Assembly: GCA_958296385.1 (NCBI GenBank)
Contig: OY282494.1
Coordinates: 2,934,981-2,998,980 of the forward strand
DNA from: an uncultured Dehalococcoidia bacterium
GTDB lineage: Bacteria; Chloroflexota; Dehalococcoidia; Lucifugimonadales; UBA3495
Direction: 5' to 3'
Length of the DNA: 64,000 bases
In this document: positions 1-64,000 of the stretch, one piece after another
How positions within the stretch are numbered: the first letter of the stretch is position 1
Layout of the letters: each line of letters opens with the position of its first letter
Translations under genes and position numbers: made by a program
Notes under the pieces: model-generated
The model's database searches: none
What the model was told of the DNA's origin: nothing
The model's input: only the letters and a program-made list of their open reading frames with translations

Positions 1-524
1 TTTCCGTTGCGGGCTTTTGCTGGGCTTTGCCGCTACGCCATTCCGTTTTCGTACATGATTGGGAAACTATATTTTACATTGGTGTTCCGTTGGTATTTTT
101 CGCTTTGATTATGTTGTACTTGCGCAAACTGTTGAGTCAACGAGTCATTGTTGCCGTGGCGGTAGCCGCGCTGCTGCTGTTTGTTTTGTCCAACGCCGCG
201 ATGTCCCGCATCGGACATGATGAAGTTGAGGCCGCAGCGGAGGCCGAGATGATGCAGGACTTTAGGGCTATTCGCGCTATGGTGGGCGCGGGCGTTGTTT
301 ATATTCCTACGGAAGCCGGGGGGTGGCAGGGCCAGCCTGACGAGTTTGGCGGCGCGCCGTGGGCGCTGCTTTACTTCCTCGCCGGCAGCACGGTCATATA
401 CGAGGACAAACACCGGGCCAACTTTGTCGTTGACCGGCAGCGCGAACCCGGCCCGGCGCTGCTGACGCCGGACAACCGGCGGGTTTTTCTGTACGACCGC
501 GCGCTTTACGACTGGCAGTTCTGA
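1..524 (+). CDS. GT-C-type membrane protein, 3' part only; shortened paralogue of the next gene
   Basis: The frame is open from base 3, so the gene begins before the window and the first in-frame TTG/ATG codons are not its start. The visible ~173 residues match residues ~396-569 of the next protein almost without gaps (shared AGFCWALPLRHSV, GGAPWAL.YFLAGST, REPGPALLTPDNRRVFLYDRALYD). They include two membrane helices (PLVFFALIMLYL and the Val/Ala/Leu-rich segment after it) and an extracytoplasmic part. It stops with TGA after DWQF, exactly where the neighbour continues for ~114 residues into a conserved C-terminal domain, so this copy lacks that domain. A tandem duplication followed by loss of the 3' end is the simplest reading. 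By analogy with the neighbour it would be a lipid-linked sugar transferase or related envelope protein; whether it still works is unknown. Confidence 0.75.
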   Translation, partial: SVAGFCWALPLRHSVFVHDWETIFYIGVPLVFFALIMLYLRKLLSQRVIVAVAVAALLLFVLSNAAMSRIGHDEVEAAAEAEMMQDFRAIRAMVGAGVVYIPTEAGGWQGQPDEFGGAPWALLYFLAGSTVIYEDKHRANFVVDRQREPGPALLTPDNRRVFLYDRALYDWQF

Positions 525-539
525 GCGAGCGAATACCGT

Positions 540-548
540 TGTTATAAT
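540..548 (+). promoter_or_regulatory. Extended -10 promoter (TGtTATAAT) of the second GT-C gene
   Basis: A perfect TATAAT preceded by TG at the extended -10 spacing. No good -35 hexamer is visible, as expected for an extended -10 promoter. The predicted start of transcription is about 35 nt before the ATG at 590. The following CCCCCT recurs after the -10 box at 2667-2672. Confidence 0.6.
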
Positions 549-589
549 CCCCCTCGGAATGACCGGGGAAATGGTATGCTTATCCCGCT

Positions 590-2641
590 ATGACTGGCAG
601 CGAGAACTATTTACGGCAGTACGCTGCCCCGGCGGTGGGATGGCTGCGGGGCCGGCTGGCGTTTTTCACGCAGCCGGCGGCGTTGCCGCTCATCCTGCTG
701 CTGCTGGCGATGTCCACGGTATTTATGTTCGGCAACGACCGGGGGCATTTTTACCGGGACGGCAACCATGACTGGAACTCTTCGCAGAGCCTGGCTTTCG
801 CAGAGAATCTTTCCTTCCAACGCGGCTTGCTGGTGTTCCATTATCAGTCTTTAGATGATGACGGAAACCTCATCTATACCGAACTGTACAACCGATTTCC
901 GAAAGGCGGCTATGCTTTAATCAAGCTGGCCATTCTGCCCTTTGGGGATAACCTGGGAGCGAAAATCTATGCCGCCAGGGTGTTGATGCTGCTGTTATTT
1001 GCCGCCGCCGCATCGCTGGCCTATCTGGCCCTGGCCCGGCTGGTGGGCAACCGCTGGGTTGCGCTGACGGCGACGGCGCTGGCGTTCTCTTCGTATTACA
1101 TCCTGTATTACAGCGACAAGATTTCTAACGAAGTAACGATTGACCTTTTCGCCGTGATGCTGGCCTTTCACGGGATGGTCGTATTCGCGCAGGAGGGGCG
1201 GTTCCGGCAACTGCTGGTCAAGGCGTGCCTGGCGCTGCTGCTGGGCTGGCACGTTTATGCGTTCCTGCTGCCCTTTATTATTTTTGGCCTGGCCGGTGAA
1301 CTGTACAAGGCGCGCGCCGGTAGCCCTCCGAGTTTGGCCGGTCAAATAAAACGTTGCGGGGCGGCGCTGCTGTCCAGTCGTTATGTGGCGCTGGGCGTGG
1401 TTACGCTGTGCTTTGGCGTCGCGGTGCTGGCTTTCAGCCTGGCCGGCGAGTACTTTGCGCTGGATGGGGAAACGCCGCCAGACCAACTGCCCTCAGTCCG
1501 GTCGGTGGCTAAGCGACTGGGAGCTGATGCGGGGTTTAACGCTAACAACGCCGAGCGTCTGACCTGGGGAAACTTTCTGGAAACCCAGTTTTACCGCATA
1601 GGCACAATGTTTTATCCGTTCTTTCTGAGCCCTTTTGACAACAGCTGGGGGGTAGTTGGCAAAGCGCGCGACTACCTGGCCGTTTTTACCGGAGCATTGG
1701 CGTTAATCGCTTGCGGTATCGGGCTGGTTTTCGCCCGAGTCAAGCACAAAACGCTGCTGGCAACCCTGGCGATTGCGGGATTTTGCTGGGCTTTGCCGCT
1801 GCGCCATTCCGTTATCTTCCATGAGTTTGAGGCGGTATTTTACGTCGGCATTCCGTTGGTATTTTTCGCTTTTATAGTATTGTACTTGTGCAAACTGTCG
1901 AGCCGGCAGTCTATTGCCGCCGTGACTGTGGCCATAGCCGCTCTGCTCCTGTTTGCTCTGTCCAGCGCCGAGATGTCCCGCATCGGACATGGTGGTAGCG
2001 CGGCCACCGCCGAGGCCGAGATGTTGCAGGACTTTAAGGTTATTCGCGATATAGTGGGCGAGGGCATTGTTTATCTGCCACTGGAAGCGGATCCGTGGTC
2101 GAGGCAGTCTGACCAGTTTGGCGGCGCGCCGTGGGCGCTGCCCTACTTCCTCGCCGGCAGCACCATCATAATCTACGTGGACCGGAACCTTGCCAACTTT
2201 GTCATTGAGCGCGAGCGGGAACCCGGCCCGGCTCTGCTGACGCCGGACAACCGGCGGGTTTTCCTGTACGACCGCGCGCTTTACGATGCGCAGTATAACC
2301 CGGCAATCGTCGCCAGCCCGCTAATCGCGTCCGACTGGAATGTTTATCTCAAGGATGACAGATATAGAAGACTACTCATATACAACAACGAGAAATGTGA
2401 GAACACGGGTACATCGTTCTTTCTGCATATTGTTCCCCATAATGCAGATGACCTGCCGGAACAGCGCCAACAGTACGGTTTCGACAACCTGGACTTTCGT
2501 TTCCGCGATTTTGCCGTGCGCAACGATGACCGATGCATTGCCGCGCGGGAACTGCCGGAGTATGACATCGCCGCCATCAGAACCGGGCAGTACACGGCGG
2601 GCGAGCCGCTTTGGGAGGGCGAATATCGCTTTGAGCGGTAG
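590..2641 (+). CDS. GT-C superfamily membrane glycosyltransferase-like protein with novel C-terminal domain
   Basis: 683 residues. An N-terminal helix (~residues 31-48) is followed by an extracytoplasmic loop with an acidic cluster (YRDGNHDWN, ~56-64) at the place where ArnT/PMT-like GT-C enzymes carry their catalytic Asp. Roughly ten further hydrophobic segments follow to ~residue 465, then a soluble part. This topology fits transfer of sugars from a lipid carrier on the outer face of the membrane; substrate and acceptor cannot be read from the sequence. Residues ~581-683 form a compact domain with two Cys and the motifs FFLH, DLP..R, GFDN.DF and IRTGQY. The same domain ends the proteins at 6800-9106 and 9132-11452. 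ATG 590 is the only good start downstream of the promoter at 540-548; no clear Shine-Dalgarno is seen. The preceding gene is a tandem, shorter paralogue. Confidence 0.75.
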   Translation: MTGSENYLRQYAAPAVGWLRGRLAFFTQPAALPLILLLLAMSTVFMFGNDRGHFYRDGNHDWNSSQSLAFAENLSFQRGLLVFHYQSLDDDGNLIYTELYNRFPKGGYALIKLAILPFGDNLGAKIYAARVLMLLLFAAAASLAYLALARLVGNRWVALTATALAFSSYYILYYSDKISNEVTIDLFAVMLAFHGMVVFAQEGRFRQLLVKACLALLLGWHVYAFLLPFIIFGLAGELYKARAGSPPSLAGQIKRCGAALLSSRYVALGVVTLCFGVAVLAFSLAGEYFALDGETPPDQLPSVRSVAKRLGADAGFNANNAERLTWGNFLETQFYRIGTMFYPFFLSPFDNSWGVVGKARDYLAVFTGALALIACGIGLVFARVKHKTLLATLAIAGFCWALPLRHSVIFHEFEAVFYVGIPLVFFAFIVLYLCKLSSRQSIAAVTVAIAALLLFALSSAEMSRIGHGGSAATAEAEMLQDFKVIRDIVGEGIVYLPLEADPWSRQSDQFGGAPWALPYFLAGSTIIIYVDRNLANFVIEREREPGPALLTPDNRRVFLYDRALYDAQYNPAIVASPLIASDWNVYLKDDRYRRLLIYNNEKCENTGTSFFLHIVPHNADDLPEQRQQYGFDNLDFRFRDFAVRNDDRCIAARELPEYDIAAIRTGQYTAGEPLWEGEYRFER

Positions 2642-2663
2642 CAGCCGTAACGCCGGAATCCCC

Positions 2664-2672
2664 TGCTATAAT
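2664..2672 (+). promoter_or_regulatory. Extended -10 promoter (TGCTATAAT) of nuoE; leaderless
   Basis: Perfect TATAAT with TG extension; its last base is only 6 nt before the nuoE ATG at 2679. Transcription would begin at or next to the start codon, which predicts a leaderless mRNA. No Shine-Dalgarno precedes that ATG, which agrees. Confidence 0.65.
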
Positions 2673-2678
2673 CCCCCT

Positions 2679-3242
2679 ATGGTTGCCGATGGTGAAATGA
2701 TTTCCCGGCGGGGGCGCGGCGGCAGGCGGCGGGGCGCTGATGCTCCCGACCCGGCTACCGACGGCTCGGCCGATGCCGAGCGGCGCGAGCGGCAGTCGGC
2801 GTTGCGGCGGTTGCTGCGGCGGGATTTTCCGGAGCGGCGGCGGGATGCGTTGCTGCCCATCTTGCACCTGTTGCAGGGCGAACACGGCTACCTGCCCGAA
2901 TGGGCGCTGCAAGTGGTGGGCTGGCATCTGCGCGTGCCGGCGTCGGAGGTGTACGGCGCCGCCACGTCCTACTCCGAACTCCGCACCGCTGCGCCCGCCG
3001 CCCACGCCGTAACCGTCTGCACCGGCCTGGCCTGCTGGCTGGCCGGCGGCGAGGAACTGCTGGCGGCAACCCGCACGCTGCTATCCAATCGTCACGATTG
3101 CAGCGTTGACGCCACCGCCTGCGCCTTTCTGTGCGGCGTCGCGCCGGCGGCCGGCATAGACGGGCAGTGGCAGGGGCGTGTTGATGCGCGCCGCCTGCTG
3201 GCCTCCTTGTCAGAGGATGCCTTGTCGGAGGATGCCGAATGA
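2679..3242 (+). CDS. nuoE: NuoE-like 2Fe-2S subunit of an NADH-oxidising diaphorase
   Basis: 187 residues counted from ATG 2679. The frame is open further upstream (to 2340), but the promoter sits at 2664-2672 and the family similarity begins later. After an Arg-rich N-terminal tail of about 38 residues, a helical region (RRDALLPILHLLQGEHGYLPE, split around residues 54-74) leads into the thioredoxin-like 2Fe-2S fold. The four expected ligands are present: C114-x4-C119 (CTGLAC) and C148-x3-C152 (CAFLC), followed by the usual G-x-A-P. In the family this subunit holds cluster N1a beside the NuoF flavoprotein. The gene overlaps nuoF by 4 nt (ATGA), so the two are probably translationally coupled. 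No NuoG, hydrogenase or formate-dehydrogenase large subunit is in the window, so the electron acceptor or partner enzyme is unknown. Confidence 0.85.
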   Translation: MVADGEMISRRGRGGRRRGADAPDPATDGSADAERRERQSALRRLLRRDFPERRRDALLPILHLLQGEHGYLPEWALQVVGWHLRVPASEVYGAATSYSELRTAAPAAHAVTVCTGLACWLAGGEELLAATRTLLSNRHDCSVDATACAFLCGVAPAAGIDGQWQGRVDARRLLASLSEDALSEDAE

Positions 3243-4789
3243 GCGCCGGCCTAACCCGCGTCACCGTGCAGTGGGGGCATTGCAGCCAGGCCGTCGGCGC
3301 CGCTGTCATTCACCGCCGGCTGGCCGATGCGACAGCCGGCCGCGCTGACGTCGCATTGATAGCCGCCGGCTGCGATGGGGCGTGTTTCGCCGCTACGCAA
3401 GTGACGGTTCAACGACCGGATGGGGCGATGCGGTTTTTTGATTCACTTGGCCCCGACGACTCACTGTCCCCAATCATGGCAGCGATTGACGGTGGGGACG
3501 ATGGCGCCGATTCGGAACGGCCCTCGCCGGCTCTGGAGGCGTTTTTCGCCCCGCAGCACGTCGCCGTCACTGAGGGCTTGGGCGTCATTGACCCCGGTTC
3601 GCTGGACGAATATCTGGCCGGCGGCGGCTACGCCGGGCTGTCCGCCGCGCTGGATATGTCGCCGGACGACGTAACACAGCTGGTGCTGGACGCCGGCTTG
3701 CTGGGGCGTGGCGGCGCTTACTTTCCGGCGGCGCGCAAGTGGGCGGCGGCCCGCCGGGTCAACGCCCCCCAACGCCATCTGGTGGTCAACGCCGAGGAGG
3801 GTGAACCCGGCGTTTTCAAAGACCGCCATCTTATGGAGGGCAACCCCCATCGCATCATTGAGGGCGCGCTGATTGCCGCCTGGGCCGCCGGCGCCGCCAG
3901 CGTAGTCATCTATATCAACGCCGAGGCCGGATTGTCCGCACAGCGAATGTTCGATGCCCTGAACGCCGCCAACACCGCCGGGATTGCCGGCGATAATATC
4001 CTGAACAGCGGGTTCTCGTGCGCCGTCCACGTCCGGCGAGGGGCTGGCGGCTATGTTTGCGGCGAGGAAACTACCCTGCTGAACACCGTCGAGGGGCGCC
4101 GCCGGGAACCCCGATTGCGCCCGCCTTTCCCCACCGATGCGGGCCTTTATGGAGAGCCTACCGTCATCAACAACGCCGAAACGCTGGCGAACGTGCCGGC
4201 TATCATCACCGGCGGCGTGCGCCGGTTCGCCGGCGTTGGACTCAACGAGGCCCGGGGCACCCGCCTGGTTTCGCTCAGCGGCGCAGTGCGGCGGCCGGGG
4301 ATGGCGGAGGTGCCGATGGGAACCACCGTGCGGCAGGTTATTGACCTGGTGGGGGGCGGCGTTGCGTCCGGCCGGCCGCTGGGATTTGCCGCAGTAGGCG
4401 GCCCGTCCAGCGGCATCCTGCCCGCCGCCGCGCTGGACGCGCCCCTGCGCCCCGGTATGCTCCACGCCAGCGGCGTCGTGATGGGCGCCGGCGGCATCGT
4501 CGTTTTTGACAACCAGGCATCGCCGGTACAGGTTGCCGCACGACTGGCCGACTACAACGCCGCCGAGTCCTGCGGCAAGTGCACGCCCTGCCGGGAGGGC
4601 ACGCCCCGCATCGCCGCCGCCCTGCGCCGCCTCGCCAGCGGCCAACCCACCCCCACCGACACAACCGACCTGCCCGACCTGGCCGAAATCGTAAGCGCCG
4701 CCTCCCTCTGCGGCCTGGGCCAAATGGCCGGCAACCCCGTAACCACCCTGCTCCACTTCTACGGCAGCAGATTGGACGATGCCGGCTGA
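3239..4789 (+). CDS. nuoF: NuoF/HoxF-like NADH-binding flavoprotein with extra N-terminal 2Fe-2S-type domain
   Basis: 516 residues. Residues 1-~60 resemble a second thioredoxin-like ferredoxin domain (GHCSQAVGA; C45-x3-C49), as in HoxF and FdhB-type fusions, though its first Cys pair is reduced to one Cys. The core carries the FMN/NADH motifs: GRGGAYFPAARKW (156-168; the usual third Gly is Tyr), NAEEGEPG (184-191), the GAGGYVCGEET stretch (268-278) and GEPTVINNAETL (305-316). Near the C terminus C445, C448, C451 (ESCGKCTPC) and C491 (SLCGLGQ) give the full set for a 4Fe-4S cluster. NADH oxidation or NAD+ reduction with electron transfer to a partner is the expected role. All cofactor residues look intact, so the missing partner genes are more likely elsewhere in the genome than lost. 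Confidence 0.88.
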   Translation: MSAGLTRVTVQWGHCSQAVGAAVIHRRLADATAGRADVALIAAGCDGACFAATQVTVQRPDGAMRFFDSLGPDDSLSPIMAAIDGGDDGADSERPSPALEAFFAPQHVAVTEGLGVIDPGSLDEYLAGGGYAGLSAALDMSPDDVTQLVLDAGLLGRGGAYFPAARKWAAARRVNAPQRHLVVNAEEGEPGVFKDRHLMEGNPHRIIEGALIAAWAAGAASVVIYINAEAGLSAQRMFDALNAANTAGIAGDNILNSGFSCAVHVRRGAGGYVCGEETTLLNTVEGRRREPRLRPPFPTDAGLYGEPTVINNAETLANVPAIITGGVRRFAGVGLNEARGTRLVSLSGAVRRPGMAEVPMGTTVRQVIDLVGGGVASGRPLGFAAVGGPSSGILPAAALDAPLRPGMLHASGVVMGAGGIVVFDNQASPVQVAARLADYNAAESCGKCTPCREGTPRIAAALRRLASGQPTPTDTTDLPDLAEIVSAASLCGLGQMAGNPVTTLLHFYGSRLDDAG

Positions 4790-4828
4790 GCGCACAGCAA
4801 AAGCAGGGCTGCCTGTCTTATCATCATC

Positions 4829-4837
4829 TGGTAGAAT
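4829..4837 (+). promoter_or_regulatory. Extended -10 promoter (TGGTAGAAT) of the coiled-coil gene
   Basis: TG-n-TAGAAT, identical to the box at 11492-11500 on the other strand. It lies in the 108-nt gap after nuoF, about 60 nt before GTG 4898, so the next gene need not depend on nuoEF transcription. Confidence 0.5.
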
Positions 4838-4897
4838 GGCGGTGTTGGAGGGCGTTGCCCGGCGTTGCGTCCGCAGAACGGTAGAGGAATTAGGAAC

Positions 4898-5473
4898 GTG
4901 TTTGAGATTAGCATTACGACGGTAATCAGCGTGATAGCGGTGGCTATTCCGATACTGGCGATAGTTGGGGGCGGCGTGTATCGGCTGGGCCAAATCAGCG
5001 CCGATCTGGAAAGCCTGTCCAAGGAACAAATAGAACTGGGGGGGAACGTCGAACGCACAGTTGCAGGGCTCCGCCAGGACATTAACAGCAGCAATGGGCA
5101 ACTGCGGACAGAGATTCACGGTGCTCGGTCGGAACTGATGATAGAGATTCACGGCGTTCGCGATGAACTGCGGGCGGAATTCCGGACGGAGATTCACGGC
5201 GTTCGCGATGAACTGCGGTCCGAATTCCGGACGGAGATTCACGGTGTTCGCGATGAATTGCGGGCGGAACTCCGGTCGGAAATTGGCGGTGTCAAGGTGG
5301 AGATTGGCGGCGTTCGGGATGAGATGCGGATGACTCGGACGGAGCTGCTTAATGAAATCCGACGGGGTAATCAGCAGATACTGGTTGCGCTGGCCACTCA
5401 TCGGCATGATGAGGGCGGCGCGGCCGTTTTCGCAGCGCCTTTGGGCGCGGAAACCGCTGATGTCAACGCCTAG
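4898..5473 (+). CDS. Membrane-anchored coiled-coil protein of unknown function
   Basis: 191 residues from GTG 4898, chosen over an upstream in-frame TTG at 4865 because AGAGGAA lies about 10 nt before it and the hydrophobic segment then begins at residue ~7. One membrane helix (ISITTVISVIAVAIPILAIV) is followed by a ~120-residue coiled coil made of near-identical 15-residue units (TEIHGVRDELRAEFR and variants). The heptad hydrophobics and charged flanks support a long cytoplasmic or external rod. A short Ala/Gly/His-rich tail ends the protein. Single-pass coiled-coil proteins of this kind have no defined function; scaffolding or chemosensory-like roles would be guesses. It lies between nuoF and a CoA-transferase with no overlap to either. 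Confidence 0.75.
   Translation: MFEISITTVISVIAVAIPILAIVGGGVYRLGQISADLESLSKEQIELGGNVERTVAGLRQDINSSNGQLRTEIHGARSELMIEIHGVRDELRAEFRTEIHGVRDELRSEFRTEIHGVRDELRAELRSEIGGVKVEIGGVRDEMRMTRTELLNEIRRGNQQILVALATHRHDEGGAAVFAAPLGAETADVNA
5111..5293 (+). repeat. Tandem 45-bp (15-codon) repeat within the coiled-coil gene
   Basis: Units begin at 5111 (a 33-bp short unit), 5144, 5189, 5234 and 5279. Each starts GAGATTCACGG or the diverged GAAATTGGCGG. The 45-bp phase equals 15 codons, so copy-number change keeps frame and only alters rod length. Confidence 0.8.
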
Positions 5474-5497
5474 CCAACGCCCGCTTGGTTCAAGTCC

Positions 5498-6775
5498 ATG
5501 ACCTCGCCATCGCCTGACGACTACGGCCCCGGCCTGATGGCTCCTTATCGCGTCCTTGACCTTACTGACAGCCGGGGGGTGCTTTGCGGTAAGATGCTGG
5601 CCGACTTGGGCGCCGACGTCATCCAGGTTGAGCCGCCCGGCGGCAGCGCTGCCCGGCGCATTGGGCCGTTTGCTCAGGATGAACCGGGGGCGGAGCGCAG
5701 CCTTTACTGGTGGGCTTACTGCGCCAACAAGCGCGGCATCACTCTGGACTACACTGCCGCCGATGGCGCCGCTTTGCTGCGTCGTTTGGTGGAGCGGGCC
5801 GACTTTCTGATTGAATCCGGCGACCCCGGTCATCTGGCGTCTTGCGGGCTGGCTTGGGGCGACTTGCAGGCCGTCAACCCCCGGCTGGTTATGGTCTCCA
5901 TTACCGCTTTCGGGCAGGATGGGCCTTATGCCGATTACGCGGCGTCCGACATCGTGGGTATGGCGCTGGGCGGGTTTATGCACCTGACCGGCGACGGCGA
6001 CCGCCCGCCGCTGCGGGTGAGTATGCCGCAGTTTTACCAGCACGGCAGCGCGGCCGGCGCCGCCGGCGCCCTGATTGCCCACACCCACCGCGCGCTGACC
6101 GGCGCCGGGCAGCACGTGGACGTTTCGTGCCAGCAGGCCGTGGCCCGCACCCTGGCCCACGCTCCACAGTACTGGGACCTGGAGCGCACCGTGCTGCGCC
6201 GGATGGGGGCTTACCGGGAATCGGCTGGCGGCACCTACACCCGCATCAACTGGCCTTGCAAGGATGGGTTCGTCAACTTTCAGCCCGGCGGCGGCACCGC
6301 CGGCGCGGCGCGCAGCGTCCGCGCGCTGCTGGCCTGGATGGACGAGGAGGGCATGGGCAGCGCAGCGCTGAACGCCATCAATTGGGAGGAGCTGGGCTAC
6401 GGCACGGCGCGCGCCGAGATTATGGAGCAGACCGTTGCCGCCGTCGCGCCTTTCTTTATGACGCACACCCGCAACGAGCTGGCCGACGGCGCACTGGAGC
6501 GGCGCATCCTGCTGTTCCCCGTCGCCACGCCCAGCGACATATTGCAGCACCGCCAGCTGGCCGCCCGCGACTACTACGACCACGTCCGCCACCCCGACAC
6601 CGGCGCAACCATCACCTACCCCGGCCACTTCGTTAAAGACCTCACCGACCCCACACGAGTCGGCGTCCGCCGCCCTCCACCCCGCGTCGGCGAGCACAAC
6701 CGGGAAATCCTGAGCGGCGAGCTGGGGCTGAGCAGCCGGGATTTGGCCCGCCTGGCCGAACTGGGCGTAATCTAA
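5498..6775 (+). CDS. Family III (CaiB/BaiF-like) CoA-transferase
   Basis: 425 residues. The N-terminal YRVLDLTDSRGVLCGKMLADLGADVIQVEPP and the following ANKRGITLD, G(P/Y)YADYAASDIV and TGAGQHVDVSCQQAV stretches (each read in shorter pieces) are diagnostic of family III CoA-transferases, which move CoA between carboxylic acids. In formyl-CoA transferase the nucleophilic Asp follows the P.R.G.P segment; here the matching stretch is PLRVSMPQFYQHG with no Asp at that position. Either another acidic residue serves or the reaction differs. Carnitine-, succinate- or aromatic-acid-linked substrates are all possible. ATG 5498 is taken as the start; ATG 5537 (MAPYRVLDL) would better match the usual N-terminus and cannot be excluded. 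No Shine-Dalgarno marks either. Confidence 0.85.
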   Translation: MTSPSPDDYGPGLMAPYRVLDLTDSRGVLCGKMLADLGADVIQVEPPGGSAARRIGPFAQDEPGAERSLYWWAYCANKRGITLDYTAADGAALLRRLVERADFLIESGDPGHLASCGLAWGDLQAVNPRLVMVSITAFGQDGPYADYAASDIVGMALGGFMHLTGDGDRPPLRVSMPQFYQHGSAAGAAGALIAHTHRALTGAGQHVDVSCQQAVARTLAHAPQYWDLERTVLRRMGAYRESAGGTYTRINWPCKDGFVNFQPGGGTAGAARSVRALLAWMDEEGMGSAALNAINWEELGYGTARAEIMEQTVAAVAPFFMTHTRNELADGALERRILLFPVATPSDILQHRQLAARDYYDHVRHPDTGATITYPGHFVKDLTDPTRVGVRRPPPRVGEHNREILSGELGLSSRDLARLAELGVI

Positions 6776-6799
6776 CCGCCGGCTGCCCTCACGAACCTG

Positions 6800-9106
6800 A
6801 TGACCGGGGGTAAGTTCGGCATGGCAAGATGGGGCTGGCTATGGGCCGCCCCGCTGCGTCACGCCCTGTTTGTGTTGTTCATCGCCGGCATCCTGGCCTA
6901 CGGCGCCGGGTTCGCCGGCTATATGCTGGTCAAGTTTGACCTCATCAACATCATCCGCGACGCGAGCAACGATGATGCTTTCTACTATTTTCAGATAGCC
7001 TACCATCTGGCCGAGGGGAAGTTTTCCACCTTTGACGGCGGCATCACCCGTACCAACGGCTACCATCCCGTTTGGATGTTTGCCGTCACGCCGTTTTACT
7101 GGGTGTTTGACAAGGAAACGGCGCTGTTAGGCATCAAGGCTTTCGAGATTATGCTCGTTGCCGGGGCCGTTGCCTGTATCGCCGGGGCGGCCCGGCTGGC
7201 GCGGTTGCCCTGGGTTTTGCTTTTTGCCGTGCTGCCGCTGCTCTACGGGCAGCGTGCCTTGTTTAGTGGGCTGGAGGCCGCCGCCGCGCTGTTTATGCTG
7301 GGGCTGTTTATGCTGTCCCTGATGCTCTATGCGCGCAACCCGGCCCGGTGGACTTGGCCGCTGGCCATCGTCGCATTCCTCCTGCCCTGGGTGCGGCTGG
7401 AGTACATCGCCATATCGCTGGCGGTGACGGTGGCGTTGTGCGTCATTGAATGGTCGTGGCGGGAGCGGCCGGCAGGGGCGTGGTGGCGCAGCTTGATGCT
7501 TTCTGCCCCCTCCCAAGCGTTAGTTCTAGTCGGCGGCGCAATCGCCGGCATACTGGTCTATTTCCTCTACAACCGGCTGGTGTTTGGCGGCATTGTGCCG
7601 GTGAGCGGCGTTACCAAAGCCGGCTGGTCGCAGATTTGGTGGACGCAGACGGGCGGATACGGTTTGATGCAGAACTTCCGGGACGTGTTGCAGGTTCCGG
7701 TGTTCGACTTTGAGCTGCTGGTTGCGCTGGCGGTTTGCGTCATCATGCTGGCGGTCTGGTGGCTGGCCCGCCGCTCTGGGGATGAGCGGGATTGGCTGCT
7801 GCTGGTTTTTCTGGTAGGGGTGTTCGGGCTAGCCGCCGGCCATATCGCCAAGTTCGCGCAAACCGTGCTCACCGTGCATCCGCTCATCCAGGGGAGTTTT
7901 CTCTGGTACTTCGTACCGGCGTACCTGATGATGGCGCTGCTTACTCCCGTAATCTGCTACGTCGCCATTTACTTCGTGCGCCGTTGCATCGGCCCCAGAT
8001 GGCGCCGCACGGCCGGCCTGCTGAGCGTGGGCATCATCGCGGCCGGCGCGGTTTTCCTGCTGGCCAGAACGGATTTTGCCGATCCATTCTGGTTTGTTGG
8101 GCATAACAGTGAGTTGACCAAGAGTAATGACGAGTGGGCTGCTGCCTTTTATGGCGGTGTGCAGATTATAAACCGGGTGCTTTCCGAGGACAGTGTAGTT
8201 GGGTCGTGGGATGCCGGCGTCGTCGGGTACTTCGCGCGCTTTCCGGTGGTGAACTTGGATGGCCTGGTCAATTCCTACGACTATCTGCACGATACCAGCC
8301 CAGCGGAGGATGGCTATGCCGTCTGGAAAGATAAGTTTATTCCATTGTACCGAGAGTTTGGAATAACTGATTTTGCCAATCTTACGACCCAGCACTTTGA
8401 GGGCGACGTACTTTTGGAAACCGCGCCGTCCTCTCAGGGGCGGCATTTCAACATCTTTCCCGCCGAACCGCTGGACAACGCTGACACTACGGAATGGTTC
8501 TGGCAGCGGATGGAGCCGCATTTCGCGTACCAGTCCGATGGCGTCGGGCTGATTGTGGATGGCCGGCTGGCGCAGGCGTTTGCCAGAAACTGCGCGCCGG
8601 GCGAGCTGGCGGTATGGGAATGGGGCGGGCCGGGCAGCATAGCCGGCACGAATTGGCATCGGAACGAATCGGGGTTGTGCGTGGCGGCGCTGCTGCTGCC
8701 GCACGGCGCAACGCCGCCGGTGCGGGTTGCGGCGCTGCCGGCCGGCGATTACCTAGCGGAGCTGATTGGCAACAGCCCGCCGGCAATCCGCTCCGATTAC
8801 GCGGTCTATCTCGAGAACAACCGGCTCATCTACGTAAAGGAACAGTGCAGTGACGCCGGCGTTGCCCATCACTTCTTTTTGCACGTGGCCCCGGTTCGCC
8901 AGGGCGACTTGCCGTCCCTGCGTCGGCCCGCCGGATTTGACAACCTGGACTTCGGTTTCGCCGAGTACGGCCAGCAATTGGGGGGAACCTGCATCATCGT
9001 CCGGGAGCTGCCGGATTACGACATCGCCGAAATCAGAACCGGCCAGTATGAGTGGGTGGACGGCGATTTCAAGCACGTCTGGGAGGGTAAAATTCTGCCG
9101 GAATGA
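6800..9106 (+). CDS. GT-C superfamily membrane glycosyltransferase-like protein with the shared C-terminal domain
   Basis: 768 residues. After the first helix (~21-40) the loop carries SNDDAFYYFQIAYHLAEG followed by TRTNGYHPVW, a signature of a GT-C subgroup in which the paired Asp is the presumed catalytic site. About ten membrane segments extend to ~residue 430. An extracytoplasmic region follows, and residues ~665-768 repeat the domain at the end of the 590-2641 protein (Cys, FFLH, DLP..R, GFDNLDF, LPDYDI, IRTGQY, WEG). The N-terminal halves of the two proteins are only distantly alike, so the C-terminal domain seems to be a mobile module. ATG 6800 is used; ATG 6821 (MARWGW), behind a run of G, is a reasonable alternative. 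It converges with the next gene, 25 nt away. Confidence 0.75.
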   Translation: MTGGKFGMARWGWLWAAPLRHALFVLFIAGILAYGAGFAGYMLVKFDLINIIRDASNDDAFYYFQIAYHLAEGKFSTFDGGITRTNGYHPVWMFAVTPFYWVFDKETALLGIKAFEIMLVAGAVACIAGAARLARLPWVLLFAVLPLLYGQRALFSGLEAAAALFMLGLFMLSLMLYARNPARWTWPLAIVAFLLPWVRLEYIAISLAVTVALCVIEWSWRERPAGAWWRSLMLSAPSQALVLVGGAIAGILVYFLYNRLVFGGIVPVSGVTKAGWSQIWWTQTGGYGLMQNFRDVLQVPVFDFELLVALAVCVIMLAVWWLARRSGDERDWLLLVFLVGVFGLAAGHIAKFAQTVLTVHPLIQGSFLWYFVPAYLMMALLTPVICYVAIYFVRRCIGPRWRRTAGLLSVGIIAAGAVFLLARTDFADPFWFVGHNSELTKSNDEWAAAFYGGVQIINRVLSEDSVVGSWDAGVVGYFARFPVVNLDGLVNSYDYLHDTSPAEDGYAVWKDKFIPLYREFGITDFANLTTQHFEGDVLLETAPSSQGRHFNIFPAEPLDNADTTEWFWQRMEPHFAYQSDGVGLIVDGRLAQAFARNCAPGELAVWEWGGPGSIAGTNWHRNESGLCVAALLLPHGATPPVRVAALPAGDYLAELIGNSPPAIRSDYAVYLENNRLIYVKEQCSDAGVAHHFFLHVAPVRQGDLPSLRRPAGFDNLDFGFAEYGQQLGGTCIIVRELPDYDIAEIRTGQYEWVDGDFKHVWEGKILPE

Positions 9107-9131
9107 GGCGGTCGTGCCCATTCGTCTCCGG

Positions 9132-10862
9132 TCATTCTGAGTGTAGCGATGTTTCCTCTTGCCCGGGCGCAAATGGGAACTCCGTTTCCCAGAGGTTGTT
9201 GAAACTGTCGTCCACCAGCACGTACTGGCCGGTTCTGATTTTGGAGATGCCGTATTCCGGGAGCGGTACTCTCGCCAGGCATTTGCCATCGAATAGCCGG
9301 CTTGTCATGCTGCGCCCGTCGTTGTCAAATCGGAAGTCCCGGTTGTCAAAACCGTGCTGCTTGCGGTCGTCGGGGAGGTCGTTCACGTCGTCGGGAATCA
9401 GATGCAGAAAGAACACCGCCTCGGTGTCGGCGGGGACACATGGCGACTTGGCGTAGGCCAGCGTGTTCTTGCTGAGATAGACGTCAAAGGTGGCGCGGAC
9501 TACGGGTTCGCCGGATACGAACCTCTCGTAGTCGGCGCGAGCCGTTGCAACGACGGACTCTTTAATTGCATTGCCGTTGGCAATCAGAAAGACATTGTGC
9601 CGTCCGCTGCCGTAGATATGCTCAACCGAAACTTGCTCGCCCAGCCGTCCAAACCCCACTAGCGGGCTGATAGCCTCCGTCTGCGCCCGGTGCGTCGTGC
9701 CGTTCTTTTCGTAGGACACGCGGGCGCGCAGGAACTTGCCCGTGTCGGCGCCGGTTGGGGTGTACCAGGGTTGGCGCGCGCCGGCGATGTCCGTCCAGGC
9801 AGCGTCGTCGGGCGTATTGGCGGCGCCGGGTGCGGCGTCGGCCCGCTGCCAGCGCCAGTGACTTGCCGGCTTGTCGTTCGCCCGGTGCGCCTCGTCGTTA
9901 ACCAGATATGCGGTGAACTTGACGCCCTCTCTACGCCACTGCGCCTCGTTCGCGTCAACAATCCCGGCATCGTCGGGCGGCGCCGTCCGTATTGATCTGG
10001 GTTGGTACACCAGAAAGACTTTGTTGGGGACATTGGGGAGCGAGTCGACTACGTTGACCATCTCGCGATTACATGGCTCATAGGTGCCCCGGCACCCTAC
10101 CTTCGAATAGAAGTAGTTGTAAGGTTTTGCATCTAGATAGAACCTCATAACTGGGATGGCAGTGTTGGTTACGAAAACAAAGTCGTCCTCTGCAATGCGT
10201 TCTTCCAGAAAAGAGATAACAGCCTTAGTGTTTTCGCGTGTCTGATAGGGACTGTCGAGCCGGATGTCGCTCACTCCGGCCAGCGCAATTGCGCCGGCGG
10301 CGGCGATGGCCAACGCCGGAATCAGCCATGTCCGGCGCAGTAATCCGGCCAGATTAGCAGCCGTCGCATGGACGGCAACTCCGGCCGCCAGGAAAATAAT
10401 CGGTCCAAGATAGATGACTTGACGAATGTCTCCAAGCGGATATATGCCCAGCAAGGCAGCGCCGGCGGAAACTGCAATACAAAGCAAAAATATAACTGCG
10501 ATGGCGCGGTCCGGGATTTTTGCTGGCAGCTTTCTGAGAAATACTGCGACCAATAGGAACGTGAATACCGGAATCGCCGCCAGCGCAACAGCTTCCGGCA
10601 AATGATACGTCAATAAACGCCAAATCCCGTCAAGCGCAAACTCAAAGATAGCGGACGCATCGAACTCGCCCTGATAGTAGTACGCTGCTAAGTAACCATC
10701 CGCGCCCAAAATACCCCTTTCTTTCCAGTTATAGCGCAGCGTGGCCGCGTAGCTAACGGCGCACCCCGCCAGAAAGCACGCCGCCGGCCAGACCAGTGCG
10801 ATGCGTTGATTGAACCAATTACGAACCCGGCTGCGGTGCGAATCCCGTTCTGGCCCGGCCAA
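9132..10862 (-). CDS. 3' fragment of a frameshifted GT-C glycosyltransferase-like gene
   Basis: 576 residues as an isolated frame, but it is the continuation of the frame ending at 10688: the correct reading (NWFNQRIALVWPAACFL onward) extends back to the 13-C run at 10867-10879. It supplies the later membrane segments, then an extracytoplasmic part. Within that part, HWRWQR...W.DIAGA...YTPT..D.GKFLRARVSY resembles the bacterial Ig-like repeats of surface proteins. The shared C-terminal domain (FFLHLIP, DLPDDRKQHGFDNRDF, LPEYGISKIRTGQY) occupies the last ~120 residues. The intact product would be about 773 residues. Confidence 0.7.
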   Translation of the reverse strand: MAGPERDSHRSRVRNWFNQRIALVWPAACFLAGCAVSYAATLRYNWKERGILGADGYLAAYYYQGEFDASAIFEFALDGIWRLLTYHLPEAVALAAIPVFTFLLVAVFLRKLPAKIPDRAIAVIFLLCIAVSAGAALLGIYPLGDIRQVIYLGPIIFLAAGVAVHATAANLAGLLRRTWLIPALAIAAAGAIALAGVSDIRLDSPYQTRENTKAVISFLEERIAEDDFVFVTNTAIPVMRFYLDAKPYNYFYSKVGCRGTYEPCNREMVNVVDSLPNVPNKVFLVYQPRSIRTAPPDDAGIVDANEAQWRREGVKFTAYLVNDEAHRANDKPASHWRWQRADAAPGAANTPDDAAWTDIAGARQPWYTPTGADTGKFLRARVSYEKNGTTHRAQTEAISPLVGFGRLGEQVSVEHIYGSGRHNVFLIANGNAIKESVVATARADYERFVSGEPVVRATFDVYLSKNTLAYAKSPCVPADTEAVFFLHLIPDDVNDLPDDRKQHGFDNRDFRFDNDGRSMTSRLFDGKCLARVPLPEYGISKIRTGQYVLVDDSFNNLWETEFPFAPGQEETSLHSE

Positions 10863-11452
10863 ACTCGGGGGGGGGGGGGTAGAATCAGAGCGGCGCCCAT
10901 TACGGCAACGCCGAACAGCACCAAACCGTACTGGAGCAAGGGTGCAACCAACAGCGCCGCGCAGAGCAATCCCTTACGCCCGTCCCGCAGATACCACAGC
11001 ATCCCGGCTAGCATCAGCACGGCCAGCAAAGCATCAATGGAATACTCCCGCGCATCCTGGGCGTGCTCTATCGCGGCAACCGAAAGCGTGGCCAGTAGGG
11101 CTGCTATAAACGCGGCCCACCGGCTCACCCCAACGCGCGGCAGCAGAAAGAGCATGGCCCCAACGGTCAAAACGCTGGCCATCGCTGGCAGAATGCGGAT
11201 GCTGAAAGCCGAGACATCCACCTTCTGCACCACCCACAACGCCAATGGGTACAGTATCGGCGATGAGTTTTGGGTGTGGGTGTTGGAGACTACCTCTGCA
11301 AGGGAACCGCTGGAATTAGCAGCGGCAACCGCCTCGTCATACCGCAGGGAGTGCTCCGGCAGGTCATAAAAACGCAGCCCCGCCGCCACCACCAGCAGGC
11401 ACGCCAACGCCGCCAGGGCCAGCCTCTTTTGTGATGGGATGGGGATGCTCAT
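10688..11452 (-). CDS. 5' fragment of the same frameshifted GT-C glycosyltransferase-like gene
   Basis: Starts at ATG 11452. It carries the first helix, the acidic loop EHSLRYDEAVAA followed by NSSPILYPL (a PMT/ArnT-like GT-C signature), and several membrane segments up to ...MGAALILPPPP. From the poly-C run onward the frame reads unlikely sequence and stops at 10688. Restoring frame needs the 13-C run to be 11 or 14 C; 12 and 13 are both out of frame. The gene is thus switched off in this assembly, either by slipped-strand mispairing (phase variation) or by a homopolymer sequencing error. Confidence 0.75.
   Translation of the reverse strand: MSIPIPSQKRLALAALACLLVVAAGLRFYDLPEHSLRYDEAVAAANSSGSLAEVVSNTHTQNSSPILYPLALWVVQKVDVSAFSIRILPAMASVLTVGAMLFLLPRVGVSRWAAFIAALLATLSVAAIEHAQDAREYSIDALLAVLMLAGMLWYLRDGRKGLLCAALLVAPLLQYGLVLFGVAVMGAALILPPPPRVWPGQNGIRTAAGFVIGSINASHWSGRRRAFWRGAPLATRPRCAITGKKGVFWARMVT
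10867..10879. repeat. 13-base G homopolymer (C on the coding strand) inside a GT-C gene
   Basis: Thirteen consecutive G on the plus strand, at the exact point where the minus-strand gene changes frame. It encodes the PPPP stretch. Long intragenic mononucleotide runs in surface-modifying enzymes are classic contingency loci. Confidence 0.9.
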
Positions 11453-11491
11453 ACGCGTTCCAGCAAAGGAATGTCCGACTTGGAAATGGCA

Positions 11492-11500
11492 ATTCTACCA
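11492..11500 (-). promoter_or_regulatory. Extended -10 promoter (TGGTAGAAT) of the minus-strand GT-C gene
   Basis: Read on the minus strand from 11500 to 11492, about 39 nt before ATG 11452. Same sequence as the box at 4829-4837. Confidence 0.5.
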
Positions 11501-11645
11501 TGCCCCGCCGCTGCGATTGCCCGGCGCAAATCGGGGTCAAATCGGGGGTTGGCATTGACAACTTATGCGCCTATGGTGTATCAATCGAACACTGCAAGCG
11601 CAACACGGCCCCTGCGCCGGCACCTTGTTAATGGAGGAGGATACG

Positions 11646-11897
11646 ATGCCAGATATTTACTACGCCAGGCCGAGCAATTTCCTGTCCGACCCGCGCGACA
11701 AGACGGTCATAACCGGGGAGTCGGAGGACGAGGTTCTCGCAAACATGTACGAATACCTGAAGAGCGAGGAGGCGAGGGAACGCTACCCCAACATTGAGGA
11801 CCCGACGGAGCTGGAGAACAACATCCGCACCTGCATCTTCAAGAAGGGCACCAAAGCAATCCACAACCGCCCTCCGGATGCCGAACCCGTAAAGTAG
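11646..11897 (+). CDS. Small conserved-looking protein of unknown function
   Basis: 83 residues, acidic then basic at the end, no membrane segment or signal peptide. The start at ATG 11646 is set by a strong GGAGGAGG at 11633-11640, five nt upstream; the earlier in-frame ATG 11631 overlaps that site. The sequence (MPDIYYARPSNFLSDPRDK...; ESEDEVLANMYEYLKSEEARERYP) shows no family I recognise; a small cytosolic helical protein is likely. It is a single-gene unit, closed by a strong terminator at 11923-11956. One of the few genes here with a classical Shine-Dalgarno, hinting at high expression. Confidence 0.7.
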   Translation: MPDIYYARPSNFLSDPRDKTVITGESEDEVLANMYEYLKSEEARERYPNIEDPTELENNIRTCIFKKGTKAIHNRPPDAEPVK

Positions 11898-11922
11898 CCG
11901 CCCGATTCCGGCCCGGCGCTGC

Positions 11923-11956
11923 TCCCCTGCTCCCATCGGAGCGGGGGATTTTCTTT
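11923..11956 (+). terminator. Rho-independent terminator
   Basis: An 11-bp stem (11923-11933 with 11938-11948, one T-G wobble), a 4-nt loop CATC, then TTTTCTTT. It lies 26 nt after the stop codon of the small gene and before the leaderless LON-domain gene. Confidence 0.85.
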
Positions 11957-12010
11957 GCCATCCCGCCGTTGCCGGCGCGCGGTTCGGTTGCGTCGGTTTG
12001 GCGGCACGGT

Positions 12011-12016
12011 TATACT
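12011..12016 (+). promoter_or_regulatory. -10 box (TATACT) of the LON-domain gene; probably leaderless
   Basis: TATACT ends 8 nt before ATG 12025, so transcription should start at or beside the start codon. The TG extension is GG here, making it weaker than the others. Confidence 0.5.
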
Positions 12017-12024
12017 CGCCTATC

Positions 12025-12714
12025 ATGGCCATCAATCCCGACGATTTCCCCTTTCCGGAGTACAGCGAGCTGCCGTTGTTTCCCCTCAACAACGTGGTGC
12101 TGTTCCCCGATATGCCCTTGCCGCTGCACATTTTTGAGGAGCGGTACAAGGCGATGATTGGGGCGTGCGCCGAGCGCAACGCGCCCTTTGGCGTGGTGCT
12201 GATTAAGGAAGGCAGCGAGGTGGGCGAACCGGCCACGCCCCACACCGTAGGCACCACCGCCCGCATCGCCCAGGTGCAGCGCCTGCAAGAGGGCCGCCTC
12301 AACATCCTCACCCGCGGCGAAACCCGGTTTGAGGTGATTGATACGATTCAGACGACGCCCCATCTGGTCGGATTGGTGCGGTTTCTGGAGTACGAGGCCG
12401 GCGATGTTGCGGCGGCGACGGTGGCCGGCGTCCGCGAGCAGTACGTAGTTCTGCAACGGCACTTGACGGCAATGGCCGGCGGGTGGGATCGCGAGATTGC
12501 CGCCCCCGACGACGCCATCGACCTGGCGCGCACCGCCATCGCGACGCTGGCCGTCAGCCTGCCCCTGCCCCCAGACGTGCGGCAAGACCTGCTGGAAACG
12601 CCCACCGCCGGCGCGCAGCTCGAAAAGCTGCTGACCCTGATGCAGCAGGCCAACCGCATCGTCAGCGAGCAGGTCGAGCAGAACACCCCGTTCAAGGGGC
12701 CCAGGCTGAACTAG
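12025..12714 (+). CDS. LON peptidase substrate-binding-domain protein
   Basis: 229 residues from ATG 12025; the frame is open to a TTG at 11998, but that lies upstream of the -10 box. LPLFPLNNVVLFPDMPLPLHIFEERYKAMI (in parts) is the N-terminal signature of the LON substrate-binding domain, followed by FGVVLIKEGSEVGEPA, GTTARIAQVQRLQEGRLNI and ETRFEVID. No AAA+ or protease part follows; stand-alone proteins of this type are common and may recognise misfolded or degron-bearing proteins, but their role is not settled. The C-terminal half is helical (QQANRIVSEQVEQN). It converges on the solute-receptor gene. Confidence 0.88.
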   Translation: MAINPDDFPFPEYSELPLFPLNNVVLFPDMPLPLHIFEERYKAMIGACAERNAPFGVVLIKEGSEVGEPATPHTVGTTARIAQVQRLQEGRLNILTRGETRFEVIDTIQTTPHLVGLVRFLEYEAGDVAAATVAGVREQYVVLQRHLTAMAGGWDREIAAPDDAIDLARTAIATLAVSLPLPPDVRQDLLETPTAGAQLEKLLTLMQQANRIVSEQVEQNTPFKGPRLN

Positions 12715-12732
12715 CCGCTGGCTAGTCTAGCC
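12711..12732. terminator. Overlapping palindromes between convergent genes
   Basis: CTAGCC-GCT-GGCTAG (12711-12725) overlaps GGCTAG-T-CTAGCC (12720-12732). Together they span both stop codons of the convergent LON-domain and solute-receptor genes. There is no T tract, so termination is only possible, not clear. Confidence 0.3.
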
Positions 12733-13653
12733 GCCGGCCGAATAGATGCGGCGGGCGCCGGCTTCGGGTATCAGCCCGGCGAACAGCTCCGGGTGAATCA
12801 TCTCGGCCAGTATTTCCAGGCCGGTTACCAGCCTCGGCCCGGAGCGGCTGGTGTAGTTGCTGGCGTCAATGGCAAACACCCGGTCGTTCCGCACGGCGGG
12901 CAGGCTATCCCACCCATCCTTTGCCGTCAGCAGCGGCAGGTCTTCCAGCGCGCGGGGCACCTCAAAGCCGCAGGGCATCAGCACGATGACCTCTGGCTGG
13001 CTTTCCAGCACGGCGTCCCATTCCAGCGGGAACGAACCCGACTCTTTATCGCCAAAGCAGTTTGACCCGCCGGCCAGCTCCACCATCTCCGGCACCCAAT
13101 GGCCGCCGCACATCAGCGGGTCGCTCCATTCCAGATGCAGCACCCGGGGCCGGTGGTCGGCCAGAGCGGCCCGCTCGGTTACGGCGTCAATGCGGCCCTG
13201 CATCCGGGCGGTTACGGCATCGGCGATGCTTTCCGAGCCGGTGGCCCGCCCCACGCGCCGCACGTCCTCCAGCACGTCGCCCAGATACTGCGGGTCCAGC
13301 GACAGCACTTCCGGCTGCTTGCTCATGTTGGCGGTGGACTCAGCGACCTGCTGAGACGAAACCGCTCAAACCTCGCAGATAGCCTGCGTCAACAGCAAAT
13401 CCGGGTCGGCCGCATCCAAAATATCCTGATCGATATGATAGATGCCCAACCCCTGCGCCAGCCGCTCCGAGATGATCCGGCTGATTTCGCCGCTACTGGG
13501 GCTAGTGCCCTCAAAAACGCTGCGCACCACCCACGGCTTGGACTTGGCCTCCGCCGGATAGTCGCACTCGTGAGTAACCCCGTACAGCCGGTCATCCAGC
13601 CCCAGAGCATAAACAATCTCGGTAGCCGACGGTAAAAAAGAGCAAATTCGCAT
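12727..13653 (-). CDS. Cobalamin-binding-type periplasmic receptor, candidate selenoprotein (in-frame UGA = Sec96)
   Basis: 308 residues if the TGA at 13368-13366 is read through. [19 protein letters not shown]...GVTHECDYP is the N-terminal signature of the BtuF-like cobalamin/iron-complex receptor family (Peripla_BP_2 fold). At residues 93-96 the family commonly has C-x-V-C-A-V-S; here it reads C93-E-V-UGA-A-V-S. Family sequence then continues without frame change: [75 protein letters not shown] hairpin with loop AGGUC begins directly after the UGA (see next entry), as in bacterial selenoprotein mRNAs. All other TGA codons ending genes here act as stops. There is no signal peptide and no ABC permease or ATPase gene beside it. 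If UGA were a stop, a 95-residue fragment would result. ATG 13653 is the family-consistent start. Confidence 0.8.
13331..13368 (-). promoter_or_regulatory. SECIS-like hairpin directly after the in-frame UGA
   Basis: Minus strand: UGA at 13368-13366. An outer stem GCGGU (13365-13361) pairs with ACCGC (13335-13331). A 6-bp inner stem CUCAGC (13355-13350) pairs with GCUGAG (13344-13339) and closes the loop AGGUC. Sixteen nt separate the UGA from the loop, and G is its second base, both within the bacterial SECIS rules. The core GC-AGGUC is the same as in the Escherichia coli fdhF SECIS (17 nt from UGA), as recalled from the literature. Confidence 0.75.
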
Positions 13654-13701
13654 AAACGCTGCCATCCTGATGAGCAAATAAGGCGCCAGCCCAACAGCCC
13701 A

Positions 13702-13710
13702 ATTGTAGCA
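13702..13710 (-). promoter_or_regulatory. Extended -10 promoter (TGCTACAAT) of the candidate selenoprotein
   Basis: Minus strand 13710 to 13702, in the narrow gap after the giant-gene stop codon at 13716. Transcription would start about 40 nt before ATG 13653, giving the receptor its own promoter. Confidence 0.55.
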
Positions 13711-13715
13711 CGCAA

Positions 13716-16700
13716 TCAGCCGCGCCTACGCACCAGCAGGGCGATGCCGCCGCCGATTATGGCCAGGGCGATTACGGCGATAATGCCAATCAGCAGCCAC
13801 GGCGCGCCGCCGCCGGCCGGCTCAGCGGCCTGCGTTGCGGTTCCGGTTTCGGAAACGGCCGGCGTCAAGGTTGCCGTCCTGGACTGCTCATCCACCCGGA
13901 CGGTTACCTCGGATTGGCTGTCCGGGGCTACGATGGGCAGCCGCAAATCCTGCGTTTCGCCGGGCGCAACCGTAACCGTCTGGCGCTGGACTACCTCGCC
14001 GGCGATTTCCAGCACCAGCTGGTACTCGGCGATGACGGCTCCGGGGTTGGTTACCGGGAACTCTACCATCAGCGCACTGCCGGGCGCTGGGTTGGGGTTG
14101 CTGAATGTGATTTCGCCTATTACGGCCGGCTGCGGAACGATGGCCGCTACCGGGGGCGGTTGCGTTGGCGGCATCGCCGTCGGCGGGGCGGGCGGCGTCG
14201 GCGTAGGGGCCAGCGTTGGCATGGGTGTGGGCGCCGGTGTAGGCGTCGGCCGGACGGGGGCCGTCGTCGGTGTTGGCGTTGGCGCCGGGGTGGGCGTTGC
14301 GGGAACCGGCGTCGGCTTGGGGGCCGGGGTGGGCTTTGGCGCCGGCGTGCCGCCTCCAAAGCTGCCGCCGCCGCCGCCGGAACCGCCGCTGGGAGTACCG
14401 CCTCCGGTGCTGCCGTTGCCGTCGTCGTCCTCCTCATCAGGCGGCGGGGGTGTGCCGCCGGTGGTTACTACGGCGCGGCCGGCGATGAATGGCGAGAAGT
14501 CGGTTGCGGTGCCGCAGACTTGGCTGCCGATTTGCCGCGAGCCGGGCACCGTTCGCCAGCTATCTGACTGGTAGTGCATCAGCTGCGGGCCCCCGCTGCC
14601 GCCCCGGGGCAGGGGCAGGCAGACTTGCAGGCCGACCGCTGGCACCGGCGTTATGTCGATGTCCACCAGTGTATCGCCATCCAGGACATAGCCGGAGCGG
14701 GTGGCGTCGGCCGGGGCGCCGGTGGGCATGGTTAGCGTTATGGTAGTGCTTGAGGCCAGGCCCACGCCGCCTACTGACCGGATGGTTACGCCCTCGGGGA
14801 CGCCGGCCTCAGTGGTTATCGTGTGCGTCGTTGAGCCGTCAACGGCGTAGGTTGCGATGTTGCCGGGTGGGGGCGCCAGGAATTCGATGGGGGTTGTCGT
14901 GGCGCCGCCGCCGGGGGGAACCGGCTCCAGGAACAGCAGGGGCAGCGGTGTGGCACTGCTGGCAACGCCCCTGATGGTGGGCGTGTGCGTTATCCCGAAC
15001 GCATTGTGCACCGCGTCGCTGTCGGTGGTTGTGGTTACCGTTACGGGCTGGGCAGTGCCAAAGTCGGCAGTGGTAAATCTCAGGGAGTTCGGGCTGACCG
15101 TGACGCCGGGGTTGCTGCTGGCGATGGCGACGGTGGTAGTAGCCGCCGGCTCAGACGCCAGGGCTACGGTATAGGTGTAGATGGAGTTCTCATTCAGGGA
15201 CGCCAGGTTGGTCGGCAACAGGGTGATGACCGGCGCGGTGGTGTCCTGCACGGTTACGAATACGCCGGCGGTTGCGCCGGTGGTGTAGCCGCCGGTGGCG
15301 CTGGCGGTGTGCGTTAGCTGGTCGTTGCCGTCGATAAGGTTGGCGTCGGCTACCGCTTTGACGGTTACCGTCTGCTCCGTGTTCCAGGTGCTGGCGTTGA
15401 AGGTCAGGGTGGGCCGTGTTGTGGTGGCCAGGCCGGTGGTGTTGGCGATGGTTACGGTTACCGCCGCATTGGGCTGGTGGCTCAGCTTGACGGTGTAGGT
15501 TTGGCCGGTGGTTTCGCCCTCGATTACGGTGCGGGAGGTTTCGGACAGGATTAGGCTGCCGGTGTCGTTGTCGTCAACGGTTACGGACAGGGAGGCGGTT
15601 TTGCCGTGGTAGTTGCTGTCAGAGCTGGCCGCGAGGTGGGTAATCGTGAAGTCATTGTCCTCCAGGTCAACGTCCGCATCCGCTTTTACCGTTACCTGCT
15701 GCGCGATGTTCCAGCTGGCAGCGGGGATCGTCAGCGTTTCGCTCTTGGTGAAATCGGAATCGCCGTCGGTGCCGTCGATGGTCAGGCCGGCGGGCGCGGT
15801 TACGGTTACGGTTACCGTCTGCGTGGGCTGGGTGGCCAGCCGGACGCTGTACGTTTCGCCGCTGGCGTCCGCCTCGGGCACGGTCAGCATGGTTGGGCTG
15901 ACCAGCAGGTTGGGCGTGTCGTCGTCGGTTACGGTTACGGTCAGGGATGCGGTCTTGCCGGCGTAGCCGCTGGGCGTGGCCGTGGCATCGGCGGCGGTGT
16001 GCGTCAGGATGACGCGTTCGTTCTCGGGGTCGTTGTCCTCCGGCGCAAAGAGCCAGACCGTCTGCGCCGTAGTGGTCGCGGCGGCGAAAGTCAGCGTTGC
16101 GCTGCTGCCGTAAGTGACGTTGTCGGTGGATACGGTCACGGCGCCAGCGTCGTCGGTGCCGATGGTCAGGGTTACGTCGGCCTCCGGCGGGTTGCTGGGG
16201 GACACGGTATAGGTGACGTAGCTGCCCTCGTTCAGGTTCGGCGTGGTTTGGGGCACCACGATGCTGGCCGGGGTGGTGTCGGTTACGGTTACGTCCAAGT
16301 CAACATCGGCGGCGCTGCTGAACAGGCTGTCCACGCCCGACGTTGTATCGGTAGCGGCATGGGTCAGCGTGTTGCCGGTGTCGTGAGACAGGTCGTTGTC
16401 GGTTAGGCCCCTGACCCTTACCGTTTGCGGCGAGTTCCAGTTGCCGGTTGAGAAACGCAGCGTTTCGCTGTCGCTGAAACTGCCGTCGGTTGCGATGGTT
16501 ACGTCGTCGGTGGCGCTGCTGGTGATGGTTATGGTTACGCCGGCGGCGGGGCGGTGGCTCAGCATGACGGTGTAGGTGGTATTGCCGCCCTCGTCCACCG
16601 ACAGGGTGCCGGTTTCGGAGATGACGATGGTTGGCGTGTCGTTGTCGTCAATGGTTACGGGCAGGGACTTGTTGACGCCGGCGTAGGCGCTGGCGGCGGA

Positions 16701-19064
16701 GCCCGCGTTGGAGGCGGCGTGGGTAATCATGCCGCCGGTTTCGTCGGCCAGGTCGTTGTCCTCCGTGGCGCGTATCGTTACCGTTTGCAGCGTGTTCCAG
16801 CTAGTCATTGAGAAACTCAGCGTCCGGCTGCTGCCGTAGGCGCCGCTGCCGTTGTCGATTTCCAAGCCGGACGACGCGCTGATGCTGACGCTTACGTCCG
16901 CCGTGGGCAGGGTGTTCAGGCGCACGCGGTAGGTAGCGGTGTCCTCCTCGGTTACGGGCAGCGTGGTGATGGCGGCGTCGTTGGCGCCGTGCCACAGCAC
17001 GATGTCCGGAGCGTCGTTGTCCTCAACGGTTACGGACAGGGACGTGCTGACGTCGGCATAGCCGCCGCCGGTGGCCGAGTGGGCCAGCATGGCCGTTTCG
17101 TCCATTGAGTTGTCGTCGTTCCCCGGCGCCTCTATCGTTACCGTCTGCGCCGTTTGCCAGTTGGTAGTGGTGAACGCTATCGTTTCGCTGGCGGAGAACA
17201 CGGCGCCGGCGTCGGGGCCGTCAATCATCAGGCCGGTAGCGGCGACGGTAACCGTCACTGCGCCCGTCGGCACGTGGCTCAGCGCTACGCCGTAAGTGAC
17301 GTTGCTGCCCTGCTCATCCACCGTCAGCGCGGTTATGGCCACGCTGTTTTGCGTCAGCAGGAAGCTGGGCGTGGTGGTGTCGGTTACGGTTACGTTTAGG
17401 GAGTTGCTGACGCCGGCGTAGCCGCTGGCCGCGCCCCCGGCGTCGGCGGCGGCGTGGGTAATCGTAGTGTCGTCGTTGGACAGGTCGCTGTCGTCGGCTG
17501 CGCGCGCCCGTATCCGCTGCGCCGTCTGCCAGTTGCCGGGAGTGAAGGTCAGCGTTTCGGTGGGGCCAAAGTCGTTGCCGCTGGCGTTGTCAATGGTTAC
17601 GTCGTCGTCGTTGGTTGCGGTTACGGTGACGCGCACGTCAGCCGCCGGCTGGTGGCTCAGCTCTACGGTGTAGAATTCGGCGGCGGCGCCCTCGTCCAGG
17701 GTTAACGTGGTTAGCGTCGTGCCGCTTTGCTCCAGGACGATGCTGCCGGTGTCGTTGTCGGTAATCGTTACGGGCAGGTCTTTGCTGATGCCGGCATAGG
17801 CGCTGGGCGTTGACCCCGCATCGGCGGCGGCGTGGCTGATCCTGGCGGTGTCGTTGGCCAGGTCGTTGTCCTCCGTCGCTTTCACCCGGATGGTCTGCGC
17901 CGTGTTCCAGTTGGTGGTATTAAAGGTCAGCGTTTCGCTGGAACCGAAGTCGGCGCCGGTGCCGTCGTCAATTTCCAAACCGGAGTTCGCCGGAACGCTG
18001 ACGGTTACGGTTACGCCGGCATCGGGTTGGGTGGCCAGGAGCACGCGGTAGCCAGCGTCGCCCTCCTCGACTACGGTTAGCGTGGTGGTGGCCGTATCGC
18101 CCGCGGCGGGGTAAAAGACGATGTCCGGGTCGTCGTCGTCGTCAATGGTTACGGACAGGGACTTGCTGATGCTGCCGTAGCCGCCGCCGGTGGCCGCGTG
18201 GGCCAGCGTGGCAGTTCCGTCCATTGAGTCGGCGTCGTGCGCCGGCGCCTGGATGGTTACCGCCTGCACCGTTGACCAGTTTGAGGCGTCAAAGGTCAGC
18301 GTTTCGCTGGTGGAGAACGAAGTATCGCCGACGGCGCCGTCGGGGCCGTCAATGGACACCCCCGTTGCGGTTACGGTCACCGTCACCGTGCCCGTCGGCG
18401 CATGGCTCAGCGACACGTCATAGGTGACGTTGCTGCCCTCCTCCACTACCGTCAGAGCGGTTTGGGCCACGCCGTTTTGCGTCAGGTTGATGGTCGGCGT
18501 GTCGGTGTTCGTAACCCTTACGTCCCGCGCGACGGCGGGGGCGTCGCTGAACAGGCTGACGCTGCCGGACGTTGCATCGGCGGCGGTATGCGTCAGGGTG
18601 TTGCCCGTGCTGGCGGACAGGGCGTTGTCGGTTAGTCCCTTGACCGTTACCGTTTGCGTCGCATTCCAGCTGGAGCGGGCGGTGGTAAAGCGCAGCGTTT
18701 CGCTGTTGCTATACGTAGTACCGCCGTCGGTGGAGATTTCCACGTCGTCGTTTAGGCCGCTGGCGACGGTTACGGTTACGCCGGCGGCCGGCTCGTTGCT
18801 GAGCTTGACGGTGTAGGTGACGGTACTGCCCTCCGCAACCATCAAGGTGCTGGTGGCTACGATGATGGTTGGGTTGTCGTTGTCGGTTACGGTTACGGGC
18901 AGGTCGGCAGTCTTGCCGGAGTAGCCGCTGTCCGTGCTGGCGGCGCGGTGGGCTATCGTGATGGTGTCGTTGGCCAGGTTGTCGTCGGCCGACGCTATTA
19001 CCCTTATCGTCGTCGTGGACGTATCCCAGTTGCTGGCGTCAAAAGTCAGCGTTTCGGGCGCCAA
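13716..19064 (-). CDS. Giant surface protein B, C-terminal segment: Calx-beta-like repeats, stalk, membrane anchor
   Basis: 1,782 residues as a separate frame, but the end of the gene that starts at 44168. It begins in mid-domain ([17 protein letters not shown]). About eleven full ~115-residue repeats follow the broken one, with the pattern V.EG..YTV.LS..P...VTVTV.....SETLTF...NW...QTVTV.A..D..L.DD...THAA...Y.G.S.SL.VTV.DND (in parts), the Calx-beta-like bacterial Ig fold. Next come a conserved domain ([30 protein letters not shown]), an acidic Gly-rich hinge, a ~90-residue Pro/Thr/Ala stalk ([10 protein letters not shown]), a CARDB-like domain ([22 protein letters not shown]), and a C-terminal helix [18 protein letters not shown] followed by RRRG. 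There is no LPxTG sortase signal, so anchoring is by the helix. The frame break lies at 19057-19062. Confidence 0.75.
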
Positions 19065-22000
19065 AGTCGGTGCCGGTGTCGTCGTCGATGGTCAGGCCGG
19101 CGGGCGCCGTTGCGGTTACGGTTACGCTGGCGGTGGGCTGCGTGGCCAGCTGAACGGTGTAGCTGCCGCCGCTGTCGTCATCCTCGGCGATGGTCAGCGC
19201 GGACACGGACAGCAGGATGTTGGCCGTGTTGTTGTCGGTTACGGTTACGGCCAGGTCTTTGCTCGCGCCGTCAAAGCCGCTGGCCGTAGCCGTGGCATCG
19301 GTGGCGGCGTGGCTCAGGTTGAAACTTTCGCCGATGCCGTCGCTGTCGTCCGGCGCCCGCACGGTTACCGTTTGCGCCGTGTTGTAGTCCATCGGGGTGA
19401 AAGTCAGCGTCTGGCTGCTGCCGAAAGTGCCGCCGGCTTTGTTGATTTCTACGGCGTCGGTGTAGTCGATTGGCGTGCTGGGGACGGTTATGGTTACGGT
19501 TACGTTGGCCAGCGGCGCCGTGTTCAGCGTCACGTCGTAAGTGACGCTGCTGCCCTCCTCGGTTACGCCCAGCGCGGTTATGCCCACGCCGTTTTGGGCC
19601 AGGACGATGCTGCCCTTATCGTCGTCGCTAATCGCTACGGGCAGGGCGGCGCTGACGCCGGCAAAGCCGCTGCCGGCGCCGGTTGCGGTGTGCGTCAGGG
19701 TAGCCGTGTCGTCGATCAGGTTGGCGTCGTCGGCCGCCTTGACCGTTATCGTCTGCGCCGTGAACCAGTTGGTAGTCGAGAAGTTCAGCGTTTCGTCGCT
19801 GCCGAAAGTGCCGTCGCCGTCGTCAATGGTAACGGCGGTGTTGTCGCTGGCGATGGCTACGGTTACCGCCGCCGTGGGCCGGCCGCCCAGCCGCACGGTG
19901 TAAATGGCGCCGCTGGCGTCGGCCTCGTCCACTGCCACTGCGTCGGTGTTGAAAAGGATGGTGTTCCGCCCCTGCTTCAGGATGTCCAGGCCGCCGTATT
20001 GCAGTACCGGGTATTGGGAATCGTAGCCGAAGTCCCAGGGGTCGTCGTCGCCGGCTACGCCGTCAAGGTTCAAGTTCCAGTTGGCGTAGATGCTGGTGGT
20101 GGTGCTGACGCCGTAGGCGGTGGGCGTTTGCAGCTCACTCGTGGTTTTGCCGGCGCCGGCGCCGGTTCCCGTGATGCCGCTGCTGCTGGTGTCCCAATAG
20201 CTGGCGGTTATCGTGGCATCGGCGGGCGCGTTGCCGGCCAGACCGCCGATATTGGCGCCGGCGCCGGCGGTAACCATGCCCGTTGCGTAGGACGCCGTTA
20301 TGGTGGGCGAAGTGCCGCTTTCCAACTGGCCGGCCAGGCCGCCAGCGTAGGAGGCAGCGCCGTAACCGCCGGTTACCGTGCCGGTGGCGTAGCTGGCCGT
20401 TATCGAGCCGTAGGGCAGCTTCCCCACCAGCCCGCCGGCGTTAACCATCGTGGCCGTATTAGCGGTGGACGCGGTTACCGTCACGTCGGCGTAGCTGGCC
20501 CGGATGGGGGCGAAGTTAACGCCCACCAGCCCGCCGACGGATTTCTCGTTGCCGTCGCTATTGGTGGACGTTACGCTGCCCGTGGCCCAGCTGGCCGTTA
20601 CCGAACCCTCACTCTGGGCGTACAGCGTGCCAATGATGGCGCCGGCTTTGAGCCCGTTGCTGGCGCCGGTGATGCTGACGTTGGGCAGGCCCAGGCCGGA
20701 GACGCGGGCGGTGCCCCCGCTGAACAGCCCGACGTTGTGGATGCCCGCGGAGGCGTTGATATGCAGGTTGGATATGACATTGCCGTTGCCCTGGAAGGTG
20801 GCGTTGTAGCGGAAGGGACCCCAGCCGGCGCCCCCGTTGTAATACGCGTCGTCGGTGCGATCGCCGGGCGTGCCGGTGTCAAAGTCCAGGTTGGCCCGCA
20901 GTTCGTAGCCGATGCAGGTATCCGGGCAACCCATCCCGATGGACAGGCCGGGGAACGCCGCCGCGTACTTGGCGCTGGCATTGCCCTTGGCCACCACGCC
21001 ATCGCCGTCCCCGTCGTAGCGCATGGCGTCCAGCTGGGCCAGGGTAGTAATGTCAATCAGGTTGTTGTCGTTGGCGTCGTAGTCCTTGCCGGTACTGCCG
21101 CGCTGCCGATCGATGGCGATAACGTCCCGGTCGAATTGCAGGATGGGGTATTGATTGTTACCGCCGAATTGCCAGGGGTCGTCATTGCCGCCAACGCCGT
21201 CCACGTCCACGTTCCAGGCGGAGTAGATGCCGGTTCCGTAGGCGGTGGGCGTTTGCAGGGCCGAGGTAGTCTGGCCCGTGCCGGCCCCCGTTCCCGTGAT
21301 GCCGCTGGCGTCGGTGTCCCAATAGCTGGCGGTGATGGTGGCCCCGCTGGGCAGGTTGCCGGCCAGCCCGCCGGCGTTGCCGCCCGTGCCGGACGTTGCC
21401 CCTCCCGTAGCATAAGACGCCGTGATGGTGGGCCCGCCGCCGCCGCTCAGCCGGCCCACCAGGCCGCCAGCGTAGGAGTTGGCGCCGTAGCCGCCGGCGG
21501 TCGGGCCGGTGGCGTAGCTGGCCGTCACTGTGCCGTTGGCCAGTTGCCCCAACAGGCCGCCAGCGCGCACCTCAGTAGCCGTAGTGATGGTGGATGCCGT
21601 TACCGACACCCCGGCATAGCTGGCCCGGATGCTGCCGGCGGTTACGCCCACCAGCCCGCCGATGTGTTTGAGGCCGCTGCCGGCATTGCTCGCAGTTACG
21701 CTGCCGGTGGCCCAGCTGGAAGTTACCGTGCCGCTGCTGTCGCCGACCAGGACGCCGGCGCTCAGCCCGTCGGCGGCCCCGACTACGCTGGCATCGGGCA
21801 GGCCCACGCCGGTTATGGCGCCGGTAAGCGCGGCGAACAAGCCCACCCGGCCAACAGTAGAGCCGGCGCTGATGGCCAGGTTGGACAGGGTATGCCCGTT
21901 GCCCTGTAAAACGCCGGTGTACGTTCCCCCGATGGGCATCCAGCCTGCGCCGCCGTTGTAATAGTCGTCGTCGGTACGGGCGGCTTGGCCGGTGTTAAAG

Positions 22001-25000
22001 TCCAGGTCGGCCAGCAGTTCGTAGCCGGCGCAGGTTCCGGCGCAGCCCATTCCGGCGGCGGGATAGAGGTAGGCGGCGGCATACGCGACAGCGCCGGCGG
22101 CGTTGTCCGCTACCCCATCGCCGTCCAAATCCCAGCGGATGGCGTCCAGCTGCGCCAGCGTAGTGACGTCAATCAGGTTGTTGTCGTCGTCATCGTAGTC
22201 GTTCGTGGGAACGGCGATGGTGACGGTATAGCTCTGGGCAACGCCGTTCTGCGGGGTTACGGTGATGGTGATGACCGTATTGGGGCCGCCGAGGATTACC
22301 TGATGGCCGGCCCTGTCCGCATCCGCATCGGCGATAACGGCATCCGCCGTGCCGGCCACCGCGCTATACGACACCGTAGCGGTGGGATTGGTCGACGTGG
22401 CCGCCACGGTGACGGCGGCGGCGGTTGAGCCGTCGGGCAGCGTTGCGGTGTAGGCCAGGGTTGCCGTGTCAAAGGCGGACGACAGCGTAGCCCCGGTCAG
22501 AATCAGCGACGTCAAAGTTCCCACGGTGGGCTGTAGGTTCACCTGCATGGCGGTGTCCAGCCCGCCGTACTTCAGGACGGGATATTCGTCGTTCTCGCCA
22601 AAATCCCAGGGGTCATCGCCGCCGGTAGCAAAGTCATCGTCGGTATCGGCGTTGTCAATATCCACGTTCCAGGCGGCGTAAATGCTGGTGGTGGTGCTGG
22701 TACCATAAGCCGTAGGTGTGCGCAGCTCGTTGGTCGTCTTGCCCTCCCCGGCGCTGGTGAGCGGCGTGGTATCCGCGATGCCGCTGGTGTCGGTGTCCCA
22801 ATAGCTGTAAGTTATCGTGGCCCCCATCATCCCGGTGGGCAGGTTGCCGGCCAGCCCGCCCACGTTGGCGCCGGAGCCGGCCGCAACCGTCCCAATGGCG
22901 TAAGACGCCGTTATCGCGGGCGCAGTGCCGCTTTCCAACTGGCCGGCCAGCCCGCCGGCGTAGGAGGTGGCGCCGTAGCCGCCGGTTACCGCGCCGGTAG
23001 CGTAGCTGGCCGTTATCGAGCCGTGGGGCAGCTTACCCACCAGGCCGCCGGCGTTAACCTTCGTGGCGGTTGCGTCCGTGGCTGCGGTTACTGCTACGTC
23101 GGCGTAGCTGGCCCGGATGGGGGCGAAGTTAATGCCCACCAGCCCGCCGACGGATTTCTCGTTGCCGTCGCTATTGGTGGACGTTACGCGGCCGGTGGCC
23201 CAGCTGGACGTTACCGAACCCTCGGCCCACAGCGTGCCAATCAGGGCGCCGGCTTTGAGTCCGTTGCTGGCGCCGGTAATGCTGACGCCGGACAGTCCAA
23301 TCCCGGAGAACTGGCCGCTGCTGGGGCCGAACAGTCCGGCGTGGTGGACGCCGGGGCTGGCGTTGACGTGCAGGTTGGATATGGTATGGCCGTTGCCCTG
23401 CAAAGTGGAGTTGTAATTCCTGATGGGTATCCAGCCGGCGCCGCCGTTGTAAAACGCGTCGTCGGTGCGATCGCCGGCCGTGCCGCTGTCAAAGTCCAGG
23501 CTGTTCCGCAGCTCGTAGCCGGTGCACCCGTCCGGGCAGCCCATGCCGGCAGACAGGCCGGGGAAAGCCATCGCGTAGTGGCCGCTGTGACTCCCCTTGG
23601 CCACGATGCCGTCGCCATTCCCGTCGTAGCGCATGGCGTCCAGCTGGGCCAGGGTGGTGACGTCAATCAGGTTGTTATTGTTGCCGTCGTAGTCCTTGCC
23701 GGTACTGCCGCGCTGCCGGTCAATGGCCACGGCGTCCCGGTCGTATTGCAGGACGGGGTATTGATTGCTGGCGCCGAAGTTCCAGGGGTCGTCATTGCCG
23801 CCAACGCCATCCACGTTCACGTTCCAGGCGGAGTAGATGCCGGCATTTCCGTAGGCGGTGGGCGTTTGCAGGGCCGAGGTGGTTTGGCCCGTGCCGGCGC
23901 CCGTTCCCGTGATGCCGCTGGCGTCGGTGTCCCAGTAGCTGTTGGGCGCCGTGCCGCCGGAGACTAACGTCCCCACCAGCCCGCCTACGTTGGCGCTGGC
24001 GCCGGACGTAACCGCTCCCGTCGAATAAGACGCCGTGATGCTGGGTGTGGGGCCGTTGGCCCAGCCCACCAGCCCGCCGGTGTGCGAGCCGGCGCCAGCG
24101 CCGCCGGCCACCGCGCCGGTGGCGTAGCTGGCCGTGATCGCGTTGTTGTACAACTGCCCCGCCAAGCCGCCGGCGCTCACCGCCGTGGCCGCATTGGACG
24201 CCGTTACCGACACCCCGGCATAGCTGCCCTGCACCGTGCCCCCGCTGATCCCCACCAGCCCGCCGACCCGCTTGACCCCGCTGCCGGCGCTGCTGGACGT
24301 TACGCTGCCCGTGGCCCAGCTGGCCCTTACCGTCCCCACGTTGTCCCCCGCCAGCGCGCCAATGCTCAGCGCGTCGGCGGCCCCGGACACGCTGGCATCC
24401 GGCAGCCCCACACCGGAGAGCACGCCCCCGCTGCCCAATACCGCGAACAGCCCCACGTTAGCCGCGTCGCTGCCCGCGTCGATGGCCAAGTTGGCTATGC
24501 TATGCCCGTTGCCCTGGAACGTACTGGCGTAAGTTCCCCCGATGGGCGTCCAGCCGGCGCCGCCGTTGTAATAAGCGTCGTCGCTGCGGGTAGCCTGGCC
24601 GGTGTTAAAGTCCAGGTCATTCAGCAGTTCGTATCCGGCGCAGGTGGTATCGCAGCCCATGCCGGCGGCGGCGTAGAGGAAAGCGGCGGCGTAGGCGGCG
24701 TTGTCGGTTGCGCTGTCCGCTACCCCATTGCCGTTCAGGTCGTAGCGGATGGCGTTGAGCTGGGCCAGGCTGGTGACGTCAATCAAGTTGTCGTCGTCGG
24801 TATCGTAGTCGTTCTCCGGAATGTTGGCGATGGTGATTACGTAGTCCTGCGGGGTGCCGTTCAGAGGGGTTACGGTAATGGTGATGACGGTGCTGGGGCC
24901 GCCGAGGATTACCTGATGGCCGGCGGCGCCGGCATCGGCGTCCGTGGTGACGGGGGCGGCGCTGCCGGCCACCGCGCTGATGGACGCCGTGGCGCCCCCG

Positions 25001-28000
25001 GCCGGCGTAGCGGCCACGGTTACCACGACGGGGCTGGAACCGACGGGCACCGTTCCGTCGTAAGTGAGGGTTACTGTGTCAAAGGCCGGCGACAGCGCAG
25101 CCCCGGTCAGGGTGAGCCCCGACAGGGCGCCCAGGCTGGGCTGGATGTTCAGCTGCGCCGTGCGGTCCAGCCCGCCGTACTGCAATACCGGGTACTCGTC
25201 GTTGGCGCCAAAGTCCCAGGGGTCGTCACCGCCGGTCGTAACGTCGTCGTCGGTATCGGCGTTGTCCACGTCCACGTTCCAGGCGGCGTAAATGCTGGTA
25301 GTGGTGCTGAGGCCGTAGGCGGTGGGCGTGCGCAGTTCGGTAGTGGTTTTGCCCTCCCCGGCGCTGGTGGACGGGTCGTTGTCGGCGATGCCGCTGGTGC
25401 CGGTGTCCCAATAGCTGTAGGTGATGACGGCCCCGCTGGGCAGGTTCCCGGCCAGCCCGCCGACATTGGCGCTGGCGCCGGACGACGGGGCGCCCGTCGC
25501 GTAAGACGCCGTGATGGTGGGCGCGGCGCCGGTCAGCTGCCCCACCAGCCCGCCGACGAAAGAGGTATTGCTCGTGCCGCCGGATACCGCGCCGGTAGCG
25601 TAGCTGGCTGTCACCGCGCCGCCGTTCAGCAACCCAACCAAGCCGCCGGCCCGAATCCGCGTGGCCGCGTCCGCCGCGGTTACCGACACCCCGGCATAGC
25701 TGGCCCGCACGGCGCCGGAGCCATAACCCACCAGCCCCCCGACGTATTTAGTCGTCGCGTCGGCGCTGCCGGAGGTTACGCTGCCCGTTGCCCAGACGGA
25801 CGTTACCGTTCCGGACGGCCGCAGCGTACCCACCAGCGCGCCCATCGCCAGACTGTCCCGCGCACTGGACACGCTGGCGCCGGGCAGTCCGATGCCGGTG
25901 ACGGCGCCGGAAAGCGTGCCAAACAGCCCGATGGTTATGACGTCCGCGCCGGTGTTGACGTACAGGTTGGACAGGGTATGGTTGTTGCCGACGAGCGTAC
26001 CGCTGAACGGCACAGTGTCGGTTCCGATGGGCGTCCAGCCGGCGCCGCCGTTGTAAAACTCATCGTCGGTGCGATCGCCGGCCGTGCCGCTGTCAAAGTC
26101 CAGATTGGCCCGCAGTTCGTAGCCGATGCAAGTATCCGGGCAGCCCATCCCGACGGCCAGGCCGGGGAACGCCGCCGCGTACTCGCCGCTGGCGCTGCCC
26201 TTGGCCACCGCGCCATCCCCGTCCAGATCGTAGCGGACGGCATCCAGCTGGGCCAGCGTCGTAATGTCAATCAGGTTGTCATCGTCGTCGTCGTAATCCT
26301 TGCCGGTACTGCCCCGCTGCCGGTCCACGGCGATGACGTCCCGGTCGTATTGCAGGATGGGATATTCATCGTTGCCGCCGAACTGCCAGGGGTTGTCGTT
26401 GCCGCTAACGCCGTCAACGTCAACGTTCCAGCCGATGTAGATGCCGGTGTAGCCGGTGGGCATTTTCAGCACGCTGGTCCTCTGGCCGCCGCTGATGCCG
26501 CTGGTGTCGGCGTCCCAATAGTTGTTGGACAGCGTAGCTCCGCTTTGCGACCCCCCGATTGCGCCGCCGATGTTGACGCTGGCGCCGGTGGAACCGGGCG
26601 TGCCCGTCGAGTAAGACGCCGCTATTGTGGAGGCGGCCATGGCCCGGCCCACCAGACCGCCGATATATGAGGTGGCGTTGGTGCCGCCGGTTACCGCGCC
26701 GGTGGCGTAGCTGGCGATGGCCGTTCCGGAGTTCACCCGTCCGGCCAGCCCCCCGGCGTGAATCGCCGTGGCCGCAGCGCTGGCCGTTACCGTCGCCCCG
26801 GAGTAGATGGCCCGCACCGCCCCGTCAACGTGGCCCACCAGCCCGCCGATATACTTGGCGTCGGCGCTGCTGCTGGTGGACGCCACGCTGCCGGTGGCCC
26901 AACTGGAGGTTACCGTCCCGCCGCTGTCGCCCACCAGCGCGCCGATGCTGATTGTGTCGGCGGCTCCGGCTACGCTGGCGTCCGGCAGCCCAATGCCGCT
27001 GATGGCGCCGGCGCTGCTCAACGCCCCAAACAGCCCCACCCGACTAACGCCGGCGGCCGCGTTGACGGTCAGTTTGGCAATCGTATGCCCGTTGCCCTGG
27101 AACGTACTGGTGTAAGTTCCCCCGATGGGCGTCCAGTTGGCATACGCGCTGCTGCCGGAAAAGTCCAGGTCGGCCATCAACTCGTAGCCGGCGCAGGTAG
27201 TATCGCAGCCCAACCCGGCGGCGGGATAAAGGTAGGCGGCGGCATACGCGACAGCGCCGGCGGCGTTGTCCGCTACCCCGTTGCCGTCCAAATCGTAGCG
27301 GATGGCGTTGAGCTGCGCCAGCGTGGTTACGTCAATTAGGTTGTCGTCGTCGGTATCGTAATCATTCTCCGGGATGCCGGCGATGGTGATGACGTAGCTT
27401 TGCGCAGCGCCGTTCAGCGGGGTTACGATGACGGTTATGGTTGTGGTGGCCCCCCGCAGGATTACCTGATGGCCGTCGGTATTGGCGTCGGCGTCAGCGG
27501 TAACCGAGCCGGCGCTGCCAGCCACCGCGCTATAAGACGCCGTGGCCCCGCCGGCCGCCGCCGCCTCCACCGTCACCACCACCGGGCTGGCATCGGGGGG
27601 CAGCGTTCCGGTGTAGGCCAGCGTTGCCGCGTCAAAGCCCGGCACCAGCGTCGCCCCGGTCAAAGTCAGCGACGTCAGCGTTCCGACGGTGGGCTGGAGG
27701 TTCACCTGCGCAGTGGTGTCCAACCCGCCGTACTTCAAGACCGGGTACTCGTCGCTGGCGCCAAACTCCCAGGGGTCATCGCCGCCGGTCGTAACGTCGT
27801 CGTCGGTATCGGCGTTGTCAATATCCACGTTCCAGGCGGCGTAGATGTCGGTGGTGGTGCTGGTTCCGTAGGCGGTGGGCGTGCGCAGCTCACCCGTGGT
27901 TTTGCCGGCGCCGGCGCCGGTTCCCGTGATGCCGCTGGTGGTGGTGTCCCAGTAGCTGTAAGTTATGACGGCGTCGGTGGGATTATTGCCGGCCAGCCCG

Positions 28001-31000
28001 CCGGTGTTGGCGCCCGTGCCGGCCGTAACCGCGCCCGTCGCGTAAGACGCCGTTATGGTGAGCGCTCCCTCCAGCCGGCCCACCAGGCCGCCGACGTTAG
28101 AGGCGCTGCTCGTTCCGCCGGATACCGCGCCGGTGGCATAGCTGGCCGTCACCGGGGCCCTGGCCAGATGCCCCACCAGCCCGCCGGCGTTAACCGTCGT
28201 GGCCGTATTAGCGGTGGACGCGGTTACCGTCACGTCGGCGTAACTGGCCCGGATGGGGGCGAAGCTAACGCCCACCAGCCCGCCGATGGATTTCCCGCTG
28301 CCGTTGGCACTGCTGGCCGTTACGCTGCCGGTGGCCCAGCTGGACGTTACCGACCCCTGGGCGTACAGCTCGCCAACGATGGCGCCGGCTCTGAGCCAAT
28401 TGTAGGCGCCGGTAATGCTGACGTTGGGCAGGCCCAAGCCGGAGATGCGGGCGGTGCCGGGGCCGAACAGCCCGGCGCGGTGGACGTTTGCGTCGGCGTT
28501 GATATGCAGGTTGGCGATGGTATATCCGTTGCCCTGCAAAGTGGAGTTGTAATTCCTAATGGGTATCCAGCCGGCGCCGCCGTTGTAAAACGCGTCGTCG
28601 GTGCGGTCGCCGGCCGTGCCGGTGTCAAAGTCCAGGCTGTTCCGCAGCTCGTAGCCGGTGCACCCGTCCGGGCAGCCCATCCCGACGGCCAGGCCGGGGA
28701 ACGCCGCCGCGTAGTGGCCGCTGTGACTCCCCTTGGCCACGATGCCGTCGCCGTTCCCGTCGTAACGCATGGCGTCCAGCTGGGCCAGCGTCCGGACGTC
28801 AATCAGGTTGTTGTTATCGTCGTCGTAATCCTTGCCAACGCTACCCCGCTGCCGGTCAATGGCGACGACGCCCCGGTCGTATTGCAGGATGGGATATTGA
28901 TTGTTGGCGCCAAAGTGCCAGGGGTCGTCATTGCCGCCAACGCCGTCAACGTCCACGTTCCAGCCGGCGTAGATGCCGGTGTAGCCGGTGGGCGTTTGCA
29001 GGCCGCGGGTCGTCTGTCCGCCGCTGATGCCGCTGGTTTGGGCGTCCCAATAGCTGTTGACTAGCACCCCGCTGGCCGCGCTCCCGGCCACGCCGCCGGT
29101 GTTGGCGCCCGTGCCGGACGTAACCGCTCCCGTCGAATAAGACGCCGTTATGCTGGGCGATGGGCCGTTGGTCCAGCCCACCAGCCCGCCGGTGTGCGAG
29201 CCGGCGCCAGCGCCGCCAGCGACCGCGCCGGTGGCGTAGCTGGCCGTGATCGCGTTGTTGTACAACTGCCCCGCCAGCCCGCCGGCGCTCACCGCCGTGG
29301 CCGCATTGGACGCCGTTACCGACACCCCGGCATAACTGCCCCGCACCGTACCCCCGCTGATCCCCACCAGCCCGCCGACCCGCTTGACCCCGCTGCCAGC
29401 GCTGCTGGCCGTTACGCTGCCCGAGGCCCAGCTGGTCGTTACCGTGCCCACGTTATCCCCCGCCAGCGTGCCAATGCTCAGCGCGTCGGCGGCCCCGGAC
29501 AAGCTGGCCTCCGGCAGCCCCACCCCGGAGATTACGCCGCCGCTGCTCAACGCCCGGAACAGCCCCACGTTAGCCGCGTCGCTGCCCGCGTTGATGACCA
29601 AGTTGGCAATCGTATGCCCGTTGCCCTGGAACGTACTCGCGTAAGTTCCCCCGATGGGCGTCCAGCCGGCGCCGCCGTTGTAATAGTCGTCGTCGGTGCG
29701 GGTAGCCCGGCCGGTGTTAAAGTCCAGGTCGGCCAGCAGCTCGTAGCCGGCGCAGGTTCCGGCGCAGCCCAGCCCGGCGGCGGGATAGAGGTAGGCGGCG
29801 GCGTAGGCCGCGTTGTCGGTTGCGTTGTCTGCTACCCCATCGCCGTTCAAGTCGTAGCGTACGGCGTTGAGCTGCGCCAGCGTAGTTACGTCAATCAGAT
29901 TGTCGTCGTCGTCATCGTAGTCGTTCTCCGGTATGCCGGCGATGGTGATGACGTAGCTCTGGGCCGTGCCGTTCAGCGGGGTGACGATGACGGTTATGGT
30001 TGTGGTGGCGCCCCGCAGGATTACCTGATGGCCGGCCGTGTCCGCATCGGCGTCGGCGGTAACCGGGCCGGCGCTGCCGGCCACCGCGCTATAAGACGCC
30101 GTGGCCCCGCCGGCCGCCGCTGCCTCCACCGTCACCACCACCGGGCTGGCATCGGCGGGCAGCGTTCCGGTGTAGGCCAGCGTTGCCGCGTCAAAGCCCG
30201 GCGTCAGCATCGCCCCGGTCAGCGTCAGCGACGTCAGCGTTCCGACGGTGGGCTGGAGGTTCACCTGCGCAGTGCGGTCCAGCCCGCCGTACTGCAATAC
30301 CGGGTACTCGTCGCTGGCGCCAAAGTCCCAGGGATCGTCGTCGTTGCTGGGGTCTCCGTCCACGTCCACGTTCCAGGCGGCGTAAATGCTGGTAGTGGTG
30401 CTGGTGCCGTAGGCGGTGGGCGTGCGCAGCTCGTTGGCCGTCTTGCCCTCCCCGGCGCCGGCACTCGCGATGCCGCTGGTGCCGGTGTCCCAATAGCTGT
30501 AGGTGATGACGGCCCCGGCGGGATTATTGCCGGCCAGCCCGCCGGTGTTGGCGCCGGCGCCGGCCGCAACCGTCCCGATGGCGTAAGACGCCGTGATGCT
30601 GGGCGCGGTGCCGCTCAGCTGCCCCACCAGGCCGCCCCGGAAAGCGCTGCCGCCGGTGCCGCCGGATACCGCGCCGGTCGCATAGCTGGCCGTCACCGCG
30701 CCGCCGTTCAGCACCCCAACCAGGCCGCCGGCGCGCACCGACGTGGCGGCAGCATCGGCAACGGCCGCTGCTCCGGAATAGCTGGCCCGCACCGTCCCAT
30801 AGGCAAAACCCACCAGCCCGCCGACGTTCTTGGCCGCGCTGCCGGCGTTGCTGGAGGTCACGCTGCCCGTGGCCCAGCCGGACGTTACCGTGCCGGACGC
30901 TTGCAATGTGCCCACCAGCGCGCCGATGGCGGTACTGTCCCGGGCCCCGGTTACGCTGGCGTTGGGCAGTCCGATGCCGGTGACGGCCCCGGAAAGCGTG

Positions 31001-34000
31001 CCAAACAGCCCGACGGTTACGACGTCCGTGCCGGCGTTGACGTGCAGGTTGGACAAGGTATGCCCGTTGCCGACGAGCGTACCGCTGAACGGCGCGCCAT
31101 CGGTGCCGATGGGCGTCCAGCCGGCGCCGCCGTTGTAAAACTCATCGTCGGTGCGGTCGCCGGCCGTGCCCGTGTCAAAGTCCAGATTGGCCCGCAGTTC
31201 GTAGCCGGCGCATCCATCCGGGCAGCCCATCCCGACGGCCAGGCCGGGGAACGCCGCCGCGTACTCGCCGCTGGCATTGCCCTTGGCCACGGCACCATCG
31301 CCGTCCAGATCGTAGCGCATGGCGTCCAGCTGGGCCAGCGTCGTAATGTCAATCAGATTGTTATTGTTGCCGTCGTAGTCCTTGCCGGTACTGCCCCGCT
31401 GCCGGTCCACGGCGATAACGCCCCGATCGTATTGCAGGATGGGGTATTGATTGTTGGCACCAAAGTGCCAGGGGTCGTCGTTGCCGCCAACGCCGTCCAC
31501 GTTCACGTTCCAGCCGGAGTAGATGCCAGTGTAGCCGGTGGGCGTTTGCAATGCGCTGGTAGTCTGGCCGCCGGAGATGCCGCTGGTGTCGCTGTCCCAG
31601 TAGCTGTTGACCACCGTTGACGGGCTGGCTACGCCTCCGGCCAGCCCGCCCACGCTGGCGCTGGCCCCGCCCGTAACCGTGCCCGTCGAGTAAGACGCCG
31701 TTATGGTGGACGCCGTTACGCCGGCCAGCTGTCCCGCGAGGCCGCCGGCGTAAGAGGTAGCGCCGCTCCCGCCGGTTACGCTGCCGGTAGCGTAGCTGGC
31801 CGTTATCGTAGCCTGATACAGCCGCCCTACCAGGCCGCCGGCCCGCACCGTCGTGGCTGCGGTGGTATCGGCGGTTACCATCACGTCGGCGTAGCTGGCC
31901 CGCAGCGCGCCGCCGTTGTAGCCCACCAGCCCGCCGACGGACTTTTCGCTGCTGCCCGTGCTGCTGGATGTTACGCTGCCCGTAGCCCAGCCGGACGTTA
32001 CCGTTCCGCTCTGCCCCAGCGCGCCGGCCAGCGCGCCGATGGCGATGTTGTCGCTGGCCCCGGCTACGCTGGCGTCGGGCAGCCCCACTCCGGTGATGGC
32101 GCCGGTAATGGTGCCAAACAGGCCCACGGTTACGACGGTCGTATCAGCGTTGACGTGCAGGTTGGACAGGGTATGCCCGTTGCCCTGGAACGTACTGGTG
32201 TAAGTTCCCCCGATGGGCGTCCAGCCGGCGCCGCCGTTGTAATAGGTGTCGTCGGTGCGGGTAGCCCGGCCGGTGTTAAAGTCCAGGTCGGCCATCAACT
32301 CGTAGCCGGCGCAGGTGGTATTGCAGCCCAGGCCGGCGGCGGGCAGGGGGTAGCCGGTGGCGTACCGCCCGCCGTTGGCCACGTCGTCCGCCACGCCGTC
32401 CCCGTTCAAGTCGTAGCGGACGGCGTTGAGCTGCGCCAGGCTGGTGATGTCGATGCGGTCGTTGTCGTTGGCGTCGTAATCGTACTGCGGCACGGTAATG
32501 GTGACGGTGTAGTCCTGCGGGAGGCCGTCCTCGGCGGCGACGGTAACGGTGATGACCGTGCTGGGGCCGCCCAGGGTAACCTGGTAGCCGGCGGTGTCCG
32601 GGTCGGCGTCAACCGTAACGGCGGCGCCGGCGCCGATTGCCGCGCTGATGGACACCGTGCCGTCGGCATGGGTCGTCGGGGCGGCAACGGTGGTCACGCC
32701 GAGGGTCGAGTCGTCGGGCAGCGTTGCGGCGTAGGTATAAGTGCCCGCGTCAAAGGGCGCCGGCGCCAGCGTAATCGCGGACGCCGTCAGCCCCGACAGG
32801 GTGTTAACGGAGGAGATGACCGGCTGGCGGCCGAACTGCGCGTCGGTGTCCAGGCCGCCGTACTTCAGTACCGGGTATTGCCGATTCGTGCCATACTCCC
32901 AGGGGTCGTCGCCCCCCGTTACGCCGTCCACGTCCACGTTCCAATTCAGGTAGATGGCGGACGTGCTGGCCGTGGGCGTCCGCAGTTCGTAAGTCTTTTT
33001 GCCCTCGCCGGGGCTGGTGGACGGGTCGCTGTCGGCAATCTCGCTGGCGGTAGTGTCCCAATAGCTGTTGACCACCGATGACGGGCTGGCCACGCTGCCG
33101 GCCAGCCCGCCGATGCCGGCGCTGGCGCCGCCGGTAACCGTTCCCGTCGAGTAAGACGCCGTTATGGTGGACGCCGTTACGCCGGCCAGCTGTCCCGCGA
33201 GGCCGCCGGCATAAGAGCCGGCCCCCGTACCGCCGGACACTGCGCCGGTAGCGTAGCTGGCCGTTATCGCCGCCTGATACAGCCGCCCTATCAGGCCGCC
33301 GGCCCGCACCATCGTAGCTGCGGTGGTATCGGCGGCCACCGTCACGTCGGCGTAGCTGGCCCGCACCGCGCCGCCGTTGTAGCCCACCAGCCCGCCGACG
33401 GATTTTTCGCTGCTGCCCGTGCTGCTGGAGGTTACGCTGCCCGTAGCCCAGCCGGACGTTACCGTTCCGCTCTGCCCCAGCGAGCCCACCAGCGCGCCGA
33501 TGGCGATGTTGTCACTGGCTCCGGCTACGCTGGCGTCGGGCAGTCCAATGCCGGTGATAGCGCCGCTGGCCGTGCCGAACAAGCCCACGGTGGCAACGTC
33601 CGCGCCGGCGTTGACGTGCAGGGTGGACAGGGTATGCCCGTTGCCCTGGAACGCGCCGGTGTACGGCGCGCCGCCGGTTCCGATAGGCGTCCAGCCGGCC
33701 CCATCGTTGTAATAGGCGTCGTCGCTGCGGATGGCCCCCCCGGTGTTAAACTCCAGGCCGTTCCGAAGCTCGTAGCCGGCGCAGGTGGTATCGCAGCCCA
33801 GGCCGGCGGCAGGATAGAGGAAAGCGGCCGCGTAGGCCGCGTTGTTGGTTGCACTGTCCGCCACCCCATCGCCGTTCAAGTCGTAGCGGATGGCGTTGAG
33901 CTGCGCCAGCGTGGTTACGTCAATGAGGTTGTTGTCGTCGTCATCGTAGTCGTTCTCCGGAATGTTGGCGATGGTGATGACGTAGTCCTGCGGGGTGCCG

Positions 34001-37000
34001 TTCAGCGGGGTTACGATGACGGTTATGGTTGTGGTCGCGCCCCGCAGGATTACTTGATGGCCGGCCGTGTCCGCATCCGCGTCGGCGGTAACCGGGCCGG
34101 CGCTGCCGGCCACCGCGCTGATGGACGCCGTGGCGCCCCCAGCCGGCGTAGCGTCCACGGTTACCACGACGGGGCTCGAACCGACGGGCAGCGTTCCGTC
34201 ATAGATGAGGGTTGCCGTCGCAAAAGCCGGCGACAGCCTGGCCCCGGACAGCGTGAGCCCGGACAGGGCGCCCAGGCTGGGCTGGATGTTCAGCTGCGCC
34301 GTGCGGTCCAGCCCGCCGTACTGCAATACCGGGTACTCGTCGTTGGCGCCAAAATCCCAGGGGTCGTCGTTGCCATCGGCGTCCCCGGTGCCGGCATCCC
34401 CGTCAACGTCCACGTTCCAGGCGGCGTAAATGCTGGTGGTGGTGCTGACGCCGTAGGCGGTGGGCGTGCGCAGTTCGGTAGTGGTTTTGCCCTCCCCGGC
34501 GCTGGTGGACGGGTCGTTGTCGGCGATGCCGCTGGTGCCGGTGTCCCAATAGCCGTAGGTTATGACGGCCCCGCTGGGCAGATTGCCGGCCAGCCCGCCC
34601 ACGTTGGCGCTGGCGCCGGAGGTTGCCGCACCCGTGGCGTAAGACGCCGTGATGGTGGGCGCGGCGCCGGCCAGATGACCCACCAGGCCGCCGACGTAGG
34701 TAGTGGCGCTCGTGCCGCCGGACACTGCGCCGTTGGCGTAGCTGGCCGTCACCCCGCCGTTGCTCAGCTGTCCCGCCAGCCCGCCGGCCAGAATCCGCGT
34801 GGCCGCGTCCGCCGCGGTTACCGATACCCCGGCATAGCTGGCCCGGATCTGGCCCCCGCTCAGCCCCACCAGCCCGCCGGCGTATTTCTGGTCGGCGGTG
34901 GCGCTGCTGGCCGTTACGCTGCCGGTGGCCCAGCTGGACGTGATGCTCCCGGAGTCGAACATCACCCCGACGATTGCGCCGATGCGGGCCTGGCTGTGCG
35001 CCGAGGCAACGCTGGCGTTGGGCAGGCCCAGGCCGGAGACGCCGCCGCTGATAATTGTGCCGAACAGCCCGGCCGCCGCCTGGCTGGGCGTGGCCACGTT
35101 CAGGTTGGCGATGGTATGCCCGTTGCCCTGGAACGTACTCAGATAATCCGGGCCGATGGGCGTCCAGCCGGCCCCGCCGTTGTAAAACTCATCGTCGGTG
35201 CGATCGCCGGCCGTGCCGGTGTCAAAGTCCAGGTTGGCCCGCAGCTCGTAGCCGGCGCAGGTATCCGGGCAGCCCATCCCGGCGCTCAGGCCGGGGAACG
35301 CCGTCGCGTATTTGGCGGCGCCCGCCCCGGTTACTGATACCCCATCGCCGTCCAGATCGTAGCGCATGGCGTCCAGCTGGGCCAGCGTCGTAACGTCAAT
35401 CAGGTTGCCCTCGTCGTCGTCGTAGTCCTTGCCGGTACTGCCGCGCTGCCGGTCGATGGCCACGGCGTCCCGGTCGTATTGCAGGATGGGATATTGTGCG
35501 TTCGTGCCAAAATCCCACGGGTCGTCGTTGCCGCCAACGCCGTCCACGTTCACGTTCCATGCGGAGTAGATGCCGGTGTAGCCGGTGGGCGTTTTCAGCC
35601 CGCCGGTCGTCTGGCCGCCGGCGATGCCGCTGGTTTCGGCGTCCCAATAGCTGTTGACTAGCACCCCGCTGGCCGCGCTCCCGGCCACGCCGCCGGTGTT
35701 GGCGCCCGTGCCGGACGTAACCGCTCCCGTCGAATAAGACGCCGTGATGCTCGGCGACGGGCCGTTGGCCCAGCCCACCAGCCCGCCGGTGCGCGCGCCG
35801 GCGCCAGCGCCGCCAGCCACCGCGCCGGTGGCGTAGCTGGCCGTGATCGCGTTGTTGTACAACTGCCCCGCCAGCCCGCCGGCGCTCACTGCCGTGGCCG
35901 CATTGGACGCCGTTACCGATACCCCGGCATAGCTGCCCCGCACCCTGCCCCCGCTGATCCCCACCAGCCCGCCGACTCGCTTGACCCCGCTGCCGGCGCT
36001 GCTGGCCGTTACGCTGCCCGTGGCCCAGCTGGCCGTTACCGTGCCCACGTTGTCCCCCGCCAGCGCGCCAATGCTCAGCGCGTCGGCGGCCCCGGCCACG
36101 CTGACGTCCGGCAGCCCCACCCCGGAGATGACGCCGCCGCTGCTCAACGCCCGGAACAGCCCCACGTTAGCCACGTCGCTGCCCGCGTTGATGACCAAGT
36201 TGGCTATGCTATGCCCGTTGCCCTGGAACGTGCTGCTGTACGACGTAGAGTCGGTTCCGATGGGCGTCCAGCCGGCCCCGTCGTTGTAATAGGCGTCGTC
36301 GGTGCGGGTAGCCTGGCCGGTGTTAAAGTCCAGGTCGGCCCGCAGTTCGTAGCCGGCGCAGGTGGGCACGGCGGGCAGGGGGCCGGCGCCGTCCGGGTCA
36401 ACGGACTGGCAGCCCATTCCGGCGGCGGGCAGCGGGTAGCCGATGGCGTGCCGGCCGTTGTTCGCGGCGTCGTCCGCCGCCCCGTTGCCGTCCAAATCCC
36501 AGCGGATGGCGTCCAGCTGCGCCAGCGTGGTTACGTCAATCAGGCCGTCGTCGTCGTCATCGTAGTCGTACTCCGGCACGGTGATGGTTACGGTGTAGTC
36601 CTGCGGCAGGCCGTCCTGGGCGGCGACGGTGATGGTGATTACCGTGCTGGGGGCGCCCAGGGTGACCTGGTAACCGTCGGTGTCGGGGTTGGCGTCGTCG
36701 GTAACGGCGGCGCCGGCGCCGATTACCGCGCTGATGGACACGGTGGCGCCCGCGTGGGTCGTCGGCGTGTTCACGGTTACCACGCCGAGGGTAAAGTCGT
36801 CGGTCGACGTTGCGGCGTAGGCGTAAGTGCCCGCGTCAAAGACCGGCGCCAGCGTAACCCCGGACACCGCAAGCTCGGGCACCGTAAGCCCGGACAGGGT
36901 GTTCACGGAGGATAGGGTCGGCTGGCGGGCAAACTGCGCGGCGGTGTCCAGTCCGCCGTATTTCAGCACCGGATATTGGTCGCTGGCGCCGAAATCCCAG

Positions 37001-37335
37001 GGGTCGTCGGCGTTGCTGTCTCCGTCAACGTCCAAGTCCCAATTGAGGTAGATGGTGGACGTGGTGGCCGTGGGCGTCCGCAGTTCGTAGGTCTTTTTGC
37101 CCTCGCCGGGGCTGGTGGACGGGTCGGCGTCTGCGATGCCGCTGCCGGTGACGTCCCAAAAGCTGCTGGGCGTCGTAGCTCCGGCCGATACGCCTCCGGC
37201 CAGGCCGCCGGCGTTGGCGCTGGCGTCGGACGTAACGGCTCCCCTGGCGTAAGACGCCGTTATGCTGGGCGCGGCGCCGGTCAGCTGGCCCACCAGGCCG
37301 CCCACGTAGGAGCCGCTGCCCGTGCCGCCGGACAC
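19039..37335 (-). CDS. Giant surface protein B, central segment: thirteen GLUG-type modules and first Calx-beta-like repeats
   Basis: 6,098 residues, most of the ~10,150-residue locus. Thirteen modules each open with a D/N-rich loop plus NLIDVTTLAQL.A.RYDL.GDG, followed by a Cys pair (GMGCPDGC.GYEL or GLGCDTTCAGYEL). Then come L.FDT...YNGGAGWTPIG, FQGNGHT(I/L)SNL, and a run of GLUG motifs (VGLFG, GALVG, VGGLVG, AGGLAGQL, each followed by ASYATGAV-type strands). Modules end with YWDT..SGI and DDPWDFG...YP(V/I)LQY. GLUG arrays are predicted to form beta-helices. Alternate modules carry a cadherin-like beta-sandwich (LSGLTL.GA.L.P.F....L.Y...LP...). Two and a half Calx-beta-like repeats close the segment. 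It begins after a 1-nt deletion near 37367 and ends after a 2-nt deletion near 19057. Confidence 0.75.
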   Translation of the reverse strand: MSGGTGSGSYVGGLVGQLTGAAPSITASYARGAVTSDASANAGGLAGGVSAGATTPSSFWDVTGSGIADADPSTSPGEGKKTYELRTPTATTSTIYLNWDLDVDGDSNADDPWDFGASDQYPVLKYGGLDTAAQFARQPTLSSVNTLSGLTVPELAVSGVTLAPVFDAGTYAYAATSTDDFTLGVVTVNTPTTHAGATVSISAVIGAGAAVTDDANPDTDGYQVTLGAPSTVITITVAAQDGLPQDYTVTITVPEYDYDDDDDGLIDVTTLAQLDAIRWDLDGNGAADDAANNGRHAIGYPLPAAGMGCQSVDPDGAGPLPAVPTCAGYELRADLDFNTGQATRTDDAYYNDGAGWTPIGTDSTSYSSTFQGNGHSIANLVINAGSDVANVGLFRALSSGGVISGVGLPDVSVAGAADALSIGALAGDNVGTVTASWATGSVTASSAGSGVKRVGGLVGISGGRVRGSYAGVSVTASNAATAVSAGGLAGQLYNNAITASYATGAVAGGAGAGARTGGLVGWANGPSPSITASYSTGAVTSGTGANTGGVAGSAASGVLVNSYWDAETSGIAGGQTTGGLKTPTGYTGIYSAWNVNVDGVGGNDDPWDFGTNAQYPILQYDRDAVAIDRQRGSTGKDYDDDEGNLIDVTTLAQLDAMRYDLDGDGVSVTGAGAAKYATAFPGLSAGMGCPDTCAGYELRANLDFDTGTAGDRTDDEFYNGGAGWTPIGPDYLSTFQGNGHTIANLNVATPSQAAAGLFGTIISGGVSGLGLPNASVASAHSQARIGAIVGVMFDSGSITSSWATGSVTASSATADQKYAGGLVGLSGGQIRASYAGVSVTAADAATRILAGGLAGQLSNGGVTASYANGAVSGGTSATTYVGGLVGHLAGAAPTITASYATGAATSGASANVGGLAGNLPSGAVITYGYWDTGTSGIADNDPSTSAGEGKTTTELRTPTAYGVSTTTSIYAAWNVDVDGDAGTGDADGNDDPWDFGANDEYPVLQYGGLDRTAQLNIQPSLGALSGLTLSGARLSPAFATATLIYDGTLPVGSSPVVVTVDATPAGGATASISAVAGSAGPVTADADADTAGHQVILRGATTTITVIVTPLNGTPQDYVITIANIPENDYDDDDNNLIDVTTLAQLNAIRYDLNGDGVADSATNNAAYAAAFLYPAAGLGCDTTCAGYELRNGLEFNTGGAIRSDDAYYNDGAGWTPIGTGGAPYTGAFQGNGHTLSTLHVNAGADVATVGLFGTASGAITGIGLPDASVAGASDNIAIGALVGSLGQSGTVTSGWATGSVTSSSTGSSEKSVGGLVGYNGGAVRASYADVTVAADTTAATMVRAGGLIGRLYQAAITASYATGAVSGGTGAGSYAGGLAGQLAGVTASTITASYSTGTVTGGASAGIGGLAGSVASPSSVVNSYWDTTASEIADSDPSTSPGEGKKTYELRTPTASTSAIYLNWNVDVDGVTGGDDPWEYGTNRQYPVLKYGGLDTDAQFGRQPVISSVNTLSGLTASAITLAPAPFDAGTYTYAATLPDDSTLGVTTVAAPTTHADGTVSISAAIGAGAAVTVDADPDTAGYQVTLGGPSTVITVTVAAEDGLPQDYTVTITVPQYDYDANDNDRIDITSLAQLNAVRYDLNGDGVADDVANGGRYATGYPLPAAGLGCNTTCAGYELMADLDFNTGRATRTDDTYYNGGAGWTPIGGTYTSTFQGNGHTLSNLHVNADTTVVTVGLFGTITGAITGVGLPDASVAGASDNIAIGALAGALGQSGTVTSGWATGSVTSSSTGSSEKSVGGLVGYNGGALRASYADVMVTADTTAATTVRAGGLVGRLYQATITASYATGSVTGGSGATSYAGGLAGQLAGVTASTITASYSTGTVTGGASASVGGLAGGVASPSTVVNSYWDSDTSGISGGQTTSALQTPTGYTGIYSGWNVNVDGVGGNDDPWHFGANNQYPILQYDRGVIAVDRQRGSTGKDYDGNNNNLIDITTLAQLDAMRYDLDGDGAVAKGNASGEYAAAFPGLAVGMGCPDGCAGYELRANLDFDTGTAGDRTDDEFYNGGAGWTPIGTDGAPFSGTLVGNGHTLSNLHVNAGTDVVTVGLFGTLSGAVTGIGLPNASVTGARDSTAIGALVGTLQASGTVTSGWATGSVTSSNAGSAAKNVGGLVGFAYGTVRASYSGAAAVADAAATSVRAGGLVGVLNGGAVTASYATGAVSGGTGGSAFRGGLVGQLSGTAPSITASYAIGTVAAGAGANTGGLAGNNPAGAVITYSYWDTGTSGIASAGAGEGKTANELRTPTAYGTSTTTSIYAAWNVDVDGDPSNDDDPWDFGASDEYPVLQYGGLDRTAQVNLQPTVGTLTSLTLTGAMLTPGFDAATLAYTGTLPADASPVVVTVEAAAAGGATASYSAVAGSAGPVTADADADTAGHQVILRGATTTITVIVTPLNGTAQSYVITIAGIPENDYDDDDDNLIDVTTLAQLNAVRYDLNGDGVADNATDNAAYAAAYLYPAAGLGCAGTCAGYELLADLDFNTGRATRTDDDYYNGGAGWTPIGGTYASTFQGNGHTIANLVINAGSDAANVGLFRALSSGGVISGVGLPEASLSGAADALSIGTLAGDNVGTVTTSWASGSVTASSAGSGVKRVGGLVGISGGTVRGSYAGVSVTASNAATAVSAGGLAGQLYNNAITASYATGAVAGGAGAGSHTGGLVGWTNGPSPSITASYSTGAVTSGTGANTGGVAGSAASGVLVNSYWDAQTSGISGGQTTRGLQTPTGYTGIYAGWNVDVDGVGGNDDPWHFGANNQYPILQYDRGVVAIDRQRGSVGKDYDDDNNNLIDVRTLAQLDAMRYDGNGDGIVAKGSHSGHYAAAFPGLAVGMGCPDGCTGYELRNSLDFDTGTAGDRTDDAFYNGGAGWIPIRNYNSTLQGNGYTIANLHINADANVHRAGLFGPGTARISGLGLPNVSITGAYNWLRAGAIVGELYAQGSVTSSWATGSVTASSANGSGKSIGGLVGVSFAPIRASYADVTVTASTANTATTVNAGGLVGHLARAPVTASYATGAVSGGTSSASNVGGLVGRLEGALTITASYATGAVTAGTGANTGGLAGNNPTDAVITYSYWDTTTSGITGTGAGAGKTTGELRTPTAYGTSTTTDIYAAWNVDIDNADTDDDVTTGGDDPWEFGASDEYPVLKYGGLDTTAQVNLQPTVGTLTSLTLTGATLVPGFDAATLAYTGTLPPDASPVVVTVEAAAAGGATASYSAVAGSAGSVTADADANTDGHQVILRGATTTITVIVTPLNGAAQSYVITIAGIPENDYDTDDDNLIDVTTLAQLNAIRYDLDGNGVADNAAGAVAYAAAYLYPAAGLGCDTTCAGYELMADLDFSGSSAYANWTPIGGTYTSTFQGNGHTIAKLTVNAAAGVSRVGLFGALSSAGAISGIGLPDASVAGAADTISIGALVGDSGGTVTSSWATGSVASTSSSADAKYIGGLVGHVDGAVRAIYSGATVTASAAATAIHAGGLAGRVNSGTAIASYATGAVTGGTNATSYIGGLVGRAMAASTIAASYSTGTPGSTGASVNIGGAIGGSQSGATLSNNYWDADTSGISGGQRTSVLKMPTGYTGIYIGWNVDVDGVSGNDNPWQFGGNDEYPILQYDRDVIAVDRQRGSTGKDYDDDDDNLIDITTLAQLDAVRYDLDGDGAVAKGSASGEYAAAFPGLAVGMGCPDTCIGYELRANLDFDSGTAGDRTDDEFYNGGAGWTPIGTDTVPFSGTLVGNNHTLSNLYVNTGADVITIGLFGTLSGAVTGIGLPGASVSSARDSLAMGALVGTLRPSGTVTSVWATGSVTSGSADATTKYVGGLVGYGSGAVRASYAGVSVTAADAATRIRAGGLVGLLNGGAVTASYATGAVSGGTSNTSFVGGLVGQLTGAAPTITASYATGAPSSGASANVGGLAGNLPSGAVITYSYWDTGTSGIADNDPSTSAGEGKTTTELRTPTAYGLSTTTSIYAAWNVDVDNADTDDDVTTGGDDPWDFGANDEYPVLQYGGLDRTAQLNIQPSLGALSGLTLTGAALSPAFDTVTLTYDGTVPVGSSPVVVTVAATPAGGATASISAVAGSAAPVTTDADAGAAGHQVILGGPSTVITITVTPLNGTPQDYVITIANIPENDYDTDDDNLIDVTSLAQLNAIRYDLNGNGVADSATDNAAYAAAFLYAAAGMGCDTTCAGYELLNDLDFNTGQATRSDDAYYNGGAGWTPIGGTYASTFQGNGHSIANLAIDAGSDAANVGLFAVLGSGGVLSGVGLPDASVSGAADALSIGALAGDNVGTVRASWATGSVTSSSAGSGVKRVGGLVGISGGTVQGSYAGVSVTASNAATAVSAGGLAGQLYNNAITASYATGAVAGGAGAGSHTGGLVGWANGPTPSITASYSTGAVTSGASANVGGLVGTLVSGGTAPNSYWDTDASGITGTGAGTGQTTSALQTPTAYGNAGIYSAWNVNVDGVGGNDDPWNFGASNQYPVLQYDRDAVAIDRQRGSTGKDYDGNNNNLIDVTTLAQLDAMRYDGNGDGIVAKGSHSGHYAMAFPGLSAGMGCPDGCTGYELRNSLDFDSGTAGDRTDDAFYNGGAGWIPIRNYNSTLQGNGHTISNLHVNASPGVHHAGLFGPSSGQFSGIGLSGVSITGASNGLKAGALIGTLWAEGSVTSSWATGRVTSTNSDGNEKSVGGLVGINFAPIRASYADVAVTAATDATATKVNAGGLVGKLPHGSITASYATGAVTGGYGATSYAGGLAGQLESGTAPAITASYAIGTVAAGSGANVGGLAGNLPTGMMGATITYSYWDTDTSGIADTTPLTSAGEGKTTNELRTPTAYGTSTTTSIYAAWNVDIDNADTDDDFATGGDDPWDFGENDEYPVLKYGGLDTAMQVNLQPTVGTLTSLILTGATLSSAFDTATLAYTATLPDGSTAAAVTVAATSTNPTATVSYSAVAGTADAVIADADADRAGHQVILGGPNTVITITVTPQNGVAQSYTVTIAVPTNDYDDDDNNLIDVTTLAQLDAIRWDLDGDGVADNAAGAVAYAAAYLYPAAGMGCAGTCAGYELLADLDFNTGQAARTDDDYYNGGAGWMPIGGTYTGVLQGNGHTLSNLAISAGSTVGRVGLFAALTGAITGVGLPDASVVGAADGLSAGVLVGDSSGTVTSSWATGSVTASNAGSGLKHIGGLVGVTAGSIRASYAGVSVTASTITTATEVRAGGLLGQLANGTVTASYATGPTAGGYGANSYAGGLVGRLSGGGGPTITASYATGGATSGTGGNAGGLAGNLPSGATITASYWDTDASGITGTGAGTGQTTSALQTPTAYGTGIYSAWNVDVDGVGGNDDPWQFGGNNQYPILQFDRDVIAIDRQRGSTGKDYDANDNNLIDITTLAQLDAMRYDGDGDGVVAKGNASAKYAAAFPGLSIGMGCPDTCIGYELRANLDFDTGTPGDRTDDAYYNGGAGWGPFRYNATFQGNGNVISNLHINASAGIHNVGLFSGGTARVSGLGLPNVSITGASNGLKAGAIIGTLYAQSEGSVTASWATGSVTSTNSDGNEKSVGGLVGVNFAPIRASYADVTVTASTANTATMVNAGGLVGKLPYGSITASYATGTVTGGYGAASYAGGLAGQLESGTSPTITASYATGMVTAGAGANIGGLAGNAPADATITASYWDTSSSGITGTGAGAGKTTSELQTPTAYGVSTTTSIYANWNLNLDGVAGDDDPWDFGYDSQYPVLQYGGLDILKQGRNTILFNTDAVAVDEADASGAIYTVRLGGRPTAAVTVAIASDNTAVTIDDGDGTFGSDETLNFSTTNWFTAQTITVKAADDANLIDDTATLTHTATGAGSGFAGVSAALPVAISDDDKGSIVLAQNGVGITALGVTEEGSSVTYDVTLNTAPLANVTVTITVPSTPIDYTDAVEINKAGGTFGSSQTLTFTPMDYNTAQTVTVRAPDDSDGIGESFNLSHAATDATATASGFDGASKDLAVTVTDNNTANILLSVSALTIAEDDDSGGSYTVQLATQPTASVTVTATAPAGLTIDDDTGTDFGARNADF
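21046..36570 (-). repeat. Higher-order tandem repeat, ~2.53-2.61 kb dimeric unit
   Basis: Module openings recur near 21056, 22171, 23666, 24781, 26269, 27332, 28800, 29892, 31351, 32448, 33921, 35397 and 36538. Spacing mostly alternates ~1.1 and ~1.47 kb. One module type begins KDYD and ends with the beta-sandwich; the other begins NDYD and ends in the linker IDRQRGSTG. The pair repeats every ~2.53-2.61 kb between 21 and 31.4 kb, with one extra module at 33921. Many 40-60 nt blocks look nearly identical between copies. Confidence 0.8.
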
Positions 37336-37358
37336 TGCGCCGGTGGCGTAGCTGGCGA

Positions 37359-40300
37359 TTACCGCGTGTTCGCCAGCGACCCAATCAGGCCGCCGGCCCG
37401 CAGCGCCGTGGCCGTAGTGGTTGCCGTTACCGTTACGTCGGCATAGCTGGCCCGCACCGCGCCGGCGTTGTAACCCACCAGGCCGCCGACGAATTTTGCG
37501 GCGCTGCCGGGATTGCTGGCCGTTACGCGGCCCGTTGCCCAGCCCGACGTTACCGTTCCGGCCCCCTGCAACGTGCCCACCAGCGCGCCCATTGCCAGAT
37601 TATCCCGCGCCCCGGCTACTTTGGCGTTGCGCAGGCCCACGCCGGTGATGGCGCCGCTGGCCGTGCCAAACAGCCCCACGGTAACGACGTCCGCACCGGC
37701 GTTGACGTTCAGGTTAGCTATGTCATTGCCGTTGCCCTGGAACTTACCGCTGAACGGCGCGGCGTCGGTTCCGATGGGCGTCCAGTTGGCATAAGGCCCG
37801 TCGGCAACGCCGTCGCTGCCGGTAGTGTCAAAGTCCAGGTCGAGCAGCAACTCGTAGCCGGCGCATCCGTCGGGGCAGCCCATGTCGGCGGCGCGGATGG
37901 GGTAGGCGGCGGCATACGCGATGCGGTTGGCGGCATCGTCCAACGCCCCGTCGCCGTTCAAGTCGTAGCGGATGGCGTCCAGCTGGGCCAGGCTGGTCAC
38001 GTCGATGAGGTTGTTGTCGTCGGTATCGTAGTCGGTCTCCGGGACGGCGACGGTTACGACGTATCGCTGGGCCGCGCCGCTATAAGGGACGACGGTTACG
38101 GCGATGACGGTGCTGGGCCCGCGGAGGACGACCTGATGGCCGGGGGTGTCGGGGTAGGCATCGGCGATAACTGCGCTGCCGGCGCCGGCCACGGCGCTGA
38201 TGGACACTTCGGCATCGGCACGGGCCGCCGTGGCCACGACGGTTGCCGTGGGCGATGTTGCGTCGGCGGGCAGCGTTGCATCGTAGGCAAAGGTACTCCG
38301 GGCCAGCGGGGCCGACAGCATGGCCGGGGATAGGGTGAGCGCCGTCAGCCGGCCGTACTGCAAGACGGGATATTGGGTGTTGCCGCCAAAGTACCAGGGG
38401 TCGTCGGGGTTGCCGTCTCCGTCAATGTCCCGGTTCCAGTTGGCGTAGCTGCCGCTGCCGTAGGCGGTAGGCCCTTGTAGCTCGCCGGTGGTTTTGCCCT
38501 CCCCGGCGCTGGTGGACGGGTCAGCGTCGGCGATGCCGCTGGTGTCGGTGTCCCAATAGCTGTTGGCTATGGTGGCATCGGATGGCAGATTGCCGGCCAG
38601 CCCGCCCACGTTGACGCTGCTCGCGGTGGAAGTAGCCGTTCCCGTTGCGTAAGACGCCGTTATGCTGGGCGTGGTGCCGCTTTCCAACTGGCCGGCCAGT
38701 CCGCCGGCGTAGGAGGCCGCGCCGCCGCCGCCGGTTACCGTGCCGGTGGCGTAGCTGGCCGTTATCGAGCCGTAGGGCAGCTTACCCACCAGCCCGCCGG
38801 CGTTAACCGTCGTGGCGGTTGCGTCCGTGGACGCGGTTACCGTCACGTCGGCGTAACTGGCCCGGATGGGGGCGAAGTTAATGCCCACCAGCCCGCCGAC
38901 GGATTTCTCGTTGCCGTCGCTATTGGTGGACGTTACGCTGCCCGTAGCCCAGCTGGACGTTACCAGACCACCCTGGGCGTACAGCGTGCCAATCAGGGCG
39001 CCGGCTTTGAGCCCGTTGCTGGCGCCGGTGATGCTGACGTTGGGCAGCCCCACGCCGGAGACGCGGGGGGTGCCCTGGCCGAACAGCCCGACGTGGTGGA
39101 CGCTGGGGCTGGCGTTGATATACAGGTTGGACAGGGTATGGCCGTTGCCCTGGAGCACGCCACTGTAGCGGAGGGGTATCCAGCCGGCGCTGCCGTTGGA
39201 GAACTCATCGTCGGTGCGGTCGCCGGCCGTGCCGCCGTCAAAGTCCAGGCTGACGACTAGCTCGTAGCCGGCGCACCCGTCGGGGCAGCCCATTTTGCTG
39301 GACACGCCGGGGAAAACGGCCAGGTAGCTAAGAGCGTCGGCCCCCGTGTTGGATATTCCGTCGCCGTCGCTGTCGTAGCGCAGGGCGTTCAGCTTGGCCA
39401 GCGAGTCAATGTCAATCAGGTTGTCGTTGTCAAAGTCGTAATCCACGGCGGTTGCGCCGGGGCTGCGCTGCTGCTGGACGCCCCGCGCATCGCGGTCGTA
39501 TTGCAGGATGGGATACTGCGCGTTGGTGCCAAAGTTCCAGGGGTTGTCGGCCCCGCCGGTGTCCAGGTTCACGTTCCAGCCGGTGTAGATGCCGGTGTAG
39601 CCGGTGGGGGATTTCAGGCCGCTGGTGGCTACGCCCTCCGGCGCGGCGTTGCCGCCGTCGTCGGGTACGCCGGTGGTGGTAATATCCCAATAGCTGTTGG
39701 TGATGGTTGCACTGCTGGAAATAGCGCCAAACAGCCCGCGCGTCGCGGACGTGGATCCCGTAACCGCGCCAGTGGCGTAGCAGGCGTTCACCGCAACTTG
39801 CCCGACTGATCCGGCCAGCCCGCCGACGTTTGCGCCGGCCCGGTTGGCCGCTACCGCCCCGGTCGCATAAGAGGCGGCCAGTGTGCCCGGATTGTCGTTG
39901 TTGCCGCCCACAACGCCGGCCAGGCCGCCAACGGAATCTGCAAGAGTGCTGGTGGAGGTAGAGTTCGCGGTTACGTTAACCGCCGCGTAGCTGGCGGAAA
40001 CGCTGCTGCCAAAGCGGGTAGTGCCCACCAGTCCACCCACCCAGCTGACCGCCGTGCCGCTGGCAGTGGTCGTAATCGTGCCGGTGGCATAGCTGTCCCG
40101 CACCGTGCCGTCGAGAAAGCCGACCAGCCCGCCGACCTGATGCAGAGAGGGTTGGATGCTGGTGTAACTGGTCGTGATGGCCACGCCGGTCAGCCCCACG
40201 CCCTCAATAGCGCCGGCGACCGAGCCGAACAGTCCCACCCGGCCCGTGTTGGTAGCGTTGATGGTCATATTGGCGATGGTGTAGTTGTTGCCCTCAAAGT

Positions 40301-43019
40301 TGCCGGTGTACGGCGCAATGGGCGTCCAGTTGGGGTAGGCGTCGGCGCCGGTTACGGCGCCATCGCCGCTGGTGTCAAAGTCCAGGTCCGCCACCAGTTC
40401 GTAGCCGGTGCAGGTGGCGGCACAGCCCATCCTGGCCGGCGGGCGGGGGTAGCCGACGGCGTGCAAGGCGCTGTTGGCGGCGTCGTCCACCACGCCATCG
40501 CCGTTCAAGTCGTAGCGGATGGCGTTGAGCTGGGCCAGGTTGCTGACGTCAATGAGATTGTCGTTGTCGATGTCGTAGTCCGTCGCGGCGGTGGGGATGG
40601 TGACCACGTAGCTCCGGGCCGGGCCGCTATTGGGGGTGACGGTAATGGTGATGACCGTGCTGGGGCTGCCGAGGGCGACCTGATAGCCGGCGGCGCCCGC
40701 GTCCCCATCGTGGGTAACGGCGGGGCCGCCGCCGATGGTAGCGCTGATGGACACCGTGTCGCTGTCCCGGTCTGCCCTGGTAGCCACGGTGACCGTGGGG
40801 GCGGTTGAGCCGGCGGGCAGCGTTGCGGTGTAGGCCAGGGTATCCGGGTGAAAGGCCGGCAGCGCGGCCGGCAGCACGGTGAGCGTGTTCAGCGTGCCGG
40901 TGGTGGGCTGGCGGTCAAACTGCGAGAATGTATCCAGCCCGCCGAACTGCAAGGCCGGATATTGGGCGTTGGTGCCAAAGTGCCAGGGGTCGTCGTTGCC
41001 GCTACTGTCCCCGGTGCCGGTATCGCCGTCAACGTTCACGTCCCAGCCAAAGTAGGTGTCGGTAGCGTAGCGGGTGGCGTAGTCGGTGGGCATCTGCAAC
41101 TCGCCGGTAGTTTTGCCCTCGCCGGCGCTGGCGTCCAGGTCAGCGTCGGCGATGCCGCTGCTGTCGGTATCCCAATAGCTGTTGGCTATCGTGGCCCCGC
41201 CGGGCAGATTGCCGGCCAGCCCGCCGGCGTTGACGCCGCTTGCGGTGGAAGCAGCCGTACCCGTTGCGTAAGACGCCGCGATGCTGTGCGCCGCGCCGCT
41301 CAGCTGGCCCACCAGGCCGCCGGCGTAAGAGGTGGCGCCGCCGCCGCCGGCTACCGCGCCGGTAGCGTAGCCGGCCGTCACCGCACCGCCGTTCAGCCGC
41401 CCCACCAGGCCGCCGGCCGAAACCGTCGTAGCCGTAGTAGCCTGGGATGCGGTTACCCTCACGTCGGCGTAGCTGGCCCGCACGGGCGCAGCCGCCCGGC
41501 CCACCAGGCCGCCCACGGATTTGGCGCCGCTGCCGGTACTGGTGGAAGTTACGCGGCCGGTGGCCCAGCTGGCCGTTACCAACCCCCCGGCGGACAGTTC
41601 GCCAATCAGGGCGCCGGCCCGGAGCGTGTCGCTGGCGCCGGTAACACTGGCGTTGGCCAGCCCAACGCCGGAGATGGTCGGGCCGCCGGTGCCGAACAGC
41701 CCAACGTGCTGGATGCTCGCGGCGGCGTTGCTGGTCAGGTTTGAAATCGTATGGTTGTTGCCCTGGAACACGCCCCCGTAGTTGCGGATGGGCGTCCAAT
41801 TGGCATAGGGCCCGTCGGCCACGTCGTCATCGCCTTGCGTGTCAAAGTCCAGGTCGTTCCGCAGTTCGTAGCCGGTGCAGGCGCCAGGACAGCCCATGCG
41901 TCCGGCGGCGGCGGTTTGGCGGGACGGATAGGCGGCGGCGTATTCGGCGTGGCCCGCGTCGCCGTCGCCGTTCCCGTCGTGGCGCATGGCGTTCAGCTGG
42001 GCCAGGTTGCTAATGTCAATCAGATTGTCGTCGTCGGTGTCGTAGTCAATGAAAGGCCGGTATTTCAGGGCCGGATATTCGGAGCCGGTTCCGAAGTCCC
42101 AGGGGTCGTCGCCGCCGGCCGCCCCGTTCAGGTTCAGGTTCCAGCCGGCGTAAATGCCGGTGTAGTCGATGGGGGATTTCAGGTCGGCAGTAGCCTGGCC
42201 CGTGCCGGCGCCGCCGGTGTGCGCGCAGAGGGTCGAGTCGTAGTAGCTGTTATGGACGTTGCCGCCATCGGACAGGCAGCGCGTGCCGGCGCCGCCGCTA
42301 ACGGCGCTGGCGGCGTAGCTGGCGGTGATAGTGCCGGCATCGTTGCGGCCCGCCAGCCCGCCGGCGCCGCCGCTGCCCGCGCCGCTGTTGACGGCGGTAG
42401 TGGCATAGGATGCCCGCAGCGCGCCGTTGTTCCGGCCCACCAGCCCGCCGGTAACCGCGCCGCTGCCGCTGCCGGCAACGGAGCCGCCGGTGGCATAGGC
42501 GGCTGAAATCGTGCCCCGGTTCCGGCCCGCCAGCGCGCCGGATTCCTGCGCGCCGCCCGTACCGCGCACGGTGGGATTAATCAGCCCCACTGCGGTGATG
42601 CGCCCGCCGCTGCCCAGTTCTGCGAACAGCCCCAGCCGCGCGCTGGCGGCGGCCGAGCTGACGTTCAGGTTAGAGATGGTATGGGCGTTGCCCCGGAACG
42701 TGGACGTGTAAGTTCCGATGGGCGTCCAGTTGGCATAGGGCGCATCGGCCCGGTCGTCATTGCCGGTAGTATCAAAATCCAGGCTGGCCCCCAGCTCGTA
42801 GCCGGCGCAAGCGTTGGGGCAGCCCATCTGCCGGGTCAGTCCGGGGAAAGCCGCCAGATAACTGACGGCCCCCGCCCCGCGCACTGGTATCCCGTCACCG
42901 TTCCCGTCATAGCGAATGGCGTCCAGCTGGGCCAGGTTGTTAACGTCAATCAGATCGTTGTTGTTGGCGTCATAGTCCACGGCAGCCGCGCTGGGGCTGC
43001 GCAGCCGCTGGATGGCCAC
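37359..43019 (-). CDS. Giant surface protein B, N-proximal segment: five GLUG-type modules
   Basis: 1,886 residues, in the same frame as the segment ending at 43050 and separated from it only by one TAA codon. Five modules (openings DYDANNNDLID, DYDTDDDNLID, DYDIDNDNLID, DYDFDNDNLID, DYDTDDNNLID) are more diverged from each other than those downstream, which suggests an older array. Two cadherin-like sandwiches occur (LPAFHPDTLAYTATLP and LARSTFAYDATLP). The frame ends at ...LIGSLANTR where comparison with sister modules shows one missing base near 37367. The first codon here is not a true start; it is an internal ATG after the nonsense codon. Confidence 0.75.
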   Translation of the reverse strand: MAIQRLRSPSAAAVDYDANNNDLIDVNNLAQLDAIRYDGNGDGIPVRGAGAVSYLAAFPGLTRQMGCPNACAGYELGASLDFDTTGNDDRADAPYANWTPIGTYTSTFRGNAHTISNLNVSSAAASARLGLFAELGSGGRITAVGLINPTVRGTGGAQESGALAGRNRGTISAAYATGGSVAGSGSGAVTGGLVGRNNGALRASYATTAVNSGAGSGGAGGLAGRNDAGTITASYAASAVSGGAGTRCLSDGGNVHNSYYDSTLCAHTGGAGTGQATADLKSPIDYTGIYAGWNLNLNGAAGGDDPWDFGTGSEYPALKYRPFIDYDTDDDNLIDISNLAQLNAMRHDGNGDGDAGHAEYAAAYPSRQTAAAGRMGCPGACTGYELRNDLDFDTQGDDDVADGPYANWTPIRNYGGVFQGNNHTISNLTSNAAASIQHVGLFGTGGPTISGVGLANASVTGASDTLRAGALIGELSAGGLVTASWATGRVTSTSTGSGAKSVGGLVGRAAAPVRASYADVRVTASQATTATTVSAGGLVGRLNGGAVTAGYATGAVAGGGGATSYAGGLVGQLSGAAHSIAASYATGTAASTASGVNAGGLAGNLPGGATIANSYWDTDSSGIADADLDASAGEGKTTGELQMPTDYATRYATDTYFGWDVNVDGDTGTGDSSGNDDPWHFGTNAQYPALQFGGLDTFSQFDRQPTTGTLNTLTVLPAALPAFHPDTLAYTATLPAGSTAPTVTVATRADRDSDTVSISATIGGGPAVTHDGDAGAAGYQVALGSPSTVITITVTPNSGPARSYVVTIPTAATDYDIDNDNLIDVSNLAQLNAIRYDLNGDGVVDDAANSALHAVGYPRPPARMGCAATCTGYELVADLDFDTSGDGAVTGADAYPNWTPIAPYTGNFEGNNYTIANMTINATNTGRVGLFGSVAGAIEGVGLTGVAITTSYTSIQPSLHQVGGLVGFLDGTVRDSYATGTITTTASGTAVSWVGGLVGTTRFGSSVSASYAAVNVTANSTSTSTLADSVGGLAGVVGGNNDNPGTLAASYATGAVAANRAGANVGGLAGSVGQVAVNACYATGAVTGSTSATRGLFGAISSSATITNSYWDITTTGVPDDGGNAAPEGVATSGLKSPTGYTGIYTGWNVNLDTGGADNPWNFGTNAQYPILQYDRDARGVQQQRSPGATAVDYDFDNDNLIDIDSLAKLNALRYDSDGDGISNTGADALSYLAVFPGVSSKMGCPDGCAGYELVVSLDFDGGTAGDRTDDEFSNGSAGWIPLRYSGVLQGNGHTLSNLYINASPSVHHVGLFGQGTPRVSGVGLPNVSITGASNGLKAGALIGTLYAQGGLVTSSWATGSVTSTNSDGNEKSVGGLVGINFAPIRASYADVTVTASTDATATTVNAGGLVGKLPYGSITASYATGTVTGGGGAASYAGGLAGQLESGTTPSITASYATGTATSTASSVNVGGLAGNLPSDATIANSYWDTDTSGIADADPSTSAGEGKTTGELQGPTAYGSGSYANWNRDIDGDGNPDDPWYFGGNTQYPVLQYGRLTALTLSPAMLSAPLARSTFAYDATLPADATSPTATVVATAARADAEVSISAVAGAGSAVIADAYPDTPGHQVVLRGPSTVIAVTVVPYSGAAQRYVVTVAVPETDYDTDDNNLIDVTSLAQLDAIRYDLNGDGALDDAANRIAYAAAYPIRAADMGCPDGCAGYELLLDLDFDTTGSDGVADGPYANWTPIGTDAAPFSGKFQGNGNDIANLNVNAGADVVTVGLFGTASGAITGVGLRNAKVAGARDNLAMGALVGTLQGAGTVTSGWATGRVTASNPGSAAKFVGGLVGYNAGAVRASYADVTVTATTTATALRAGGLIGSLANTR

Positions 43020-43049
43020 GGCATCGCGGCCGTATTGCAGGATGGGATA

Positions 43050-44168
43050 TTAAGCGGCGGTGCCAAAGTGCCAGGGGTTGTCGCCGCCGGTCGTAACGTT
43101 GTCGTCGGTATCGGCGTTGTCCACGTCCACGTTCCAGTTGGCGTAGATGCCGGTGTAATCGGTGGGCATCTGCAACTGCGCGGTGGTTCTCCCGGTTGCC
43201 CCGAGGCCGGGGTCTCTTGAGTTGAGCAGGTCTGACGTCGTACCGGAGGTTTCGGTATTCCAGTAGCTATTGGTGATGCGTTTGTTGGAATCCCATTGCC
43301 CTAGTACCAGACCGGCCCGTCGCAGGCCGGTTATCGCGCCGGTAGCGTAGCTGGAGTCGACGATAGAACTGGTATTGATTACCCCCACCAGGCCGGACGC
43401 GCCATGAAAATTGTTGTCGGATGAGCCGCCGCGGGTCGTGACCGCGGCCGTCGAATAGCTGGCGATAATGCTCGCGGTGGTTCCCCCCACCAGTCCGGCT
43501 GCGGACGAGCTCCCGCTGACCCGCCCGCTGGACCAGCTGGCGTAAACCGTAGCAGCGCTATTGCCAATCAGAATTGCGGCGCGCGCCCCGCCGGTAACGT
43601 TAGCGTCGGGCAAGCCCAGGCTGGTGACGGAGCCGGACGAGCCCATATTGGCGAACAGGGCGACGTCATTATTGCCCGGCCGGTTGATGGTCAGGTGGGA
43701 GATGGTATGGCCCTTGCCGTCGAACGCGACGTTGTACCCGCCGATGGGTTCCCAGTTGGTGTAGGCGTGGCCATCGGCGCTGGTAACGCTGCCGTCGCCG
43801 TTAGTATCAAAGTCCAGGTCGTTCAGCAGCTCGTAGCCGGAGCAGGTTCCGGGGCAGCCCATCAGCCCGGGGACGATGCCGTCGCGGTTGGGAAAAGCGG
43901 CGTTGTAAGCGACGGCTGGCAGTCCCAAAACAGGGGCGCCATCGCCATCCAAGTCATGGCGAATCGCGTCCAGCTGGGCCAGCGTCCTGATGTCAATCAG
44001 ATTATCGTTATCAATGTCATAATCGATGACACTGACACTCTGTGCCGCCACGTCGCCGGGGCCGCCAAACAGAGCCAGCCCGGCCAGCAGCAGCAAAACC
44101 GCCCCAACCCCAACCCCGGCCAGCGCAAAGCAAAAGCCGCTGCTGATACGGCGGCGGGCCGGCATCAT
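43050..44168 (-). CDS. Giant surface protein B, N-terminus with signal anchor and first module
   Basis: 372 residues. ATG 44168 (or the adjacent ATG 44165) is followed by MPARRRIS and a ~25-residue hydrophobic helix ending ...AAQS, a signal peptide or anchor for Sec export. The first D/N-rich opening (DYDIDNDNLIDIRTLAQL) and first GLUG module follow. The frame ends at ...PWHFGTAA-TAA; sister modules read G(T/A)..(E/Q)YP(I/L)LQY here, so TAA replaces what is GAA in the module near 49530. Translation resumes in the same frame with YPILQYGRDAVAIQR. A single substitution therefore truncates the ~10,150-residue protein at residue 372 unless it is a sequencing error or the codon is read through. 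Confidence 0.78.
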   Translation of the reverse strand: MMPARRRISSGFCFALAGVGVGAVLLLLAGLALFGGPGDVAAQSVSVIDYDIDNDNLIDIRTLAQLDAIRHDLDGDGAPVLGLPAVAYNAAFPNRDGIVPGLMGCPGTCSGYELLNDLDFDTNGDGSVTSADGHAYTNWEPIGGYNVAFDGKGHTISHLTINRPGNNDVALFANMGSSGSVTSLGLPDANVTGGARAAILIGNSAATVYASWSSGRVSGSSSAAGLVGGTTASIIASYSTAAVTTRGGSSDNNFHGASGLVGVINTSSIVDSSYATGAITGLRRAGLVLGQWDSNKRITNSYWNTETSGTTSDLLNSRDPGLGATGRTTAQLQMPTDYTGIYANWNVDVDNADTDDNVTTGGDNPWHFGTAA

Positions 44169-44186
44169 ACCGCGTGCCCTCGCGTG

Positions 44187-44203
44187 CCCCCCCCCCCCCC
44201 CCC
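44187..44203. repeat. 17-base homopolymer in the leader of giant gene B
   Basis: Seventeen C on the plus strand, G on the mRNA strand, 18 nt upstream of ATG 44168. Giant gene A has GGGGGAGGG at the matching place, where it serves as Shine-Dalgarno. A run of this length is prone to slippage. Confidence 0.9.
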
Positions 44204-44246
44204 TTGCGAACCTTTGTACTACGCAGTACAGCCCTACCCCAGCCGG

Positions 44247-44309
44247 CTACCATAGGAACACCATCCGGCCCAAAGCAGGCAAAGCGCAGCAGCAATTATC
44301 GCACAACAT
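44247..44309 (-). CDS. Putative 20-codon Cys-rich leader reading frame upstream of giant gene B
   Basis: ATG 44309 lies 11 nt after the -10 box, so it would be translated nearly leaderless. It encodes MLCDNCCCALPALGRMVFLW and stops with TAG. The matching leader of gene A also encodes a Cys-rich peptide ending FLW-TAG, with indels of 6 nt only. Another frame of the same DNA is also partly conserved (hydrophobic, ending SYGS) but has no start codon. Translation is unproven. Confidence 0.35.
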   Translation of the reverse strand: MLCDNCCCALPALGRMVFLW

Positions 44310-44320
44310 AACGATTGAGA

Positions 44321-44329
44321 ATTGTACCA
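44321..44329 (-). promoter_or_regulatory. Extended -10 promoter (TGGTACAAT) of giant gene B
   Basis: Minus strand 44329 to 44321, in the same place relative to the conserved leader as the TGCTATAAT box of giant gene A (56566 to 56558). It predicts a ~145-nt leader. Confidence 0.6.
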
Positions 44330-44360
44330 CAAAAGCAGCGGGCGCAAGCCAGGCCGGAGG

Positions 44361-45191
44361 TTAGCTACCCCCCCGCAACCGCCGGTTTTCCTCCTCCAAA
44401 GCCCGAACCCGTGCCTCCGCCTGTTCGGAGCGGGCCTCCGCCCGGAGGCGGGCGGTGCGCTCCTGCTCGGCGCGCGCCTCGGCCGTGTCGGCGCGGGCTT
44501 CAGCCTGTAGGAGGGCTTCCTGCTTGTCGCGGATGGTTGGGATATGCTGCCCCGTTTCCGGGTCGTACCAGCCCAACTGCCCCCGCTCCTCATCCCCCGG
44601 CACGCGCTCCCACCGCAGGTACAGGTTCAGCGCCGCGCTGTACCCCTGCAAAGACCCATCCGGCAGTTCCTCAATGGGGATGGGCTCGTACTGCCCGTCC
44701 ACCAGCCGGTCGCCGGCCAGCCTGGTGCGGTGAAACTCCCCCGTTTCGTCAAAGCGCCAGTACTCCGGAATACCCAGCGCCGCATACTCCACCCGTTTCT
44801 CCCCAACGTCCACGCGCGCCGTGCTTTCCGATGCCACCTCCAGCACAAAGTCCGGCGGCTTGCCCTGCTCCGATATTAGATAGCCCCCGGTGGCATCGTA
44901 AGCGGCCGGGTCCACGTCAAAGGCGATGAGCAAATCCGGCCGGCGCAGGCCCCTGGTGCCGGGGCGCGGCCCCTGGGCAACCCAAAGGTCAGCGGCCACC
45001 AGCGTGGTATCAGAATTGCCAAAGTAAAAGTCGAGGTAGTGGCTGCTGCCCGTTTTGTGCAGTTGTTTGAAGCTGGTCATCTCATCGGGCTCACGTTGGG
45101 GCGGCTCCGGAAACCGGAAACGGCCCGGGGCCGGTGCGGATGGTGGCAGTGGCGGCGTTTTGGTGGCGGTGATGGTTGTGGTGGTAGTCAT
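44361..45191 (-). CDS. Uma2-family (PD-(D/E)xK fold) protein with coiled-coil tail
   Basis: 276 residues from ATG 45191, which is preceded by AGAGG and the TTCAGC spacer found before all three sister genes; the upstream part of the frame has no family similarity. The Uma2 core shows RRPDLLIAFDVDP, PPDFVLEVASEST and AALGIPEYWRFDE, the restriction-endonuclease-like elements of this family (formerly DUF820). Uma2 proteins are often present in many copies; their substrate is unknown. Residues ~215-276 form a coiled coil (EARADTAEARAEQERTA and similar). It sits between the end of giant A and the leader of giant B, all on one strand. Confidence 0.82.
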   Translation of the reverse strand: MTTTTTITATKTPPLPPSAPAPGRFRFPEPPQREPDEMTSFKQLHKTGSSHYLDFYFGNSDTTLVAADLWVAQGPRPGTRGLRRPDLLIAFDVDPAAYDATGGYLISEQGKPPDFVLEVASESTARVDVGEKRVEYAALGIPEYWRFDETGEFHRTRLAGDRLVDGQYEPIPIEELPDGSLQGYSAALNLYLRWERVPGDEERGQLGWYDPETGQHIPTIRDKQEALLQAEARADTAEARAEQERTARLRAEARSEQAEARVRALEEENRRLRGGS

Positions 45192-45233
45192 GCTGAACCT
45201 CTGCGGCCAGACGGGACGGGGTGGGTGGGGCTT

Positions 45234-45239
45234 ATTATA
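45234..45239 (-). promoter_or_regulatory. -10 box (TATAAT) of the Uma2 gene
   Basis: Minus strand CCCGCTATAAT, 42 nt before ATG 45191. The same CCGCTATAAT stands before the Uma2 gene starting at 58334. Confidence 0.55.
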
Positions 45240-45362
45240 GCGGGGTTTTGCGGCTGCCATCACCCATCCCCCGCGCTCAAAATGGCATTGGGAGATTCCG
45301 GCGATTTCCGGTTTAGTCCGGCGGCAGGGGTTGGTTCGGCGACGGCGGCAGGGGATTTTTTT

Positions 45363-45403
45363 GCCCCCCGTAATTCTAAGCAACGCAAAGAATGACGGGG
45401 GGC
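45363..45403 (-). terminator. Long hairpin after giant gene A
   Basis: Arms GCCCCCCGTAATTC (45363-45376) and GAATGACGGGGGGC (45390-45403) pair at 13 of 14 positions around a 13-nt loop, beginning 20 nt after the stop codon. On the transcript it is followed by A, not U, so it is not a classical terminator; it may act as a 3' end-stabilising structure. Confidence 0.5.
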
Positions 45404-45423
45404 GCAGATGATAGCGGTTGGAA

Positions 45424-48400
45424 TCAGGCGCGGCGGCGCACCAGCAGGGCGATGCCGCCGCCGATGATGACCAGGGCGATTACGGCGATTATGCCGATTA
45501 GCAACCAGGGCGCGCCGCCGCCGGTTTGCTCAACGGCCGGCGTTCCGGCGACGGTTTGGCCTCCGGCAGCGGGCGTAGGCGCAGCCATCGCCGGCGTCAG
45601 TATTGCGATTTGGGATTGCCCGTCCACCCGCACGGTTACCTCGGCGCGGGCGTCCGGGGCTACGATGGGCAGCTGCAAGTTTTGGGTTTGGCCGGGTGGG
45701 ATGGTTAGCGTTTGGCGCTGTACGACCTCGCCGGCGATTTCCAGCGTTAGTTGGTACTCGGCGGTTACGGCGCCGGGGTTGGTTACGGGGAACTCTACCA
45801 TCAGCGCGCTGCCCGGCGGCGGGTTGTTGATGCTGAACGTAATGTCTCCGATTACTGCCGGCTGCGGAACGATGGCCGCTACCGGGGGCGGTTGCGTTGG
45901 CGGGGCGGCGGTTGGCGGCGGCGTTGTTGGGGCCACTGCCGGCGGCGCTGGCGTGGGTGTGGGTGCGGGCGCCGGTGTTGGCGTGGGTTGGGGTGCCGGC
46001 GTTGCGGTCGGCGTCGGCGTTGGGGCCGGTGTGGGCTTGGGGGCCGGCGTTGGCGCGGGCCTGGGGGCGGGCGTGCCGCCGCCGAAGCTGCCGCCGCCTC
46101 CGCCTCCGCCTCCGCCGTTGCCGGTTTCGGGGGTTCCGCCGGTGTTGCCGTTGCCGCCGTCGGTCGGGCCGCCGGTCGTCGGGCCGCCGCCGGTGGTTGC
46201 GATGGGGCGGCCGGTTATGAATGGGGAGAAGTCGGTTACGGTGCCGCAGACTTTGCCGTTTTGTACTGTGCTGGGCACGGTTTGCCAGCTGCTGCCGTCG
46301 TAGCGCATTAGCTGTGGGGCGGTGCTGCCGCCGCCCTGGGGTATTGGCAGGCAGATGCGCAGGCCGCCCGGCGGTGGCGGCACCGGATTGATGTCCACTA
46401 ATGTATCCGCGTCCAGGGTGTAGCCGCTGCGCGTGCGTGGGATGGTGGTGGTCGCTGCGCTGAACGTGATGGTTAGGTCGGCGTTCACGCCTTGCACGGT
46501 GCGGACGGTTATGCCCTCGGGGATGTCGGCCGCGCCGATTATCGTCAGCGTCTTGGTGGCGATGGTGTACTCTGCGGTGTTGCCGCGGAGTGGCGGGGCG
46601 ATTAGCACCGGGCTGGTCGTTGCGCCGCCGGCTTCCCGGAGCAGTACGGGCAGCGTGGTTACGTCGCTGGCGATGCCCAGGATGCTCGGCGTGTGCACCA
46701 GCTCGGTCGCATCGTGCGCGCCGTCGGCGTTTGCATAGGTGACGGTTACCGTCTGGGGGGCGTTGGCGGCCGTGAAATTCAGGGTTTCCGGGCTGACGGT
46801 CACGGCCGTGTTGCCGCTGGCCAGGGTGATGGCGACAACGGTCGTCGTCGCCGGCGCAGCGTCCAGTCGCACGTTGTACGTATCGGAGTTGCCCACCTGT
46901 ATGTTCAACCCGGTCTCGCTCAGGGTGATGCCCGGCACGGTGGTGTCCTGGACGGTTACGGTTAGATCCTCCGCTGCGCTGGCCTGGTAGCCGCCGGTTT
47001 CGCTGGGCGTGTGCGTTAGCGTGTCGATGGCGTTGGCAAGGTCGGCGGCGTCGGCTACCGCTTTGACGGTTACCGTTTGCGGCGCGTTCCAGGTGCTGGC
47101 GTCAAAGCTGAGGGCGGTCGGGGTTACGGTGGTTTTGGTTGCGTCGTTGCTGATCGATACGGTTACCGTGTCCGACGGCTGGTTGCTCAGCCGGACGGTG
47201 TAGGTGGCGCCGGCGGTATCGCCCTCGGTTACCGCGATGGCGGTTGGGGACAGGGTGATGGCGCCGGTGTCGTCGTCTCTAATCGTTGCGGGCAGGGATT
47301 GGCTCAGGGTGTTGTAGTTGCTGTCCGCGCTGGCGGCAACGTGGGTGATGGTGAGCCCGGTTTCGTCGGTCAGGTCGTCGTCCCCCACCGCTTTTACCGT
47401 TATCGTCGTCGTGGACGTATCCCAGTTGCTGGCGTCAAAAGTCAGCGTTTCGCTGGTGGTGAACGCGGTTGCGGCGTCGGGGCCGTCGATGGTCAGGCCG
47501 GCGGGCGCGGTTACGGTTACCATTACGGGCGCGCTGGGCGCGGTAGTCAGCCGCACGGTGTACGACTCGCCGGTGGGGTCGTCCTCATCTACGGTTAGCG
47601 AGGGTTCGGACAGCTGGATGTTGGGCGTGTCCTTGTCGATGACTTTCACGGTCAGGGTTGCGGTGATGTCGGCGTAGCCGCTGGTCATACCCGACGTTGC
47701 GTCGGCGGCGGCGTGGCCCAGGGCGACGTTTTCGTTGTCGTCGTCGCTGTCAATCTGCGTCTGGATGGTTACCGGCTGCGTCGTTGAGTAGTTCGTCGGG
47801 GTGAAAGTCAGCGTCTGGCTGCTGCCGAAAGTGCCGCCGGTTTTGTTGATTTGTACCGCATCGGTGTAGTCGATTGGGGCACTGGGGACGGTGATGGTTA
47901 CGGTTACGTCTTGCAGGGGCTGGTCGCTCAGGGCCACGTCGTAAATGACGGTGGGGGTGCCGGCCTCGTTGATGTTCAGTTCGGTAATCTCGTTGCCGCC
48001 GCTGGTCAGCTGGATGGTGGGCGTGATGGTGTCCTCAATTGCTACGGGCAGGGCTGCCGTGACGCCGGCAAAGCCGCTGCCGTCGCCGGCGGCGGTGTGC
48101 GTCAAAGTTGCCGTGCCGTCGGCCAGGTCGTCGTCGCGGGCCGCTTTGACGGTTACCGGCTGCGCCGTATTCCAGTTGGTAGTCGAGAAGTTCAGCGTTT
48201 CGTCGCTGCCGAAAACGCCGTCGCCGTCGTCAATGGTTACGTCGGTGTTGTCGCTGGCGATGGTTACGGTTACCGCCGCGTTGGGCCGGCCGCCCAGCCG
48301 CACCATGTAGGCAGCGCTGGCGCCCTCGTCAATCTCCACCTCGGCGATGGAGAAAAGGATGGTATCCCGCCCCTGCGTCAGCACGTCCAGCCCGTCGTAT

Positions 48401-51400
48401 TTCAGTACCGGGTACTGGACGTCGTAGCCGAAGTGCCAGGGGTCGTCGTTGCCGTCAGCGTCCCCGGTGCCGGCATTGCCGTCAACGTCCACGTTCCAGT
48501 TGGCGTAGATGCCGCTGCCGTAGGCGGTGGGCGTTTGCAGCCCGCTGGTAGTCTGGCCGCCGGCGCCGGTGATGCCGCTGGTGTCGGTGTCCCAATAGCT
48601 GTCGGTTACCGTGCCGCCGCTGGGGTTGCCGGCCAGCCCGCCGGCGTTGACGCCCGTGCCGCCCGTAACCGTTCCCGTCGCATACGACGCCGTGATGGTG
48701 GGCGTGCCGAGGGTAGTGAGCAGGCCGCCGGCCAGCCCGCCGAGGTATGCGCCGCCGCCGGTGCCGCCGGACACATCCCCCATCGCATAGCTGGCCGTTA
48801 CCGCGCCGCCGTTCAGCCGCCCCACCAGCCCGCCGGCGATCACAAACTGCGCCGCCGTGCTGTCGGCCGTTACCGACACGTCGGCGTAGCTGGCCCGCAC
48901 CGCGCCGCTGGCAAAGCCGGCCAGCCCGCCGAGACGCTTGAACCCGGCGGCGGCGGTACTGCCGGCAGTTACGCTGCCCGTGGCCCAGCTGGCCGTTATC
49001 GTGCCCTCGTTCTCGCCCACCAGCGCGCCGGCGTCGAGTATGCCCGCCGCTCCGGTGATGCTGGCATCAGGCAGGCCAACGCCGGAGATGACGCCGTCGC
49101 TGCCCAGCGCGTTGAACAATCCGATGTCAGCGACGGTTGCGGCGGCGTTGATGGTCAGGTTGGCGATGGTGTGGTTGTTGCCGTCAAAGGTGGACGTGTA
49201 AGTTCCGATGGGTGTCCAGTTGGCATAGGGCGCGTCGGCAACGTCATCATCGTCGTCGGTGTCAAAGTCCAGGTTGGCCGTCAATTCGTAGCCGGCGCAG
49301 GTTGCGGGGCAGTCCATCCCCCGGCTCAGGCCGGGGAAGGCGGCGGCGTATTTGGCGGCGTCCGCCCCGGTTGCTGATACCCCGTCGCCGTTCAAGTCGT
49401 AGCGGATGGCGTCCAGCTGGGCCAGCGTTGCAACGTCAATCAGGTTGTTGCCGTTGGCGTAGTTCACGGCGGTACTGCCCCGCTGCCGGTCGATGGCCAC
49501 GGCATCCCGCCCGTATTGCAGGATGGGGTATTCGCTGGCGGTGCCGAAGTACCAGGGGTCGTCGAGGCCGGAGCTGTCTCCGGTGCTGGTATCAGCGTCA
49601 ACGTCCACGTTCCAGTCGGAGTAGATGCCGCTGGTTCCGTAGGCGGTGGGCGTTTGCAATGCCGAGGTGGTTCGGCCGGAGCCGATGCCGGTCGAGATCC
49701 CGCTGGTCTGGGTGTCCCAATAGCTGATGGTTACGGTGGCGCTGGCGGGCCGGGTGGCGACCAGGCCGCCGGTGTTGGCGAGGGCGCCGGAGGTAACCGC
49801 TCCCGTAGCGTAAGACGCCGTTATGGAGCTGGAGGACGAATTACTCATCGCTCCCGCCAGGCCGCCGGTGTGGGAGGCGCTGGTGGCGCCGCCGGCTACC
49901 GCGCCGGTAGCGTAGCTGGCCGTCACCGTGCCGCCGAACAGATACCCGGCCAGGCCGCCGGCGTGAACCGTTGGGGCGGTATTGGCGGCGGTTACCGTTA
50001 CGTCGGCGTAGCTGGCGCGCACCGCGCCGGCGTTATAGCCCACCAGCCCGCCGACGGACTTAAGGGCGCTGCCCGTGCTGCTGGAAGTTACGCTGCCCGT
50101 AGCCCAGCCGGACGTTACCGTTCCGGTCGACTGCAGCGTGCCGGCCAGCGCGCCGATGGCGGTACTGTCTCTGGCCCCGGCTACGCTGGCGTTGGGCAGG
50201 CCCACGCCGGAGATGGCGCCGCTGGCCGTGCCAAACAGGCCCACGGTGGCAACGTCCGCGCCGGTGTTAACGTTCAGGTTGGAGATGATATGCCCGTTGC
50301 CCTGGAACGTGCCGCTGTACGGCGTTCCGTCGGTGCCGATGGGCGTCCAGTTGTCGTAGGGCGGGTCGGCAACGTCATCATCGCCGTCGGTGTCAAAGTC
50401 CAGGTCGGCCAGCAGCTCGTAGCCGGTGCAGGTGGCCTGGTCGGGGGTGTTGCTGTCGCTGTCGTGGTCGGTAAGCTGGCAGCCCATCCCGGCGGCGGGA
50501 TACAGATAGGCGCTGGCGTAGGCCAGGGTGCCGCTGGCGCTGTCCACCCCGCCATCGCCGTTCAGGTCGTAGCGGATGGCGTCCAGCTGCTCCAGCGTAG
50601 TGACGTCAATCAGGCCGTCGTCGTCGGCATCGTAGTCCTCCTCCGGCACGGCAATAGTTACGACGTAGTTGCGCTCTGTGCCTCTCTGGGGGGTGACGAT
50701 GACGGTTATGGTTGTGGTGGCGCCCCGCAGGATTACCTGATGGCCCGTCGTGTCCCCGTCGGCGTCGGCGGTAACGGGGCTGGCGCCGCCGGCCACCGTG
50801 CGGTAAGACGCGGTGGCGCCGCCGGCCGGCGTGGCCGCTATGGTGACCGTTGCGTTGGTGGCGCCGGGGGGCAGCGTGGCGGTGTAGGCCAGCGTTTCCG
50901 GGTCAAAGGGCGTCGTCAGCATCGCCCCGTTCAAAGTCAGCCCGGACAGGGTGCCGATGGTGGGCTGCCGGTTGAACTGCGCGGTGGTGTCCGTTGACAG
51001 GACGCCGTACTGCAACGCCGGGTACTTGTCGTCGGCGCCAAAGTCCCAGGGGTCGTCGTTGCCGGTAGTAAAGTCATCGTCGGCATCGGCGTTGTCAACG
51101 TCCACGTCCCATGCGGAGTAGATGCCGCTGCCGTAGGCGGTGGGCGTTTGCAGGTTGGCGGTGGTTTGGCCGGCGCCGGCGCTGGTGGACGGGTCAGCAT
51201 CGGCGATGCCGCTGGTGTCGGTGTCCCAATAGCTGTCGGCTATGGTGGCATCGGCGGGATTATTGCCGGCCAGCCCGCCGGCGTTGACGCTGCTTGCGGT
51301 GGAAGTAGCCGTTCCCGTTGCGTAAGACGCCGTTATGGTGGGCGTGCCGGAGGTGGGCAGCTGGCCCACCAGCCCGCCAACGTAAGAGGCGGCGCTCGTG

Positions 51401-51576
51401 CCGCCGGACACTGCGCCGGTGGCATAGCTGGCCGTAACCGTGCCGGCGCCGGTCGCTACGATGGTGCCTATACTCCCGACCAGGCCGCCGGCTCTAACCT
51501 GCGTGGCCGCGTCGCTGGCCGTTACCGACACGTCGGCGTAGCTGGCCCGCACTGTGCCATAGGAAAAACCCACCAC
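45424..51576 (-). CDS. Giant surface protein A, C-terminal segment
   Basis: 2,050 residues, continuing the frame of the gene that starts at 56420 after a 1-nt deletion near 51576. The first residues (GFSYGTVRASYADVSVTAS) complete the GLUG module broken in the upstream frame. Two further modules follow (openings DYDADDDGLID and NYANGNNLID), with one cadherin-like sandwich. Then come five Calx-beta-like repeats, the conserved domain with CLPIPQGG and FSPFITGRPI, a nine-Gly run, a Pro/Ala/Thr stalk ([14 protein letters not shown]), a CARDB-like domain and the C-terminal helix [18 protein letters not shown] ending RRRA. From the conserved domain onward it is nearly identical to protein B, so both use the same anchor. 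Confidence 0.75.
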   Translation of the reverse strand: MVGFSYGTVRASYADVSVTASDAATQVRAGGLVGSIGTIVATGAGTVTASYATGAVSGGTSAASYVGGLVGQLPTSGTPTITASYATGTATSTASSVNAGGLAGNNPADATIADSYWDTDTSGIADADPSTSAGAGQTTANLQTPTAYGSGIYSAWDVDVDNADADDDFTTGNDDPWDFGADDKYPALQYGVLSTDTTAQFNRQPTIGTLSGLTLNGAMLTTPFDPETLAYTATLPPGATNATVTIAATPAGGATASYRTVAGGASPVTADADGDTTGHQVILRGATTTITVIVTPQRGTERNYVVTIAVPEEDYDADDDGLIDVTTLEQLDAIRYDLNGDGGVDSASGTLAYASAYLYPAAGMGCQLTDHDSDSNTPDQATCTGYELLADLDFDTDGDDDVADPPYDNWTPIGTDGTPYSGTFQGNGHIISNLNVNTGADVATVGLFGTASGAISGVGLPNASVAGARDSTAIGALAGTLQSTGTVTSGWATGSVTSSSTGSALKSVGGLVGYNAGAVRASYADVTVTAANTAPTVHAGGLAGYLFGGTVTASYATGAVAGGATSASHTGGLAGAMSNSSSSSITASYATGAVTSGALANTGGLVATRPASATVTISYWDTQTSGISTGIGSGRTTSALQTPTAYGTSGIYSDWNVDVDADTSTGDSSGLDDPWYFGTASEYPILQYGRDAVAIDRQRGSTAVNYANGNNLIDVATLAQLDAIRYDLNGDGVSATGADAAKYAAAFPGLSRGMDCPATCAGYELTANLDFDTDDDDDVADAPYANWTPIGTYTSTFDGNNHTIANLTINAAATVADIGLFNALGSDGVISGVGLPDASITGAAGILDAGALVGENEGTITASWATGSVTAGSTAAAGFKRLGGLAGFASGAVRASYADVSVTADSTAAQFVIAGGLVGRLNGGAVTASYAMGDVSGGTGGGAYLGGLAGGLLTTLGTPTITASYATGTVTGGTGVNAGGLAGNPSGGTVTDSYWDTDTSGITGAGGQTTSGLQTPTAYGSGIYANWNVDVDGNAGTGDADGNDDPWHFGYDVQYPVLKYDGLDVLTQGRDTILFSIAEVEIDEGASAAYMVRLGGRPNAAVTVTIASDNTDVTIDDGDGVFGSDETLNFSTTNWNTAQPVTVKAARDDDLADGTATLTHTAAGDGSGFAGVTAALPVAIEDTITPTIQLTSGGNEITELNINEAGTPTVIYDVALSDQPLQDVTVTITVPSAPIDYTDAVQINKTGGTFGSSQTLTFTPTNYSTTQPVTIQTQIDSDDDNENVALGHAAADATSGMTSGYADITATLTVKVIDKDTPNIQLSEPSLTVDEDDPTGESYTVRLTTAPSAPVMVTVTAPAGLTIDGPDAATAFTTSETLTFDASNWDTSTTTITVKAVGDDDLTDETGLTITHVAASADSNYNTLSQSLPATIRDDDTGAITLSPTAIAVTEGDTAGATYTVRLSNQPSDTVTVSISNDATKTTVTPTALSFDASTWNAPQTVTVKAVADAADLANAIDTLTHTPSETGGYQASAAEDLTVTVQDTTVPGITLSETGLNIQVGNSDTYNVRLDAAPATTTVVAITLASGNTAVTVSPETLNFTAANAPQTVTVTYANADGAHDATELVHTPSILGIASDVTTLPVLLREAGGATTSPVLIAPPLRGNTAEYTIATKTLTIIGAADIPEGITVRTVQGVNADLTITFSAATTTIPRTRSGYTLDADTLVDINPVPPPPGGLRICLPIPQGGGSTAPQLMRYDGSSWQTVPSTVQNGKVCGTVTDFSPFITGRPIATTGGGPTTGGPTDGGNGNTGGTPETGNGGGGGGGGGSFGGGTPAPRPAPTPAPKPTPAPTPTPTATPAPQPTPTPAPAPTPTPAPPAVAPTTPPPTAAPPTQPPPVAAIVPQPAVIGDITFSINNPPPGSALMVEFPVTNPGAVTAEYQLTLEIAGEVVQRQTLTIPPGQTQNLQLPIVAPDARAEVTVRVDGQSQIAILTPAMAAPTPAAGGQTVAGTPAVEQTGGGAPWLLIGIIAVIALVIIGGGIALLVRRRA

Positions 51577-54500
51577 CCGCCGGCGTTCTTGGCTGCGCTG
51601 CCGGCGTTGGTGGAGGCCACGCTGCCCGTTGCCCAGACGGATGTTACCGTTCCGGACGCCCCCAGCGTGCCCGTCAGCGCGCCGATGGCGGTATTGTCCG
51701 CCGCCCCGGTTACGCTGGCGTTGGGCAGGCCGATGCCGGTGACGGCGCCGGAAAGCGTGCCAAACAGCCCGACGGTTATGACGTCTGTGCCGGAGTTGAC
51801 GTGCAGGTTGGACAGGGTATGGCCGTTGCCCTGGAGCGTACTGCTGATCGGTGCGCGGTCGGTGCCGATGGGCACCCAGCCGGCGCCGCCGTTGTAATAG
51901 TCATCGTTGGTGCGGTCGCCGTCATTGCCGGTGTCAAAGTCCAGGTTGGCCGTCAGTTCGTAGCCGGCGCACCCGTCGGGGCAGCCCATGGCGGTGGACA
52001 CGCCGGGGAAAGCCGCCAGGTAGGTCACGGCGCCGGCGCCGGCGCTGGATAGTCCATCGCCATCCAAGTCGTAGCGCATGGCGTTCAGCTGGGCCAGCGA
52101 GTTGACGTCAATCAGGTTGTTGTTGTTGCCGTCGTAATCTATGGAGGTGGCGCCGGGGCTGCGCTGCCGCTGGATGCCCCGGGCATCGTAGCCGTATTGC
52201 AGGATGGGATACTGCGCGTTGGTGCCAAAGCTCCAGGGGTCGTCGTTAGCGGACGTGCCGCCAACGTCCACGTTCCAGCCGGAGTAGATGCCGGTGGTGC
52301 CGTAGGCGGTGGGCGATCGCAGGTTGCTTCTGCTGACGCCCTCCGGGGCGTCGGTGCCGGCGTCGTCAAAGAAGCCGCTAGCGTCGGTATCCCAATAGCT
52401 GTTGCTGATAGTTGCGCCGCCGTCAAAAGTGTTAATCAGCCCGCGCGTAGCGCTGTTGGAGGTGCCGCTAACCGAGGCGTAGGCATAGGTGGCGCTCACC
52501 GTCACGTTGCCAGTGACATGGCCGACCAGCCCGGCCCCGCCGGTGGCGGCCACCGTTCCATGCGCATAAGCGGCCGCCAGCGTGCTCGGACTGCCGGAGC
52601 TGCCTTCAACCCTTCCCACCAGGCCGCCGACGTTATCCAGAATGGTACTCAGGGTGGATGAATTCACGGTCACTGCGACCGTGGAGTAGCTGGCGGTAAT
52701 GGTGGTGCCGTCGCCGGCGCGGCCCACCAGGCCGCCCACGCGTGCGTAATGGCGGCCGCGGACTGAGGAGCCGGAGGGGACGGTGATGCTAATGGCGCCG
52801 GCGGCCGAGCTGCTGCGCACGCTGCCGTCGAGGTAGCCGACCAGCGCGCCAACCTCGTAAGCGTTTTGTGGGCTATTGCTCGCGCCGGTGTAGCGGCCCG
52901 TTATGTCCACGCCGGTCAGCGCCACGCTCTCAATAGCCCCGCTGGCCGCGCCGAACAGCCCCGCCTGCACCGCTGCTTCGTTGGCCGTGGAGCGGACGGT
53001 CAGCTGGTCGATGACGTAGTTGTTGCCCCGGAATGTAGCGGTGTACGGCGCGCCGGTCGTGCCGATGGGCGTCCAGGTGGGATATTCGTCGCCGCTGCCT
53101 ACGCCGGGGGTGCCGTCGGTGTCAAAGTCCAGGTCGGCCATCAGCTCGTAGCCGGTGCAGGTGGTGGTGCAGACGGCCCCGCCGGCGGGGTAGGGGAAAG
53201 CGGCGGCGTAGGTGGCCTGGTTGGTTGCGCTGTCCGCCGCGCCATCGCCGTTCAAGTCGTAGCGGATGGCGTTGAGTTGGGCCAGCGTGGTGACTTCAAT
53301 CAGGCCGTTGCCGTTGCTATCGTAGTTGTTGTTGGGCACGTTTTCGATGGTGATGTCGTAATCGGTGGTGGAGCCGTCCGGGGCGGTGCCGGTTACGGTG
53401 ATGACCATGGTGGGGCCAAAGAGGGCGACCTGATGGCCGGGGGCGACGGTATCCGCGTCGTCGGTAATGGCGTCGGCCGGGCTGGCCTGCGCGCTGATGG
53501 ACACGACGGTGCTAGTAGCCGGCGTTGCCCTGACGGTAATCGTGTCGGGGTTGGACAAGGGCAGCGCGGCCGTGTATTCCGTAGTGCCGGCGGCAAAAGG
53601 CGGCGACAGCGCAAAGGGAGCGTCCACGGCGAGCGCGGTCAGGCTGCTGTCGGTGCCGATGCTGGGCTGCGCGCTGAACTGCCGCGCCGTGTCCAGCCCG
53701 CCGTACCACAGCGCCGGGTACTCGGTGCTGCTGCCAAAGGTCCAGGGGTCGTCAATCCCGGTGGTAATGTCGTTGTCCCCGTCGAGGTTGTCAAAGTCCC
53801 GGTTCCAGTTCCTCGCGTTGTAAAGTTCGGGCGTCGTGCTAGCGCCGTAGGTAGTGGGGTCGCGCAGCTCGTAGGTCTTTTTGCCCTCCGGCGCGTCGGT
53901 ATCCGCGTCGTCGTCGATGCCGCTGGTGATGGAGTCCCAATAGCTTTCGATGATGGTGGCTCCGCTGGGTACGTTGCCGACCAGCCCGCCGATGTTGCCG
54001 CCGGCGGCGGTAACCGTTCCTGTTGCGTAAGACGCCGTGATGCTGGGCGTACCCGACAGGCCGCCGGCCAGGCCGCCAACGTAAGAGGCCGCGCTCGTGC
54101 CGCCGGACACTGCGCCGGTGGCGTAGCTGGCCTCCACCGCGCCGGCGCCCGGCACATCGGGGGTGCCCGTATTCCCCACCAGGCCGCCGACGAAAATCTG
54201 CGTGGCCGCCGCGTCGGCCGTTACCGACACGTCGGCGTAGCTGGCCCGCACCGCGCCCACGTTATTGCCCACCAGACCGCCGATGCGCTTGACGTGGCTC
54301 GTAGCGCTGCTGGAAGTCACGCTGCCCGTGGCCCAGCTGGCGGTTACCGACCCCTGCGGTTGCAGTTCGCCCACCAGGACGCCGGCGAACAGTTCGTTAT
54401 GGGCGCCGGTAACGCTGGCGTTCGGCAGCCCGACGCCGGAGACCGGGCCGTTGATGACGCCGAACAGCCCGACTTGCAGGGTGGCCGCCGGCGCGTTGAT

Positions 54501-56420
54501 ATGCAGGTTGGACAGGGTATGCCCGTTGCCACGGAACGTGCCGGTGAACCGCGCAGTGCCGGTCCCGATGGGCGTCCAGCCGGCGCCGGCGTTGTAATAG
54601 TCATCGTTGGTGCGGTCGCCGTCATTGCCGGTGTCAAAGTCCAGGTTGGCCAGCAGCTCGTAGCCGATACACCCGTCGGGGCAGCCCATCCCGGTGGTCA
54701 GGCCGGGGAAAGCCGCCGCGTAGTTGAACCGGCTGGCGCCCGTTACGGCCCCATCGCCATCGCCGTCGTAGCGCATGGCGTTCAGCTGGGCCAGCATCGT
54801 AACGTCAATCAGATTGTTGTTATTGGCGTCGTAATCCTTGCGGGCCAGGCTGGGGTTTCTCTGCCAGTCGATGCCGGCGGCGTCGCGGTCGTATTGCAGG
54901 ATGGGGTATTGATTGTTGGCGCCAAAGTGCCAGGGGTCGTCGGCCCCGGTGGTCATGGCGCCCGTGCTGGTATCGCCGTCAACGTTGATGTTCCAGTTGG
55001 CGTAGATGCTGGCGCCGGTTCCGTAGGCGGTGGGCGTTTGCAGCGCGGTGGTGGCCTGGCCCGCGCCGCCGCCGCCGCCGCCGGTGCAGACGGTGGAATC
55101 CCAATAGCTGTTGGTTACGGTGCCCTGCTCCCCATTGGCAAGTCCCATCCGGGCGGTGGTGCTGGACAGGCAGGCTTGCGTGCCGCCGGTAACGGAGCTG
55201 GCCGCGGCGTAGCTGGCGATGATGGCGCCGGTGGCAACGTAGGTGCCGCCGGTGAGCTCGTTGACGCCAACCAGCCCGCCGGTGCTGGGGGCGCCGGTGC
55301 CGGTGGCAGAGACGGCGGCGGTGGAATAAGAGGCGTTGATGGTGCCCAGGTTGACGCCCGCCAGCCCGCCGACGAAGGCGTCGGCGCCGCTGGAGGCAAC
55401 CGTGCCGCCGATTACGTAGGACGCGCGCACCGTGCCGCCGTTGTTAAATCCCACCAATCCGCCGGCGAACCCATCATCCGTCGATGAGCTCACCGAGGGG
55501 TCAATCAGTCCTACTCCGGTGATGGTGGTGTTGCTGGTGCTGATGCCGAACAGACCCACCGGATCGGTGCCGGATATAGTCAGGTTGGAGATGGTATGGC
55601 CGTTGCCCTGGAGGGTGGAGCTGAACGCGGTGCCGGCGTTATACGAGCCAATGGACAGCCAGTTGGCGTAGGGCGCGTCGGCCGTGTTATCGCCGTCGGT
55701 GTCAAAGTCCAGGTCGGCCACCAACTCGTAGCCGGCGCAGCCGGTCGAGCAGCCCATCCGCCCGGTTTGAGCCTGCTGGCGGTGCGGAAAGGCGGTGTTG
55801 TAATTGGTAGTAGCGTTGCCGGTGGAATCCGGGTCACCGTTGCCGTTCAAGTCGTAACGGATGGCGTTAAGCTGGGCCACCGTGGTGATGTCAATGAGAT
55901 TGTCGTCATCAGCATCGTAATCGATTTGGTTAACTTTATGCCCGGCCTGGGGAGTACTCAGGATGTTTCCGAGGCTACGGTCGAGACCGGTCTCGGAGCT
56001 TCCGTGCTGATAAGTGCCAGAGAGGCCGGTATTGGGCACGGCGATGCCGTCGGTGTCCCGGTCGGCGGCGACGACCGTATAAGAGAAGTCAACGATTGTG
56101 CTGTTTGGGGTGCTATCGGTCGGCGGGGCGTTGCGGGTCATGCCGCCAATGTAGATTTCCAAGTAGCCGCTGCTGATGCTCGTGACAGCCTCGTCAAAGG
56201 TCAGCCGCACGGTGATGGTATCGCCGGTGAAGTAAGTGCCATCAGGGCCGGGGTCGCTGATGATGCTGATAGCGGTGATGCTGTTGTTGTGCGCCGAGGC
56301 CGGCCGCACCTCCGGCAGGAGCCAGCCGGCCAGGCCCGCCAGCACGACAAACAGGGCCAGGGCAACCCCGGCCAGAGCAATGGGGATGATGCTGCGACGG
56401 CGGCGCGGCGGCAGTGTCAT
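51522..56420 (-). CDS. Giant surface protein A, N-terminal segment
   Basis: 1,632 residues. ATG 56420 has GGGGGAGGG a few nt upstream. MTLPPRRRRS plus a ~24-residue helix and ASAHNN form the export signal. Residues ~45-150 are an Ig-like domain (SIISDPGPDGTYFTGDTI.V.LTFDEAV...STIVDFSYTV.A.D.DTDGI) typical of large bacterial surface proteins and absent from protein B. Four GLUG modules with D/N-rich openings and Cys pairs follow. The frame derails at ...SAAKNAGG-WWVFPMAQ: sister sequence (bases 30781-30835) has CACCAGCCCGCC where this has CACCACCCGCC. The whole gene would encode about 3,665 residues. Confidence 0.75.
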   Translation of the reverse strand: MTLPPRRRRSIIPIALAGVALALFVVLAGLAGWLLPEVRPASAHNNSITAISIISDPGPDGTYFTGDTITVRLTFDEAVTSISSGYLEIYIGGMTRNAPPTDSTPNSTIVDFSYTVVAADRDTDGIAVPNTGLSGTYQHGSSETGLDRSLGNILSTPQAGHKVNQIDYDADDDNLIDITTVAQLNAIRYDLNGNGDPDSTGNATTNYNTAFPHRQQAQTGRMGCSTGCAGYELVADLDFDTDGDNTADAPYANWLSIGSYNAGTAFSSTLQGNGHTISNLTISGTDPVGLFGISTSNTTITGVGLIDPSVSSSTDDGFAGGLVGFNNGGTVRASYVIGGTVASSGADAFVGGLAGVNLGTINASYSTAAVSATGTGAPSTGGLVGVNELTGGTYVATGAIIASYAAASSVTGGTQACLSSTTARMGLANGEQGTVTNSYWDSTVCTGGGGGGAGQATTALQTPTAYGTGASIYANWNINVDGDTSTGAMTTGADDPWHFGANNQYPILQYDRDAAGIDWQRNPSLARKDYDANNNNLIDVTMLAQLNAMRYDGDGDGAVTGASRFNYAAAFPGLTTGMGCPDGCIGYELLANLDFDTGNDGDRTNDDYYNAGAGWTPIGTGTARFTGTFRGNGHTLSNLHINAPAATLQVGLFGVINGPVSGVGLPNASVTGAHNELFAGVLVGELQPQGSVTASWATGSVTSSSATSHVKRIGGLVGNNVGAVRASYADVSVTADAAATQIFVGGLVGNTGTPDVPGAGAVEASYATGAVSGGTSAASYVGGLAGGLSGTPSITASYATGTVTAAGGNIGGLVGNVPSGATIIESYWDSITSGIDDDADTDAPEGKKTYELRDPTTYGASTTPELYNARNWNRDFDNLDGDNDITTGIDDPWTFGSSTEYPALWYGGLDTARQFSAQPSIGTDSSLTALAVDAPFALSPPFAAGTTEYTAALPLSNPDTITVRATPATSTVVSISAQASPADAITDDADTVAPGHQVALFGPTMVITVTGTAPDGSTTDYDITIENVPNNNYDSNGNGLIEVTTLAQLNAIRYDLNGDGAADSATNQATYAAAFPYPAGGAVCTTTCTGYELMADLDFDTDGTPGVGSGDEYPTWTPIGTTGAPYTATFRGNNYVIDQLTVRSTANEAAVQAGLFGAASGAIESVALTGVDITGRYTGASNSPQNAYEVGALVGYLDGSVRSSSAAGAISITVPSGSSVRGRHYARVGGLVGRAGDGTTITASYSTVAVTVNSSTLSTILDNVGGLVGRVEGSSGSPSTLAAAYAHGTVAATGGAGLVGHVTGNVTVSATYAYASVSGTSNSATRGLINTFDGGATISNSYWDTDASGFFDDAGTDAPEGVSRSNLRSPTAYGTTGIYSGWNVDVGGTSANDDPWSFGTNAQYPILQYGYDARGIQRQRSPGATSIDYDGNNNNLIDVNSLAQLNAMRYDLDGDGLSSAGAGAVTYLAAFPGVSTAMGCPDGCAGYELTANLDFDTGNDGDRTNDDYYNGGAGWVPIGTDRAPISSTLQGNGHTLSNLHVNSGTDVITVGLFGTLSGAVTGIGLPNASVTGAADNTAIGALTGTLGASGTVTSVWATGSVASTNAGSAAKNAGGWWVFPMAQCGPATPTCR

Positions 56421-56472
56421 TCTGCCCTCCCCCGAACATTCGTACTACGCAGCAAACTTCCCCCCAAACCCG

Positions 56473-56547
56473 CTACCATAGGAAAGTCCTCCGGCCCGCA
56501 GCAGGCCCAGCGCAAGCGTCGCAATGATGGCAATCAGCGCCCAGCAT
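56473..56547 (-). CDS. Putative 24-codon Cys-rich leader reading frame upstream of giant gene A
   Basis: ATG 56547 is 10 nt after the -10 box. The peptide begins MLGADCHHCDAC and ends TFLW-TAG. It aligns with the leader frame of gene B, with two 6-nt gaps and the shared end FLW. The downstream block CTGCGTAGTAC is also conserved. Attenuation-like control by Cys codons is possible but unproven. Confidence 0.35.
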   Translation of the reverse strand: MLGADCHHCDACAGPAAGRRTFLW

Positions 56548-56557
56548 AACGGCGGGA

Positions 56558-56566
56558 ATTATAGCA
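56558..56566 (-). promoter_or_regulatory. Extended -10 promoter (TGCTATAAT) of giant gene A
   Basis: Minus strand 56566 to 56558, a perfect TATAAT with TG extension in the gap after the Uma2 gene. It predicts a ~130-nt leader to ATG 56420, long for this window. Confidence 0.65.
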
Positions 56567-56597
56567 CAAACCCGGCAGCAATCCAGCCCATCCTAAC

Positions 56598-57461
56598 CTA
56601 ACCACCCCCCCGCAGCCGCAGCCGCTCCTGCAACTCGCGAACCTGCGCCTCGGCCTGGAGGCGGGCAGCCTGTTCCTGGAGGCGGGCCGCCTGTTCCTGG
56701 AGGCGGGCCGCCTGTTCCTGGAGGCGGGCCGCCTGTTCCTGCTCCGCGCGGGCCTCGGCCCGTTCAGCCCGGGATTCAGCCTGGAGGCGGCCGGCCCGTT
56801 CGTGGTCAAAAGTTGCAATGTGTCGTCCGGTGGATGGGTCGTACCAGCCCAGCCAACCCTGCTCCGCCCGGAGGTGCAAATTCAGCACCGCACTGTACCC
56901 CTGCAAAGAACCGTCGGGCAGTTCCGCAATGGGGATGGGCTCATACCGGCCATTCACCAAACGGTCTCCGGCCAGTCGGTCGCCGTGAAAATCCCCCGTC
57001 TCGTCAAAGCGCCAGTACTCCGGAATACCCAACGCCGCGTAATCGCCCGGCTTCTCCTCAACGTCCACCTTGGCCGTGCTTTTCGATGCCACTTCCAGCA
57101 CAAAATCCGGCGGCTTGCCCTGCTCCGTTATCAGATAACCCCCGGTTGCAAAGTACGCCTCCGGGTCAACGTCAAAAGCGACGAGCAAATCAGGCCGGCG
57201 CAGGCCGGCAGTGCCGGGGCGCGGCCCGCGCGCAACCCAAAAGTCCGCAGTGACCAGGGTGGTATCCCGGTTGCCGAGATATTGGACGAGGTGGTGGCAC
57301 TGGCCCGTATAGGTCATTTGTCGGTAGTTAGTCATTGACTCATCAATCTCACGTTCGGGCGGCTCCGGAAACCGGAAACGGGCCGGGGCCGGCGGTGGCG
57401 CCAGTGGGGTTTTGGCGGCGGGGGCGGTGATGGTATTTGCGATGGTAGTGGTAGTGGTCAT
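56598..57461 (-). CDS. Uma2-family protein with heptad-repeat tail
   Basis: 287 residues from ATG 57461, preceded by AGAGGTTCAGC. Core elements RRPDLLVAFDVDPEAY, PPDFVLEVASKST and AALGIPEYWRFDE match the sister at 57510-58334 closely. From ~residue 215 the protein is a coiled coil with four near-perfect copies of the heptad AARLQEQ, encoded by a 21-bp tandem repeat. It lies 48 nt downstream of the sister gene with no promoter between, so the two form an operon, and directly upstream of giant gene A. Confidence 0.82.
   Translation of the reverse strand: MTTTTTIANTITAPAAKTPLAPPPAPARFRFPEPPEREIDESMTNYRQMTYTGQCHHLVQYLGNRDTTLVTADFWVARGPRPGTAGLRRPDLLVAFDVDPEAYFATGGYLITEQGKPPDFVLEVASKSTAKVDVEEKPGDYAALGIPEYWRFDETGDFHGDRLAGDRLVNGRYEPIPIAELPDGSLQGYSAVLNLHLRAEQGWLGWYDPSTGRHIATFDHERAGRLQAESRAERAEARAEQEQAARLQEQAARLQEQAARLQEQAARLQAEAQVRELQERLRLRGGG
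56655..56738 (-). repeat. Four tandem copies of a 21-bp repeat in a Uma2 gene
   Basis: CTGGAGGCGGGC(A/C)GCCTGTTC four times; only one base differs in the first copy. One unit equals one heptad of the coiled coil, so copy change alters tail length without frameshift. A similar two-copy 21-bp repeat is present near 57652-57695. Confidence 0.85.
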
Positions 57462-57509
57462 GCTGAACCTCTGGAACCTGGCGGGACAGGGTTTGAGCGG
57501 TGCCGGGGG

Positions 57510-58334
57510 CTAGCCGTTACGCAGCCGTCTGTTTTCCTCCTCCAACTCGTGAATCCGGGCTTCGGCGCTATCAGCGCGGGCATCGGCTTGTTCAGAGCGG
57601 GCTTCAGCCTGGAGGCGGGCATTGCGCTCGATGAGGCGGCCCTCCCGTTCGTTGAGGCGGCCCTCCCGTTCGCCGCGGAAGGTTGGGATGTGCTGCCCGG
57701 TTTCCGGGTCGTACCACCCCAACCGGCCCTGCTCCCCCTGCACGGGCTCCCACCGGAGATACAGGTTCAGCATCGCGCTGTACCCCTGCAAAGAGCCGTC
57801 GGGCAATTCCGCAATGGGGATGGGCTCATACCGGCCATCCACCAGCCGGTCGCCGGCCAGCTTGTCGCCGTGAAACTCACCCGTCTCGTCAAAGCGCCAG
57901 TACTCCGGTATGCCTAACGCCGCGTAGTCCACCCGTTTCGCCCCGACGTCCACGCTGGCCGTGCTCTCCGATGCTACCTCCAGCACAAAGTCCGGCGGCT
58001 TACCCTGCTCCGAGATTAGGTATCCCCGGGCAGCCTTGTAAGCGGCGGGATTGACGTTAAAGGCGATGAACAAATCGGGCCGGCGCAGGCCCAGAGTGCC
58101 GGAGCGGGGCGCGCGGGCAACCCAGCGATCGGCCTCCACCAGGGTGGTATCCTCATTGCCGAGGTAGTGGACGAGGTGATGGCTGCTGCCTGTACGGTGC
58201 AGTTGGTCGTAGTTAGTCATTGCCTCATCAATCTCACGTTCGGGCGGGTCTGGAAACCGGAAATGTGCCGGCGCGGATGCGGGCGGCGTTTTGACGGCGG
58301 GGGCCGTAATGGGGTTTGCGGTGATAGTGGTCAT
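57510..58334 (-). CDS. Uma2-family protein with coiled-coil tail
   Basis: 274 residues from ATG 58334, preceded by GGAGGTTCAGC. The core (RRPDLFIAFNVNP, PPDFVLEVASEST, AALGIPEYWRFDETGEFHGDKLAG in parts) is the Uma2 PD-(D/E)xK fold; the tail (AEARSEQADARADSAEARIHELEEENRRL in parts) is a coiled coil. It is the first gene of the minus-strand series Uma2-Uma2-giant A-Uma2-giant B, and its promoter region is divergent from the epimerase gene. The 5' ends of the three Uma2 genes are nearly the same, so they arose by duplication. Confidence 0.82.
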   Translation of the reverse strand: MTTITANPITAPAVKTPPASAPAHFRFPDPPEREIDEAMTNYDQLHRTGSSHHLVHYLGNEDTTLVEADRWVARAPRSGTLGLRRPDLFIAFNVNPAAYKAARGYLISEQGKPPDFVLEVASESTASVDVGAKRVDYAALGIPEYWRFDETGEFHGDKLAGDRLVDGRYEPIPIAELPDGSLQGYSAMLNLYLRWEPVQGEQGRLGWYDPETGQHIPTFRGEREGRLNEREGRLIERNARLQAEARSEQADARADSAEARIHELEEENRRLRNG

Positions 58335-58372
58335 GCTGAACCTCCGGAACCTGGCGGGGCACGGTGCGGCGT

Positions 58373-58378
58373 ATTATA
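58373..58378 (-). promoter_or_regulatory. -10 box (TATAAT) of the Uma2 operon
   Basis: Minus strand CCCGCTATAAT, 38 nt before ATG 58334, matching the box at 45234-45239. Confidence 0.55.
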
Positions 58379-58406
58379 GCGGGCTTTTGCCGGGGGATGG
58401 GGTGGT

Positions 58407-58435
58407 TTGCGTGGCTTGGCGGTGGTGGGTATTAT
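58407..58435 (+). promoter_or_regulatory. Possible promoter of the epimerase gene
   Basis: TATTAT at 58430-58435 with TTGCGT 17 nt upstream (58407-58412). It would run divergently from the Uma2 promoter and give a ~65-nt leader. Confidence 0.35.
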
Positions 58436-58507
58436 GCTGGGGTTGGTTTGTGAATCTGTTTTGGCGGCTTTGGGCGGCTTATCAACGGCGCAGTTTTGGA
58501 GGTTTTT

Positions 58508-59458
58508 ATGACTGTTATGGTTACCGGCGGCACCGGGTTTATCGGCAACCGCATCATTCGCAAGCTGGTGGAGCGGGGGGAGGATGTGCTTTGCTTTGAC
58601 CTGGCTCCGCCCCGGGCTAACTTGCAGCCGCTGCTGGACCGCATCTCCATTTATCGGGGCGATGTCACCCGTCTGGACCATCTGATGGAGGCGGTGAACC
58701 GGCATCAGGTGGATCGCATCATCCATATGGCCGCGCTGCTGCCGCCGGATACTGAGGACCGTCCGGCTACCGGGATGGCGGTCAACATTGACGGCACCAA
58801 CAACGTGTTTGAGGCGGCCCGCTGGGGCAACGGGGGCAGCGTGCGGCGGGTGGTGTACGCCAGCAGCATCGCCGTTTATGGCGTGCAGGATACTTTTGGC
58901 GACCGGCCACTTACCGAGGACGACCTGGCGGCGCCCATCAACGTGTACGGGATGACCAAGGCGGTCAACGACTTCGCCGCCGCGCGCTACCGGACGCTGC
59001 ACGGGCTGGACATCCGGGGCGTCCGCATCTGCACGGTGTTCGGCCACGGGCGGGTTACCGGAATGACGGGCATGATCGGCGGCCTGATGATGTCGCTGCC
59101 CGCCGTGGGCCAGCCGGTGGCAATGGACTTTGACCCGCGCGAAGCATCGCCGATGATTCACGCCGAGGACGCCGCCGAGATTTTCGTGCGGGTGGCCCTG
59201 GCGGACGCGCTGCATCACAACGTCTATATCAGCGGCGGCGAACTCGCCACCATCGCCGATGTCGCCGACATGGTGCGCGCGTACATCCCCGACGCCAGCA
59301 TCAGCACCGGCGCCCGCCCGGTGCCCCACGTCTATCTGGTGGACAACAGCCGGATGATGGCCGACGTAGGCTACGAACTGCCCCCGCTGCGGCTGCGCGT
59401 CCTGGACCACATCAACGACGCCCGCGCCGAGGCCGGGCTGGAGCCGATTGGGGGCTAG
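58508..59458 (+). CDS. NAD-dependent epimerase/dehydratase (extended SDR)
   Basis: 316 residues from ATG 58508, which follows GGAGG at about 58498-58502. TGGTGFIG (residues ~6-13) binds the dinucleotide; ASSIAVYG and YGMTK (Y-x3-K) supply the catalytic Ser, Tyr and Lys of extended SDRs. Acidic D near the end of strand beta-2 (LCFDLAPP) favours NAD over NADP. The family converts nucleotide sugars or reduces related substrates; the exact one is not readable. Given the nearby glycosyltransferases, sugar nucleotide supply is plausible. It is followed after 36 nt by a gene with its own promoter. Confidence 0.85.
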   Translation: MTVMVTGGTGFIGNRIIRKLVERGEDVLCFDLAPPRANLQPLLDRISIYRGDVTRLDHLMEAVNRHQVDRIIHMAALLPPDTEDRPATGMAVNIDGTNNVFEAARWGNGGSVRRVVYASSIAVYGVQDTFGDRPLTEDDLAAPINVYGMTKAVNDFAAARYRTLHGLDIRGVRICTVFGHGRVTGMTGMIGGLMMSLPAVGQPVAMDFDPREASPMIHAEDAAEIFVRVALADALHHNVYISGGELATIADVADMVRAYIPDASISTGARPVPHVYLVDNSRMMADVGYELPPLRLRVLDHINDARAEAGLEPIGG

Positions 59459-59478
59459 ACCGCCGGCCGGCGCGCATT

Positions 59479-59487
59479 TGCTACAAT
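59479..59487 (+). promoter_or_regulatory. Extended -10 promoter (TGCTACAAT) of the toxin-antitoxin-like pair; leaderless
   Basis: The box ends 7 nt before GTG 59495, predicting a leaderless mRNA. Same sequence as the promoter of the candidate selenoprotein. Confidence 0.6.
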
Positions 59488-59494
59488 AGGCGCC

Positions 59495-60100
59495 GTGAGC
59501 GTTATGACTGAAACTACGCCCGCGCAAGCGGAGCAAATCGTCGCTTTCTGCCGGGGCCACCGGGTGCGGCGGCTGACCTGGCTGCAAGAGCCGGTGCGCG
59601 CCGGCCCCGATGCCGGCGCGGCGGCGCTGATGATTGAGTTCGACTGCGCCAACCTGCCGTCACTGGCCCGGCTGGCGGCAATGGAGGACGAAATCAGCCG
59701 TATCCTGGGCCGCAGAACCGACTTGCATCTCTACCTGCGGGAGCTGCACTTGGGCCAGGGGCCGGGCGAGGCGGGCATCGCTTACGATCGGGCGGATTAT
59801 CTGGACATTGCGCTGCCCCAGGACAAAATCGCCGAGTTTTGCCGCCGCCACAAAATCAAGCGGCTGTACCGCCATAAGCGCCCGCTGCGAGATTCGGTTA
59901 TCGCTGATAACGACGTAGATTTCACCGTCGAGTTTTTGCCCGACTGCGGGGCCAGCCTGTTGGAGCGGTTCAATATGGAGGAAAAGCTGGGTGACATCCT
60001 CGGCTGCGCCGCCGGGCTGCATCCGATTGGCGACGTGTTCCCGGTAGAGAACTGGCGCGAACGCTGGCCGGCCGAGTTGCAGTATGAGCACGCGGAATGA
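59495..60100 (+). CDS. Duplicated, motif-degenerate MntA-type nucleotidyltransferase (putative antitoxin)
   Basis: 201 residues made of two tandem MNT-like halves. Half 1 (~11-100) shows IVAFCRGHRVRRL...VRAGPD...LMIEF...MEDEISRILGRRTDL; half 2 (~105-201) shows KIAEFCRRHKIKRL...PLRD...DVDFTVEF...MEEKLGDILG. MNT enzymes carry G-S-x10-D-x-D. Half 1 has Gln-Glu at 31-32 in place of Gly-Ser and no D-x-D. Half 2 has Lys-Arg at 128-129 in place of Gly-Ser but keeps D140-x-D142. Neither half looks able to bind ATP normally. It overlaps the HepT gene by 17 nt, the usual arrangement for the MntA/HepT toxin-antitoxin family, where MntA adenylylates the toxin. Confidence 0.7.
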   Translation: MSVMTETTPAQAEQIVAFCRGHRVRRLTWLQEPVRAGPDAGAAALMIEFDCANLPSLARLAAMEDEISRILGRRTDLHLYLRELHLGQGPGEAGIAYDRADYLDIALPQDKIAEFCRRHKIKRLYRHKRPLRDSVIADNDVDFTVEFLPDCGASLLERFNMEEKLGDILGCAAGLHPIGDVFPVENWRERWPAELQYEHAE

Positions 60101-60425
60101 CCGCAGCCGGGCTGATGATATTATCAGACACGCGCGCGAAGCCGTAGCGATGATGGGCGCCTCCACTCTGCCGGAATTGGAACAAAACCGGATGCTACAG
60201 TTGGCCCTGCTGCATCTGATTGTAATCGTCGGCGAGGCGGCGCATCATCTCCCCGCTGCCACATTGCGGCAATCCCCGTCGGTTCCGTGGCGCAATATAG
60301 TCGGTATGCGTAATCACCTGGTACACGGATACAATAGCGTCAGATTAGAGGAAGTCCACCGCACGATAAGATATGATATGCCGTCGCTTATCGCCGCACT
60401 TTCGGGAACTGCCGACCGCTACTGA
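60084..60425 (+). CDS. hepT: HepT-like (DUF86) ribonuclease toxin
   Basis: 113 residues. It has the helical fold signature (LALLHLIVIVGEAAHHLP, VPWRNIVGMRNHLVHGY). The HEPN active motif R-x4-H-x-Y is intact at R76, H81 and Y83. In the studied MntA/HepT systems this Tyr is the AMP-modified residue that blocks the RNase. The start overlaps the partner gene by 17 nt, and the stop is 14 nt before the oxidoreductase start. Confidence 0.85.
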   Translation: MSTRNDRSRADDIIRHAREAVAMMGASTLPELEQNRMLQLALLHLIVIVGEAAHHLPAATLRQSPSVPWRNIVGMRNHLVHGYNSVRLEEVHRTIRYDMPSLIAALSGTADRY

Positions 60426-60439
60426 GGAGGCCAATTATT

Positions 60440-61375
60440 ATGAGCGTTGCTATTGGGTATGTGCCGGGGGCTTTTGGGCAGGGGGGGGATGACCCGTCTT
60501 TTTTGCGCACGCTGGTTGCGCTGGGCGACCGCTACGAGTACGACTCCATCTGGCTCAGCGACCGTATTTGCAGCGAGCGGTTCAGTCTGGAGCCCATGGT
60601 TGCCCTGTCGCTGGTGGCGGGGTATTCGGAGCGGCTGAAGTTTGGCACCAGCGTGCTGGCGCTGCCGCTGCGCAATCCGGTGGTGCTGGCCAAGCAGGTT
60701 GCCACCCTGGACTGGCTGTCGCAGGGGCGGTTCTTTCCCGCCGTCGGCCTGGGCCAGGAAGACCCGGACGAGTACGAGGCTTGCGGCGTCCCCAAAGCCG
60801 ACCGCGCCCGCCGCACCGACGAGGCCGTCGCGCTGATGCGCCGTCTGTGGGAGGAGGAATACGTAACCCACGAGGGCGAGTTTTTCACCACGCACAACGT
60901 GTCGGTAACGCCGCGCACGTTCCTCAAGCCCTCGCCGCCGGTCTGGATTGGCGGCCGCAGTTCGGCGGCGGCCCGGCGGGTGGGCCGCGTCGGCGATGGC
61001 TGGCTGGTGTCCAGCGCCACGCCCGACGAAGTGCGCTCCGGACGCGAAATCGTCTTTGAGACGGCCCAGCAGTACGACCGGGAAATTGAGGAGGACCACG
61101 TCGGCGTTCTCGTCGGATACTACATCTGCGACGACCGGCGGGATGGCGAAACCAAGTCCGAACCCTTCGTTACCCGCCACCGCCCGGACGCCCACTTCAC
61201 CGAGTACTCCGCCATCGGCACGTCGGAGCAGATTGGCGATTTCATCCAGGAATACGTTGACGCCGGCGGTTTCAAGTTTGTCATCCGCCCGCTGTGCGCC
61301 GGCGCCGAGTCAATGGAACAGCTGGAGCGAGCCGGCGAGGAAATCCTCCCCCGCTTTCATGGGACGGGGGCCTAG
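60440..61375 (+). CDS. LLM-class flavin/F420-dependent oxidoreductase
   Basis: 311 residues from ATG 60440, preceded by GAGGAGG formed across the hepT stop codon. The bacterial-luciferase-like TIM barrel is indicated by DSIWLSDR, LEPMVALSLVAGYSERLKFGTSVLALPLRNPV (in parts), LAKQVATLDWLSQGRFFPAVGLG, and PPVWIGGRSSAAARRVGRVGDGWL. The family uses FMN or F420 for monooxygenation or hydride transfer; the cofactor cannot be decided by eye. An 8-G run (60481-60488) lies in the N-terminal coding part. LLM enzymes are abundant in SAR202-type Chloroflexota, which helps the taxonomic guess. Confidence 0.87.
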   Translation: MSVAIGYVPGAFGQGGDDPSFLRTLVALGDRYEYDSIWLSDRICSERFSLEPMVALSLVAGYSERLKFGTSVLALPLRNPVVLAKQVATLDWLSQGRFFPAVGLGQEDPDEYEACGVPKADRARRTDEAVALMRRLWEEEYVTHEGEFFTTHNVSVTPRTFLKPSPPVWIGGRSSAAARRVGRVGDGWLVSSATPDEVRSGREIVFETAQQYDREIEEDHVGVLVGYYICDDRRDGETKSEPFVTRHRPDAHFTEYSAIGTSEQIGDFIQEYVDAGGFKFVIRPLCAGAESMEQLERAGEEILPRFHGTGA

Positions 61376-61402
61376 CCGGGCCGGAGTCGATCCGGCTGGC
61401 CG

Positions 61403-62014
61403 ATGGAGATTCTGATGGCCACTGCAAAGCCAAAGCTGCGTACCGGAACACGGATGTCGCTGGACGAATTCCTGGCCCTGGGCGAAACCGAGGGCTGCTG
61501 GGAACTGGACGACGGAGCGCTTTACATCATGCCATCGGCCAGCCGCGACCACAGCTTTGTGCAAAACCAGTTGACCTGGCATCTGGTGAGCTATCTGGAC
61601 GGCTTTGCGGAACCGCCCGCCGAGCTGTACACCGATCTGACCGTCATCCTGTCCCGCGCTCTCCAACGGGCTCCGGAGCCTGATTTAGTCATCGTGCTCC
61701 GCGGACGAAGTGACGTCTCCGGTTCCATTCATATTGAAGGGGCGCCGGATATTGTGGTGGAAATCCTGTCGTCAGACCGGACGCGGGACTTGGTGCGCAA
61801 GCGTCAAATATACGCCGCGGCCGGTATTCCCGAATACTGGATTTTTGACCCGCTGCACGACCGGGTTATTCCCCTGGAGTTGCGGGGGAATGAGTACGTA
61901 GAGCGGCCTGCGCTGGGGCCGGATGATACGCTGACGACGCCGCTGTTGCCCGGCCTGGCCATACCGCTGGCCGACATTTTTCGCCACCGCCGCCGCCCGC
62001 CCCGGAATGAATAG
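61403..62014 (+). CDS. Uma2-family protein (short form, no coiled coil)
   Basis: 203 residues; ATG 61403 or ATG 61415 could be the start. MSLDEFLALGE, WELDDGALYIMPSAS, HSFVQNQLTWHL, PEPDLVIVLRG, PDIVVEILSSDRTRDLVRKRQIYAAAGIPEYWIFDP (in parts) give the complete Uma2 pattern, with the PD-(D/E)xK residues present. It differs from the three minus-strand Uma2 proteins by having the usual family length and no coiled-coil tail, so it is not a recent copy of them. Confidence 0.85.
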   Translation: MEILMATAKPKLRTGTRMSLDEFLALGETEGCWELDDGALYIMPSASRDHSFVQNQLTWHLVSYLDGFAEPPAELYTDLTVILSRALQRAPEPDLVIVLRGRSDVSGSIHIEGAPDIVVEILSSDRTRDLVRKRQIYAAAGIPEYWIFDPLHDRVIPLELRGNEYVERPALGPDDTLTTPLLPGLAIPLADIFRHRRRPPRNE

Positions 62015-62040
62015 CGTCTTGATGATTAGCGACTTGATAC

Positions 62041-62068
62041 GCCGGCGACTTGTCCGGGGTGCGCCGGC
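62041..62068 (+). terminator. Inverted repeat after the Uma2 gene
   Basis: GCCGGCG (62041-62047) and CGCCGGC (62062-62068) form a 7-bp stem with a 14-nt loop, followed by an AT-rich stretch. It could end the Uma2 transcript; there is no T run. Confidence 0.25.
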
Positions 62069-62123
62069 ATACTATGATTGACCAACCTCGCCGGCGCCGC
62101 CGTTAGCCGCCGCCGGCCATCCA

Positions 62124-62149
62124 CCCGGCCCACTTACCCGGCCCACTTA
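62124..62149 (+). repeat. Two tandem copies of a 13-bp repeat before the dehydrogenase
   Basis: CCCGGCCCACTTA twice, directly before the AAGGAG ribosome-binding site. It may be an operator or a replication slip. Confidence 0.6.
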
Positions 62150-62166
62150 CAAGGAGCAACCGAACT

Positions 62167-63138
62167 ATGAAAGCAGCCCAACTTGTCGCCCCCAAGCGTT
62201 GGGAGTTCACCGACGTTGACACGCCCGCGCCGGCGGATGGCCAGGTGCTGGTCAAGATGGAGCGGGTCAGCGTGTGCGGCTCCGACATCCGCCACACCTA
62301 CGGCCCGGTGCTGGACGAATCCGAGTACCCCCTGGCCCCCTGTCGCGGCGCCCACGAACTGGCCGGCGTCATCGTGGACAGCAAGACCGACGAATACCGG
62401 GCGGGCCAGCGCGTCATCGTGATACCCTTCCCCGGCACCGGCGGGCTGTGCGAGTACGTGCTGTCGGCGCCGGGCCGCATCGCCGTGCTGCCCCACTACG
62501 GCGCGCTGGACGAGTGGGTAATGTGCCAGCCGCCCGGCACCGTGCTGTACTCCTGCCGGCAGCTGGGCAGCCCCTTGCAGCAGAACATCCTCATCTTTGG
62601 CCAGGGCAGCATCGGGCTGAGCTTTACCATGATCCTCTCCCGCATGGGCGCCCGCAACGTCATCGTCGTTGACCCCCTGGACTACCGGCTGGAAAAGTCC
62701 AAAGAGATGGGCTCCACGCACCAGATTAACCCCGACAAGCAGGACGTCACCGAGGCGGTAATGGAGATTACCAAGGGCGCCGGGCCGGATACCTGCGTAG
62801 AGGCCGCCGGCTACCCCGACTCGCTGAACGACTGTTTCCGGCAGGTGCGTCAGTTCGGGCAGGTAATTGTGTTCGGCGTGCAAACCGACCACATGGTGCC
62901 CATCGAGCATAACCTCTGGATGGACAAGCAGCCGCGCATCATCCCCACCACCGGCGCCCGCAGCGGCGACCCCATCAGCCAGATTCAGGACATGGTTGAC
63001 CTGCGGGCCCGCGGCTGGGCCGACCCGGCCGAGCTGATTACCCACCGCGTCGGGTTCTCCGAAATCCAATCGGCCTATGATATGTACGAGCAGCGCCTCG
63101 ACAACGTCATCAAGGTCGTAATGGACATCAACTCCTAG
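62167..63138 (+). CDS. Medium-chain alcohol/polyol dehydrogenase-like protein
   Basis: 323 residues from ATG 62167, with AAGGAG 13-18 nt upstream. The N-terminal GroES-like domain has VCGSD (catalytic-zinc Cys) and GAHELAG (the usual GHE with an insert); the four-Cys structural zinc lobe is missing. The Rossmann part has IFGQGSIGLSFT and an acidic D in IVVDPLDYRLEKS, which favours NAD. This fits the zinc-dependent MDR family (threonine/sorbitol-dehydrogenase relatives), but the substrate is unknown. It appears to be a single transcription unit. Confidence 0.82.
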   Translation: MKAAQLVAPKRWEFTDVDTPAPADGQVLVKMERVSVCGSDIRHTYGPVLDESEYPLAPCRGAHELAGVIVDSKTDEYRAGQRVIVIPFPGTGGLCEYVLSAPGRIAVLPHYGALDEWVMCQPPGTVLYSCRQLGSPLQQNILIFGQGSIGLSFTMILSRMGARNVIVVDPLDYRLEKSKEMGSTHQINPDKQDVTEAVMEITKGAGPDTCVEAAGYPDSLNDCFRQVRQFGQVIVFGVQTDHMVPIEHNLWMDKQPRIIPTTGARSGDPISQIQDMVDLRARGWADPAELITHRVGFSEIQSAYDMYEQRLDNVIKVVMDINS

Positions 63139-63188
63139 CCCGCGCGCACGGGCCAATCAGGGCAATCCGGGCGCGGGGATGGGGCGGT

Positions 63189-64000
63189 ATGACGGCTGCA
63201 TACGGACAACCGCCCCGCCCCGCCAACACCGCTGCCTCCGACGCTGCCGCCGACGCCCCGGCCTTAACCGCCGGGGCGCGGGTGCTGCTGGCGCGGGAGA
63301 ACCTCTGCCTGGCCATGGCCCTCTTTGCCGCCTCGCACCAGGGGCTGATTACCACCGCATTTGTGCCGGCCCGCGCCGACATCTACCTGCAAAACGGCGA
63401 CGTAGTGGACTACGCCGTTCCCCTGGAACTTACCGACAACGCGGCCCTGGTCCGCTGCGCCGGCAACCAAATCCGGGGCGCCTTTGCCCTCTGCGTTTTG
63501 CAGACGCAGCGGGAGCTGGCCAGCGGGTTCCCGGATTTGCTGGCGGACGCCAACGAGGACGCAAACGAATTTGACGCCGACTTGCGGGCGGCCGGCGCCG
63601 CCGTCTATCTAATCGCCCGCAGCGTAGAGCGTGACCTGATTGCGCCCCGGTGGGACATCCCCCCGGACTACCGCCGGCTGCACGCAGTGCCGGCCTTTGA
63701 CTTCGCGCTGGACGCCACCCGGCTGGACGGGCAGGCCGTGCGCTGGGAGCACTTCGGCGGCCTGCCCCGGTTTCTGGACTTGACCCTCTACCTGGCCCGG
63801 CGGCTGGACGAATCGGAGCCGGTCACCGGCCCCGGCGAGTACGGCATTACGGGCGATTTGGCCGGTATGCTGTCGTCCGATGCGGCGTCCGACGGGCCGC
63901 CCGTGATACAACCCGGCTTTGGCAGCGGCGCCGGACGGCTGCGCCGGCCCGATGATGCTCTGTCCAGTGATGCTCTGTCCGGTAATCCGCTGTCCGGTAA
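63189..64000 (+). CDS. Unidentified protein, 3' end outside the window
   Basis: The frame opens at ATG 63189 and is still open at base 64000, giving at least 270 residues. After an Ala/Pro-rich tail (residues ~1-30) the sequence looks globular: ARVLLARENLCLAMALFAASHQ, VPARADIYLQNGDVVDYAVPLEL, AAVYLIARSVERDL, RFLDLTLYLARRLDESEPV. The end becomes low-complexity with near-repeats DALSSDALSGNPLSGN, encoded by a repeated CTGTCC(A/G)GTRAT. No signal peptide or membrane helix is seen. I do not recognise a family. It follows the dehydrogenase by 50 nt on the same strand. Confidence 0.65.
   Translation, partial: MTAAYGQPPRPANTAASDAAADAPALTAGARVLLARENLCLAMALFAASHQGLITTAFVPARADIYLQNGDVVDYAVPLELTDNAALVRCAGNQIRGAFALCVLQTQRELASGFPDLLADANEDANEFDADLRAAGAAVYLIARSVERDLIAPRWDIPPDYRRLHAVPAFDFALDATRLDGQAVRWEHFGGLPRFLDLTLYLARRLDESEPVTGPGEYGITGDLAGMLSSDAASDGPPVIQPGFGSGAGRLRRPDDALSSDALSGNPLSG

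Follow-up and report, generated by a model that had tools for sequence, protein, structure and literature searches.

A broken giant GLUG-module surface protein and a candidate poly-G/C phasome in a possibly sponge-associated Dehalococcoidia bacterium

Introduction

Homopolymer phase variation is mainly known in animal pathogens and commensals. Among the poly-G/C phase-variable groups of Campylobacter, many are modifiers of surface structures, and restriction-modification systems account for several (PMC6321876). As a rule, such tracts are under-represented in the genes of prokaryotes (PMC2831843). As to giant surface proteins, Giant1-5 of Apilactobacillus kunkeei (PMC12863079) are consecutive surface-protein genes that encode 3,000-8,000 aa each and take up about 6% of the symbiont genome. 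The literature collection searched contained nothing on phase variation in Chloroflexota or sponge symbionts, and nothing on GLUG proteins in Chloroflexota or sponges.

Here we analyse a window of 64,000 nucleotides (65.8% GC), spanning positions 2,934,981-2,998,980 of the closed genome (3,298,084 bases) of an uncultured Dehalococcoidia bacterium. The window holds a 30.5-kb locus that is a broken member of a family of giant surface proteins, and this family is very probably phase-variable. As in the phasomes of Campylobacter (PMC6321876) and Neisseria (PMC5084427), long G/C tracts are found in coding or leader DNA, and the target classes are shared: surface structures, their modifiers, and modification or methylation genes. 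In contrast to those phasomes, the organism is a high-GC uncultured Dehalococcoidia, the tracts reach 27 nt, the targets include giant GLUG proteins, and switching is predicted from the sequence. Compared with Giant1-5, the giants share beta-solenoid domains, intragenic recombination, and a large share of the genome. However, the loci are scattered here, the modules are of the GLUG type rather than SRRP-like solenoids, and the leader carries a homopolymer, which the abstract of PMC12863079 does not describe for A. kunkeei.

Results

Architecture of the window giant

The four minus-strand open reading frames that the initial annotation joined into one gene (43050-44168, 37359-43019, 19039-37335, and 13716-19064) are correctly placed. 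The domain plan proposed there also holds, with a signal peptide, 19 GLUG module starts, 14 Calx-beta-like repeats, a Pro/Thr stalk, and a C-terminal helix (Table 1). When the four segments are joined across the breaks, the reading is 10,149 residues long. The modules of the window giant span 305-377 residues, with identities of 42-76% to one reference module among them. The C-terminal membrane helix ends in an RRRG tail. No LPXTG-like motif lies upstream of this helix in the window giant, which argues against a sortase anchor. The signal peptide and the C-terminal helix without LPXTG point to surface display.

The giant would form a long rod, in which modules of mostly 340-380 residues, each with an N-terminal LID/NGDG stretch followed by a GLUG beta-helix, alternate with cadherin-like sandwiches and lead into Calx-beta-like sandwiches, the Pro/Thr stalk, and the membrane helix. 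Such a rod probably serves adhesion or surface masking, and an adhesin or symbiosis role is plausible for the window giant.

Table 1. Features in the window, by window position.
Feature	Position	Strand	Description
PMT/GT39-like membrane glycosyltransferase	9132..11452	-	out of frame at 13-nt G/C tract (10867-10879)
Cobalamin-type substrate-binding protein (Peripla_BP_2)	12736-13653	-	in-frame TGA at 13366-13368; CxxU motif
Segment D	13716..19064	-	most of the 14 Calx-beta-like repeats; Pro/Thr stalk; Ig-like domain; C-terminal membrane helix with RRRG tail
Segment C break	frameshift near 19050	-	within Calx-like repeat
Segment C	19039..37364	-	~13 GLUG modules, cadherin-like sandwiches, first Calx-like repeats
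Segment B	37359..43049	-	GLUG modules and cadherin-like sandwiches; frameshift near 37365 in GLUG module
Segment A	43050..44168	-	signal peptide and first GLUG module; in-frame TAA (43050-43052) within module
17-nt poly-G tract	44187..44203	- (C on + strand)	leader out of frame with giant
Candidate upstream leader start codon, MVAGWGRAVLRS...	44251..44253	-	ATG
Extended -10 promoter-like element, TGTGGTACAAT	44321..44331	-	between Uma2 and giant
Uma2 (PF05685) gene	44361..45383	-	directly upstream of window giant
Adjacent paralogous giant	45424..56420	-	3,665 aa read through; 6 GLUG modules; one frameshift near 51,570
Two more Uma2 genes	56598..58334	-	upstream of second giant

GLUG beta-helices and Calx-like sandwiches

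In the window giant, GLUG (PF07581) scores 48-76 bits against a Pfam gathering cut-off of 20.5, and Cadherin-like (PF12733) also exceeds its cut-off. Pfam therefore bears out these two domain names. The Calx-beta name finds no such match, as PF03160 is not detected by Pfam in segment D or in 14 single repeats.

The predicted GLUG module is a beta-helix, with a mean pLDDT of 79 and values above 90 across most of the helix. The best solved match in Foldseek is the Bacteroides ovatus structure 3n6z (E 2e-8, probability 1.00), followed by M26 IgA1 proteases (6xja, 7uvk). The module profile retrieves M26 IgA1 proteases by sequence also, so the likeness extends to both fold and sequence. In contrast to these proteins, the giant has many tandem modules and no detectable protease domain; Pfam scans of all four segments find no peptidase family, which argues against an M26-type protease.

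The predicted Calx-like repeat is an Ig-like sandwich (pLDDT 94). Its modelled fold resembles NCX/Calx domains (Z 9.5-10.0), in a tie with PapD-like and MSP sandwiches. The sandwich repeats further resemble LapA-type adhesins, with LapA (PF20579) profile matches that are weak and under the Pfam cut-off. Unlike LapA-type and Calx-beta proteins, the giant carries repeats that fall under the Pfam cut-off and is anchored by a C-terminal membrane helix. PDB sequence searches with the Calx-beta-like and C-terminal domains gave nothing useful.

A giant family scattered over the genome

The genome, whose searches yield all genome-wide counts given here, contains 114 module matches across 12 loci. The family totals 56,311 residues and occupies 5.1% of the genome, and the window giant, when read through, is its longest member. 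Seven paralogues are open and complete (8,579, 6,715, 5,597, 4,279, 3,437, 1,854, and 1,592 codons, stop to stop), and all seven have the signal and an RRR-tailed anchor. Such giants are therefore real, with an intact paralogue as large as 8,579 codons. Architecture, module fold, and the seven intact paralogues of the same plan together give good support to the earlier proposal of a membrane-anchored giant surface protein.

The remaining loci vary. The giant at 45424-56420, adjacent to the window giant, is absent from the initial annotation, as are the Uma2 genes upstream of both giants. A 1,469-codon member is broken, and its signal lies in another frame. An intact giant of 7,915 codons (genome 2,203,960-2,227,707) has the same modules and a different C-terminus; no Calx-like repeats, no long leader G tract, and no Uma2 neighbour were found for it. 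The giant at 2.50 Mb (genome 2,500,519-2,505,757) has decayed heavily: its reading frame changes several times, and its 14-G leader is unfused. Giants share patches of 93-98% identity, which suggest recombination among them, and module recombination appears to supply sequence and length variation.

Internal breaks in the window giant

As assembled, the locus is not the single functional gene that had been proposed, because segments A and B are separated by an in-frame TAA and two frameshifts lie within modules, one in a GLUG module (B/C) and one in a Calx-like module (C/D). At the position of the TAA, other modules have a sense codon, and two adjacent changes separate the TAA from the nearest sense form. 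No long homopolymer is present at the internal breaks of the window giant or of the adjacent paralogue. The place claimed for the giant among the largest bacterial proteins accordingly stands for its read-through length, but not for the assembled sequence, with three breaks and a leader out of frame.

Several accounts of the breaks can be weighed. Each of the four open reading frames has a possible start codon, as would be expected of four separate genes with their own starts. However, all boundaries are inside conserved modules and the signal peptide is missing in B, C, and D, so we give this account next to no credence and reject it. Repeat collapse or an assembly chimera, the latter already raised by the initial annotation, is also rejected as unlikely; the repeats share about 75% DNA identity, and a difference of about 25% makes collapse unlikely, and the reading frame runs uninterrupted through seven paralogues with the same plan. 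Programmed frameshifting is unsupported, as the two shifts are opposite in direction, the remaining break is a nonsense codon, and the paralogues have none.

The breaks might instead be consensus errors, in which case the gene would be intact at about 10,150 codons and possibly expressed. Every break in the window is a tiny change within an otherwise conserved module, and in the second giant the break comes down to a single-base gap where the surrounding stretch is 95-96% identical to that of an intact paralogue. The C-terminal part of the window giant also seems to be under normal selection, with a dN/dS of 0.43 against the nearest paralogue, the same as for intact pairs. However, the intact paralogues, which are just as repetitive, run to about 120 kb without a break, and the breaks are confined to four loci, which favours real mutations. 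In addition, the breaks are away from homopolymers and the TAA needs a double change. Frame changes in 400 kb of sampled genome, taken from a codon-model scan that gives a coarse upper bound only, are mostly ordinary gene overlaps, with false pairs in stalks. Consensus error is thus unlikely, though it keeps some weight. If the breaks are real, the normal dN/dS indicates that they are recent.

With its 17-G leader out of frame and three further breaks, the window copy is most likely silent and decaying. For the family as a whole, we consider it quite likely that the giants are a lineage-expanded, signal-bearing, membrane-anchored, phase-variable group of surface proteins in which the window copy has fallen silent and decays.

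A poly-G tract in the leaders of the giants

A tract of 17 G, overlooked by the initial annotation, is positioned 18 nt upstream of the ATG used there. Eleven giant leaders share one plan: a Shine-Dalgarno sequence and ATG, a leader of 62-99 nt, a G tract, and the signal peptide. In 10 of the 11, the extended -10 promoter-like element TGTG(G/C)TANNAT lies between -127 and -177. A GGAGG-type Shine-Dalgarno sequence precedes the leader ATG in 10 of 11 paralogues and is degenerate (GGATGG) at the window giant.

The tract measures 17, 20, 12, 13, 15, and 14 G in six leaders and 7-8 in three, and is short or interrupted in two. Counted over all 12 giants, half (6/12) thus have leader tracts of 12-20 nt, the window giant with its 17 G among them, and 3 more have 7-8 nt. 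The tract length sets the frame between the start codon and the protein, so that the leader is fused to the giant, stopped at the internal ATG, or overrunning. With the leader ATG taken as the start, the reading frame continues into the giant in five cases (fused) but not in six (unfused); four of the unfused leaders end at or just before the internal ATG, and two, including that of the window giant, overrun it out of frame. The four that stop there could support coupled re-initiation. The leaders of the 1,592- and 1,469-codon members are 93% identical, carry 13 and 15 G, respectively, and are in different frames. Internal breaks occur in 4/6 unfused and 0/5 fused giants (Fisher one-sided p 0.045), a link between unfused leaders and broken genes that is suggestive only.

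Tract length varies both between paralogues and between species. G or C tracts of 8-21 nt occupy the same place in the leaders of four relatives from three genera (G006, G007, G015, and G025). All six runs of at least 8 in the examined loci of G006 adjoin giant starts (6/6), and two G006 members without a long tract look unfused too. No tract of at least 11 occurs in G010, a closed genome of the same genus.

Alternatively, the tracts might be G-rich elements that serve the internal ATG in ribosome binding or in the mRNA, or they might have arisen by neutral drift, given the GC-rich genome. In most members, G-rich sequence lies a few nt ahead of the internal ATG and is a potential Shine-Dalgarno sequence, so "unfused" need not equal "off"; moreover, the long tract is missing in some members. 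However, a run of 12-21 G exceeds what a Shine-Dalgarno sequence needs, and some relatives have poly-C, which cannot serve as one, at the same place. Because either G or C is used in relatives, a Shine-Dalgarno role alone is insufficient to account for the tracts. In 798 kb of own sequence, runs of 9-11 are also less frequent than runs of 12-21, and other tracts are sited inside, or at the beginning of, genes of classic phase-variable types. We therefore judge this alternative improbable.

Slipped-strand switching of the giants is the preferred reading. The homopolymer in their 5' leader is far above background, and changes in its length by strand slippage would switch or tune giant expression, that is, phase variation, perhaps with three levels: fused leader, coupled re-initiation, and out of frame.

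A candidate phasome of poly-G/C tracts

Run lengths of G/C are bimodal in 798 kb of own sequence, with 8 runs of length 8, few of 9-11, and many of 12-21, and no A/T run of at least 8 was found in the same 798 kb. The genome has 21 tracts of at least 11 G and 23 of at least 10. Of the 21 longer tracts, 6 fall within the 11 x 100 nt of giant leader (P about 7e-17).

The tracts are concentrated in surface, glycosylation, and methylation genes. Six or seven membrane glycosyltransferase-like genes carry a tract internally or at their start; these genes have a common RTGQY-type C-terminus, and some of them are PMT by Pfam. Further tract genes are GT1, GT2, a sulfotransferase, an LRR surface protein, a lipoprotein-like gene, an N6/N4 DNA methylase, and a glycerate kinase, the last being one clear exception to the pattern. 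The PMT-like glycosyltransferase of the window probably belongs to the same phasome as the giants; its paralogues are open elsewhere in the genome. The LRR surface protein (genome 2,682,295) has an anchor similar to that of the giants, with a C-terminal membrane helix and an RRR tail, and a 22-nt C tract ahead of the signal peptide. The DNA methylase (N6_N4_Mtase, genome 3,008,465) has a 26-nt tract at its N-terminus and is a candidate phase-variable methylation regulator.

Tract-bearing glycosyltransferases, other surface proteins, and the DNA methylase would switch alongside the giants, and the PMT-like enzymes that bear tracts may glycosylate the Pro/Thr stalk.

Uma2 genes upstream of the giants

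Uma2 (PF05685) genes number 91 in this genome, several of them in tandem runs. Of the 25 copies of one Uma2 subfamily, 19 sit immediately upstream of giants and together cover 10 of the 12; the Uma2 gene next to the window giant belongs to this subfamily. This association, together with the conversion-like patches shared by giants, could suggest that the upstream nuclease-family genes drive module recombination and length change, forming a diversity-generating unit. However, this neighbour is found at none of the 12 giant loci examined in G006 and at 1 of 3 in G007, and six solo copies of the giant-linked subfamily adjoin housekeeping genes. A general Uma2-giant partnership is rejected, as it is not conserved in G006, and a driving role is very improbable. 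Co-duplication is the simplest account of the association.

An adjacent selenoprotein gene

The Peripla_BP_2 gene next to segment D contains an in-frame TGA (Table 1). The TGA and its CxxU motif are conserved in every same-genus relative and also outside the genus. A hairpin (CUCRGC-AGGUY-GCYGAG) that shows a compensatory change follows the TGA, and tRNA-Sec is present in the genome. The conserved TGA and the tRNA-Sec indicate that the gene encodes a selenoprotein, so the TGA, which made the gene look broken, is not a sign of decay in this region. BtuF with CxxU has already been listed (PMC13188914).

Related modules and possible sponge association

Among named genomes searched with the module profile, the closest relatives are "uncultured Dehalococcoidia" chromosomes (OY282456.1, 62% module identity). 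Modules are also present in same-genus, same-family, and same-order genomes. Related modules occur in bins of Latescibacterota, Acidobacteriota, Actinomycetota, Verrucomicrobiota, and others, and many bin names fit sponge metagenomes. Many named module matches carry the bin prefixes APA, COS, IRC, and RHO, which fit the sponge species list in PMC8163846. By this mapping of prefixes to species, the lineage may be sponge-associated. In the module tree, Latescibacterota modules are nested within a supported Dehalococcoidia group, a placement that is compatible with inter-phylum exchange.

Discussion

On balance, we favour the reading that this possibly sponge-associated Dehalococcoidia has a poly-G/C phasome that would randomly switch GLUG giants, glycosyltransferases, and a DNA methylase, perhaps among three levels. 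If this is true, phase variation in Chloroflexota would target giants that rank among the largest surface proteins of the genome, and presumed symbionts would diversify their surfaces as animal pathogens and commensals do. It would also matter for the ways in which dense communities escape phagocytosis by a host, phages, or grazers. Calls of giant "pseudogenes" in such genomes need to allow for switchable reading frames.
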